Positions 1-64,000 of a DNA stretch of 64,000 bases are shown here, in pieces. This DNA is from Mycteria americana. Lineage: Eukaryota; Chordata; Aves; Ciconiiformes; Ciconiidae. The notes under the pieces are model-generated. The model worked only from the letters and a program-made list of their open reading frames with translations. It ran no database searches and was not told where the DNA came from. How positions within the stretch are numbered: position 1 is the first letter of the stretch; the number at the start of each line of letters is the position of its first letter. A program made the translations under genes and the position numbers. The stretch lies in NCBI RefSeq assembly GCF_035582795.1, contig NC_134372.1, forward strand, positions 37,734,316-37,798,315, read 5' to 3'.

Positions 1-716
1 AAGTCAATTAACTTCCTGCATGTTGACTGCCGATCTGTAAAAGGAAATAAATTTGTCTTGTCTAATCAGTTCCCAAGTTCTCTAGTTCACATTTGCACAG
101 TGCTTGTGCAACAGCACTCAGACTCAGCTAAAGATCCCAGGTACTAATAAAATAGCCACAGGTAAGTGGAACTTGAACTTGCTCAGTATCATGGCTCATG
201 TTCTAGTCTCTATTATATATATGTTTTCGTGCACTTGACTTCAGCTTGCACTCTTGTTCTAACGATATACCTACTTTCAATTTTTAAAATCAGTAACGAA
301 TACTTCCACTTTTGGTGTTAACTTGACATATTTTGTAAGGATTCAGTTTTCAGTACCTCCAATGATTTACAACTCACAAGCATTTAACACATTTTTTCTT
401 CCATTAATTCATCCAATCATATTTTAGGTCTATGTAGACCTTTCCAAACCAGAACATTCTATAGCAAGTTTTTCACCTGAACTACAGGTTGTATAAATAT
501 TTCTTCTTTGTTTTCTGTCTCACACCTACTAGTTTTAGTTGCATTTTTCACATAGCAAGACAGAGAAGCATGTAATTAATGACTTTATTTCATCTCATGT
601 TTCCCTATTAGTCATCCCTTTTCTAGGTTGAAGACTTGTAGTCTATTTAGCCATTGTTCATACAGAAGTTATTCCATACCTTTCATCACGGAAGACGTAG
701 GTCCCCACTTGCTTAC
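1..716 (-). other. Cadherin intron 14 (partial)
   Basis: AT-rich sequence following the exon 14 donor. I found no exon, RNA gene or recognisable repeat here; the next exon is expected outside the window. Confidence 0.6.
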
Positions 717-844
717 CTCACCATTCTGACCAAGGTCAAGGTCAGTGGCAGACACCTGAATGACAAATGTCCCAACACCAGCTCCCTCTGTTACCGAGGC
801 TTCATAAATAGATGAAGTGAAGAATGGGACGTTGTCATTGACAT
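717..844 (-). CDS. Cadherin exon 14: EC10/EC11 linker and EC11 start (last exon in window)
   Basis: Residues 1089-1131. Reads [18 protein letters not shown], then [19 protein letters not shown]. The acceptor is TTTTAG|AT and the donor GAG|GTAAGC. Ends in phase 0; EC11 must continue in an exon left of the window. Confidence 0.85.
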
Positions 845-3800
845 CTAAAACATCAAAAAGAGCGCATAAAGAGAAAACTATAAAAATTGAAAGAAAAAAA
901 TAAGTACTATGATTATACTATAACATCACTGAACAGCTTACACACCTGTTACATTAATATAGACCGTAGTGAATGCTGCCAGAGGAACTGCGGCAACGTT
1001 CTGTGCTCGAACCCTCAGTAGAAAGGTCTTTGTTGTTTCATAATCTAGTGGCTCAGCTACCAGGATTGAAGCTGAACCATCGTGTCTGTTTGGAGTCAGG
1101 TAGAAACAAACTGGCATGTTGGTCTCTGGAAGAAGTCCCTCTTCTAGGTTATAAGTCACACGGGGATCACCGAGGGAAGAAGTTGCTTTGATTGTCTGCA
1201 CAGTTCAAAAAGTTTGCATAACCAACACTTTTGTAAGTACAGCAACGTTCTAAAAGCTTTTGTGTATTGACTCTCCCACATCTTCATCTCTCAACTGAAA
1301 ACACTAGGACAAGTATTTCCTGATACCAAAACTTAACCCTGCCTGATACATCTCCAGGCCACAAACAGCTGCAGCCAAAGGTTACCAGTCATTACATGTT
1401 TGGTTACTCATTCTGTTATCCTAAAAATATGTATTTTGGAGTTACTTCATAAAGCTATTCCAATTACTCATTCTGAGCAATCAAACTGAACAACTCTAAG
1501 CCCAAGCCCAGGTGATTACTGTAAGCCCAATAATCACCTCAGGTAACACAGAACCATTCAAAAAATTGGAACACCTATAGTGTTGGCCAAATGGGAAGGA
1601 AATTAAACAGTGGTTGCACACATATAAATTAGAGCAAAAATGCTGGTTATCATTAGCATTTCTGAAAGAAAACTGATAGCAGATCATTGGTCCCTACAAT
1701 ACACAAAATTGTTATAAAAGCTCACTATATTTAAGCAAATAAGCAATGTTCAATTAATCTAGAGCCTTACAGCTACAAACAGACAAACAAATCTGTCCCA
1801 GTCTTACCAAAACTGATGCATCTCGTGTAGTATTCTCTGGAACAACAACTTCATAGCTGTCTCTTTCCCACTGTGGAGGCTGGTTTTTTGCACTGGTAAT
1901 AGTTACCGCAAGTTCAACTTTACTGCTCCTATTACCTCCATCTGTAGCAATAATCTCTCGAATTATAGATGACCTCTGAACAGTAAAAAAGGTTTCGTTA
2001 CAGAGGGTTTTGATCAGGGCTCTGATGAACTCCCCCCCCCCCCCCCAAATACATAAAATTAAAGGCACACTTAGAAAAACCTGAACAGAAGAAAAACATC
2101 CACAACTGCAGAATACTGAGCTCAGAACATGAAGTAGGTGAAAGGCTGCTGAAAATTCTGCTATTTGTTTTACTTAAGATTGTTGGGAAATGTTTGCCTC
2201 AATAAACCTTAGCAAATTTCACACAAAGTTTAAAACAAAACCAAAAAACCCCACTTTGTGGAGCCCCTGAATTCTTAAGCTTACCTATCAACAGTTTTTG
2301 TTACTAGGTCTGTAGGGTTCTTAGATTCAATAAAGAAAATATATTAAAAGGATACACCTTCAACAAAGTTTTGTGTGTCAGTTACTTAGAAGTTAAATTT
2401 CAGTATGTTGTGGTTTAACCCCAGCCAGCAACTAATCACCACACAGCCGCTCACTCACTCCCTGCCCCGCAGTGGGATGGGGGAGAGAATTGGAAGAGTA
2501 AAAGTGAGAAAACTCGTGGGTTGAGATAAGAACAGTTTAATAATTAAAATAAAATTAAATAATAATAATAATAATAAGTCATAATATTGTAATGAAAAGG
2601 AAAACAACAAAAAGAGAGAGAAATAAAACCCAAATGATGCAAATGAAAAACAATTGCTCACCACCCACTGACCGAGGCCCAGCCTGTCCCCAAGCAGCAG
2701 CCCCCCGGCCAGCTTTCCCCCTAGTTTATATACTGAGCATGATGTCGTACGGTATGGAATAGCCCTTTGGCCAGTTTGGGCCACCTGTCCTGGCTGTGCT
2801 CCTCTCAGCTTCTTGTGCCCTCCCAGCCTCCTTGCTGGTAGGGCAGTATGAGAAGCTGAAAAGTCCTTGACTGAGTGCAAACACTGCTTAGCAACAATTA
2901 AAACATCAGTGTGCTATCAACATTATTCTCATCCTAAATCCAAAACACAGCACTATACCAGCTACTAGGAAGAAAATTAACTCTATCCCAGACGAAACCA
3001 GTACACAATATTAAAAATATCTACTAGGTATTTAAAGATTGATATGTACAACAATATTTTCGTTTCAATACAAATTACTTTACAACTCTGAAAATATCAA
3101 ACTGCTTATGCAGGTATCTAGAAATGGTTGAAACTCATAAATTTTAGATAACTACATGCAACAATTTTGTTCATTATGCCTTCACCTTCCTGAGGGATAT
3201 CTATGCTTAGTCCACCATGACTAACTTGTATCAAGTTGGGAATCTGTATCAGAAGCAAAATTTCACACTCTTTCACATTCAGGTTTGTGTCTTAACTCAT
3301 TGCCTGTTAACATAGTGAAGTCCTACACCTGGGTTCTTGCTCCTCTGCTTACCGTCTCAGCCCTCCAGTCCTTGGTATTAGTATGCCAAAGCTAATGAAA
3401 TGGGAAGAACAAGTTCTCAGAGGCAGTGCTGTCAGCTTTCCAGATGAAAGCAGGGCTTGCTTATATGCAATTCACGGCCAGTGAACTCATCAGCTAAAAG
3501 CCTTAGACTCATGTTTAATTTAAACATGATGTATTGATCCTTTAATGTGAAGGGGTAACATGGAGGTAAGGACAAACTCATGACCTCAGTCGCTCCTATG
3601 ATATATTGAGAAAGCCAGCTTAAAAAGGAAAGTGAGCACCATACCTGAGATATGGGTTGGTTCACAAACACCCAGCCTGTAGTAGGATTAATTTGTAAAT
3701 AATTTGGTTCTTCATTTGCTATTGAATATGTAATGGCAGCATTTGAGCTGTAGTCATCATCACAGGCTGCAACACGAAGAAAGCTGGTCCCAACTCTTGT

Positions 3801-6800
3801 GTCCTCTCTTAGGAAATCTAATGTAAGGAGAGGATATTTCAAACTGATCATTAATTCACTAAAGTACCATGAACATCTTATTAAGAAGTGAAGAAATACT
3901 AAAGTAATAATGTATGGAAGCTATAACTTTATCTTCCTTGGAACAATGGCCATAAAAATCAAAATTAGTATTTTAAAGAGCTGCTATCACTCCAGAGCTA
4001 TGGATTACATTTGAACTTCATATTATCACATTCATAACCTGGAATTCTTATTTCTCATAAGATACTACTTTTTTTTGTTTTGTATTTTTACTAAGGGACT
4101 AATTGCTCTGTATGAAATATACATAAATGGAATTTTAATTTATTGCATAAAACCATAAGAAAAGGACCACATTGTCAGAAACTACTTTCTAGGATTTGCG
4201 TAGTATAACTAACTGAGAATTAACAGTCTTCATTTTTTAATTAATATTCTACATGCCTCTGAGTGTTTATCATAAACAGGAAGGGTTTTTTGAAGAACCA
4301 AGAAGGAAAGGTAAAACAACAAACAATGAAGAACGATGAAATTCAAATGGGAGAAGTATGTAATCAAAAGTTATGACAAAAATCTATTAATAAGAAAACA
4401 AAGGATACAGTTAGTGCTCTGCGCTGCACATTCACATGCTTATTACAACTTTCACATCTCCGCGTAGTACCACAGACACTTGGTATACTCAGGTAAGGAA
4501 AGATACTGATATGGCCATTGTTTCAAGGAATTTTCCCATAATGACACTCAGGAAAGCCTACAAGTCAACACTGTACTTGTTACATTGCACATTACACAGA
4601 ATAACAATTCTGCAACTAATTAGGGTAAGTGCATCTCCGGCTGCAATCACCTAGTTGGTCACAAGATCTACTGCCAGGAAAGACAAAACCCAAAAATCTT
4701 AGACATCAGGTAAGCTCACACTCAGGGCACCGAAACCCTATCCAATGACTCTCAATTACATTCATAGTGGGTGTTTTCAAATCTGGGATCATTGTCATTT
4801 TGGTCCAGGATGATAACATTTATCTGACATATTCCAATGAGTGGTTCCGCTGCCTGATCTGTTGCTGTCACAGTGATAGGATATTCCCTCTGTTTTTCTC
4901 GATCAAAGACCTGAACAGTTGTCAGAACTCCTGAAAACAAATTCAATACCAGAGTTAAAATACTATGCATTTGACAATATTCTACATTTAGATGTTTATT
5001 TGTCTGTCCATACATTGAGATACGATGCTATAGGTTAAATACACCTATAATGTGAACTTCAGGTTCAAGGATCCAATCACAAGATTTAACAAATTTCAAC
5101 AGCTTAAATTGTATTCCTCAGGCAGATACAAACTTCATATACACCTACATCTACACACAACTGGACTTAAATGGAGAAAACATCCACCCAAGAGTACTGA
5201 AGGAACTGGCAGAAGTGCTCACCAAGCCCCTTTCCATCATTTACCAGCAGTCCTGGCTAACTGGGGAGGTCCCAGTTGACTGGAGATTAGCAAATGTGAC
5301 ACCCATCTACAAGAAGGGCCGGAAGGAGGACCAAGTGAACTACAGGCCTGTCAGCCTAACCGCGGTACCGGGGAAGCTGATGGAGCAGATCATCCTGAGT
5401 GCCATCACATGGCATGTAGGGGATAACCAAGGGATCAAGCCCAGCCAGCATGGGTTTAGAAAAGACAGGTCCTGCTTGACCAACCTGATCTCCTTCTACA
5501 ACAAGGTGACCAACTTAGTGGATGAGGGGAACGCTGTGGATGTTGTCTATCTAGACTTCAGTAAAGCCTTTGACACAGTTTCCCACAGCATTCTCCTGGA
5601 GAAACTGGCTGCTCATGGCTTGGGCGGGTGTACTCTTCACTGGGTAAAGAACTGGCTGGATGGCTGGGCCCAAAGAGTGGTGGTGAATGAAGTTTACTCC
5701 AGTTGGCAGCCGGTCACAAGTGGCGTCGCCCAGGGCTCTGTGTTGGGGCCAGTCCTTTTTAATACCTTTATCAACGATCTGGACGAAGGGATCGAGTGCA
5801 CCCTCAGTAAGTTTGCAGATGACACCAAGTTGTGCGGGAGTGTTGATCTGCTTGAGGGGAGGAAGGCTCTGCAGAGGGACCTGGACAGGCTGAATCGATG
5901 GGCTGAGGTCAATTGTATGGGGTTCAACAAGGCCAAGTGCAAGGTCCTACACTTGGGCCACAACAACCCCATGCAACACTACAGGCTTGGGGAAGAGTGG
6001 CTGGAAAGCTGCCCGGTAGAAAAGGACCTGAGCGTGTTGGTTGACAGCTGCCTGAATATGAGCCAGCAGTGTGCCCAGGTTTAGACTGGATATTAGGAAA
6101 TTTTACTTCATGAAAGGGTTGTCAAGCATTGGAACAGGCTGCCCAGGGAAGTGGTTGAGTCACCATCCCTGGAAGTATTTAAAAGACATTTGGATGAGGT
6201 GCTTAGGGACATGGTATAGTGGTGGTCTTGGTAGTGTTAGGTTTACGGTTGGACTCGATGATCTTAAAGGTCTTTTCCAACCTATATGATTCTGTGAAAA
6301 CAGAGATAAATACTAAACTAACTTTAAGAGAATCAGTTTATAAAAAATATTTCTTTTGAAGAGCAGTAAGTACAGGGTAAAAGCATGTTTCATGTCTTTT
6401 ATCCTCCACAAGTTCAGCCTGAATTTAGTTTGGCCTTCCAAGACTTAGTCTCTTTGCTGTTTGTAGCACTACTGTCATTTGGATAAATCGTTTATATGCC
6501 AATAGCAATATTGCAAGATAATGTGCACTTAAAATATGGTGTTTTTTTAAAATCTAGTTACAAAAGTTAAGAAGTTAATTCACACAGAAGAACTTCCACA
6601 TTTCAGGGAAAACACCAGTTCCAGTTCAGTATTGGACATGTATGAAACTAAAGGGAGAATATCTGTTCATGCAGTTAACACAATTTATATTTTGTCTGCT
6701 ATCAAGAAACTCAATGAAAAAGCACAAAGTCTGATTTAAGCTTTTTTTCCATCAGTGTAACGAAGTGGTTTCTATATGCCAATATCAGTTCTGATATTCG

Positions 6801-9800
6801 CTCTACCTGTGTCAGGGTGAATACTAAATGCTGGTAGGACACCACCTCTGTGCATCAAGCCGTATTTCACTAGACCATTGGCTCCTTCATCAGCATCAGT
6901 GGCTTCAACCTGCAGCACAACTGTCCCTGAAGGCTGGTTTTCCAATACAGAAGCATGTTCCTGATAATACTGACACTGAGAGGGGAGGAAAAAAAAAAAG
7001 AAAAATCAAGGACTTACCATGCCATTTGATTTTAAGATATACTAGAGGGGAAAAAAAAAGAAAAAAAAGATTTAGCTACACTTCCATTCACATGCACTGA
7101 TGTTAATGTTTTATCCGTACCATGATTAATCTACAGACTTCTCTTGCTATTTTGTGGTTATACAAACAACACAACATGAGGCCAATGAGCATCTCCAACT
7201 AGTGAAAATATGTGGAGAAAAAGTTACAGCTGCATATACTTCCAAATGTAAATATTGTTCTATGTTAGCAAAAGTCTTATAAAAAAAGAGGGCATACACT
7301 TGCCCAAACCACAGAATTGCTTTGGTCAAAAAGGGATTTCTACACAAAGTAACTTTGTCAAGGACAGATTACTAAGAATTTCCAAGACTGACATTAATAG
7401 TCACTGACTCTTCAAAATATCCAACACTGTCCGTCAACATTTTTGCCATCGGCATCAGACTTGAAATTTTAGACAACAGATCTTTAATATGAATTAACTT
7501 TCTGAAACCACAGTCAAGCATTTATTTTTTACAGTACTTTACAAATTAAGCTAAAACACTTTCATTCTTCTCTCTTTCATCAGTTCCAGACATACAATCA
7601 TCAAAAGAAGCCTATGTAATTTCGTGGAGTATTTTGGAATATTTTGGAACAAGTCCACTGCATAGATAGCTATACCTATCGATTCCTCATCACCTCTGTC
7701 ACACTGAACCTCCAAAAGTTATTTACTCAACCTTATCTTCTAAAATGCGAGATGAGATGTGGTTCAGGGAAGAGACAGTGCTCTCAGGAGCTGTTCTGCC
7801 ACAAGAGAACAAACCGTGTAAGTCTTAGGAGAGGGATGGAAAAGATGGAGAAGACAGTGGCATCAGAACTCGAAGAAAGACAAAAGCGGACCACTGCTTG
7901 AATAGCTCATCTGCTGCATCACTTGCAGTCACAACACAGTCTTAAACATTTACCACACAGTCCGATACAAATAACCGAGCCTCATATATTTACCTTCTGA
8001 AAGACAGGTTTGTTATTGTTGACATCATCAATTTTCACAACAACCTGGGCAGTACTTGTAAGAGAATGGGGCCCTCCAGAGGTGTTATCATCAGCAGCTG
8101 TGACATTAAGTACGTATTCTGTCCCCTGCAGCTTAGGAAACGGACTTGAACGAAGTCTAACTAGCCCTGTAAAAACAACAATAGGTTGTGGGGTTTTATT
8201 TTTTTACTACATTAACCATTAACTGTTATCCTTCTCACTAGTAAGCACGACAACAAACCTTTCTGGTTTACCCTTCACCAATAAACCACAAGGCTGCTAA
8301 AGTTTAATTTAACTATGGTATTTTTACTGCAGTCTGATATTAAAACAAAATTAAGACAGCACAACAGGTTTGTTTGTCTGCAGGTATGTCTACAGAGCTA
8401 AATGAGACAACACCTACCACTCAGCTGGCCTGCACATATTAGCTTTAGTCTATCTGCTGCACAAAAAACCAAACCAAAACAAAACAAAAAATCCAGAGAA
8501 ACATTGTGGCAGACTTCTGTTTAACCTGCACCAGCCTCACCAGTGAGCCTGGCTATGTTCCTGTATCATTATTGCAATGAAGCATGTGTCACCATGTCTA
8601 CAGTAGACACCATGTCTGGTAGCTACCCATGCTACCTCAATTGAAACTAGTAAAAGTTTACCTTCCTGCAGCACAATCATGGCAGCATTTAGCTATACAG
8701 ACATATCCTCAGAAACCTGTATTTTGCTACTCTCCCAAGTCACGCAAATGATACACCCTGCTGGGTGGGCATAAAGGCACTGTCAGAGAAAGATGTATGA
8801 AAGATTTGCTACAAAAGCAAAAGAGACTACAGCTATCTGAGACCACGCAGTAAGAAGCTGTCATTCTTTTGTTCCATCATCCATCAATCACCTCTATTAT
8901 TCATCAGGCGTAACAGCAATCGTCATTACAACAGAGTATTGTCAAAGCATCAACGTCACTCAATTTGCTTGCAGATGTATTGCTTTAGCTGCAGCACTTA
9001 TTTTTGACACATTTCCATTTTACCTTGGCATTTCTGTGACAAGGGGGTACAGACTATTCCCCTGACATCATTTCTGATAAGAAACTGCTGCAAACCACTG
9101 TATATACCTTTATTGGTTTATTAAGCAACAAAAGCCCAAAAGTGTTTTAAAAAAAATTGCTAAAGTTTCTAAAATTAAGCTTCAAAGACTATAAAAATTA
9201 ATTGATAAAAAAGTATAAAAGTAGGTATACATGATTATCTATATTAAAACTGTGGAGCTAATCCTAAGAGATGCTATCAATCAAATGTTAAGATTCTTTG
9301 AGCATTTACAGTAAAGATTTTCAGAAGTACCAGATATACTACCCCTGTGGCAATTAGACACTTTTAAAACCATCATTCCTCTTTAGGTGCCAACGTATCA
9401 TTAGAAATTTAACTCTTGGAACCTACAACTCTATTTCTAAGTCAGAAAGGATAAAAGGAGCTCTCCATAAATTCAGGATCACGCTCCAACACTTGCAAGT
9501 TACCTGCAGACCATATTTTTGGGAACATTTCAGAATCTAACATTAATAATGCAAAAACACAATTTGCATTGAAATTAAAATTTCATGCTAAGTGAACTCT
9601 GTGAAATAAAGAGGAGGAATAACTTAGGGCTGCTTACTCCTTCCTATATATTCAATGCTTGTGCTTTGAAAAATATAAGTTCAGTTTTTGACTGCAGTTC
9701 AAAACAGATTAAATATAAAGTAGTTTAACTGAAGTTAATTAAGTTACTTCAGTCTGTCAATGGGATTTCAATTTGGTTGCCTGTTTCTGTCCCAAAACAT

Positions 9801-12800
9801 CCTCTTTTGTTTTTTCAAGCAATGAACAGCAAATAAATCCTATTAATTTAAAGGGATATGCCAGCCTACTCAAGTGACATGTGTTTGTGCACTTTTTTTT
9901 TTAATTTTTTTTTTTAAATGAGGACACCCATGTTGTGAGATTTTTTCCTTTGGGGTTTTAAGAATATGCAACTGCTGAAAAGAATTTTAAAATATGTAAA
10001 AACTGGTATTTCAGAACAAATGACTTAAACTGCAAAGTATTCTCCACACATTTTTTTTTTCTCATGCATGTAGTATTCTTGGCTAAATAACATTGCTCAT
10101 GTGAATGATTTTGTCCTTAAATGAAAAATATACTTCCTGAGTTCATATTCTCTATACTTTTGCCTTCATTAAAATAAAACAGTGGCAGTCTCATTCCGCC
10201 TGCAAATGCATCATTTTGTGTCAGTACAACACAAGTAAACTCGGCTAAGAAGTGTTTGCCCACACATGCATAATCAGGACATAGACATAAGCAGGGGGGA
10301 AAAAAAGCCTCATCTAAAAACCCAAATGCCCACTTTAAACCAGTTAAAACCGAGTTATTAAAAAGCTGCACAAAGAAAACTTCTCCAGTCAGAACTGTCA
10401 TCCTATTGTTTTATTCTCGTCACATGGCTATTTGATTAATAATAGTGTCTTTGGCTGATGGCAGCAGGCGGATGTCAAGCTCTGAGCACACCAGCAGGCC
10501 TTGCAAACTCTTCCTCCCGCTCCCTGGGTTTGGCTGCCCATGTTCAAGGCCAGCTCTGACACCGTGCAGCCGGCTAGCCTTGGATCAGGCAGTTGTCAGA
10601 AGCCTTTCTGTGGCCTCTGCCCCGTGTCTTGGGAGCTGTGCTTAAGCCCAGGTCTTTTCCCGAGCTCCCCCGGGCATGTGCTGTACCTGGCCACGTATAT
10701 TGCTAACCCCGACACTGCCTTGCTGACTTGGCTTCCCAGCTTGACCTGAGACCTGCCTCATCACTGCAAATCTGTCTGGTGACAGTGGGCTGTTGGATGA
10801 ACCGCGTTTATATCACGGGACCTGCTCTGCTCTTCTTGCTCCGGATGGTGCCCTGTGGCTGTGAGGTCCCGGCCCCTGCCTGCCTTGCTGTCACCCTTGA
10901 CTCCTATTTCACCTTACCCTGCAGAGTAGCCCCTTCTTGCTACAACTTTGAAACCAGTCTCCTAGACTAAATGTTATTCAAATCCTTGTTTGACATTTTG
11001 GAACATCACCGTTATCAACAATAACATTCTCTATTAAGTTACTGTCTATTAAGTTACCTGTTATCTATAATAATGCTCTGTGTTAAGTTACTGACTGAAA
11101 GCAAACAATGAAGAAGTAAGGTCAATTATACCAAGCTTTTAGGAAAATGATACGACTTTTTTGATATTATAAGAGAATCTACAATAATTTCATCTTTTTC
11201 CTGCATTTTTTTTAATTAGGTTAGTATTAGCTTCAAAAACAGCGTATGCTATTCAGTTTTTATAATTGCTACCCAATGAAGACCAAATTCAAGCTGCATC
11301 ACATCAGAATCAACATTATGACTGCAGCAGCAAAGAGCTAATATAGTATTACCTTTCTTAGGGTCAATAACAAAGTTTTCTTTTTGATTCCCAGACAGAA
11401 TATCGTATGTCACACCATCTCCATCAGGATCAAGAGCATTAATTGTAGCAACCAGTGTGTTTGGGCCTGCATCTTCAGAAACAAAACTCCTGTAGCTGTT
11501 AAAAGAAATTATGACAGCACATCTATGAATTTAGACAGGAAATAATATACAGAGAACTACAATGCCTTTACAATGCCTACTGACTACATGTACAAAGGGT
11601 ACTGCAAAGATTTGTAATTTATTAATACAATTACACTGATAAGATGTAACCAGTGAACCAGTAAAATGATAGTATTGATGATTTATCCAACCATTCAGGT
11701 CTTTCTGTTGTTACCTCCCACAGACTGCCATTGCAAACTTTCAGCAGTATTGAAGCTCTGAAGCTTAGCTTCGCAACAAGACTTGGGCTAAACACAGAAT
11801 TCATTTTTTTTTTAATTTAAAAAAATGAGTTGCATGATTCACAGAATCAAAGCAAACATTTGCTAAGTTAAAGTATTGCTTGTTATAGCACATCTTCTGA
11901 CAGAAGCTCTCAAAATGCTTTCAGTGTAGTCTTTGCACCAGCACGACTAAGATGAGAATCAGATCTGGAGGATATGCACATAATGTCAGTTTTACAAAAA
12001 TCTCTTCTCAAGTCCAGACACATCACTGACATTGTAAGCTCTTAAGAGGCATTATCAGCCTAAGCTTAACGCTCTCCGGAGTAGAAAAGCCCCCTGCTTT
12101 AGCAAAGTCCCAGATATTTATTATTTTATCTGACTGGATGGAGCATAGGCCAGACTAAGCATGCTACAGACCTGTCCATAGTAGATATCCCAAAGCTCAG
12201 CCATAAGAATGAACTACAGCTGGCTGTATCCAACAATATAGATAAAATACATATGTGCCCCTGGGTTCAGAGTGCTTACGGACCCACTCTCCACATGCTG
12301 AGAATAAGAAAAAATTCAAAGAAAAAGAAAATGGATGCACAGAAAACCTCTCCCTTAGCTTTTGTTGTCTTCGTAGATATGTGTGTTTTCATCAAAACCT
12401 TCACAGAAACAGCTTTTTTCTTCCCCCAGTTTAATATGCAATGAAGTAAGAGAAGTAAATTATTCTGATTTAGCCCAGTCACAACCCTCAGGACACTGTC
12501 TTAACTCTGCATCTGGAAAGCAAATGAACAGTAATTCTGATAATTTTGAACATGAAATATAGGGACAGAAGAGTTTAAGTCATCGGAAGAGGTCTCTTAA
12601 AAAGGAGAAAGTAAAAACTGACAAAATGAAACAGAGTGGTAGCCTTAAGCATTTCATAACTGAGATAAAGAATAACAGTGATGAAAGAAAGCTTGTGGCA
12701 AGGAATTTTAAGTTTATGCTGGACTGTAAATCTGTTTAAACAATAGGCTAGAAGGACAACATCATCATCTTGATTTGCATTAGCCTGCCACAGAGCATAA

Positions 12801-15800
12801 CATTAATTGCAAGCTAGTCTCTCAACAGGGCCTAATTTACAGGTGTTCATGATGAATCTATTTCACAGAAAACTTCAGCTAAGTTCTGTCTGAAATTCAT
12901 CTTTGGGTTCAAGTTTTTTTTCATAATGGGAAAGATAAAGCAAAAATCAAAGCCTGGTTAACCTGCTTAAACAAAAATTTGAGATAATTTGAATTTCAAG
13001 AGCTGAATTCGATTCCAATGCCAATCTACACGTATATACAACAGCAGTTTCCCTGCTATTGCATAGGGAACAGAAAAGCTTCTTGTGAATGTTTGGTAAT
13101 TTAAAATAATGTTCATTTTAATCGTATTCTTCAGTAAACGTGAAATATAAGAGCTGGCAGGGTTGGTTTTTTTTAAACTATGTTTTCTGCTTCCAATTTG
13201 TTAGAGATGTTTACAGCATCTTTAATACTATCACTCATTTCTGATTAAAAAATTAGGAACAGATACAAGACAAACAGATACAGATAAATATTCAATGACT
13301 CTGAATATTAAAACAAACAAATAAATGAAAAATACGCATCATCTCAAGAGTGAGAAACTTAATCTGTTTAGTGTTTGAAAATGCATAGAGATCCAATAAG
13401 AATTTACAAAAGAGCAGCTTTTCCAAGCCACTTCTCCTAAGCAATGTTTAGGAAAGAAAGGAAGGCACAAGATTTTGAAGCCAGAGGCTACCTTTACATA
13501 AAATAAGGACTGTCAGAATGCTTTGATGTTTTGTTCAGCTAAACCACAAGCTTAGTATCACTGAAATCTCTGCCTGGGTTTTGTTCTGAGCAACTTCTAC
13601 TTTTAAGAGTAGAGGGCTGATGGAGAAGCTGACTGGGAATTCCATTACTAAGCCTCTAATGCATATGCAACTTTATAGTACTTTTGACACTGCTTCAGAA
13701 GCTTCTGAGTGCCAACTATGGAAGAAAAATGCTTACTGATGCTTTAGAAGAAAAAAAAAAGTACAGTTTGTAGGGCATGGGACTAAGTGAAATTAAGTGA
13801 ACTCCACTTACTGACATTTATCTTGTGGTTTTTAATAATTCAGTGGTCATTTAGGATTCTGTCATCTAAGCATTTTTCTTTAACAGTTATAAACCAGGGA
13901 TGCAGACTGTTGACTCTGTCTAAGCTTAAATCGCCTAATTAAAAGGCAAGATTCCACCATGTACTCCGGATGAGGGCTGAGGACAACACTGAGTTGCCTG
14001 CTTTTTCTGCTTGATTTCCTTTGGTGGTGGAGGGGTCCTCCTGAAATATATACTCTGAAATTACTGCACCACCTTTTTCAGTACATATTGGTAAAAACAT
14101 AAGTGCAAGATCTGTCAAAAGAGGCTGTCTATATACTATCTCTATTTAGCTAGACCCACAAGTCCTACTATACATTGAAAGTATGCCTAAAACTTAAAAT
14201 TAAGAACTAAACTTAAAAGCTGCCTTTTTTTTTTTTCTGGTAGTAAGAGAGTCTCAGAGTCAAAAGATCATCCCACATTTGTCAGTCCAACTCTCAGATT
14301 TTGATTGAGCCGAAGCCAGTTACCATCCTGTAACGATCAGCTTTTCAACTAAAATATAAAAAGCAAAGTAAAAGACAAAGATAACAGAGTTTTAAGAATA
14401 CGTATTTACATTGTTTGAGAAAACTCAGGTGCTTCATCATTCACATTTGAAACATGGATCCTAACAGTTGCTGTCCCAGTCTTCGGATCTTCCCCTTTAT
14501 CTACAGCCATAATTATGAACTCATAAAGATGGTTAGGTCGCTCATAGTCCAACCGTGTTGTTGGAAAAATAGTACCATGAGAAGTAATACTGAAGTCTTG
14601 ACTCAAAGTGTAATATAGTAATTCGGCATTCTCTTTTGAATCACAGTCAGTGGCTGTCACTATTAAAAGAGAAGAGAAAGACGTTGCGTAGATCAAAGTT
14701 TGTGAATTTGAATGTTAAGTACTTTAACAAGAGAATTTGTGTGTAGTGTAGTATAAAACTGTAACAGCATTTGCCTTGGCATGTGGTGCTTGAAATAATT
14801 TATAAAACTGTGCTATCCCCTCTGCTTTTTATTGAACTAACCCTTACTTGAAAATAAGTTGTTTAAAAAAAAAAAAAAGTTAAGTCCCTGGTTGAATTCA
14901 GCCACTAGATCTTGCCTTTGCCTGCTGGATTTAAAGAGCCCTGTACTGCCAAGAACATATTCCCGCACAGAGACATATCTTCTCATGTCCACCTGACCTA
15001 CAGTGCTGACTTAAGATCACTCGGACAGACTGTGTGTGATTAAAGATGAAATATTTACATATATTATTCAACTGATGCAAGTTATGGGTTTGTCAGATCC
15101 TACTCATAACCTACATAAACCTACGCTAAAAGTGCAGTTACCAGAATAGTAACTGACAGACTACCATTAGTACAGGATAAATCACTAAGTAGAACAGTAG
15201 CAGGTTATAAAATCCTGTTTAGTAGGGAACAGCAATTTTCCTGTAGTTCAATTTCCTTTTTCCCCCTCAAGATTTATAGAAAGTTTATGTAACGGTTAAA
15301 GACTAATATAAGGCCCTTCTACAACTGCTTAGCTGACATAAATTTGTTTTATTGCTAGGACCTGCTCATTTCTTTATAAACATTTTCAATAAAAGATTTT
15401 TGCAGTTTACAAAATCAAAATTTAAGTAATTTACAGAGCATCATCATTTAAAGCTTAAGTTATTGGTTACATTAGGAAGAAGCAAAGTCTTTTTCTCAAG
15501 CATCAAAACCAAACCTCACATAAAACAGTTAAACCATGCAAGAGGCTTTTAAAGCAAAAGAGCAGTATTCTCTACAGCAAGCCCACATAGGGCTCTTAAA
15601 GACGGGCAGAGAAGGTGAGCTGACGTGCCCATAATTTCTGATCCAACATCCATCAGTCTCTTCCTTCAAAAAAAGAAATGTTGCAAGATTGCTACTATAA
15701 GCCTGCTGCTGTAATACCAACCACAACTGAAGTCCTGTTACTTCAAAATCCTACCAAGATTTGTTTCCTCTGTCTCCCGTCCCCCAAAATTGTTTGGGTT

Positions 15801-18800
15801 GTGGCAGTAGTAAATAATTATCACCCAATTCTACAAGGTGCCATTTGCCTTCAGAGAGTTGCAACTACCCATGCTGGGGTAGGTAATCTTGCCTTCTGAA
15901 CTGCATTCTAATTAGCAGGAGGGAAAAAAAAAACTCATACTGAATGTAACAAATCATTTTAAAAGTACTAACCTTGTAGAAGTGCAGTTGTCATAGTAAC
16001 TGTTTCAGGAACATCAACTTTGCTGTAAATCGACTGATGAAATTCAGGGGCACAATCATTCACATCTGTGATTACAACCAAAACCTTAATGGAGAAGAGG
16101 GGAATGTTAAATAGCAAAGTAAATCAAGGCAACAACTTTGTTGCTCTAGAAATATCGGATGGAAGAATTTCCCAAAAACATCCTTGAGGTCTTCAGAAGC
16201 ACATAGGATAAGCCATTTTTCTTAGATTGCTCTTTTCCTGCTGATAACTGTTGAAATATTAGATTCCAAAATATTAGGAACTGCCAAGTCCTAGTCCCCT
16301 GCAGCAACATTTTCCACTCACCCTTCCTCTCCATTGATTATTCCCTACTACTAATTTAAAGGAAGATGGACTGTCTGCTTTCCAAGCATCCTTTTTCCAT
16401 TATCGTACCTTCCAACACTTCTGTGATTTGTAACACTAAAAATTCTACTGCCAAGCATATTACATTTTAGCAGTATAAGTCTCCAAGACCAAGTTCTGAA
16501 TTCAATTACAGCAGCATAAATCAGACATAAATGGACTGATTATGGTAAAGCAAGTCAGAAATACAATTCTGCTTCTAACATCTTTAAAAATGTTTTCTTA
16601 TTTCTATGTCACATATGAGTCCACAATTGCATTGTTTACAATCCAAACAGTAAGGAGAGTGTTAAATTAGCCTTTATGGCGGTCCGTACTGCTGCACTTC
16701 AGACTGTCTGAAGTTGGTTGAGGTATTCTGCACTACAGTGCAACAGGTAGACGTATAATCCATCTACCCTTACATAGGTTCGTATAAACGAGGAGTTGCT
16801 CTCTCTTAACTATTGAGGTTGTATCAGTGTAAAGCAGGTACAAGTTAAACTACGTTTAGGCTAAATGTATTTGTAAAATTATCTCATAATCCTCTTTCAA
16901 GTCATATCCTACCACTCTTCATCTTGCAATACATAAAAGGGTCAATAGAAATTATCAGTCTCTGGTGTGCTACAGCTACTGTTCATTACATTGACATACT
17001 GTTTCACTGTCTCTCTGTGTCCTCACACTTGTTCCTAATAATTCTGCCTCCTATTTGCTCTATAGTGTACATCTTATTTCCTGCAGCAGGAACAAACTGT
17101 TATATTGCATGCATTTCCTAGCTCAGTGAATCCTTGAATTCAAACAACTGTAATAATTATACTCAGAAGTATTTTTGCTGTCAAACTGCTTTCTAAAACA
17201 CCATGAACCATCATCTTTTAATACCTGTGAGTTTTTATTACTTTGACTCTTTACATGTGCACTTCGTGTTCTCGATACAAAGCAAATAATTTTCTGTTCT
17301 GCCTTTCTTTTAAATTGGAATAATCTCAAATATACATCATACTTTATGAAGGTTTAGAGTAAGACAAAACTTCATGTCTGGCTTGGCCGCATCTGTTTCC
17401 ATATCTTCCCAGATAAGGCCTAGGACCTATGATGGGATGGCATATTGATCCCTCAGAAATAGCCTTTTCAGCATCTGCAAGAGTGAACTCTAAGAGTACC
17501 TAAACCAGCCCTCAACATCTACCCATACACAGAAAGACTAACATCTACCCATAGACAGAAAGACTTTTAAAATGGACAATAGAATAGACAGCATGAGCTG
17601 GGGAAATGAGAGCCCCTAGTGAATCTGTACAGAAATCTGGAAAGGCTGAAGGAAAATGGAAATACATACAGACTGCCAGAAGTGAACACCTACCTCAGCT
17701 GCACTACCGAACTGTTCCTCATCTTCCTCTGCTCTGACCAAAAGAAGATACTGGTGTTGGTCACTCTCATAATCCACGCTCCGAGTTAAACTGATATCTC
17801 CTGTTGCCCAGTCAATACTGAATAGACCACTAGGATTAGTTAGTAAACTGTAGCTCAGGGATTTCTTTTGATACGATACAGCAGTGACTGTAAGAAAGCT
17901 GCATTTAAAAAAAAAAAAACAAAACAAAACAAAACAAAACAAACAGGGCTCTTAAGCACGTAATACAACATACTGAAAAATATGACAAAAATTATACGTA
18001 TCAGAAATGATGGTGCAGTCCTGTAGGTCTGATCAGAGCAATACTCACTCGAAGTCAGTGATAGCTGTACCTAAACACCAAATTTAAACATTTTGTTATA
18101 CAGTAGTTCTATCTTCTTGAGGTTAAACAGATAAAGATAGGATTTTTTGAAGCAGAACACAGTAAGGATTAAAAACACAGGAACAGAGGATTTCATTTTT
18201 GCTGCAACTGAATTTGCCTACTCTAACTTTCTTCTACAGTAGTGATGGTTTTCAGGCAGCAAACTAAAAGATAAAGCAAGATGCAAAAGATTTTAATAAC
18301 GGCATGGTAAGTTTGCTGCTGCAGTCATACCACCTTAAAGCTTCAACAGATAACTGCAAAAGAATAAAAGCTAGTCACTAACAGCATGCACATTACAGGT
18401 CATACAGGACATATGCTTTTAGGTCTTGTCTGGCACTATCTTCTTTCCACTGAAGTCCAATGTGTCTAAAGGCTTCAAGTGGGAAAAACACTTGCAGTAT
18501 GAAGCAAAAGAAGAAATTAAAAAATAAATATTTTTAAAGGGTTTAAAACAGAATACTAATTCCTCAAGTGTTTGTTGCTTTATCGTGCGAGTTTCTTAGG
18601 AAAAAGAATTCCATCTCCCAGGAGAACCCACCAACATGTATGATCCAGTGACAACTACAATCAAAAAGACAAAACTCAGTTTGTCCAAACACCTTTTTCC
18701 CCGTTGTATTGCCATGCTGCCATTTCTCGCTTCCCTCAGGTGCACTACTGAAACAATGGAAAGGGTTGCTGTAGGTCATTATCTCACTTTAGTCTTCTTC

Positions 18801-21800
18801 TGTATTTTCCTCTGATGTGCTCTCACAGTCAGTTTCAGCTAGCGCACGACCATGTTCCTGCCAACAGGAATTATTTTGCCCTCCTCCTAACTCCCTACCC
18901 TGGTTGCATGTTCGCGCCACCTCTCCTCTCCTGTCAGTACTAAAAATCACAAGGCTGTGCTGTCAGCATGTTTAACAACCCAACTGAAAAGTTTTTTTCT
19001 TTTTTTTGGCTTTGTCTTTCACCGGATCAGCCTGCCCATGCAGCTAGCATATTAGCACTACTGGCAGACCAAAGGAAGAGAAAGATTTGGTAATGCTCCT
19101 CTGCTCAGCAGCAGTCTTAGATCAGCCTACAATTGTGAAATCCTAAACCCAGAAATCCAGTGCATGACAGCTACTCTGTTTTCCTGTGTATTTGTGTAAT
19201 TGGTCCAATTTAAATATCAGAACTTTACGATTCTACACGGATTTTTTTCATGACTATTTTTGGTCAACACACAACAGGAAACCACTTTCACTAGGTGCAC
19301 TGTGTATACTCAAACCTCTTCTGACATAATAATAACCGCATTAAATACTTCATTCCTTTTGTATATTACCAAGTAATTTGACAAACTGACTAATCTACTA
19401 TTGTCTTAGGTGTGCAAACCTATTTTTAAATAGTGATAAAAAATAGTTATAAAGAATTTCATTATTTTTAATCCTAAACATTATTGAACCCAAGATGGCA
19501 GGTACCTGTTAGGTACTGCAGCATTTTGTAGTTCTTGCATTTCTTTTATGTCTGTGCTATTTAAGTTTACTGCAGTTTTAAAGAAAAACCTTGTTATCTA
19601 CTATTAACAGTTCCTAACTTTTTTTTTATCTTAACACACCTTGGTCATTTAGACACTGTAAAACTGAATGTTGTAGACTGAACAGTAAAATACAACACTA
19701 CAGATAATATATTAACAGTTCAATGGCCACACAAGGAAGACGTTTACTGGAAAAAAAGTATTCTCGATTCAGCTGGAAGAGGAAGTGTTTGCCCTAGAAA
19801 CAAAACAGTATGGGACAGAGAGAACTGAGTATTCAGGTGGACCTATGTTACTAACATTTTCTGTGATATTTAGATCCACATGGTTAGACAAAGGATGGAA
19901 AATAAAATGACAAGTTTTGTGGCATCTTCATTTTTGCTCAGTTTGTCACTGTGACTGATGAAGACAGGAAAGACAGTCTTTTGTTTTTTCTGGTTTTCAC
20001 TTGATGGAGAAGGCACTTCTCCAAATTTGACACATAAAATTAATATATTCTTTCACACCAGGATATCTTTCTTCATGATTTAACAGTTCTAATTTGTATT
20101 CTGCATTTTATTTGAAAATTAAGACACAATCAACATCTGCTAATACTTCCCATATCATTTAAACAAGCAAGAAGCCGTAATTATTCAATACCGCTTTTCT
20201 GTATAAAAGGGTAACTAAAAATACATCAATCAAACTGTATCTTGATGACTTCTATTAAGATATCTGCATTGCCACTCACAGTATCTATTTATGATTCACA
20301 AACCATACTGAGGCTTTGGGGAGATCAAACAGAAGTTAAACTAGGAACACAATCTCACCGCATTATTTCTAACTGCTACTTACGATTTTCCTTGCGGCAT
20401 ATTTTCAGGAACATAAACAAAGTATGATATGTTGGTGAACTGTGGTGGTCGAAATCCAGCAATTACAGAAACAGAAGCTGGAGACCCTCTGCTTCCAAGT
20501 TTATCTGCTGCTAGTACAGTCAGTAAATACTCCTTGTCCCTCACCAATGGCAAACCTGTCGTTTTAACCCAGCCAGTTTCCTTCTCAACTTCAAATCTGT
20601 CTTCACCACCTAAAAAGAACAGATCCACAAATTGTTGTCAGCAAGAACATTTTTACTTGATTAAAATTAAGAGGAGAATACGGTATCAATTCCTGAGTTG
20701 GTTTTGGCTTAGAATCAGCATGCACAGAAAAATTCAAAAGGTTGTTTAGAACTTAGAAATAAGTAATTACATTCATGATTACATTTTTAAGTTGCATTTT
20801 ACTTCTCTGGACAATTATCACTCTTCTTTATCCTCCAATACTTTGCCGTTGTTTGACCCTAAATATCCCTTACCAGAAAATACCCTGCTAGAGTCCTGGC
20901 CAAGAGGAACAAATTCACCTTTGGAGCGGTATTGCTACTCCCCTTCTGCTTAGACAGTTTTGAACTATTACTGAAGTTTCTTTTAAGAGCACCACAAAGA
21001 AAATTATTAATGAGTCTGTACTAGCTTTGCAAAGGCTAGTACAGAGGCACAACCCAGACCCTTAAAAATGTGTTAGAAATGAACCACAAGCACAACTCCA
21101 GCAAGGGAGAAGGAACATTAACCCTCTCCACCCAACAAACTGTGCTCCACATACTGCCCTACCTCAGAAACCGGCAGCCCAGCAGAGAGGTGCTGACTAC
21201 TACTGCCATTGCCACAGCCCCAAGGAGTACTGACTGCTCCAGCCCCCGTCATCCCCTGGGGGACAATCTGGGCAGGAACCCAACTTTGCAGGGAGAACAC
21301 ACTTCAAATCTGGCAAATATGTCTGTACCCTCAATAAAAGTTGATTTTTCTCACACACAGAGCTGAAGGTTTACGAACCTTTTGCAGAAGGAAGGGAAGA
21401 CCTTTCACTAATGAAACTGAGGATAAAAGACAAAAAAGTCACAATAGTGAAGCCTAATACACAGGGAATTAGAGGGTTAAAATTTACCTTCCAAGAGAAA
21501 ATATTCTACAGCTCCACAGATCCCTTCATCTGCATCCACAGCAAGCAGCTTGTACACTTCAGTACCTCCTGCAGCTTCAGGGGAAACCACAGCCAGGAAC
21601 GGGAAGGGCTCCATGGCCCATTCCGGTACGTTGTCGTTCACGTCCGTCACAGTAAGTGACAAGTGCACCAAGAACCAGTCCTTTCCTAATGGTCACAGAA
21701 AAATGAAGAAATACTTAGACAGCTACTTAATGGCACTCAGAGTAACAGAAACGTATCAATTCCTGAGTGTGTACTGTCTGCAATATTGTTGGCATATAAT

Positions 21801-24800
21801 CCAGGAAAAACTTGGGTTTTAAGGCTCTTCTGCAATCAGCAGCATCCAGACGCAATGGGGAGAAAAAATAACCAGCACAAGTACTGCTGAACTGCAAGAT
21901 CGAGGCCACCCATATTACATTCTACGAATATTTCTTTTTAGGAAAGATCACACATTCTGAAATTTTCAAAATTTAAATACATGTTTTCTGAAAAGTTTTT
22001 TTGCTGAAGAAAAAAAGTATCAATAAATATTTTGTTTATGCAATGATTACAGCAACTCTGAATTTTGAAAATTAAGTACTTGTTGCAAAAAAATTCTAAC
22101 CAATCTACCCTAACTAGTGATTTTCCTGGTTATAAAGTTCACTGAAATCCTAATATGGTTTTCACTTCTATTACAGATTCAATGCTGTTAAAAAACGAAC
22201 ACAAAACCCCAAAACCAAACTACCACAGAATGGAACTATTCAATTCTCCAAAAATCGACAACAGAAGATCCTTAAAAATTGAGGAAAAAGTATTTGTTAT
22301 ACCTCTGCTGTTATTAAATCAACCAGTGAAGACAGTAGAGCTCCTAAACAAGTAATAAATATCAGGCAGGTATTGCTGAAAAGGTGGCAGAAAGGAAAAT
22401 GTGAGACTGAAGAAACTGCTCTGACATATCCAGGAATGGAGTTAAGCATTCCTGTCAAAGGAGGAAAGAGTGGGAAAATATCCTGGGTGAAGAAAGTTTC
22501 TGAACACAAGACCAAAGGATAGGATTAAAATCTTCACATTCCAAAGAACGCGAAGTGATACAGAAGACAGAAAGACATTTTCTCCTTAATAAATTTATAT
22601 ATACTTCAAACTGAAAAAAATGCTTCCTTCAATCGCACACAGCTAGCTCACATTTTGAAGTAACTTAGCTGGGGTAACACAAGACTGTGAAAAAGTGAGT
22701 ATTTTCTTTGTAACTGATAATATTTATCAGTAACATCAGGGAGCACAGTATAAATATAACTCGGGCCTTTTGGACAGCTTGGCTCCAAGTGGACTGGCAC
22801 TGAACTTGTAAAAATTTTTGCTACAGAAGCCAACTTGAGTGTTCCTGCAGTCCGTATTTAATGCCTCTGGCTCCAGAAAAGTGGTGTATGCACACCCTGA
22901 CTCTGAAAGCAGTACAACTGCATTGACATGGCACTATGGCCCAGCTAACAAGCCTGGGGAACTGAAAGGGAATGTGTCCCAGGTAAAAACAGCTGTCTGC
23001 ATTCACAACACGATTTATCCACAAGTTTAATAATGGATGTAAAGTCAGAATTTTTAAAGTTGATGGTGTTAATACTTGATTTCAGTGTGTATTTATTATT
23101 TATACATACATGAAAACATATCTACACACGCACGCATTTATTTTCAAAATAGCTTTACAGGAACTGAAACAACATACAAAGAGGAACATCTAAAATTATC
23201 AGTTTTAATTTAAATCTAATTAATAATACAAAGGACTTAGTATTTAAGACTCTAAATATAAAGTGTTGCCAAAATGTCTAATCTTGTAAATAGTGTTATC
23301 TTGCTAATGAGGAATATTCTCCCAGGAAGGTGTGCCACTTAGGCTGAACAGCTGTACTCTCTCTCCCTCTCCACTTCCTTAATTGCAGCATTATATCCCT
23401 CTCCAAAACCCAACCATATTCCAACTAAAATACCTTACTTGTGTCTGATGTATGCATTTACTGATGTTATCTCTTCACTCCCACAGCAGTACTAATATAC
23501 CTTTCACATCAATCTCTTGCAAGCTTCAGCTTTTCATAATGAGGAACCTGTCTGATGGCAAGTGGCATATTTAGTACACCGTATCATAATCTGCAATCTA
23601 TAAACAACCAGTAAGTAGATTGTCGTAAAGAAAACTCCTTGGTGCTGTGATTAACAAAGTCAAATGTAAGTTTCTTAGTGTAGATTCCTGAGACTTAATC
23701 CATCATGACCTTTGAGTACTTTCTGTTCTTATCCAGAAAATTCTCTTAATAGAAAAATCAGCATTCACCCAAGATAATCACAGTTCTTCTTCGTTAAACT
23801 TCATAAGCCTATATTAATGCATCTGAATTTTAGAAGTGTAACTGTGTACATCCCTTTTTTTTCTTTCTCTAAAGACCAACAGAAACTGTATTGACAGTAA
23901 CTTGTTAAATCCAAATGAATTTCTTTGTAGTTATATCCTGTACTCAGAATCTAATGTTCCAGGGAATATAATGCTAGCTTAAGATAGTACATATGAAAAA
24001 ACAGTGGCTACAGCGAAACCAAACTTCTAATTTATCAAACAGTAAATCACAGAAGTGATCAGTTTCCTGAAAAAGAACCTTAAACATGCTTTGCACCATC
24101 TTAGAACACGGATACATACAACATGCATTTTTATATTTTCATGGAAAAATTCTCAGTTACCATGTACATCCAAGTCTTACAAAGTCTTCTCGATGCTAAC
24201 TGAGACGAATTGTGTGTGTTGTGTATTGCACTTCTGCAGTCAGAAGTGTTGGGAGGCCTGGTGTAAGGATGCTCAATTCGGCTTCTCTAGCTGAATGTTC
24301 TTTATAACGCTGCATGTGAAGCCAAAGTTTCCAAAGATAAACTCGAATTGCTTCATTACAAAAAAAGACTGACACTGAGGTGAGACTACCATAGCCCACA
24401 CTGCTATTGCACTGTCCCTGTAGTCACCCAGGTATAATTCAGACTGTGAAAGCAGCTGCATGCTTTCTCTTCTGCTTGCACATGCTGTCAAACTGCACAG
24501 CACAAAAGAAGACAGAAGGAGCATCAAAAAATATGAAAAAATCATGATATAAAAAGTAGCAGCATGGATATTATTTCCCACTACCATACTAAATAGAACC
24601 AGATGCGTTTCAGAGAGATGTGTATCGTGTCAGAATGTGCGTTCCAAAAGTCCCAGGGCAGCCAGTCTGAAACACCTGAAGACAACTGGAGAGGAGGGAA
24701 CTTGTTAGATGCTGATCTGAGTCTGAGGTTCAAATACACCACAGCGACCCACGACAGCGTGAGTTCTAAATGAGAAGTGCCAAATGAGATCAGTGTCTCC

Positions 24801-27800
24801 TTGAACGCTCCAAAGATTTTAATTAAAAAGTTGTCCAAAAAGAGTAAGTGCAAAAGGGAGAAGTTAGTGTCAAAATTGCCTGCCTCTTCTCAAAAGAACA
24901 GGTCTTGTGGAAGCTGTCACAAGTTTGTAAATACCTACTATTAGCTTAGTTTGCCCAGGCATACTGCAGGCTTAAAATAGCAAGCACTAAACTAGAAGCC
25001 GAGTTAAGAACCTTTGAAAATCTGCCTTTATAATAGCAAGATCTATTGAGGATTTGAGTGCCACTTTGGTAACCCTGCCAGGAGTAGAAAGGTTACTACA
25101 AAGATTTTAGTACAAAGGATAGACAAAGATTTTCGTCTCTCTGAAGTCTGGAAATCAATATCCTAATCAACCCGTGAACTCATTCTGTTTCAAGTTCTGC
25201 TAACATTCTTAACATGCATGTATTCCTCTAGCCAAAAATAAGTCAGAATTGAAGAACAACTGATTTTTATTGAACAGGAAGTAATAAACCTGGATACAAA
25301 TTCCACTCTTGCCACTTACTGACTGTCAGTTCACTGAACATTAATGTGCTGGTACTTCGTACATAATTGTAACTGAGAAATACCTCTTTAAGGAAACTGA
25401 AAAACTGCACCAGGACTGAGATTAATCCTAACATGCCCTAGCAAACTTTATTAATCAAAACTAAAAGGACTTGGACATGTTCCTCCAGGTACTTGTGTTT
25501 TAATAGTTAAGAGACCTTAATGTCATTTGACGTCTTGGCAAGATCAAAGCTTTCAGCAATATGTTGGTTACCTCTGAAATATCTGAATACTCTTAAGAAT
25601 TTTGTTAGGATAGTCAGCAGGAACTGCAATGCACATAATTGAAGAGACAGGCATATGTGTCTCTCTTGACCGGTATACATAACCACTGCATATGACCTTA
25701 CAGATCTTATTGGTATGTTATCTTCTTCCATCAGCCATAGGCAATCTGATTCACAAGCAAAAATACTAAATAAATCATCACGATTTCACTTTCAGATAAA
25801 GGCAGTCTGGAGGAAAATGACTGTAAGAAAGTTTTCCCTTGACTGCGTACCATATATCAAAGCAAACACTATAACAGAAACACCGAACAGGACTATACTT
25901 CTCTGCACAGAGACCTACAAATGTGACCTGACAACTTGTAGAAACAACATCAGGGCGTCCAATGAAGCATGATCGGACAAGGACTTGCTAGAGGACGACA
26001 AGTGTGATGAAGAGACTGACATGGACAATAATGTGTAATATATGTAAGTCTAACAGGACAACACATTAAGAATTTCAAAGTATATGTTCATGAACGTGAT
26101 TTTTTAAAGCATAACTCCACATTCCAATGAGCGCAGCAAATATTTTAAAGTTTTTAATTTGTTTTAATTATCATTACATATGCATTGCAAAATGCAGTCT
26201 CTTATATTTTGTAACTGACATAGCTGCTTTCCTACAGAATAGTTGTCTTCCTACGGAATGAAGCTTAAACCGGACCTTTAACTAATTTTTAATAAGGTAT
26301 ATAAAATTCATTTTCTCCCCTATTTATGAAAATTGTTTGTGCTTCAAGACAGTGGAAAGAAGGGAATTTTAGAAACATAGATGTCTCAATGCCTCCTTCC
26401 ATCAAAACACCCCCACATATGTATCTTGCAGATATATTAATTATACATGTACATAAGTATATTAATAGTAGTAGTACATTATTATGTATCTGCATTCATA
26501 TATTATGGTTAATAGTAGTTTATTAGTAGTATATAAGTAGTACATGTGCAGTAATATAGCTACGTTATGGGACAAATAATATGCTACAATTCCACTCAAA
26601 ATCTTAGCAGAAACAGCTTAAAACTGTTAAGCCTCTGTGGATTTGGGTTAAGTCCTACAAACACACAGACAGGTTCTACTTAAATTATCTATTCCAAATA
26701 CCAGGCCTCAACAACAAGTGGAGATACCTGCAACTATATTCAGCAGTGTAAGTCAATCCTCTGCTGAGATCCTAAGTCAGGAATCTGATGCAGGCTTAAT
26801 TATTGCTAGAAGAATTTTCAAACTGCTTTGTAACACACTACCAATAAGAATTTCCTCAATATTAAGCACTAGATACTTGACTTTCAAGCCAGGCACACTG
26901 TAGATATCTTACACAATGTCATCCATTCAAAAAAATCCTACTGAACGAATAGTTCTGCTAATTACATTGTTGGCCCACCTGCAGATTTTGCATTTGACAG
27001 ATTTTCTTCCCTAGCTTCAGTCAACAGAAAAATGTAAATTGCTTTCTCACAAGTACTGAGCAACAAGACATAAAACTCAAGATGGCTCTTGCTGCACATA
27101 AACATGACAGTAACATAACAGTGGAACATCTTACATTAAAAATTAGTATTTTTAAAAGTCATATAGAAAATAATACTTCATATTCAAAAGGGTAAAATCA
27201 TCTTTTTATTTGATCAGAAAGTATTTTTTCCTATTTTTTATTTTTCCCTTTTTTTTTTCACTACAGAAACTAATGAAAATGGATTCTATGAGCAGATTCC
27301 TTTTCCCACATATTTGCAAACACCACTTATTTGCCCTTTGCAATATCAAAACTAAGCCCTCTCTACAGCTCTCTCTTCGATTTATATAAAAAATTAAAAC
27401 TAAAATTATAAAATCTAGTCCGGAGGTTTTTTCTACTTTAGCTGCTTAATTCCCTATTAGAGTCAATTCGTGTACCATCAAAAATCCTTCTTAGGGCAGC
27501 TCATCCAGAAGTCTGCTTTTTCTCTCATATTCCCTCCAGTTGGAATTACTTCCTTTTAACTTAATATTACTGACAAAAGCTGCAGCACTGAAATTCATTC
27601 CCTATCACCAAAATCAATCTTCATAATCCACTGCTGAAACCCCATCACAGGTATCTATCTATAATTACTTATTTTTCATGCCTATCTGTGGTTGAAAACT
27701 GATAAACAGAAGGGTTTATTATACTGCCTTACTCTGAATTCAAACTACATTAGGTAACATAATACACTAGCTGGCCCAAGTTTCTGTGCACAGGAAATAT

Positions 27801-30800
27801 ATGATATACCATGACTCACAATTTTCATCCTTTGGGGAAAAAAAAAAAAAAACCATAAGCAAAAAACCATAACTGATTTGGTAGGAAGTTTAACCATAGC
27901 AAAAATGCTCTTTCAAAGCATCAATAAGTAACTAAAAAAAAAATTAGAGAAAGAGTCTCTAAAATACCTTTCTTTAGGTTTGCCTGTAGCAAGTTTCTAG
28001 ATCCATACAGCTAATGAAAACAGTTCTCTACCAAGATACTCTGAGTAAGAATTACATCAACATAATCCAACTGTTGGTTTCTACAGAAGCATTTCAAAGA
28101 ATGTCACAATTTATCTACATAATGTCCCTAGGTGTTAAGACTTTCATCATTTTATGTTAGACTAATTTTCGCGCTACACTTGTTTAACCTTTCAATAGAT
28201 GTAAAAAACATAGGCCACCTCAGCTATCTGAGGAAACTGATGCAGTAAAATCAGAATTACTGTACACCCAATAACATTCCTTCAAGTCCACAAGGTCCAA
28301 GCTATAATACAGATAGGATTTGTGCAATATCTAAAATCTTCCTAGTTTAAGACAAAATTCACTTTTTTGAAAGGAAGTCTTCTCCAAGAAAAAGCATGAA
28401 AATCTGTTATTCAAATGCCTTTCAGAAAACAGCAGTGCAGATCAAGGACAGTGTCTGCTGTCAGCCTTCTCGCTAGATTCCTTTTTCCAAATCTCCACGA
28501 TCAAAAGGCAGACAGTGCCTCATTAAGCACAGTTGTTAAGATTGAGAAGCTTTAATAAAGGCAGAGTTAAATATATAGGTGAAAACATAACATTTTAAAT
28601 TAACTATTCAAAGTTAGAAATTTGATCCTTTGGCGAGATACCAACCACATTCTTCTTATAAAATAAACTGTTCTTATTAAAAAAAAAAAAAAAAAAAAAC
28701 AAAAAACCAAACACAACAGGAAAAAACCTTAATACTCATTTACTATGAAGACTGGATTACATACTTTGTCCAAAAAGCTTGGGAAAATTTCTAATAAATA
28801 AAAAAAGAGTGTCACAATCTTGTAAAATAATTAGTAATTTTTCACATCAAATGTATATAGAGGGACTTAGTATTTAGAAGGAACAGAAAACCCTCTCAAA
28901 ATCATGAACCTCTAGGTGAGTCCAAGTTAAAGACTTGTCAAAATTGAAGAACATACTGAAAATTACAAGAAGCAACCAATTATCTTGATCGGATAATGGT
29001 TCCTTTCTTCTTTAGTTTCTTCTCTAGTTCTTCATGGCTCTACCACATCCAGGTTTATCTGAAAAAGCTCTTTTGTGCTGTTCACCATTAATTTTCTAGG
29101 AAAGGGTTTCAACATAAAGTAACATGAACTAGCTCCTCCAACCTCATATCGAAGTCGGGTTATAAAGACTCATTGGATTGCACACAGATACTGCAAACTA
29201 ATAAATCCTGTCATTTCATACAGGAACTGAAAAACATATTCCCCCACCTACCTATATTGTTACACCAAGGGTAGCAGGAAGGAGGAGAGGGCTTTAATAC
29301 TTAATCATTCAGTTAATAACAACTTTTGAATGTTACATTGGTTAAACCAAGCCTTGAAAATCATGCATGCTGAAATAGTTTGATTGCGATTTCAAATACT
29401 GTAGGCTCGAGTTGCCTCTAAACCCATCTCTTTCCACCATGTCAAGTTATAAAAGATGCTGTCAATCTGTGAAATCCAACGTATTCTCAGACTTCTGATT
29501 TCATTAGGATTATATGACTGTCTTTTCTCTCAAAAATCCAAAGGATACTTCTATAATACGAGACTTGAAAATAAAATCCTTGTATTCATTAAAAATGTAG
29601 GCTTCTCTGCTTCAGTGTAATTGATAAAACTAATAATGCCAGTCATTCTGATTTTTAAAATCTGACAATATAGAATATGTACTTGACTGAACATGTCTCT
29701 ACAATTGTGGACAAATATTATACATTCCTTGAATGTACTGGGGGAAGAGGTATTATATTATTATGATTAAACAATAATGGGTGAGAAGCTAGGTTGCTCC
29801 TGGCATTTTTAGGTCATTTCAATTTATTTTTAAAAGGAGATTATGAATGTGTTAAAAGTCTTGCAAGCCTTTAGGTCAATATCGCTATTCCATTCTGATC
29901 TACATCTATCAGTAAATTAAGTATTCAAGTTAGTATTTTTCTTTTTGTTTTTTAAGTTGCTCCAACTTTAAGACTTTTACCTTAAACAGACAAATGTTTT
30001 TTGAAAACTCAGGGTTCTGTTATTTGTTTGGGTTACTGCAAGTAAAATATTTTGGGTTTGGTTGAGAGGATGTTGTTGATTTGACAAGACTTTGCAAATA
30101 TCATAGTAAACTTTTTTAATACCTCACTCTTATAGTATGTCTTCATGTAAAATATTTACTGACTTAAAGTTTGGGGAGATACATTTCCAGAAAAAATCTT
30201 AATGTCCTATGCCTCTAGCTGCAATCAGGAGAAATCTCTGTTCCCATTTTCATACCATAACATGAGATAAAAGCTACTGGTTATGGTACTCAGTCCTACT
30301 GTATACCCTTCAAAAAATACAACAATTATGCACGAACATTTCTCTACTGTCATTTCTGAAAATTCATTAAGTATATGATGGGCTACTTTTAAGTACAGTA
30401 GTTTGCTCATTCATAAAACATAAACCTAAAGAGATAACTTTGATGGGCTCACTCAAGCTGTGGACAGCCCACATTCTCTCCTAATATGCCTTATCTTTTT
30501 TGCAGATCGAATAATGACAGTCTGTCATGTCTCTGTTCCTGACCCTCATCTGACTTTTAAAATAAAGTTAAAACAAACCAGAAAACAAAAGTACAAAAGT
30601 AAAGAAAGCACCACAGGAGCTAAATGATCGTGGCAGAGTGGATCTTAATATAAATTACCAATTAAAAGAGAGTAAAGTGATAACCATGTTACCAGAGACT
30701 TCCCAGTGTGGTATCCATCTGCTGAGAGTGGCAGACAGAAAAACCAAGCATGCCCAAATGTGAAATAAATGACTAGAAATTAATAATCACAACAGACATC

Positions 30801-33800
30801 CTTAAATAACAAATCATGTGTCTTAATAAATGATTATTGATTGCCAAAAAGCATTATCATAAGGAGATAACTTAGCTAAAGAGGTAGCAGCTACCGTACC
30901 ACTGTAAGATGGGAAGTTCTCTTGAAATTTTCCTTAGAATTTCTTGGGGAAAATCTGGTTTGTTTCTCTGTAGCCCACCATGTGCAACAACAAAAAAAAG
31001 CCACCACAATCAGTAGCCTCACCAACACAGCCTGCTGTATTTCTTTGTATCATTATGCACAGAAAGTCTTTTGAACTAACATTAGCTGGACTGCAAACCC
31101 AAACCCATGAAAGACAGAAAATCATTATTAATTTTAATTTTCCAGAAAAAGAAAATAAAAAAGAGAAACCTGACCATGGCACATCGTGTATCAACATTTA
31201 TATGCATCATCAGTAAACTGAAGCCTACTCGTACCACACAGAACTCTTGCCATTAGGGCTAGGAAAATGCAATGAACTGGTAACTGCTGAGTGCACTGTT
31301 ATTACGGGGAGAAAGGACACTAGGCTGTGAGATTCACAAACATTTTTTTGCAGCAGAGAAGAAAGACTGACGAATCTCAGTTTCCATTTCAAACTGTGCT
31401 GAGGAGTAAGCTGTCATATAGACAAAGCCTTCCTTATCTATTTCAACCCTCTTCTGCACTACCATCTCCAACTGTCCTTACCCAAAGCTGGCACTTCCTT
31501 AACACTGACTTTTATATGCAATTCCCATTTAAAGAAGTAAAAATTGTTTATACGCATAAGATTAATCATCTAAGACACTCAAATCTCCTATTTAAGAAAT
31601 TATGACTTCTTTTATCAGAAAAAGGGAAAAGTGGAGTTTATGCCTGAAACACTGTATATTATTAAATACTGTATATTATTAAGCGAATCAAAAGGAAACT
31701 GTCTTCAAAATACTGAATTTGTCCCCTATTTACACCAAAACACTTCGAAGTCAAAGGAAAATTTACTGTGGGCTTAGTCTCAGTCTCTCTTTCATTCTAA
31801 AACCTAAACTCAAATATACCAAGAAAGTTTAAAGATATTCTATCTACAAATTTGGACACTACACTTCTGAGACTAACTGAAAAAAAAGAGAGGTTAGGAA
31901 AAACTGAAATAAAAGTATTTTATACGAAATAAAGTGTAACATAATTGCCATGTCAGTCAGAGAATCAATGCCCAACTGGAAATGTTATAAACCAGCTTTG
32001 CGGAAGATCCTATCCATATGTTCTATAATTTACTACTTCCATCTGATTAACATATTTGTGCTGAAATTTAGTTAGATCTTAAAAAAAAAAAAAAAAAGAG
32101 CTTACTTATTTTGCAGAAACTGAATGTTTGAGATTATAAACAGCCAGAAGATCTAAACAGCTCTGGTGTTCAAGTCCCAGTAGTCTCACAAAGATATATT
32201 TAAGTAGAAAGCATACAGTATCAAAACATTCAGACTGAATAAACATCAACGTGGTGCTCCAAAGCTTCCCCAGACATTCCTTTCTACCACAAATAAGTAA
32301 TATTCCAAGCCTGTAAACAACCATAGTTGTCCCAAATGCACACAGAATGTACATTTTCTTTTGACTTAATAGCACGAAACCCATTGCAGTTTAACGAAAC
32401 ACATCTGCTGGATAATAGATGACGATTTCAACTTAAACCCAGCTTGATGTGTAACCGTTAACATGGCTGTAATTCATAAAAGAGGTAATAAGAACTGTAA
32501 AAGACAAAACATCACCCAGAAGCTACTTAATTCTTAGGGATGATCCACACAGAATCAATACAGCTAGTAAGGGACTAAGGCCTCAGACAAAATTAAAATA
32601 GATGATCCTTGGCTTCCAAGCATGAAAACCTTCAAGGTTTAAAATATGCATATCGATAAATTTGTTATCTCCACTGTATATGTCGAATTTAAACAGGACA
32701 AATATACTGAAAATATAAGTGACTGCTATTAACTATTTGGAAGGCATGTCAAACATCACCCCTAGTAAATCCTCTGATAAGAAAAAATGAACGACAGGGG
32801 ATTACAAAGCTAATGCCCATGGATGAAGTAAGGTCAAAGGAGCTTGAGACAACAGAGGATTAGGGAGACGGGACCTTTCATGCACTTCCCCAAGCATTAA
32901 TGGAATAATAACGGATCCTTCTAAAATTAAATGCTAGCTCTATGTTAAAATATTAATGTCTGACAGTCTAAGAAATGTTACCTTCTGTTCACTGGGTAAA
33001 AACTTAAAATAGTATTACGCTTTGTGAAGACTAAATAAATTGTGTCCCAATAAATTAAATGGAATAAAATCTGAAATGCTACAGAAAATGTGGGCATAAC
33101 CATCACTCCTTTCAGGCAAGGTTAACTGAAGAATATAGCTCAGGGCTGGGTGATCAGTGGGGTCACTAAAGGAATTTGCTCATCAAGGACCATGTGCCAA
33201 AAAACATGCTCATGAAGTTAAGCCCTGAAATTTTGGAATTCTATTTAGCATCTTATTGCTCAAACTAATATACGAGTTTTTCCTGGCATTTCTCTTTGGT
33301 TTGGGGTTGTGGGGCTTGTTTGTTTGTTTTTCTTTTGGTCAACATATTTATAAACTTACAAAAAACGTAGATATTTTTGGGCCATATTTCAATTTCAAAT
33401 GAGTGGTTTCAGCTCTCTTAAGATTAAATTTTCTGTCCAATGTCCAGGCAGAGCATTTTAAGCTCTCAAGGTAGTCAGGGTACAGAGAATATTTTATACA
33501 AATGCACACACGCTGCTGCTGAAGTTGCATAATTTAACTGCGAAGGAGCAGCAAGGACAGGCTGCTCTGCAGGATAAGGTCAAATGGGAGTCAAGGGTGA
33601 CAGCAAGGCAGGCAGGGACCTCACTGTCACTGAGCAAGAAGAGCAGGGCAGGTCCCGTGACATAAACCTGGTTCATCCAACAGTCCAGTGGTCACCAGAC
33701 AAATATGCAGTGATCAGGTGTGTCTCGGGTCAAGCGGGAAGCCAAGTCAGCAAGACAGTGTCAGGGTCAGCAAAACGCACAGCCAGGTACAGGGGCAGAG

Positions 33801-36800
33801 GCCACAGAAAGGCTTCTGACAACTAACTGCCTCATCCAAGGCTAGCCGGCTGCATGGTGTCAGAGCTGGCCTTGAACATGGGCAGCCAAACCCGGGGAGC
33901 AGGGAGCTGCAGGACCCGTTGCTGCACTTCGAGACCTGACAACCCCGTTGGACAGGTCAGCCCTAACCTGAAAGGTAATAATTTATAAAAACTATCAGGC
34001 TTGATTGATCTGTGATCTCTTCTCTATTTCTTAAAACTGACTTCTGCCTGTTTTTAAATTTTCCTTCTAAGAATTCACACGAGGAACATACCTGAACTTG
34101 AACTACAAAACAAGACAGCATCTCCTCTCTTGTCCAGGGCCTGGAATTATTACTCCTCCACAAGTACAGCAGAACCCACTCCATAAAAAAAGGCACTTAG
34201 CACTATAGGTCCAGATTTTCCTGTTACTGCTTTCCAGTGACTCCTGCTTCCAGAAAACATATAAACTATGTTAAAACTAAGTCTACAAACTATCCAATGA
34301 CCACAAAAAGATACACAGTGAATAAACAGAACTAGTAACGTACTACTTCCTCTACAAATTGCAGTTAATTTTACTGTAGCACTAAAATACACAAAATAAT
34401 TATTTATTATTTCAAAGAATACCAAACAAATTATGGAATTTTTTTTGCCATCTACATTTAAAAAAAAATAATGATATTTATAACCAAAATACATCCAGTC
34501 AAAAAGTAACTATAGCACATAGCTGCACTGGTAATGACAGTAGTGATAATAGTGATTTGTCCACATCACTACAATAAATCTTAGACCTCAACTGCAGCTT
34601 TGCCAAAAAACCCAACCCTGCATACTGAAGAGTTGTTCATACTGCAAATGCCCCTCAAAGCTACCCCTGAAGCAGGAAAATGTATACCAGCACCAAGCCT
34701 ATAGCCACACCATACGGTTCTTCTAAGAAATACTCCACGTAGCGAGGAGTGAATCTGTTACGTTGGTAGTTACTTCTCATCCCAAGTGGAGTGACCTAGG
34801 TCAGCTCATACCTTCAACATGCTGCAACTCAGAGTGAGAAAACACTTCTTCTGTGAACATGTGGAAGATTATCTGGATATTGAGATGCTAAAGGTCTGGC
34901 TGCATCTGGAACAGTATTTACTTCAATGGACCACCAGCCCTGGACACACTGCTGTGTTGATTATCCAGGACAGAATTGAGAGGAGGCAAACAGAAGAGTA
35001 TTTAGAATTCTATTTTAGCTGAAGAGAAAAAATAAAGAAACATGCAGCCGGTTACATATCCTGTGTGCTCCTCTGAACAAAAATTAATTCAGGAACAGGA
35101 CACCTCCTACACAGTCCCATTTATGAACTAAAGGGTGAGAGGGCCGTCACATAAACTAGGAAGAAACACTGGTGAATGTTGCCTTATTACCATATACCAG
35201 TCTTATTGATACTATTTTGGGAATGCTCCATCAGCCAAAAAAAAAAAAAATTTAAAAAAACCCAGAAAAACAGTTTTTCTTCCTAGAGATGTATTAGGAC
35301 CACTTGTGCACCTGACGAAAAAACTAGTACTAATAAAGGTGTATTTTTTAATTTCGGCTCCTTTTAAGCATTCTTTACTACTTTAAGTAACAAAGTGCAT
35401 GTTACAAATGAATCATAATAAACTACATGGAAAAGATGAAGGACAAAGAGGGTAGACTTTATATGCTAAAGCATCTAAAAATCTTGTCTTATCCTTGACA
35501 TCATTGCCTGGGTTGAAGAAGAGATGAATGCCAGAATTAATTATTGGTTAATTTTAAATTCTCAGCTACCAGGCAGCAAGAATTAGGGGAGCAGAAAATG
35601 AAAAATATATTAAAGGAATTAATACAACTTTGTACCACTTGAACATAAATCAACATCTGATACCATAAGCTAATACTAGAAAACCGTAGCTGCTGGGATA
35701 TTTATGGTTATGTACAATCTAAAGCCAGCCAGCACAAACCTTAAAAGCAAAGCAAACAAACTGCAGAAAGAACCTGAACTTACACTTTTATTCACAACAA
35801 AATTCAGTGTAACCATCTCCATTCTTTAATTCATCCTGAGAGCTCACTTCTGTAAATACTGTTTTTTTTCCTGGAGCTTTTGCAATCTTCTATATCTTCC
35901 TTATTTCAGACTAATTAAAACCTCTAGTTCTGCTAGCCATCTTTCTCCCTCTCCTATCCCATCCTTTTGGTTATCTTTTCTCACATTACTGAAGTTTGGA
36001 TTGTGAGTAAGGAAAGAGACATAACTTTCTAAATCTGTTTCAAATACCTATGTATTTTAACTCCTATAAAATGAGAATGTAAGCATTCTGCAACTTAAAA
36101 AGAGTTTTAAAGGTGTCGAGTCATTATTAACCTTTACCTGACGAAAAAACTAGTACTAATAAAGGTGTATTTTTTAATTTAGGCTCCTTTAAACAAAGAA
36201 ACTTAAAATCTGAAGTACACCATTTGTACTGTCCACAATTAATCTACCAATTGCCATCTACCTAGTCTCTGAGAGTCAGAATCTAGTCCTACATATTTCT
36301 TAGAGATTATTATCTTACTACTTCATACTACTAGCAGTACTATCTCAGGCTAGTGGAAAACACTCCAGACTATTTAGTAAAACTACAAGATAGTGAAAAA
36401 AATCCCTGAAAATAAGTTAAAGTTGGTTTGTTTTTTTTTTTTAACTGCATTAGCAAGCATTGCTTTGGAAACGAAATCTCTGGCATGACAGAGTGACAAG
36501 CTTTGTTCAGGCAATCCCAGACTTCTATATTCAGACTAGATAAGAGCAAAACCAAAGGTGAGACTAGCAGTAACAGGGGGCAAGGTTAGCTACCGCTTTT
36601 CTAACAACATCTTCTTGATCCTGACAGAGGGAGCTGTGACACCAACAAAGGGCTGAAACTTGAGCTACATGACAGAGCGGGTGAACATGCCAGAAGCACA
36701 CTCAGATTGAGCCGATAGATTTTGTCACTGCCTCTGAATAGTGACAACCCCTTTGGCACGTAGCCTTTCTCAAGGTTGAGTAGCAGAGATAGGACACAGA

Positions 36801-39652
36801 AAGCGTTTGTGTTTTGGAAATTGGTCTATCAACCTCTTGGTTAGCAGCCAAAGCTCAAGCTGGAACACAGTGCAAAGCCAGTGCAAGTGACTGACACCAA
36901 TATGCTACAGCGATAGGCATGACAAAAACCAAGTGAGAACGAGAGAAGGATCTGAGAGTTGTTCCTCAGGACCTGAGTGAAATGAGTTGGTGATCCAGCA
37001 GGCTTCACAGGGGGAAGTATCCGTGTCACTGAAACTGTCAGCACTAATTAGAATCCCTGCAGGCATCCTCAGGGATTTAACAGACACCAAGGAATAAACT
37101 GCCTCTCACTCCTATGGGCTGCCCCTCAGTCAGAAAACAGAAGAGACGAGGGAAAGGAGCAGCATGGGAAGCTTTTCATCTCTCCCGCCTGCGCTGCTCT
37201 GTGGCTAACAGAAGTTACTCTGTGCAGTTGCACTGCTGAGAAGATCATAGTTTTCACAAGCACTAGAAGTCATGTAATACAAAACCCTTCCTAAACCTTT
37301 CCAAGATGAAATCAAGCAACCAACTCTTTTCTGCTGATACAATTTTCTCCAGAATACTCACATTCTAGACAATCTTCAGAATACTGTTACAATCACAAGT
37401 AACAGGGAAATAACAAGAGACATGGTGAACGTACACAGATATCCACCATCCGGTGAATCAAAGATATGCTTAAACTAAGCTGTATTTTCATAGGTGAAAA
37501 ATACTAACCAAGAGGACAATTCAGAATTTAAAAAGAATTTGAAAAAGTAAAAGATGTAATCAGCCAGAGATAAATGAAACGAGCTATTCTATTTAACTTC
37601 AGTAAGACCCCGTGAATACTGATGACGATTTAAATCACAAACGTGCCATTTTAATGGTGCACATTGGACTCCCCAGATTTTTTAAAAAAGAGCAGCCTCA
37701 TAAACACAAAGGCACCAATCTTGCAAAAACTCACATCATGCTTGTGAGTCAAACATGCTTAACTTTAATAACGACTCAAAACTCAAGGACTTCAGCTGCG
37801 TGCTTCAAGTTAAGCATTTACAGGATCAGACCTATGGGAAGCATTTTAAGAGAAAACACTCACGTGCAAGAAGCACGGTATACCTAACGCGCTTTGTCTC
37901 AACGTGCATATAACATAAGTAACGCTCTTTGGTGACACTATGCGTTTTCCATGCTGCTCATTAATGACTAAGAATTTGAACAGGTGAAGTTGTTAAATTC
38001 TGATAACCACCTTACTGCTCCAAGCATTTTTACATAGCTGCACACTCCATGTTCACTAAAGTACGTAATGCTTCTTGTCACCTACAATGTTTTAATAATT
38101 TACAGATTTAAAAGATCAAAACTACATTCCACAACATAACGGCACGTGACGCCTGATGCTAAACCATCGCTACGTGCCCGTTGTCACTTGGGAACTTTTT
38201 ACCCTCAGAAAGCCAAACCACCCTCCACCGTCCTGGTGGGACGAGACCGCTACTCTGGGTAAGACGCAACCGTTTTTGCGGCTGCAACCGCGGGGGCGAG
38301 CGCAGCAGCCCGCGTCCGCGGGCAGCCCCTGCCCTCACGCCCGCGGGCAGCCCCTGCCCCCACGCTCCCGGGCAGCCCCTGCCCTCGCGCCCCCGGGCAG
38401 CCCCTGCCCTCGCGCCCCCGGGCAGCCCCTGCCCTCACGCCCGCGGGCAGCCCCTGCCCCCACACTCCCGGGCAGCTCCTGCCCTCACGCCCGCGGGCAG
38501 CCCCTGCCCCCACGCTCCCGGGCAGCCCCTGCCCTCGCGCCCCCGGGCAGCCCCTGCCCCCACGCTCCCGGGCAGCCCCTGCCCTCGCGCCCGCGGGCAG
38601 CCCCTGCCCTCGCGCCCGCACCTACCTCGGCGCTCCTGGACGCGGACGACGAGCTCCCAGGCGGCCGCCGCCTCCCTGTCCAGGGCCGCGGCCAGCGTCA
38701 CCTCGCCGCTCTCCCGCTCCACGCGCACCGGCGACGCCTCGACGGGCGGCGACACCAGCTCGAACCAGGCGGAGGCGAAGGGCGCCGGGGCCAGCGTGGC
38801 CAGGCGGCCGCCCGGGCGGGCGTCCTCGGGCAGGGAGAGCGCCAGGGGCGCGGCGGGCGGCAGCAGCGCCCGGCGGCGGCGGCGGGCGGCGGCGCGGGGC
38901 GGCGGCAGGCGCTTGGCCTGCGGCAGCACCTCCAGCTCCAGGGGCTCGCTGAGCAGCGCCGGCCGCCCGCGGTCCCGCGCGTAGAGGCGCAGCGGGATGG
39001 GCGCGCGCAGGTGGAGCAGGGAGCGCACCAGCACCACGCGCCCGCTGCGCGGCACCACGAAGAAGTGCGCGCTGCGCGGGAGGGCGAAGTAGCGCAGCTC
39101 CGCGTTGGCGCCCGCGTCCGCGTCCTCGGCGCGCGCCTGCCACACCTGGGACTTGAGCGCCAGCGTCTCCTCCACGCGGAGCTGCGTGACGCCGGGGCGC
39201 GGCCCCCCCACGAAGCGCGGCGCGTTGTCGTTGTCGTCCAGCACGCGGACGGTGAGGGCGGCCAGCTCGGCGGCCGCGGCGCCGCGGGGCGGGCAGCGCT
39301 TGCAGCACAAGCCCAGGCGGAAGGAGTAGAGCGCCCGCGCCTCGCGGTCCAGCGGGCGGCTGGTGCGCAGCCAGACGCGGGCGGTGCGGGCGTGCAGCGA
39401 CACCCGGAAGTGCGAGTGGCCCTCGCCCAGCAGCTGCAGGCGCCAGCGGCGCCCCTGCACCTTGGCGCACCAGGGCTCGGGTCCCAGCCGCGTCAGGGGG
39501 ATGCTCAGCCCGCGCACACGCGTGCCCGCCGGGCGGTTCTCCGCGACGTGGCCGCCGAACGAGGGTCTCCTCCGCGGGGCGGCGCGGGCGGCGGCCAGGG
39601 CCCAGCAGAGCAGCAGGCAGCCGGCGACGCGCCGGGCTCCGCGGGGGCCCAT
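717..39652 (-). CDS. Giant cadherin, probably type III (Drosophila N-cadherin-like / Hz-cadherin), N-terminal 1131 residues, 3' end off window
   Basis: Large cell-surface adhesion protein. Seen: 14 exons on the minus strand (38626-39652, 21488-21685, 20384-20609, 17694-17898, 15973-16084, 14410-14659, 11353-11495, 7994-8166, 6807-6975, 4760-4930, 3645-3817, 1808-1975, 946-1195, 717-844), all with GT-AG introns and matching phases, totalling 3393 nt with no stop. A signal peptide (about residues 1-24) is followed by roughly ten and a half EC repeats. Calcium-type linker motifs fall near residues 139-145, 357-361, 559-565, 661-667, 768-775, 877-883 and 1089-1094. No transmembrane segment is reached, so the EGF/LamG and cytoplasmic parts would lie left of position 1. 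Family: repeats 8-11, with NNNKPVF, the LDYETT block and DVNDNVPFF, recall Drosophila N-cadherin. Fat or Dachsous cadherins are the alternatives; long EC arrays occur there too. A cadherin is certain; the type III assignment is inference from remembered family sequence. Confidence 0.85.
946..1195 (-). CDS. Cadherin exon 13: EC10 body
   Basis: Residues 1006-1088. Contains [16 protein letters not shown], a hydrophilic insertion ([17 protein letters not shown]), then [18 protein letters not shown] and FTTVYINVT. This block is the one most reminiscent of Drosophila N-cadherin. The acceptor is GTGCAG|AC and the donor ACAG|GTGTGT. Confidence 0.86.
1808..1975 (-). CDS. Cadherin exon 12: EC9 second half, start of EC10
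   Basis: Residues 950-1005. Contains [12 protein letters not shown]. The EC9 end is SAKNQPPQW (978-986) without the DxNDN acidic residues, followed by [16 protein letters not shown]. The acceptor is TTCAG|AG and the donor TTG|GTAAGA. A 15-base C run lies about 57 bases upstream of the acceptor. Confidence 0.84.
2032..2046. repeat. C15 homopolymer run
   Basis: Fifteen consecutive C on the plus strand (a G run on the cadherin sense strand), about 57 bases upstream of the exon 12 acceptor. Such tracts are unstable and error-prone in assemblies. Confidence 0.9.
2406..3005 (-). mobile_element. Solo LTR of a neoavian endogenous retrovirus (ERVL-like)
   Basis: About 600 bases bounded by TG...CA. 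On the minus strand it begins with the GGTTTCGTCTGGGATAGAG block and ends in GGTTAAACCACA. In order it carries a TATATAAA box (2725-2732), an ATTAAA polyadenylation signal (2536-2541) and a terminal pyrimidine-rich/GC-rich end. The pattern matches a common neoavian LTR family I recognise from memory. Flanking pentamers are CAGTA and CAATA, a possible diverged target duplication. It lies in cadherin intron 11 in the same orientation as the gene. No internal retroviral genes are present. Confidence 0.75.
3645..3817 (-). CDS. Cadherin exon 11: EC9 first half
   Basis: Residues 892-949. Reads [16 protein letters not shown], then [16 protein letters not shown] and [14 protein letters not shown]. 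The acceptor is ATTAG|AT and the donor CAG|GTATGG. Confidence 0.84.
4760..4930 (-). CDS. Cadherin exon 10: EC8 second half
   Basis: Residues 835-891. Contains [18 protein letters not shown] and ends [16 protein letters not shown], a full calcium linker. The acceptor is TTTCAG|GA; the donor GAAT|GTAATT is weaker than the others. The upstream intron (4931-6806) holds a CR1 copy in the opposite orientation. Confidence 0.84.
5160..6297 (+). mobile_element. CR1 LINE copy, 5'-truncated and internally deleted
   Basis: An open frame from about 5170 to 6081 encodes the fingers and palm of a non-LTR reverse transcriptase. Visible are NVTPIYKKG and NYRPVSLT, motif [14 protein letters not shown], motif B QGSVLGP and the catalytic FADD (5812-5823). 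The frame then stops at 6082-6084, because the sequence jumps to the CR1 tail (WNRLP-type segment in another frame, then the 3' UTR ending in an ATTCTGTG unit near 6296); the thumb/C-terminal part is missing. It is a dead copy and lies antisense in cadherin intron 9. CR1 is the main bird LINE, which supports the avian origin. Confidence 0.92.
6807..6975 (-). CDS. Cadherin exon 9: EC8 first half
   Basis: Residues 779-834. Contains [11 protein letters not shown] and [17 protein letters not shown], a canonical EC A and B strand with calcium loop. Two CAG acceptors are possible six bases apart; I chose the upstream one, because it keeps the usual four residues between the linker PxF and the next Tyr (VFQKCQYY). 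The donor is ACAG|GTAGAG. Confidence 0.83.
7994..8166 (-). CDS. Cadherin exon 8: EC7 second half
   Basis: Residues 721-778. Contains [18 protein letters not shown] and ends in [14 protein letters not shown], a linker variant with NNN in place of NDN. The acceptor is TTTACAG|GG and the donor AAG|GTAAAT. Confidence 0.84.
10465..10960 (+). repeat. Unidentified interspersed repeat, copy A
   Basis: A GC-richer block of about 490 bases in cadherin intron 7, clearly homologous to the reverse complement of 33535-33950. Shared segments include GGGTTTGGCTGCCCATG, AGAAGCCTTTCTGTGGCCTC and CTTGCTGTCACCCTTGACTC. The copies differ by substitutions and small indels, including a longer stretch around 10630-10680 in this copy. 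I do not recognise the family; an LTR or a LINE 5' region are possibilities. Open frames across it are incidental. Confidence 0.75.
11353..11495 (-). CDS. Cadherin exon 7: EC7 first half
   Basis: Residues 673-720. Joining to exon 6 restores an Ile codon and gives [18 protein letters not shown], then [15 protein letters not shown], an EC repeat with the acidic DPDGDG loop. The acceptor is AACAG|CTAC and the donor AAAG|GTAATA. Confidence 0.84.
14410..14659 (-). CDS. Cadherin exon 6: EC6 body, start of EC7
   Basis: Residues 590-672. Contains [17 protein letters not shown], then [20 protein letters not shown], and the linker NVNDEAPEF (661-669). The acceptor is AATAG|TGACAG and the donor ACAAT|GTAAAT. 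Confidence 0.86.
15973..16084 (-). CDS. Cadherin exon 5: EC5/EC6 linker
   Basis: Residues 553-589. Reads [15 protein letters not shown] followed by [10 protein letters not shown], the end of EC5 and first strand of EC6. One linker residue is cysteine (DVNDCAP) where Asn or His is usual. The splice sites are ATTAAG|GT and CAAG|GTTAGT. Too short (112 nt) to stand out as an ORF; found by phase matching between exons 4 and 6. Confidence 0.82.
17514..17565. repeat. Two-copy 26-bp tandem repeat
   Basis: Two consecutive 26-base units (17514-17539 and 17540-17565) differing at one base, in cadherin intron 4 about 130 bases past the exon 4 donor. Confidence 0.85.
17694..17898 (-). CDS. Cadherin exon 4: EC5 body
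   Basis: Residues 484-552. Contains [14 protein letters not shown] and [16 protein letters not shown], the typical EC pattern. The chosen acceptor is ATGCAG|CTTT; the alternative TTACAG a few bases downstream breaks the frame. Its polypyrimidine tract is made of a (GTTTT)n repeat and a T run. The donor is GAG|GTAGGT. Confidence 0.85.
17907..17943 (-). repeat. A13 + (AAAAC)n microsatellite at the exon 4 acceptor
   Basis: A run of 13 A followed by about five AAAAC units on the plus strand. On the cadherin strand this is (GTTTT)n-T13 directly before AAATGCAG, so it serves as the polypyrimidine tract of intron 3. Confidence 0.9.
20384..20609 (-). CDS. Cadherin exon 3: EC4 body, start of EC5
   Basis: Residues 409-483. 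Contains the cadherin strand pattern [12 protein letters not shown] and [13 protein letters not shown]4 ends with GFRPPQF (460-466), lacking the acidic DxNDN linker. EC5 starts with [11 protein letters not shown]. The splice sites are TTTTTAG|GT and AAATC|GTAAGT. Confidence 0.85.
21488..21685 (-). CDS. Cadherin exon 2: end of EC3, start of EC4
   Basis: Residues 343-408. The acceptor is ATTAG|GA and the donor GAAG|GTAAAT. The join to exon 1 (phase 1) gives [14 protein letters not shown], a sensible last strand of EC3, followed by [10 protein letters not shown] (356-365). EC4 then shows the usual VDADEG motif (392-397). It sits after the 16.9-kb first intron. Confidence 0.85.
33535..33950 (-). 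repeat. Unidentified interspersed repeat, copy B
   Basis: Second copy of the repeat at 10465-10960, in the opposite orientation, in cadherin intron 1. The two copies are 22.6 kb apart and form a long imperfect inverted pair within one transcription unit. Confidence 0.75.
35310..35366. repeat. Direct repeat, copy 1 of 2
   Basis: About 56 bases repeated at 36136-36192; the first 45 bases are identical, followed by one substitution and a one-base shift near the end. The copies are 826 bases apart, in cadherin intron 1. Confidence 0.9.
36136..36192. repeat. Direct repeat, copy 2 of 2
   Basis: Copy of 35310-35366 in the same orientation. The flanking sequences are unrelated, so only this short block is duplicated. 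Confidence 0.9.
38320..38619. repeat. GC-rich 25-bp minisatellite, 12 units
   Basis: Twelve head-to-tail 25-base units, each starting GGGCAGCCCCTGCC, with exact 25-base spacing (starts at 38320, 38345 ... 38595). Variable positions define a few unit types (TCACGCCCGC, CCACGCTCCC, TCGCGCCCCC, TCGCGCCCGC endings) arranged partly in alternation. The array begins six bases inside cadherin intron 1, next to the donor. As 25 is not a multiple of three, every frame reads through it as Gly/Pro/Arg/Ala-rich sequence, which creates spurious long ORFs on both strands. Confidence 0.95.
38626..39652 (-). CDS. Cadherin exon 1: signal peptide, EC1, EC2, start of EC3
   Basis: Encodes residues 1-342 plus one base of codon 343. 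The ATG at 39652 has G at -3 and G at +4 and is followed by a hydrophobic leader ([12 protein letters not shown]), so I chose it over an in-frame upstream ATG at 39922 that would place about 90 low-complexity residues before the leader. EC1 ends in [10 protein letters not shown] (residues 138-147). EC2 contains an [14 protein letters not shown] block (175-188) but ends without a DxNDN linker. EC3 begins near residue 270. Cysteines occur at 62 and in a CCKRC cluster (116-120). An arginine run is at 257-261. The donor is GAG|GTAGGT. The exon is extremely GC-rich and rich in Arg, Ala, Pro and Leu, unlike the other exons. Confidence 0.88.
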
Positions 39653-42600
39653 GACGGCTGCGAGCGGCGGCGGCTGCCGGGCGGGCTGCGCGGTGCCGCC
39701 CGCCGCTCCCCGCAGAGGCGCGGCGAGCGGGCGGGCGGGGAGGCGCCGGGGCCGCGCCCGCGGGGACTGCCGCCCTCCGCGCCCGCGGGGCAGGGCCGGG
39801 GCCGGGAGGCAGCGCCGCCGCGCCGGGCGCGGCGCTGGGGTGGGGCAGTTGCTGCCTCCAGCCTGCCTTTTGCAGGCAGCGGTGCGCGCGTCCCAGGCTC
39901 GTACGGAATAAACCGCCCCCACTGGGTTAACTACCCGCTAGCCCAAGTTATCCTCTTAGGTAATAACCTCACTGCTTGCTCTATCTCCTCAAGCCCCCCG
40001 CCTTCCCGGGAGCCAAGTTCTTCGTCCACCTACCCCGGGCATCAGTGCACAGGTGACGTCCTGCAGTCTGTCCCATGTGTCCAACAGGCTCTGCCGAAAA
40101 TATGTTCTTGTTGGTTTCTAGATCGCTACATACCCTAAAATACCAGTTTTGCCCTCCGCTTGTACTTGAGCAATGTCACTGGCCTAAAGTTACATCTTTA
40201 GTCACAATTAATCAGCTCCCTAATACCTCCAGATTGGTAAAGGTAAAACAAATTTTTTAGAAGAAATGTAGCTTAACTAGAGAATGTTTCTGGTAATGAA
40301 CAGAAAGAAATAGAATCCAACATTTATTTAACTGTGTTACAGCTTTGGCATAAGTGAGTAAAACAAAAAAAACAGTAAAACTAAATTTCACCATTAAAGT
40401 TAACTGACTACATAAATCAGGTATGTTGCAGAGAAAGTTACTATATTAAGCAGTTCCTCTTCAAAACAGAATTGTGCTTTCAAGAATAGTCAAACACAAT
40501 ACGAAACAGGCATTAGCTATACTTATGCAGTACATAAATCACTTATTTAATCTTAAGAATTGTTCTGAGGTTAAGAAAAAGCAAAAAAATAAAAGACACT
40601 GTATTAGTCACATTACTCAAATTTTATGAGACTGAATATGATTCCTTTTCTTATAACACAGTGCATTTTCCTTATCCTTCCCACCCAAGACTGTGGAAAA
40701 TTTTATACACACAACATTGTACCTTCCTGATACCATTTTAGAGAAACTGGTTGCCTTTATGGGGAAATGGGAGTCCAGGATCAAGTAGGAAGACTACAGG
40801 AGACTCAGAATGAAAAATCCAAGCGCTTTACTATTACCACAAGAGTGACCTTCGTTTCATCCTACAAGCAATTAAGGAGATACAAATCATCAGCTTCATA
40901 CATTATTATCTCCATTTATGCCTCATAGTGTGTCCTCTCTCAACCAAGCAGCAGGCTATTGTCAGCTGTAGAGTAGCTGTACTCACCTTCCCTTCCTCCC
41001 CTTTCACACCAACAGTCAGTAGCAATTTCAGACTGACAAATTTCTTCAGGGTCCAGGGCAGGATTACTCTTCTATTCACCCACAGAATGGAATAGGCACA
41101 AGAACTTCCAAAAATAAACCACCTAACCCTAACATGCATTGAAGCACAGAAAAGGGGAAAAAAGACTGGGGAAATGCCATCTGCGGTAGAACAGTGCTAC
41201 TGATAAAGCTCTGGTGGCCCATCAGAAAGGTGAAACTGTTTACCTGAAACAAAAGAAATTAATCTAGAGTACTAAATAGGAACTGTTTCTCCTGTGCCTC
41301 AAATGTGCCTGAGATTTCAAGCATTTTCAATTCTACTTTGGCATAAAACCTGTAGTGTAAGAAGCTGCTATATCTGAATTCCAATGGAGGCATGGATGTC
41401 TTGATTAGGATGAAATAATAAATAGGTCAACCTTTCATCCATTTCTCTAACAATTAAATCTTCATTATAATTAGCAATAATAATAATTACTATACCCTCT
41501 TTAAAAAAATTGAAAAGATTACATTTGTATTAATGTAGAAAGTTGAGATAAAGCAAATTCTTAGGAGAAGTTTTCCTCACAGAGTTCAAATGGCCTTGAA
41601 ATCTCTGTATAAAAGCAGACGTCCAATATGGAACGTTATCTCCAGTGCTTTTGTAGTGGCTTTTTTTTTTTTTCTCTCTTAAAAAAAGAAAAATTTTGAG
41701 GTCTATGGATTGTGTACAGAGCAAAGGGCAATACAGATTGGGATGGGAAGAACCCATAACTTGGTCACAAAGTCACCCATATGGCTCCAAAATAAAATAA
41801 CCTTTTCCAACAGTTCCCTAACTAGTAGGATACTATGAAGAATCCACAACTACTATGTGATCAAACCATTTTGTGGGATCATTTTAGTGAGTTCTGTTTT
41901 CTACATCTACTAGGATTTTTCTCTGTAAAAACCTGTGAAAATATACCAGGAACAGAACTACATTTTGAAAGTTCTTTCATTTCTGCATCAAAAATTCAAC
42001 AGACATTTTAACTAATTTAGACACAAATGCGGTTCTAACTGACTTTAAAGATGAGCCTCATCCATGGTTTCAAATGCAGAATTCAACCTACATTATTTCA
42101 ATCAGCATGTGGACAGAAAACTCAGAGACTGCCCAAGGGGTTTTTTAGGAAAATAGAGACTTCATACTGTTGTTTGTTAAAAAATAAAAGGTTGTTGATT
42201 TTTATAGCTCACTGCCCTATGGTAATCGTAGACAAATGCTTGAGACTCTAATCCTATTACTAACTCTGCAAATTAGTGGGAATCTAAATGCGTGCCCTGG
42301 ATACTTGTACAGTCAGAATCTTTCTGCTACAGCCCACCTCCAGAAGTCCTGACCATACGGGCACTGACTTCACAATACAAGTTCTTCAGCTCTTCTACTT
42401 TACAAGTTTATTGAGATAGCAGATCTAGAGAGTATAATAAACTTTACACATCATTTGCTTCCTTTTTCTGACTGTTCAACAGTGCGCTCTGAGGTTACAT
42501 CAGGGTTCTCTGAATGTTCCAGACCGTTCTCCAATTTATAGCAACACCCTCTATTTCCGCTAGCTCTAATTTTGGATTTGACCGTTAAGAAGCACCAGTT

Positions 42601-44092
42601 CTAACACTAAAGAAAGAATTCTTTTCTTGCTCCTGCCTTGAATTACCTGTGTGCATCTCTTAACACAGGAATTAGAAGTTTCCCTCTTTTTTCTCTGTAA
42701 AAGCCAGGACTTACAACTCTACGGGTACACCTACATACCTCAGAACAAGTCTCCTGACTAGGCTCACAGGCTGTACAGATTGCTAGCCTGCAAGCCTGGA
42801 GTGCAAGGTAAGCATGGTTTCCAGAGACCTCACATGACCAAAGACATCTAGTGCTCACGCACAGCATCAAGCAAAACCAACCTGCTGGTTACTGAGGTTC
42901 ACCTCTGTGATCAGGTGACGGCAAGGCCAAGACAAAATCATAATCTCTGTCAAAAATGATTAATTCATGTTTGAAAATTACTGAATTACAGTCTTTGTAA
43001 CGTACTGATTTAGAATATTAACGTAAATTTTTAAAGAAACATCATGCCAAGTATTTGATGCAGAATTTGCATTTTATTTGGAGTTCCTTTAAAATATGAA
43101 CAGGAAACATTCTGAGGAAAATCTTGCCTTAACCTTATGGAACTGCACTGTAAATACTGAGGCAGGAGAGAAGAATGATGCTAATCATTCTTCCTGTTTT
43201 ACATATACCTTGTAGCTGAAGGGCAGGATGGCTTAGGGAAAAGTGGCACAATTTACTTTGCTTTTGATCAAAAGGCAAATATGCCTGAAGCAGTGACTGC
43301 TCTTGACTGCCGCATACTCAATAGCCGGCTTTCAAGGGGGAGAAAGAGGCTGGAAGTCCCCTAGGATCTTTTACTATAAATAACTGTAAATATGTATCAA
43401 TAACAGAATTAATATACCCCTCTGGAGCAAGCTGATATATATATGTCATCTGGTACACCTGACAGACATTACTCTCAAGCACTAGTTTAAACTTTCAGGA
43501 AGAGTTCTGCCCTGCTGCGTATCTAGACAAAGGAAGCTCTTTCTACACTATTCACATCCCAGTCATGATTCTGCAAGTGTCTGGGCACACAGCTCTGCAG
43601 GATCTAGCCCAAAGTGACAAGATAGTCCCTGCGCTATTTTAGATGGTTTGTACATTGTCACTTTTTATAACAACATTTGTAGCTCCATTTGCTTAAATGC
43701 AAGTGTAAGTGATAATCCTTTCCTGTATAATTTTGCAAACTAAACCTAAATTATTCAGAAGTACAGCTGCTGTTGTCTAATCCTTGCTAGCTGTTTATGC
43801 AGCTTTCTCACTATACTTCACAATTTTTTCTTGGAATCTAGCAGTCGAATGAGTGCAAGAAACACCTTCTGTCATGCTAAGAGCAGAATCCTTCCTCCAA
43901 AACTGAAAAACTGATTACATTTTCAATATCTTCCAGTATTTTATAACAACTACTTTCCAGTTTATTTCAACCAGACCCTTTCTGCTGTTAAGCATAGTGT
44001 GCTATATACAAGTCCAAGAAGGTTAGAATAAATGTTTTAGTTACAATAATCTACATAAATGGACATTCTTCTTATGCAGTCAGAAACACCTC

Positions 44093-44124
44093 CTTATAAT
44101 CAAATTAACTTATAATCAAATTAA
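44093..44124. repeat. Two-copy 16-bp tandem repeat
   Basis: CTTATAATCAAATTAA occurs twice in a row in intergenic DNA. Confidence 0.85.
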
Positions 44125-44257
44125 ATGAGCTCCACATACATATAAAAAAGTGAAATCTGAAGTGTGTTGAAATCAGACAATACAGTAACAATAAATTCTC
44201 ACTGAATAACACTCTAATGGTATATTCTGTTTTTCCTGGCTGGTGCCTTACTACTTA

Positions 44258-44342
44258 CTAAATTAATTATTAAATATTAAATAATTTTATAAGTATTTGA
44301 ATAATAATTATTATTAAATAATTATTAAAACATTAATAATAT
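44258..44342. repeat. AT-rich low-complexity block with inverted AAT/ATT motifs
   Basis: Repeated TAATTATTAAATA-like and AATAATTATTATT-like words give many possible small hairpins. No gene is associated with it. Confidence 0.7.
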
Positions 44343-46269
44343 TCTCAGTAAACAGCTTGAAAATCTTTACAGAAAAGCTTTTCTTAAAAATCCTCAGTTT
44401 TCACAGGATGAAGTTTTTCTGTTAATCAGAATTTTGATTTATGTGACTGACACAGAAAGAGTCATTTAACTTTTTTTTAAATAATGACTTTTGTAAATGA
44501 CTTCATACTACTCTCTAAACATCCATTTTTCTCAAAACTATGCTTCATCCCTATAACTGCCTTAATAAAATGTCTATGTGAGAAGCAGATTGCTGGTTTT
44601 GCATTCAATAAATAAAAGACAATGAATGCATATGTCTGACTAAATCTTAGTAAACCTTGCTTAGAGTATTTTTCAATTATTTGTATACATGCAGTAAACA
44701 GAAAGAATCAATTCATTCTTGCTTGTATTTCCTGTTTATAAGCATAATTCTCCAAAACTTCAATATCTTCTGTTTTGGTCATCGCATTTCTCTGTGTTTC
44801 AGAATCCCAAACTCTTTTCCCTCATCAGAACTAATCAGAAGTACACAATGTACATTGTCAGAATGTGCAGATTTGGCAAAGAAAACATGGGTGACTCAAT
44901 TCTGCCCAGGTTCCAGCAGAAGCCAGGCAGGTTTCTGGTGAGCTTCTCAGCATCCTGCCTATAAGGCTATTGAGAAACCTGGTCTTCCAGATTCTGCAGT
45001 TCTGGGAAGCACATCATATGGACTGCAGCCCTACGGCTTGGGATGTGAAGGCCTCCAAGGTCTGGAGCAGACAACTGCTACAAAATCAGGAAGCACACAT
45101 CTGCCAAGGTCAGTAGCTCTGAAAGCCACAGATGGACTGACCTAGATCCAAGGTAACACTTTTTCATGGAGATTTTCTAGATTTGAGAGGGGTTTGCTCC
45201 TAAGTGGTACAAACCAAATTTTTAAACATCACACATCAGCACATTTAACAAAAAAGTACTTACAACAGGTTTATATAGAGTATCCTTTGAAGATAATGTT
45301 TGTTTTAATAACTATGAACAGTGTGACAGTACCGAACACTGGTGTTTGTGCTCATTTGAGGTGTCTTATACTGTACATCAGAATTAGCATCTGTGTCAGT
45401 CAAATCAACAATTATTGTAAGAAATATTCAGGTTTAGTGAGTAATAAAGAATAATATACTACCTACAAAGGCAGAAACTACCTTTAAAGTTTTAAAGTAA
45501 TTAGCTCACCTTTACCTTTGGAAAATAAAGAAGCTCTTCAGCAATACAAACCTAAACTAGTATTTTAATTCGGCTGACTTCCACTTCAAGCTCTTACATG
45601 TTAAATATATTCAAGCATATTATCGCTGGCAATTTAGAAACCAAAGCTTATGGCTGCAATCAGGGCATATGGAAAACCTATACAAGGGAATACAGAGAAA
45701 ATTTTCTTGCTTCTACAGCCCAAGGAATCAGTAAGGAATGATGCCTCCATGAAAGATTCCATCATCTTCCTTCATGTTATACTAAGGCGTGGCCAGACAA
45801 GCTGAAGGCAGTCAGTTTACTTCTTATTTAATTCTACTGTAAATAATTCTAGGTGAAAGACTGCCCAGGCAGCAGATTGCCTGCTTTCCTTATAATGCAG
45901 TTTTAATATTTGATTTTGTCCTGCTTCCACAACCCTTTCTTAGAACAGCTGCTGACTCACATATGTGTGGAATATTTAAAACGCTGCAGGGTCAGCTCAG
46001 ATTTTCTCACTGTACTTTGACCTAAGCAACAGTAAATGACAAAAGTAAAAAAGGAGCAAGCACTACTTTTTATCCCAGTCTCACCTTTCCTTTCCCAGCT
46101 CCAGTCTTTTGATCACCTTCCTCTGTAGCATTCTGTGCAATCTGGCCTCCATTTACTCTTCTGTCTCTCTTTTCGTCTCAATTTATGAAACAGCAGCCTA
46201 AAAGGGTAATGGACAGTGAGTTTAAGTGGGTTAACTTAAACGTTTTTAACATGCATCTTCTATTCCACG

Positions 46270-46368
46270 GTGTCCTGGTTTCAGCTGGGATAGAGTTCAT
46301 TTTCTTCCTAGTAGCTGGTATAGTGCTGTGTTTGGGATTTAGTACGAGAATAATGTCGATAACGGGCT
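46270..46368 (+). mobile_element. LTR fragment, same family as the LTR at 2406-3005
   Basis: Begins TGTCCTGGTTTCAGCTGGG and follows the first 100 bases of the minus-strand LTR at 2406-3005 (GATAGAGTT, CTTCCTAGTAGCTGGTATAG, GAGAATAATG). Only the 5' end of the U3 region remains. Confidence 0.85.
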
Positions 46369-48625
46369 CTTAATTAAATAAATAATTAGAACGAATATTG
46401 TTCTATACCATTTAAAGTAGATTCTCTTCCATATGCTAGAGCAAAATTTAATAGTTGGAATGCCATAAATACTTCTGTTAATGATGAAAAAAAGAAAAAA
46501 ACCAAACCTAGTGCACTTCTTGGACCTGTGTCATTTCCAAAGACAAGTAAAAAAATAGCAATAGTTTATCTTTGTTACTAAAGAAAGCAGACACTCAATA
46601 CACAGGAGAGAACTGCTAGGTTAATGCATTTGATTTTTACATGGTAGTATCTTTTAAGAGAGCCACACTTCAAATTTATCAAATTCAAAGGATATGGAAG
46701 AGTTTGTTTGGGGTTGTTTTGGGGTTTTTTTTAAGCAAAAATTAACTTTGGTGGACAACAAGGGTATACAAGAGTTTTAATACTTCTAAATTAACACTTT
46801 TAGAAAAGTGAGAGTATCTAATTTTATTATATAAAACAATACTATTGGCAACTACAATAGCTTTACTTTAACTTAAAGAGCTATTTCTAAATTGTCTACT
46901 TCCTGTTATTCATAGTTCAGTGATTTACTTGGGAGCTGTGGAACATGTGTTTCAAACCAAGCAATGTTCAGCTGCAAATACAGCTAATGAAGAAGCATAA
47001 TCCTCACCTTCTCTTACCAGAAGTGCTTAACCTGCTCAGCTAGGCTCAATACAATGGTTCTAGATTGTTAATACAGTTGTTCCGTTCAAATTAATCCCTA
47101 GTTTGAATCTGAAATATGGTAAGAAAGTCCTCAAGAAGGGACAATATAGTCAACATTTGTCATGAATCAAACCAACAAATAAGTGACTAAGTGCTTCATC
47201 CTGTAGAAATTTAACAATACAGTAAATACGATTATAGAAGAATATGATGATATATTACAATTCCAAAAGAAAAAACAGGAAGTTGTTTTAATCCATAGTC
47301 CACCCCTCACTTTATATATGTGCTAATAATTCAGAGTTCATGTTTTATTGGCTTTGCTGTGCTCCAGCTCATTACACACAGCTGCTGCATATGGGCACAA
47401 ATACATTACCCAGAAAGAGAACGAACAATCCAAGGTATAAGATTTTAGCCAAAAAAACCAAAGGCATTCATGCTCTAGTTCTTGATAAAGCAAAAGCAAA
47501 AACATTTATTGCAGATGTTTAAAAAAATAAAGGCATCAAAGCATATAAAGCAATAAAAATCACATTAATGGCTTCAGCCAGGTTAAAGTAACTGTTGGCA
47601 CTTCTGTAGCAAAGCAAATCCATGAGTGATGACAATCCAAAAGTAGGAACTATATGCACATATATATATATTAATTTCACGGGATCTTCCCATGGGCTGA
47701 AAGTCACACATGAACTCAAGTACTCTGCAGGTGTTGGACGTAAGCCCTGATTCAGCTCCTACTGAAATCTGTAAGATACTATCATCGACTTCACAGCTTC
47801 ACTATCAGACTTTAAATATATATATAGCATAAGAAAACATTTGAGTGTGCTCCTCAGATTTGATGGCACTACATGGATTATATTCCTGCAAAACATTTGC
47901 TGTTTATTCTTTGAAATAAAATGTAACCAAAAAGTCTATATACAAAAATGTAATGAATAATATTTTTCCTTTTTTCACTCCTGTCTTTTACAACCTGAGA
48001 TTTCCTCACACCTGACCCACATGTCAACGTCATTCCATTTCCAAATCTATTCTACCGTATTTTTATATTATTGTGTACAAATCTTTGTAAACCTATGACC
48101 CAGACTGGGCACAATGTTTCTCAAGACTGTATTTATTTATTTAGAGCCCACTACTGAGGCACCCATCCAGACTGTTGCATTGCAAATAATCTTTATTAGC
48201 CTTAGTGTGTTCGTTTATAGAATAATGGAAATTAAAGAGGAAATTTCTTTGGTTTCAGTAAGCTTTGGAATAGGCACGATGTGATCATATAATAACTAAT
48301 TAGATGGTTAAAATTCATTGTTAATAATTTAAGATTACATATTTCATTTTCACTGTTAATGTAAGTTTTTCTTAATTTCTCTCACATCAAACACTGGATT
48401 CAGTTTTCTTTTTTTTTTAAATATTGCTTTTTAAAAAGTGTCTTACTTCAGTTTCTGTAAGGTGGAAAAATCTTGCAATGCTTATTTTGAAGGCACTGCA
48501 ATGTTTGCTAATTTTCTTTTAAATTACAATAGCAATGTTTATGCTGTTAATTTTTACTAAAATTTTAATTTAGGCCAGAGATGAATAAGCAAGGATTTCA
48601 TCAAGCAAGGAATTCCAGAATATCT

Positions 48626-48695
48626 TCCAATCAGACTCTACTAAACATAGAACTCTACTAAACATAGAATCCAATCAAACTCTACTAAACATAGA
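48626..48695. repeat. Short repeat: three copies of a 17-bp unit
   Basis: ACTCTACTAAACATAGA occurs at 48635-48651, 48652-48668 and 48679-48695; a CCAATCA word precedes the first and third copies, suggesting stepwise slippage duplication. Confidence 0.85.
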
Positions 48696-50552
48696 GTTTG
48701 CAGAGTGTTGTCATAGCTGTAGGTATTTTATTTTACTTTATTTACAATTGCTTGAGGAAGGAGATGTTTTGTTCATTAGCTTATTCATGCATTGCCATTC
48801 TTCTGTTAGTACTATAATAGGGTGTCATTTTAAGGATGATTATGAGGTTAATGTAAGCATTACTGAAAGAGACACACTATTTATAGTGATTAAAACCTTG
48901 TGGAAAAAACTCAAGAAACATTTCTTGAGCCCTCTAGTGTTTGAAATTAAGTCTTGAAGGGCTTGGGAAGGAACCTGCTTATCAAAATTAATATCCTTGA
49001 GATTTTTACATATCTCAAATAGTACTGATAACTTTTCCTGTCACTACTGAATTACTAATGTACAAATAGTGCATTATTACTCGCAACCCAACTGATATTG
49101 AGCACCTTTCACAGCTGACAAATGCATTCTTAAAGAATACAGAGTATTCCCCTCCAAAATATTATTTTTCTCCAGTCATTACAAAAATGTTATTATTTTA
49201 GTGCCAGAGTGAACTATTTTTCATCCATTTAAAAAAATAAATTCTGCTAGAAGACTTTAGGCATTAATTTTTAGATTAATTTCACTAAATTACATAGTTG
49301 TAATAAAAAAAGAATGAATTACAGTAACAAACAGAGTAACAAAATGTTTCCTTTAGGGAACTGTCGTCTTTCCTAAAACATTAGCCTGACTATTACATGC
49401 ATGATCAGAACCTGAATTTTCAAATGGAGTAGCTCATGGAGTGGATCACACAGACATTTCATAAACATAAAACCTTAACCAATGGAATGTAACAGAAATG
49501 GACATACGCTCAAGTATGAACATTTCTAGTTTTCCAGTCTCAAAAATCCCCATGTTACTACTTTCATGAAGGGTCTCGGTTCATACATCAACTATCCTCT
49601 TCTTCATGCTTAGTCTTTCCATTTTCTGCCCTGTATCTTGTCTGTAATTTTTACCTCCTTATTCACCCCAACAGCCTTTACACCAACGGTATATATAATA
49701 ACTGCTAGTACCAAACATTGTGAGCATTCAGCAAAAACTACTTGACTTGCTAACAACAATACAAGACAGGCAAAATCTAGCTGTTAAACCCTGAGTATTA
49801 TTTAGGTGAGCTCAGTATACTACACCAGTCTAAGCTTATGAGATAACATCCAATCTCATGTTATTTAGCAAGGTTTGATGTGACTGATAACGGGAAGAAT
49901 TAATACTATTAGTGTATCAGATTAGGTAAGATGCAGTATTTCTAGAACAACGTACATCATGTTAATAAACAGCTTGAGATGGTTGGGTATCTTAAAAGAT
50001 GCTATAAAAATACTAGAATTGATGCCACATCAATTGTGTTTAAATCAAACTTGCCTTTCAATGACATGAATTTTAACTCCTATTGAATTTGCTGATACTC
50101 AGATCTGTGAAACTTGACCTGATGCCTCAGGTAGAACAAAATCATAGCCACAAAATGCTGTATAAAACTTAACTACCAGAACAGAATCCTATTCTTTGTC
50201 TTTTAAGCCCTCATTGGCCAAGCAACAAAGTCTAAGTTTTCAAACATCATTCAACTTAAGGGCATTCAATAGCCCAGTTTGCACTGGAAAATTATGTTTG
50301 TGGAAGTACCTCAAAACAGGATATAACAAAATAAGGCTCTTATTTTGCAAAAAAAACCCCAATTTTTTAAAATTATACAGTATACATTTATATAAAAAAT
50401 ATATTTATACTGTATAGAGAGATTAGCAACATATAACATTTTCTATTCCACACACAGTATGTTTCTTATGTAATGTAGTTAACATAATTACATAGCACTT
50501 ATATTACCTATGATATATAAAATATACTAGGTTGCAGTCTAAGAGATGCACA

Positions 50553-50579
50553 GTTATCAGAAAAGTCTTTTCTGATAAC
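50553..50579. repeat. Perfect 27-bp palindrome
   Basis: Arms GTTATCAGAAAAG and CTTTTCTGATAAC (13 bases each) are exact reverse complements around a single T. No T-run or gene context supports a functional terminator or RNA. Confidence 0.9.
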
Positions 50580-52528
50580 AGAAAAAAATAGAAAAAAGTC
50601 TTTTTAAAGCATTTCTTTTCTGTTTACCATTCTTCATCGATATAAATGACACACAAGACTCTGTGGACATATCAAATGTGTATAAAACTTTCAGGAATCC
50701 GTATTTCTGCATCATAATTAAAAGTCCTGAACACTATAAAGCAACTCAACCGGTATCGAAAAACCGCTATCTATTCTATTACGTTTTTACATTAAGAGCT
50801 GTCCAGTTTGCAGAGGTAATGATACATACCTCTAAGCAGATGAAAAAGAAACTAGGCAGCTGACTAGCCAAAAATGAAATACAACCTCAAACACTGTGCT
50901 ACATGCCTCCAGATTTTTTTTAATGAACCAAACTCTCCTTGTTTCCTGAATCTCCTATTGTGATTGACAAGAACTACAATGATACCTTCTCAAAACATAA
51001 AAACTCATCAACTGCCAGCTCACTGCTAACAAAATCATTTAAAACAACTTATTAAGACATAACCTTTAAATGTGTGAGCAAACAATATGCAAACATGCAA
51101 CACAAATATCTATAAAGCTAGATGAAGTATTAGGATTACTGCAGCTTTCTCTGACTGAAGCAAAGCATATGGTGGTATAATGGAGCATGAATTTACAGCA
51201 ACAGAGATGTACGATATAGATTAAAGCTTCATCTGTGAGAACATACTGCACAGCAAAAAAACCCAACAATTTTTGTGTTTTCTGGTTTATGGCATGATGA
51301 GCAACAAATACTCTTTTGTAGAACTAGGGCTCCCTCTGCTGCTAACATGGAAGTAAAAACCAAAACCTTCCTTCAAATCCACTGAAAACGTGCTCCTGAA
51401 ATAGACCCTGATTTATAATTTATCAAGGTATAAACATGTTTCTCAGGCTATCTGGATGGATGCAAGGTTTTCAGGTAGGACTGATAAGTTCCTGTTATCC
51501 ATTTGGAGCATACAGCATGGAAAGCTCCAAAGAAAACTAATTCTACTCCACTAATTGTGTCTGCATTCACTGCAGTTCTTAATTAAAAGTATTAATGAAA
51601 CAAGCACTTGATATTTTTTGTTACTTTTAAAAACTAGACCAGAAATATTTGGCAATATATCTTTATAGAAACCTCTATTTTTAGGAAGTTGTGGCTTATT
51701 TATCCAGGTAGGACAACTTTTGGTGTTCAAGTCATTTCTTTGGTTAAATTAAATCTTAAAGTACGAGTGAAAAACATACAGCCTTTAATAAGACTGTGTA
51801 ACTGACCAACATTAAAAGCCAAAATTTGAGATGTCAAAGTTACTCACTTAACGTGATTGAAGCTATCAAGTGCCTGTGTTGACAATAGTCACTTTAAATG
51901 GATATTACAATGGCTTTGTACCAAGTCTGATCAAGGCCAGTACCTTTTGTCAGCTTTCTACACTCTTAGATTCCAGAGACAGGGCCAGATCTCATAGCTG
52001 AGGGGCAGGAAGCCATATCATTTCACACTTTAGTCCCAATTGCCAACTGTGGATTGAACTTGGAAGCGGTGGTCACAGCACAGTAAGTTATTTCTTGGGG
52101 AGTCACAGCTGAACAGAGCTTGGGGAAGTATCAGTCAATGTTGCATGTGCAGGAAGCTTAACCAAATCCTGCCTTCCCCCTCCTCCCTTTTTTTTTTGGA
52201 GGAAATCGGAGGACCTATAGGAGACACAGCCAAAGTGCAATCAATCCCAGGTCAGTGGCTATGATAACTGTAGTAGACTTCAATGACAGAGACAAATGGA
52301 CATACCAAACCAATGCTGTTTCTGTCAGCCTAGTAGCAGCTTACCTGGCATACCCTAACCATACTGCACCGTGCCCTCACAGAAATGGAGCTAGAGAACA
52401 AGCAGGCCTGACCTATCCTGATTTGGGCTCCTTGTGTCTGCAGCTCTCCAAAAAGGGGCTGTAATTTCCCCCACTTTCTCCTCACAGCATCACTGCTGCT
52501 ACAGCTACGATCACTGTTATCCCACAAG

Positions 52529-53102
52529 TGTGAGGTTGTCTATCCGGTGTGCAAGACACCAACATACACACAGGGCAGAGGTATTTTATTTCCTGTCTGC
52601 GCAGAGATGGGTGCTAGGTGGTAGCTCCACAAAGCTAGCACAAAGTTCGGTCATACAGATACAGTATTTATACAGTCTAGTTATGCATATGCATAAGTAA
52701 TTACACAAAGCCGTTTTCTATTGGTCTACATTTCTCTTATTTCAACTTAAAGCTACAGTGCTGCTTTAATATTCTGCGCACGCTCAGAGGTGAGGGGTCT
52801 CTGCTTGGGCCGGGGTCTCCAGCTCGAGGGGTCTGACTTTTAGTATTATAATGAGGATGGTTCGCGTGAGGGTGCTTCTTATCACACTTCTACTAGTTGT
52901 TTCAGATGGTTCCCAAAACATCTTAATTAGCTTACATATTCTTCCAGGATGTGCTTCTCTCCCAAGGACAGTAATTCTTGTTCAGACGTTCCGCTTTCCA
53001 GCCTGAATCCCCCTTATCAGCTTTACGTAAGCCTTGGCCTTCCACCAGCTCCTGTTAGACTACGCTGTTAGACTACAACTGCGCTAGAGAAATGAAACTG
53101 CA
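52529..53102 (-). mobile_element. Solo LTR of an avian endogenous retrovirus, upstream of PDCD5
   Basis: On the minus strand the order expected of an LTR is visible: U3, a TATAAATA box (52672-52665), an AATAAA signal (52590-52585), and a short U5 with TTGGTGTCTTGCACACC ending in CTCACA (52529). The ends read TG...CA. The compact R-U5 resembles alpharetrovirus/ERVK-type LTRs. The right boundary is the least certain point; flanking hexamers CACAAG and CGCAGG match at four of six positions, so a target duplication is not proven. No gag, pol or env remains. It ends about 380 bases before the PDCD5 ATG, pointing away from the gene. Confidence 0.65.
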
Positions 53103-53259
53103 CGCAGGCTCACCGACCTGACAGCCCGGGAAATTGCAAGGAGGAGGCAAGCTCATGGACCAGAAGTCTGGGCAACGCTATGAACTACTGCATGGAGCAG
53201 GGCTGAAGGGAACTGGGGATGAAGGTGGAGGCACCCAAGCCCCAGAGGAGGACTGATAC

Positions 53260-53960
53260 CCACCGGCACTCTCCCTCGGCCCGCCCCTACGGCCTAGGCC
53301 GGGCAGGCGGCGGGCGCCTCGAGCGGGAAGCGGCTGCGCCATGAGGCCAGGCCAGGCCAGGCCCAGAGCCGCCGCGCTCACCCGCTCGGCAGCGCCTTCG
53401 ACGGTGGATTCGTAGCGCCTGGCGTGGCGGCGCAGGCGCAGTGCGGTGCGGGGCACTGCGGCTGCGCGACCGCCCCGCAGGCATGGCGGACGAGGAGCTG
53501 GAGGCGCTGCGGCAGCAGCGGCTGGCCGAGCTGCAGGCCAAGCACGGGGTAAGGCGCGGGGCCGCCCGCCCCGCCGCCGCCCCGGCAGTGCCCCCGCCCC
53601 CTGCCGCCGGGCTGGGGGGAGGCGGGCGCTCGCCGGCTGCGGCAGGGCATGTCCTTCCGCCCCAGCCTCCCTCGGACGTGTGTGGCGGCCGCCTCTCAGG
53701 AGCGCAGGAGGGGGAACGGGGGAGAGGAGAGGGCGCGCCTTGAGGAGGTCGCTGAGTGAATAAAGGCTTCGGCTGGAGGCCGGGGGTGAAGGGGGAAGCG
53801 GCCCTGCCGTGCCCGGGGCTTTGGCTGGAAGCGTCGCCGACTGCGGCCTCGGTTACTGGCGCCCGGCGCGGGGGGGGTGGGTGGGTGGGGGGGGGTGAGG
53901 ACCGGCCGGGCCCCCACGGCCACCTCCTCTCCTGCTGCAGGAGAAGTCATCGCCTTCAGG
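53260..53960. promoter_or_regulatory. CpG island promoter of PDCD5
   Basis: A GC- and CpG-rich block surrounding exon 1 of PDCD5, with G/C runs and no TATA box near the likely start (about 53400-53480). The short ORFs on both strands are by-products of the composition. Confidence 0.8.
53483..53548 (+). CDS. PDCD5: PDCD5 exon 1 (coding part)
   Basis: Encodes residues 1-22, an acidic/basic N-terminal helix ([15 protein letters not shown]). Donor GGG|GTAAGG, phase 0. Confidence 0.97.
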
Positions 53961-56900
53961 GCGCTTTGGGCCTGTCTCCTTCTGCCTGCCTTGGGTGCTC
54001 TGGCGGCTGCCTTGGGAGGTTCAGCACATAAGATTTCCTTCCCCCGACCTTTTTCCGTGCCAGTCACAATTTTATGGATTCCCATCATCAGTCATTTCCG
54101 TCATCTCTGTTTTCAGAGCTGAAGTGTATCAGTCTTTCCGTTGTTCTTGTGAAGGGGTCTTACATATCTATGATCAGCCTCATTTCCTCTCTCTGTATGG
54201 TTTCCAGTTCTGCTGTCACACTTTGAAATGTTACCTATAAAATTTGAGGTGCAGATTCAACATAAAGTTCTTTTTTTTTCCTCTTTTTTTGTTATTTGCT
54301 TCTGAATAGTCATCTCAGCTGCCTATATTAGTCCCAAAATACCATGCTAGGATTGTGGTTTCTTCTGTATTGGTAAATACAAAGCGTTACATTTAATTCC
54401 ATTTGTCCTTAGCTTACATTAATGGGTTTAAAAGGATTTGTCTGTATTCTGGACTTTGGCAAAGTTTATTATCTTAGACCTAACAGAAAGGCCTTTTAAT
54501 GTCCAAACCTACAACAATCTGTGGATAGATCCAGTAACGCTAGTCACCATACTGGTTTGCATTACTGCTTTGTGAGGAAAGCATAGTATGGCATATTTAT
54601 TTGCTAGGGCAGCAGATTCTTATTTTCAGGATCTCATCCGTGGTCAGGCAGGTTTAGCAGGCGGGTTTAGCAGGCAGGTTTAGCTTACATTGACTCTGCT
54701 GGAATATTTAAACTTACTGTCCTGTGTGGAACATTTTTGGATGATCATATTTATTCTGATCTCATTCTTTAGGATCCTTCTGGTGATCCATCGCAACAGG
54801 AAGCAAAACAGAGGTATAAATGAGAACTGTTGACTTTTGGTCTTAAATCGTTTTGAACCTTTTACTTCTTTTTCTGAGTATTTAATTTCTTTGGAATACT
54901 CACCTGAATTTTTTTTGTTGTTGGAAGAACCACCAACAAAGAAGCTGAAACGTCGAAGACTTAATCCAAGGATAGCTAAAATCTAATTTTTATCCACACT
55001 GGGATCAGTGTGGCTCCCAGGCCATGACTATATTGGATGATCTACATACAACAGATCTGTCGGGCAGCCTGAACCCTGACTGGGGTGGGAGGGCGTGGAG
55101 GAAAACAGCAGTAGCAGCTCATTTTTACTTTGGGACTCAGTTGAGTGCAATAACTTCATGACCCTTAGTGATATAATAGGATGTTTTTGGGAAGCATCAT
55201 CATTCCCACTGTCATCTGCTTCTGGAACTCACAAACCTTGGCTTTTCAGGGTTAGTGAGAGTTGGTCATAAGAAAATCTTGAAGGCTAGCAGAACTCTTC
55301 CCAAACTGGAGTTTTGTCTGAGTGATGAGTTTGGGGTTGGCTCTGTTAGTGCAATGGGAACATGCTTTCCTAGTTGAGCTGATTTTCTGGGACATCTATC
55401 GCAGTTAAAAATATGAAACAAAATTACTCATATCAGAGCTTAGTGCAGAAACAGCATTTGGTATTTGCACTAAGTAGAAAATTGAAAATAAATGTTTAAA
55501 GAGCTAGACTTTGCACAGAGTCAAAGTTTGTATTAACTGAAATGCATAAACTAAAATTCCAGTTTTGCAAATACTTAGTCAAATATTGTAAGTATATGAA
55601 GACTTACTGAAAAATTCTAAATAAATAATGAGGTTTGGTTCTGGCTTGCAATTGCATGGACTGTTCCTTATGCCTGCTCTACCATACACTGCCTTTGGTG
55701 GAATTCCCCATGGAACTGAATGCAGAATCTTTACAGCGGGTAGCATGGCTTTTGTCTTTAAGATGTAATAATAAACAGTAATAAGGTGTAAGTAGTAAAC
55801 ACCATCTTGATTTCTTGGAAGATGTTGTCAGCTATGTAACTTTGTCAATGTACGTAGAGCTACTCATGACAGAAAATGCTATAAAAGAAATGTAAATGTA
55901 AGGTTTGAAGGGACCTCAAAAAGTCACTTACATGAATCAAAAATGTACTATAGTTTGTTGTTCTGTTGCTGCATGTTATTTTAGGTATTTGAAATCCCAC
56001 TTCTAATGCATGGTTAATTTTCCATTACAGGGAAGCAGAGATAAGAAATACTATTTTAGCTCAAGTTCTTGATCAAGCAGCTCGTGCAAGATGTAAGTAT
56101 CCAAGTAACTTTCTAATAAAAAATTCTCATCTAGTGTACTTCAGTGCTGCTCAAATCAAGCACATACGTGCTTGTATAGAGGCCAGACAAGAAAAATGTT
56201 GTTGATGGGAAGATAAAACTATTGCAGCTTTTCAGTTGGTGGTATCGGTGATTGGAGGGGAGGGGTTAACTGACATCTGAATGACGCTAATAAAAAAATT
56301 TTTTTAATTAATAGTAGGAATTGTAGTGAGTCAAAATTAGTTAATCTAGTTAGGAACAAATATAACTATCTTGTATCTTTATTTTATATAAATGAAAATG
56401 CCTTTTTCAATTTATTTCATGACTGTAGCATGAAGAAGACAGTTTCATAGGGACATTTGTCACTTTTTAGTTAGTAGTATTTAAAGGTATTTGAGTATGT
56501 TTTTAAACAAAATGAACAGAGCCTGTTTTTGTTGCAGTAAGCAATTTAGCACTTGTGAAACCAGACAAAGCAAAAGCAGTAGAGAATTATCTTATACAGA
56601 TGGCAAGATTTGGACAGTTAGCTGGAAAGGTGAGTTACATTTTTTTAATCCTTTCTTGCATATACTTACTTTCAAACCTAATTCACTCTAAAAAAAAAAA
56701 AGAATGTTTTTAATATCTGTTCATTAAATAACTGAAAAAGGTAATTGAGAGCTTCTAAATACTATTGTATAATTCCATCGAACACCTTTTATAAGAAGGG
56801 AAAGTGTGATTCAGTTTGATACTAAGCATCTCTTAGAATTTGTTTATATGGCTTTTCTTTTGCTTTTCTAGGTATCGGAACAAGGTTTGATAGAAATACT

Positions 56901-57391
56901 TGAAAAAGTGAGTCAGCAAACAGAAAAGAAAACAACAGTAAAGGTAAGTTTCATTTCCTAAATGCCAGTTTAATTTGTTATAAAATAGAGCATAAAAATT
57001 GCATGTATTGGACCATTTTAGTTCAGGGTGGAACTTAACTTTGTGTTTATCGCCTCTCTTGCCTACACTGTTAAGTACTGGGACTAAATCATAGCAGTCC
57101 TTATCACTAGTATAATTTGCAGATACTGGTACTGGGATGCGAGTGTTCTGTTGTGAGACAGACTACCCTGTGTCTGTCCTGTACCATTATGCCAGCTGGG
57201 GACTTGAAGGTGTGGGTTGTGATGGGGTGAATGTTCTGCTCCCATGTAATGTATTCATTGTCAAATGCGTTGAGTTTGAAAGGCTTGCTCGATATTGGAT
57301 TTACTGTGACCCTTCTATTTTCACTTCATGTATTTCATTTTAGTTCAACAGAAGGAAAGTATTGGATTCTGATGAAGAGGATGATTATTAA
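53483..57391 (+). CDS. PDCD5: PDCD5, programmed cell death protein 5
   Basis: Small conserved eukaryotic/archaeal protein; in vertebrates it is cytosolic and nuclear, linked to apoptosis, to the TIP60/p53 response and to the CCT chaperonin. Seen: six exons (53483-53548, 54773-54813, 56031-56092, 56538-56629, 56872-56943, 57344-57391), all GT-AG and in phase, giving 126 residues against 125 in human. The N terminus [20 protein letters not shown], the helical core ([47 protein letters not shown]) and the acidic C terminus ([15 protein letters not shown]) match the family closely. The start is the first ATG of the conserved N terminus. No defect is visible. Confidence 0.98.
54647..54684. repeat. 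Three-copy 14-bp tandem repeat in PDCD5 intron 1
   Basis: GGCAGGTTTAGCAG-like units repeated about 2.7 times with one substitution. Confidence 0.85.
54773..54813 (+). CDS. PDCD5: PDCD5 exon 2
   Basis: 41 nt encoding [13 protein letters not shown] plus two bases of an Arg codon. Acceptor TTTAG|GA, donor AG|GTATAA. Too short to appear as an ORF; recognised from the family sequence. Confidence 0.95.
56031..56092 (+). CDS. PDCD5: PDCD5 exon 3
   Basis: Encodes [20 protein letters not shown] and R. Acceptor TTACAG|GG, donor AGAT|GTAAGT; the Leu codon that follows is split with exon 4. Confidence 0.96.
56538..56629 (+). CDS. PDCD5: PDCD5 exon 4
   Basis: Encodes [19 protein letters not shown] and [12 protein letters not shown], the core of the helical bundle. 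Acceptor TTGCAG|TA, donor AAG|GTGAGT. Confidence 0.97.
56872..56943 (+). CDS. PDCD5: PDCD5 exon 5
   Basis: 24 codons, [19 protein letters not shown] then KTTVK. Acceptor TTCTAG|GT, donor AAG|GTAAGT. Confidence 0.97.
57344..57391 (+). CDS. PDCD5: PDCD5 exon 6 (coding part)
   Basis: [15 protein letters not shown] and stop TAA. The acidic tail contains a casein-kinase-2-like SDEE site, the same context as the known phosphoserine of the human protein. Acceptor TTTTAG|TT. Confidence 0.97.
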   Translation, partial: FNRRKVLDSDEEDDY

Positions 57392-57516
57392 TACTACTGT
57401 AAGACTGTCTGCCAAACAAAAGGCCTGGAAAAAGGCAAGATACTGTTACCACGCAGAATGCAAGATCTGAAAATGTTTACGCTTCTTTACTTTTTCTTTT
57501 CTTTTTTTTTTTTTTT

Positions 57517-57556
57517 AATAAAAAGGCCAACAGATGAACTTGTCTTGTAAAATAAA
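57517..57556 (+). terminator. PDCD5: PDCD5 polyadenylation signals
   Basis: AATAAA hexamers at 57517-57522 and 57551-57556, 126 and 160 bases after the stop codon. A short 3' UTR fits this gene. A pyrimidine run precedes the first signal. Which one is used cannot be told from sequence. Confidence 0.65.
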
Positions 57557-57559
57557 CCT

Positions 57560-60500
57560 GAGAAGGGGATTTTGTAACTTACATTTTTGTAGTATAAGAG
57601 ACCTGAGCAGTGTGGGGTTCCCCACTGCTTTGTTAGCATGAACATTTTGTTGCCCCTTACTCAGTGTGTAAGCTATGCTTTCAGCAACTGCACACACTTA
57701 ACTTGCTGCTATTGGAGATACCATAAGAGCCCCTCTCTCTAGGAGTTTAAAGACTTACCTCCAGGCTCTAAATCATAGAAGTGTTAGAAACAAGATTTCC
57801 TGAGCCCCTGAAGGAAGCCTATCCAGCAGCTCACTGGCTCTCAAGTCCTTACTGGAAATTTATAAAATAAAGTGAAGGTATCAAAGTAGTGTTTGGATCA
57901 GAGGACTTCATATCAGGCAGTCTGTGTAAAGAAATTGTAACCAGCATACAATTGGACTGCTCCCCTATGAAATAACCAAGCTATCTCAAAAAAAGCAAGT
58001 TAACTGTGTAATACAGCACTGTTCAGACACCTGGTATCATATATTCTTAAAACTACCTCCATTTTTATCAAATGGCTGGAGTGTTTCTTACCTTGAAAAA
58101 AAGACCGTTTTCCTAAACTTTCTGGAACTCCTGCATGTATGAAGTAAAACTGAACTTGTGCTATACGTTTATTCAAAAATATGGTTATGGAAATATGTAG
58201 GATAAATACTGTAACATGCTGATAAACACTCTACCACCACAAAACCGTTTTCTGACATAATTTAACAGGAACACATATGATCCCAACTGCAGTTTTTTTT
58301 GAAAGAGAATAAAATTGTTTAAAGTGAGCACTAGTGGGTGTTTTTCATGTTGTGTGAGTGTGGTTAAAAGGTATTAAAACAGTTGATATTTTTGTTTCAT
58401 TTGGACTAGACTGGACATTTTGCTTGTCTATGTTTGTAATTAGTATTCCTTAACTTTAGTAATATCGTGGGTGTATGCTAAATTTCTTTAGATTAATGAC
58501 CCTTTACCAGTGTGAAGAGTTTCAAGCCAAGGTGTGGTGATAAATGGCTTAAAAGTTTTCCTGTTAGGGCTACAGCTACATCCTAAGCATCCATTCTTCA
58601 CATTCGCATTCCTAAGTTTATCAAATTCTACTGATAACAACATAAGCTTTATTGTCTTGCTGTTCTTCTGAAATGGCTGTTCCAGAATCTCAGTTGTCAA
58701 AATGAAGTAATGCTTTGGATTTATTTTAACTTAACAACCTTTTGGAGATTAAACTATGCTGTACAGTAACATGCTTTGCAGACAAATCGTAAGTGTCATG
58801 AAGTTCACGTCAGTCTATCTGCACTACTGATTGCTAGGGGAAGCTTCCAGGGATACTCCTTCAAATCCTATTCCAGTTTAGCCTTTGATCATCATATCTT
58901 TGAATATTAAGGTATTTTTTAATTACAAGCTTGGTTAAGCATGTCAAAGGAAACTTGCAAGCTATTTCATTTACCTAAATAATTCGTTAGTCATTATCTT
59001 TCCATCATTTATAGTGGAACTTTGGCATTTAAGTGCTTTTTTTTAAACATACACTGTACATGCAAAATGCCTGGAAATAAGCTTTATCCTGGACTGAATA
59101 ACGAATAAAACTGAAGCATGGCTCGATCACTTAAGTAGCCTCAGGTTCACAAGGACAACTGTTCTGATACTGTAATAGAATAGAAAACTCAAGTTAATTC
59201 TATTAAATTAGTACTTTTTCTATAAAACTCTAAAGAAAAAAATATATTCTCCTGTTAGATGTCCTAAAATACAGATTTTGTTGGAAAATACAGTAGGCAA
59301 TATGCACCAAGTCTGCATTAAGTTGCCTTAGTAAGCTACTACACTTTTTTCCTTGCAAATTTTATATTTCACTTGGGGGGGTGGGGGGAGTTTTTCAAAG
59401 GCAAGCGCTACTTTAACACTTGGCCAATTCTTGAATTTTAAGAGTAAAATTAACCAATAATTATATAACCATTCATATCCAGGCTGAAACTTGGGAGTGT
59501 TGCAGCTGTTTCATCTCTTGCATAGAATACAACAAAATACTTTATGCTTAAAATATAACAGTATTGAACAAGTTGTTTTCCATAACCTGTTGGTAAAAAT
59601 TTGGTTTTAATAGAAAAAAAGCAAGTAACTAAACTCAGAGTTCACATCCTCTCATATTTATCTCTAACCCTTTTCAAAGTTGTTTAATAAGCTATCTTAA
59701 AACCTGTTTCCAAAGCTATTCAACCACACTATGCTTATTATTAAGGATCAAGAAAAAAGACTTGATACTGAACTTAGCGTCACTGTGCTAACTCGTGTTC
59801 AGTAGTTACAGCAGCATATTCTGTACTTACACTCTGTAGCATAGTATCACCAGTACTAAAAAGCTAATGAACTGATTTTTCTCATCCATATTGTCAAGAA
59901 GTCTTAAGACAAGAATCATTTGGTTAAATGCATAGTGTAATTAAAACACAAGCAAAATCCTCACTGTGTAGTTTGGAAATCAGATCTATGAAAGTTTACT
60001 TGTATCTTAAACTTTGTAGATAATATCTAGGTTATTTTTGCTACACGTAAGGATAAGTGACTTTATAGTGTCATCTTTATAGTGTCACAAGAAAAAAAAC
60101 TAGTTCATATCTCTTTTCTCTTGGTCTTTTGGGTTGTAATAGCTGAAAATCCATCCTACCTTTTTTTTTTAAATGGGAATGTAGAACTAGAGAAGGAAGT
60201 TATGTGAAAACATTCAGTTTCACTAACAATGCTATATTGTACACCTCTATGCCTTAAATCCAAAACCACACAACCTAATAATAGTAATCCATGAATGCAG
60301 GAGGGAAGAAGGTCATATTGAACTTGAGAGTAAATTCCAACAGACCCCTCAATTTACACAAAGACACAAGGTGAAGTCTTCAAATGCCTACAAAAACAAA
60401 AGCAAGGAAATCTGTGTAAAAGACTCAATGCTTTGAAAAACGCACTCAAAGAAAAGAGCATTTTCAAGAGTTATTTTACTAGTTTTTTCTTTCCATCGTT

Positions 60501-61170
60501 TGGCACAAATCCAAGGCACATTAGAAAATCAGATGAACTCATAAATTATTAGAAAAATAAACACATAACCCTCATCTCCAAATGTCCATACGTGCACTTA
60601 CTGCACATTTTACCTCTTAGATTAAAAAGTTACTTGAAAAAATCACCAGCATGTCTTCCAGCTTTGTACTTTGCCAGGCAGTTTACTAATACCACAGTTA
60701 AAAGAAATAGAATTATTTGTACAAATAGTTTATGAAATAAAATGGAAGCTGGATGTGATAAGCCAAGGATAAAAAATACTGCACTTAGAAACCTGGCTTG
60801 TGCTATTTACACATTTCTCCTACCATAACCGAAACAGTAGAAAATGAAGTCCAAATCTAAGCAGCCATCTCATAGTTCCTTGCAAACTTTCAGTTCTTCA
60901 GTGATCACCTCTAGGAATGGGGTAATATTTGTCCTATTCCATCAAATGCTTACTGATGTGAGAAATACCTTTCGTAACTGGAATTTCACTTTTTTAAAGA
61001 GCAATCCGGAGCAGGCTTCTAAGCAGCAGTTTTGTCTGCAGATGTTGCCCAGGTTCAGAATCATGAATATTTGTGCATTTTTGCATTACTTGCTTTAGAG
61101 GAAGGAAAAAAAGCCCAAACCCAACTTAAAAACAATTTTGTGCATCCTTTTACATGCTTGCTTCTGCATT
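57560..61170. other. Convergent intergenic region between PDCD5 and ANKRD27
   Basis: AT-rich DNA between two genes transcribed toward each other. No coding exon seen. The segment near 55898-55935 in PDCD5 and some segments here have faint CR1-like words, but none that I can call. Further AATAAA hexamers on the plus strand (about 57866 and 58309) could support longer PDCD5 transcripts. Confidence 0.5.
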
Positions 61171-61176
61171 TTTTTT

Positions 61177-61946
61177 TTTATTAGGCTGTGAACAGCGAGT
61201 CCAAAGTTTAGCTTTGTCAAGGGCTCTCTACTTTTTCTCAGTATCTTGGCTCCTGTATAAGAACTCGATCTCGCAGATCCAATACAGGGGAGCATTGCAA
61301 AGAAATTAGCAAGGATTACATCCCTTCACATTAATAGCATGTATAAATTTCTAATGTGGCGTCACAGATGTTATGGACTATTGTTTTCCCAGCTACTGAA
61401 ATATACAGAAATATATACCGTAATGGTTTGTAATATTACAATAAAAATAGAGACATTTTAATTACCTCTGGCAATAAATACCTTGTTATCCAATATATCT
61501 TTATATATATAAATATATATATATTTATATATACTTATCGAATGTAGTGAATAAAAACTGAAAATGCAAAAATTATTCAAAGACTTTTAAAAACAAAGTG
61601 GGTGGCTGAAAAATACAATACAGGGTTTGGTTTGGTTTACTGTTACGTATAATATTTTAGTAAGTGCTAAGTAGAATAGGAAGGTAATTTTGCTGTCTAC
61701 ATCTCGGTACGTCCCTGTTTGTTGAGATCAGTAATGATCTGGCTGTGTAGTTACCTCCAACATAAACAGAGGATTCAGTCTTCAAAAGTGCTAGGAATAT
61801 TCTGTTTCTGCTGAAGAGTCATCCTTGTATTCTCTTCTGAAGGCAGGCTTGCAAGCGTCGCTGAATTCTTTGATACATAGTGAAGGGTTATTGAAATTAA
61901 CACCACCTAGTTCCTCAGCTTTTGACATCAAATTCACCCTTCCTTG
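61177..61946 (-). other. ANKRD27: Presumed ANKRD27 3' UTR, with an AATAAA at 61182-61177
   Basis: Starts directly after the stop codon. On the minus strand the first AATAAA I place with confidence is at 61182-61177, which would give a 3' UTR of about 0.8 kb. It includes an AT dinucleotide-rich tract (61492-61534). The true end may lie further left. Confidence 0.4.
61492..61534. repeat. (AT)n-rich microsatellite
   Basis: Alternating TA steps with interspersed TT/AA, self-complementary, inside the presumed ANKRD27 3' UTR. Confidence 0.85.
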
Positions 61947-62222
61947 TCAATGTTTTGAAAGCAAGTCATCACAGCAGTCTCTTGATTGTGAAATACTTGG
62001 ATTTCTAGGGCTGGATAAACTATTATCACTGACATTCTCTGCTGGAAGTGGCACATTAACAGTGTGTCTTCGGTGCATTAATTTACTCCTGTGAGGAACT
62101 TCTATCATGTCATCGTGTTTCACAAACTCACCGCTGCATCCTGTGTCAATAATCTTAACTTTGCTTTGGTCCAGCGTTTCAACAGATTTTAACTTGGTTT
62201 TATCAAAGCTTTTAATAGCTAA
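61947..62222 (-). CDS. ANKRD27: ANKRD27 (VARP), C-terminal coding exon
   Basis: ANKRD27/VARP is an endosomal ankyrin-repeat protein with a VPS9 domain that binds Rab32/38, VAMP7 and retromer. Seen: after a good acceptor (CCTCACAG|TTAGC) one frame stays open for 91 residues, then TGA at 61949-61947. Near its middle is HRSKLMHRRHTV, resembling the LRRHTV element I recall close to the human C terminus; the rest is a Ser/Asn-rich tail, as expected for the unstructured end. Gene order supports it: in human, ANKRD27 is the next gene after PDCD5 and is convergent with it. The frame at the acceptor is assumed (phase 0). The remaining exons would lie right of the window. Confidence 0.75.
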   Translation of the reverse strand, partial: LAIKSFDKTKLKSVETLDQSKVKIIDTGCSGEFVKHDDMIEVPHRSKLMHRRHTVNVPLPAENVSDNSLSSPRNPSISQSRDCCDDLLSKH

Positions 62223-64000
62223 CTGTGAGGACAGAAAAATGGTATGTTAAAAGCATTGTCTATTTTCTTCATTACAAAGAAGTAAAATGAATATAGTGTT
62301 CCTTGAATATAATTACCACATTAATTTCATGATATTCTTTATACTGAGAACACAGCCAAGGATTAAAAATATCATAGTTTGTAGGACAGTAATTATATGT
62401 GGTCTACATATGAGAAAACAAGAAGAGGCCAACCTGCCCCAGGCTGCACATGTATCAGTACCAGAACTGAAAAGATAATGAAGGCATTCCAAAACTTATT
62501 TTCACTGCACTATCCCAGTATCATCCTAACTCTAAACCACCTTTTGTAATGCAAGTCTCAAGGTACTTGAAATTAACAGCCATTTCTTTTACCATTAAGA
62601 AACGGGTAAGTAGTAACACAGACAGGCTCAACCAGGCACTGCAGAAGGCGAAGGCAAAGGCAAAAACTCTCTGCTTCCAGATCTTATCTGTGAGGGAAGA
62701 GACACCCACCCTACCCTCCCCACCCCCCTTAAAGACTCTTTTTGGTCATTCCAACTATTCTTATCTTCCGTTTCCATATCTGCTCCTGATTTTTCCTTTT
62801 CAGAGTGGGTGGCTCTCCTTGATTACTGGCCACTCTGCAAATGTTAAAATAACTAAGAGAAAAAAGAGAATCCAAGCATGCTAATGACAGATTTTCTAAG
62901 ATAAGAACTAAAGGCAGACATTAATTATGATACCCTTTTACTGAAATAACGGCAACGATCTTGAAAATGTTTCAGATGGAGATTACACAAGTTTAAACCC
63001 ACTACCAATTCAGAGTTGTATAACCTGTTAATTCACAAAGCCATGAGAGTCGCACATGGTTAAAGTGCTATATATCATGGTCAATTTAGGTTCTTGACAC
63101 CTTCTGTACTTGCATGACATACTGCCTTCAGCAATCCACAATTATAAAATCTAAATCCCCCGTTTAATTAAATAGGGGGATAATATCATTAATACGAGAA
63201 AGAACTAGTAAAATATTAGTTTTATAGCATTAATTTGGCATTCTTAAGGCTCTTTGCAAATGTTAAATCTCATAAGGGCTCTATGAAATAGGACAGTATT
63301 CCATTTTCTAGATGGAGATGAGTGGCAGAGTCTGCATTTCCAAGGCTTTGTCAATCTAATAATGGACAGCTACTGAACTATCCTGGTAGAAAACTGTTTT
63401 CTTTTGAATAGGTTAGTTTTTCTCTTGATTTAGTATGCTGAAATGGCTCAGCAGAAGGTCCAATGAGAGTCAAAGCCAGTGTAAAGGAGTAGGAGGGAGC
63501 CATGCTCTGGGTGGAGGGCAGCATCCAACAATCAGATTGGCGTAGGGTGCCATGGTACCCCCAACCACAGATGATTACATACATTTGTGTCACAGCTGAC
63601 AACCCAACATGCAGTTTGCTATCACCCTTGCAAACAAGCTCCTCCTACAAGCAGACTTATCATGCAACCCCCAATTTTAATCTACTGAAAAATTTCTCTC
63701 TTGTAAATAGCATCGCTGCTTGGCTACAGCTCTGATAAGCTGTAGGAGTTTTTCAACCCTTGGTATAACCTAGATTTTGCTAGACATGACACAGAAAACA
63801 ATACAGAGATGAAGCCTGCAATAAGAGGCTTAAGAGGTTTAAAAGTAAGAATAAGATGTTTAAGAGGTGTTATAGAAGCACGATTGAAGTTTGAACAATG
63901 ATGAAACATTAACGATTTAGCAAACGGGTCAGAACTTTTGGGATTCACTGACTACCACTAGTAAAAAAACTTTCTTGTTATATGTATCTATATTAATAGC
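62223..64000 (-). other. ANKRD27: ANKRD27 intron (partial)
   Basis: No further ANKRD27 exon could be recognised up to the window edge. Two stretches listed separately look like remnants of ancient SINEs. Confidence 0.5.
63225..63345 (+). repeat. Possible ancient MIR/CORE-SINE fragment
   Basis: The order of words (CTCATAAGGGCTCTATGAAAT, a TATTCCATTTTCTAGATGGAGA block, then GAGTGGCAGAG) follows the central part of the MIR consensus as I remember it. The copy is strongly diverged. Confidence 0.35.

What the first reader, a model, noticed from the sequence alone, without database searches (positions are those of the whole stretch)
717..39652. A giant cadherin of the type III (N-cadherin of flies / Hz-cadherin) class beside PDCD5 in a bird
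Seen: 14 in-phase exons encode a signal peptide and more than ten EC repeats. Repeats 8-11 recall Drosophila N-cadherin more than Fat or Dachsous. Established: a chick type III cadherin (Hz-cadherin, of retinal horizontal cells) has been reported, and mammals are said to lack the class. Inference: this locus is that gene, and the interval between DPY19L3 and PDCD5 in mammals may mark where it was lost.
Basis: partly seen in the sequence, partly recalled or inferred. Interest (0 to 1): 0.75.

Follow-up and report, generated by a model that had tools for sequence, protein, structure and literature searches.

The report
Bird type III cadherin, Hz-cadherin's paralog
The window holds the front half of an intact, very large cell-adhesion gene of an ancient type that birds, reptiles, amphibians and fish carry in two copies; it is the sister copy of the known chick Hz-cadherin gene, not that gene itself.

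Summary
The 14 exons at 39652-717 (minus strand) chain in phase into exactly 1131 residues. Carried on to the left in the same genome they form a 33-exon gene of 2869 residues without internal stop. It has a signal peptide, a basic furin-like site after EC2, 17 clear EC repeats plus one weak, an NC domain, EGF and two laminin-G domains, a membrane span and a catenin-binding-like tail. That is a type III classical cadherin. It lies between a DPY19-family gene and PDCD5.

The identification as chick Hz-cadherin is wrong. The same genome has a second 33-exon type III cadherin on contig C2, beside another DPY19-family gene. The chick protein labelled cHz-cadherin is 86% identical to that copy and 54% to the window gene, and groups with it. 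The window gene is the paralog; fish rows call it si:ch211-186j3.6. Both clades run from cartilaginous fish to birds, so the split seems older than living jawed vertebrates (midpoint root). No row listed for either copy names a mammal. The mammalian interval could not be examined.

The parts
38626..39652 (-). exon 1: ATG, signal peptide, EC1, EC2, basic furin-like RRRRR site (residues 257-261), most of EC3
21488..21685 (-). exon 2 (phase 2)
20384..20609 (-). exon 3
17694..17898 (-). exon 4
15973..16084 (-). exon 5
14410..14659 (-). exon 6
11353..11495 (-). exon 7
7994..8166 (-). exon 8
6807..6975 (-). exon 9
4760..4930 (-). exon 10
3645..3817 (-). exon 11
1808..1975 (-). exon 12
946..1195 (-). 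exon 13
717..844 (-). exon 14, last in the window; exons 15-33 follow to the left on contig C8 (37734160 down to 37704288, outside the window)
38101..40100 (.). CpG island (300-base windows, flagged starts 38101-39801) over exon 1, the likely promoter region (inferred)
53483..56632 (+). PDCD5, neighbouring gene pointing away; three coding pieces seen, starting about 53483, 56026 and 56537
   Evidence: exon ends not modelled

Best explanation
The finding is the 5' 14 of 33 coding exons of an intact type III classical cadherin gene: the paralog (probable 2R ohnolog) of chick Hz-cadherin, called neural-cadherin-like in birds and si:ch211-186j3.6 in fish. Shown by sequence: a complete in-frame gene, the type III domain order, and a catenin-binding-like tail, conserved from sharks to birds. 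Inferred: the precursor is cut by furin after EC2. The mature protein then binds its like on a neighbouring cell through the calcium-stiffened distal EC repeats, and passes force to actin through p120, beta-catenin and alpha-catenin. By analogy with fly N-cadherin and Hz-cadherin it acts mainly in neurons, in sorting or positioning processes and synapses.
For: Gene model: 33 exons, GT-AG at all 32 introns, 8610 nt, one terminal stop. Domains: PF00028 in 8+7 stretches, PF24811 (DE-cadherin NC) E 6.6e-23, laminin-G in two places, EGF in two places, PF01049 E 7.9e-20. Tail aligns residue by residue with E-cadherin of entry 1i7w, E 9e-18 (that 1i7w is the beta-catenin complex is recalled). A basic site lies in the same place in the 6 of 7 compared relatives that have residues there, shark included. 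92% identity over full length to the Indicator protein. Paralog on C2 with 33 exons, 33 of 33 exon lengths equal modulo 3, 25 of 33 identical. The 240 relatives listed split 120/120 by which copy they are nearer. Tree of 36 rows (2 own, 34 picked by me from the 240): two groups of 18, 100% SH-aLRT, Callorhinchus in both, chick cHz-cadherin with the C2 copy. Macaw contigs predicted to encode cHz-cadherin align to the expected regions of chicken and zebra finch chromosome 2 (PMC3648530, passage).
Against: In the PDB the highest summed score is CELSR1 (411 bits over 6 stretches), not fly N-cadherin (174 bits, one stretch); the best single CELSR1 stretch is lower (153.7 bits) and the fly chains there are short, but this comparison alone would not fix the class. 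Two Pfam models named after other cadherins also pass their cut-offs as whole-protein scores: FAT4-like PF25374 (60.8 and 57.1 bits) and CELSR2-like PF23592 (46.3 bits in one of two pieces); I read these as EC repeats matching EC models. The tree has no outgroup, is rooted at the midpoint and used the quick method. The C2 exon ends were chosen with the window gene's phases in view. That P0160 is the cloned Hz-cadherin rests on its database name. No expression or binding data exist here; neuronal use is analogy.
Confidence: 0.93

Rival explanations
1. The locus is chick Hz-cadherin itself.
For: Right class, and a bird; Hz-cadherin is the bird member that the papers found cite.
Against: The protein labelled cHz-cadherin isoform X3 [Gallus gallus] (P0160) is 85.9% identical to the C2 copy and 53.8% to the window gene, and groups with the C2 copy inside a clade of 100% support. 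Macaw contigs predicted to encode cHz-cadherin align to chicken and zebra finch chromosome 2 (PMC3648530 passage); P0160 itself lies on a contig of 149.9 million bases.
Confidence: 0.04
2. A FAT, Dachsous or CELSR-type atypical cadherin.
For: CELSR1 has the highest summed score in the PDB; the FAT4-like and CELSR2-like EC models of Pfam pass their cut-offs; laminin-G and EGF domains also occur in FAT and CELSR (recalled).
Against: NC domain PF24811 and classical tail PF01049; no FAT, DCHS or CELSR name among the 120 listed of 3727 relatives.
Confidence: 0.01
3. A decayed or partial copy (pseudogene).
For: Several bird entries are partial or of low quality; a few weak splice sites.
Against: 8610 nt open without internal stop, every junction GT-AG, 85 to 94% identity to Indicator in each of five protein regions.
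Confidence: 0.02

Closest known systems
neural-cadherin-like / CADN of birds and reptiles; fish si:ch211-186j3.6 (list)
   Same: Ortholog: full-length match, 92% to Indicator indicator, 82% to Emys, 63% to Polypterus, 62% to Heptranchias
chick Hz-cadherin (cHz-cadherin; fish si:dkey-22o22.2)
   Same: Same class; its ortholog here has the same domain order and exon phases
   Different: Paralog on another contig, 53% identical (1496 of 2832, C2 copy against window gene); LG2-CE3 39% and cytoplasmic part 41% are among the least alike
Drosophila N-cadherin (DN-cadherin)
   Same: Type III layout as described in PMC5473995 passages; one 311-residue collinear stretch in PDB 3ubh
Vertebrate type I cadherin (E-cadherin)
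   Same: Cytoplasmic tail aligns with the E-cadherin tail
   Different: Ectodomain of 17-18 EC plus NC, EGF, LamG instead of five EC (PMC8325961 passage)

Membership tests
Type III classical cadherin | 14 to 17 EC repeats | tested here: met
   17 clear EC matches plus one weak (21 bits) just before the NC domain; the definition is from passages of PMC5473995
Type III classical cadherin | NC domain after the last EC | tested here: met
   PF24811 Ig_Shg (DE-cadherin), E 6.6e-23, at residues 100-240 of the third piece scanned
Type III classical cadherin | CE1-LG1-CE2-LG2-CE3 order | tested here: met
   EGF, LamG, LamG, EGF in that order; the middle Cys-rich CE2 (residues about 2338-2394) was seen by eye only and has no Pfam hit of its own
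Type III classical cadherin | single membrane span and catenin-binding tail | tested here: met
   hydropathy maximum at residues 2668-2688; PF01049; alignment with the E-cadherin tail. Met as sequence only
Type III classical cadherin | binds catenins and adheres homophilically | not testable with these tools
   needs protein or cells
Ortholog of chick Hz-cadherin | closer to cHz-cadherin than the other type III gene of this genome | tested here: not met
   C2 copy 85.9%, window gene 53.8%; tree
Ortholog of chick Hz-cadherin | position homologous to chicken chromosome 2 | tested here: inconclusive
   window gene is on C8, the cHz-like copy on C2; macaw cHz-cadherin contigs align to GGA2/TGU2 (PMC3648530 passage). 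Contigs here bear no chromosome names and were not mapped to chicken
FAT / Dachsous | best relatives are FAT or DCHS proteins; no classical catenin-binding tail | tested here: not met
2R ohnolog pair with Hz-cadherin | both clades hold cartilaginous fish and bony vertebrates; shared neighbouring gene families | tested here: met
   Callorhinchus in both clades; a DPY19-family gene beside each copy. No outgroup or lamprey row, and the cyclin check gave nothing usable, so 2R itself is an inference
Absent from mammals | no mammalian ortholog | tested here: inconclusive
   no row names a mammal in the 120 listed of 3727, 120 of 1749 or 120 of 2708 (many rows unnamed); PMC10734073 passage speaks of 'an apparent loss in mammals'

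The most novel reading that the evidence does not exclude
Jawed vertebrates began with two type III cadherin ohnologs, each beside a DPY19-family gene. Sharks, bony fish, amphibians, reptiles and birds still keep both. The mammalian line lost both, so mammals gave up the whole ancestral adhesion class at two unlinked loci, and the window's copy has a nervous-system role that no paper found here describes.
Probability: 0.6. Interest if true: 0.5.

Novelty: already known. Interest (0 to 1): 0.38.

Why it matters
The papers found cite chick Hz-cadherin, or in one case a cichlid sequence (PMC5473995), as the vertebrate example of type III; no passage I saw mentions two copies. Here one bird genome holds two type III genes of equal layout, so statements about 'the' vertebrate type III cadherin, including its loss in mammals, concern two genes. 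Naming the window gene Hz-cadherin would attach the horizontal-cell data to the wrong paralog. It also makes a test possible: why birds keep two giant cadherins that mammals appear to do without.

Tried and rejected
A first automatic exon finder with strict splice thresholds found few true exons. A chained search crashed because the acceptor of exon 24 (LG1) lay inside its anchor; inspection solved it. Two acceptors of the first full model (exons 20 and 29, both outside the window) were wrong: alignment with relatives showed 4 residues too many and 3 too few, and they were corrected. Rfam found nothing in the window at its gathering scores. A cyclin C-domain search meant as a check of ohnologous neighbourhoods gave nothing usable, and the cyclin N-domain search did not complete. 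Paper searches for CDHN and for neural-cadherin-like with paralog listed nothing relevant. The one paper found that names the fish ortholog reports brain expression changes under methylmercury (PMC11447911, passages); that is not evidence of function. FAT, DCHS, CELSR and pseudogene readings were considered and rejected (see rivals). Structure prediction and fold search were not run: they would add little to clear family matches.

Full report
Observation. The window is C8:37734316-37798315 of a 1.35-Gb genome. Cadherin repeats are not in doubt: PF00028 gives E = 4e-118 over this part. Ten EC repeats are complete in the window and the eleventh is cut. That the genome is a bird's follows from its nearest relatives (Indicator for this gene; bird rows for the C2 copy).

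The rest of the gene. Adjoining DNA holds 19 more exons down to C8:37704288. The corrected model has 33 exons, 8610 nt, 2869 residues, GT-AG at every intron, a single terminal TAG. Two acceptors outside the window were corrected after comparison with relatives. Order along the protein: signal peptide, EC1-EC2, a RRRRR stretch (a basic site is present in the 6 of 7 compared relatives that have residues there, shark included), EC3 to EC17 and one weak EC-like match, NC domain, EGF, laminin-G, a Cys-rich piece, laminin-G, EGF, membrane span, tail with PF01049. The tail aligns with the E-cadherin tail of PDB 1i7w.

What class. The layout meets the published definition of type III cadherins (PMC5473995, passages seen: 14 to 17 EC, then NC-CE1-LG1-CE2-LG2-CE3). 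The 120 listed of 3727 relatives include no FAT, DCHS or CELSR name; where a row has a protein name it is neural-cadherin, neural-cadherin-like, CADN or si:ch211-186j3.6, and some rows are only hypothetical, unnamed or uncharacterized proteins. They come from birds, turtles, crocodiles, lizards, amphibians, lungfish, ray-finned fish, shark and chimaera. Against this: in the PDB CELSR1 has the largest summed score (411 bits in 6 stretches); fly N-cadherin has 174 bits in one collinear stretch, more than the best single CELSR1 stretch (153.7), and only short fly chains are there. Two Pfam models named after FAT4 and CELSR2 repeats also pass their cut-offs.

Which gene. A fish type III protein (P0064) searched against the bird's own genome hit this locus (782.5 bits) and a second place, C2:149336100-149337731 (699.6 bits); the next match elsewhere has 283.9 bits (53 matches listed, only the best candidates scored). 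Reading that region gave a second complete gene: 33 exons, one GC-AG intron, 2871 residues, 53% identical (1496 of 2832), with 33 of 33 exon lengths equal modulo 3 and 25 of 33 identical. Its exon ends were chosen with the first gene's phases in mind, so the phase agreement is partly built in; the splice sites are nevertheless there. Relatives of the C2 copy include 'cHz-cadherin isoform X3 [Gallus gallus]' (P0160). That protein is 85.9% identical to the C2 copy and 53.8% to the window gene. All 120 rows are nearer to the window gene and all 120 nearer to the C2 copy. In a tree of 36 rows (the two genes and 34 rows I picked from the 240; quick method, midpoint root) the two groups of 18 are separated at 100% SH-aLRT support, both contain Callorhinchus, and chick cHz-cadherin stands with the C2 copy. 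The scarlet macaw genome paper says that contigs predicted to encode cHz-cadherin align to the expected regions of chicken and zebra finch chromosome 2 (PMC3648530, passage). So Hz-cadherin is most likely the C2 copy, and the window gene is its paralog.

Neighbours. Left of the gene, convergent, is a DPY19-family gene whose exons run in profile order from C8:37668261 to 37696403. Right of it, divergent, is PDCD5. The second cadherin also has a DPY19-family gene next to it, C2:149261705-149284960. Together with the tree this points to a duplicated block; that it dates from the 2R genome duplications is inference, since no lamprey or invertebrate row was available and the cyclin check gave nothing. 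That the C8 gene is DPY19L3 in particular rests on the recalled human gene order.

Mammals. I read the names in the lists: none of the 120 listed rows, or names a mammal. Many rows carry no name. The unnamed rows most like the query (P0241-P0243, P0245, P0247, P0248, P0355) are 85 to 98% identical to a named bird, crocodile or lizard protein; many others are nearest to fish at about 61 to 68%, and one (P0343) has nothing nearer than a frog at 64%, so it is unassigned. Lists are cut at 120 and limited by length, so this is support, not proof. [quoted passage not shown] The mammalian DPY19L3-PDCD5 interval could not be read.

Mechanism. Likely: prodomain (EC1-2) removed by furin, then homophilic binding by the distal EC block, NC-EGF-LamG region near the membrane, tail coupled to catenins. 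[quoted passage not shown] For this gene these steps are inference from sequence. Expression site is unknown; the fish ortholog's brain expression changes under methylmercury in one study (PMC11447911, passages).

Novelty. Orthologs are annotated in public databases, so the gene is known as a sequence. I found no paper setting out the two vertebrate type III copies in the searches. That library lacks most subscription papers; the original Hz-cadherin report (Tanabe et al. 2004) was seen only as a cited reference.

Noticed in passing
contig C2:149295836-149355169 (+) of the same genome; L020-L026: A second complete type III cadherin gene, 33 exons, 2871 residues; the ortholog of the chick protein labelled cHz-cadherin.
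   Followed up: yes
38319-38617: GC-rich tandem repeat (period 50, 5.8 copies, 92% matches; or period 25, 12 copies) starting just inside intron 1, next to the donor of exon 1.
   Followed up: no
contig C8:37689377-37690528 (-), L013: 384-residue open frame that reads like a CR1-type reverse transcriptase (family recalled, not tested), lying between two exons of the DPY19-family gene.
   Followed up: no
40139-53100: About 13 kb between the divergent starts of the cadherin and PDCD5; the longest stop-to-stop frame listed is 122 aa. No family search was made of these frames.
   Followed up: partly
contig C2:54813556-54854767 (+): A third DPY19-family gene; no type III cadherin match is listed near it.
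   Followed up: partly
window 845-945: Intron 13 is only 101 bases long while intron 1 is 16940.
   Followed up: no
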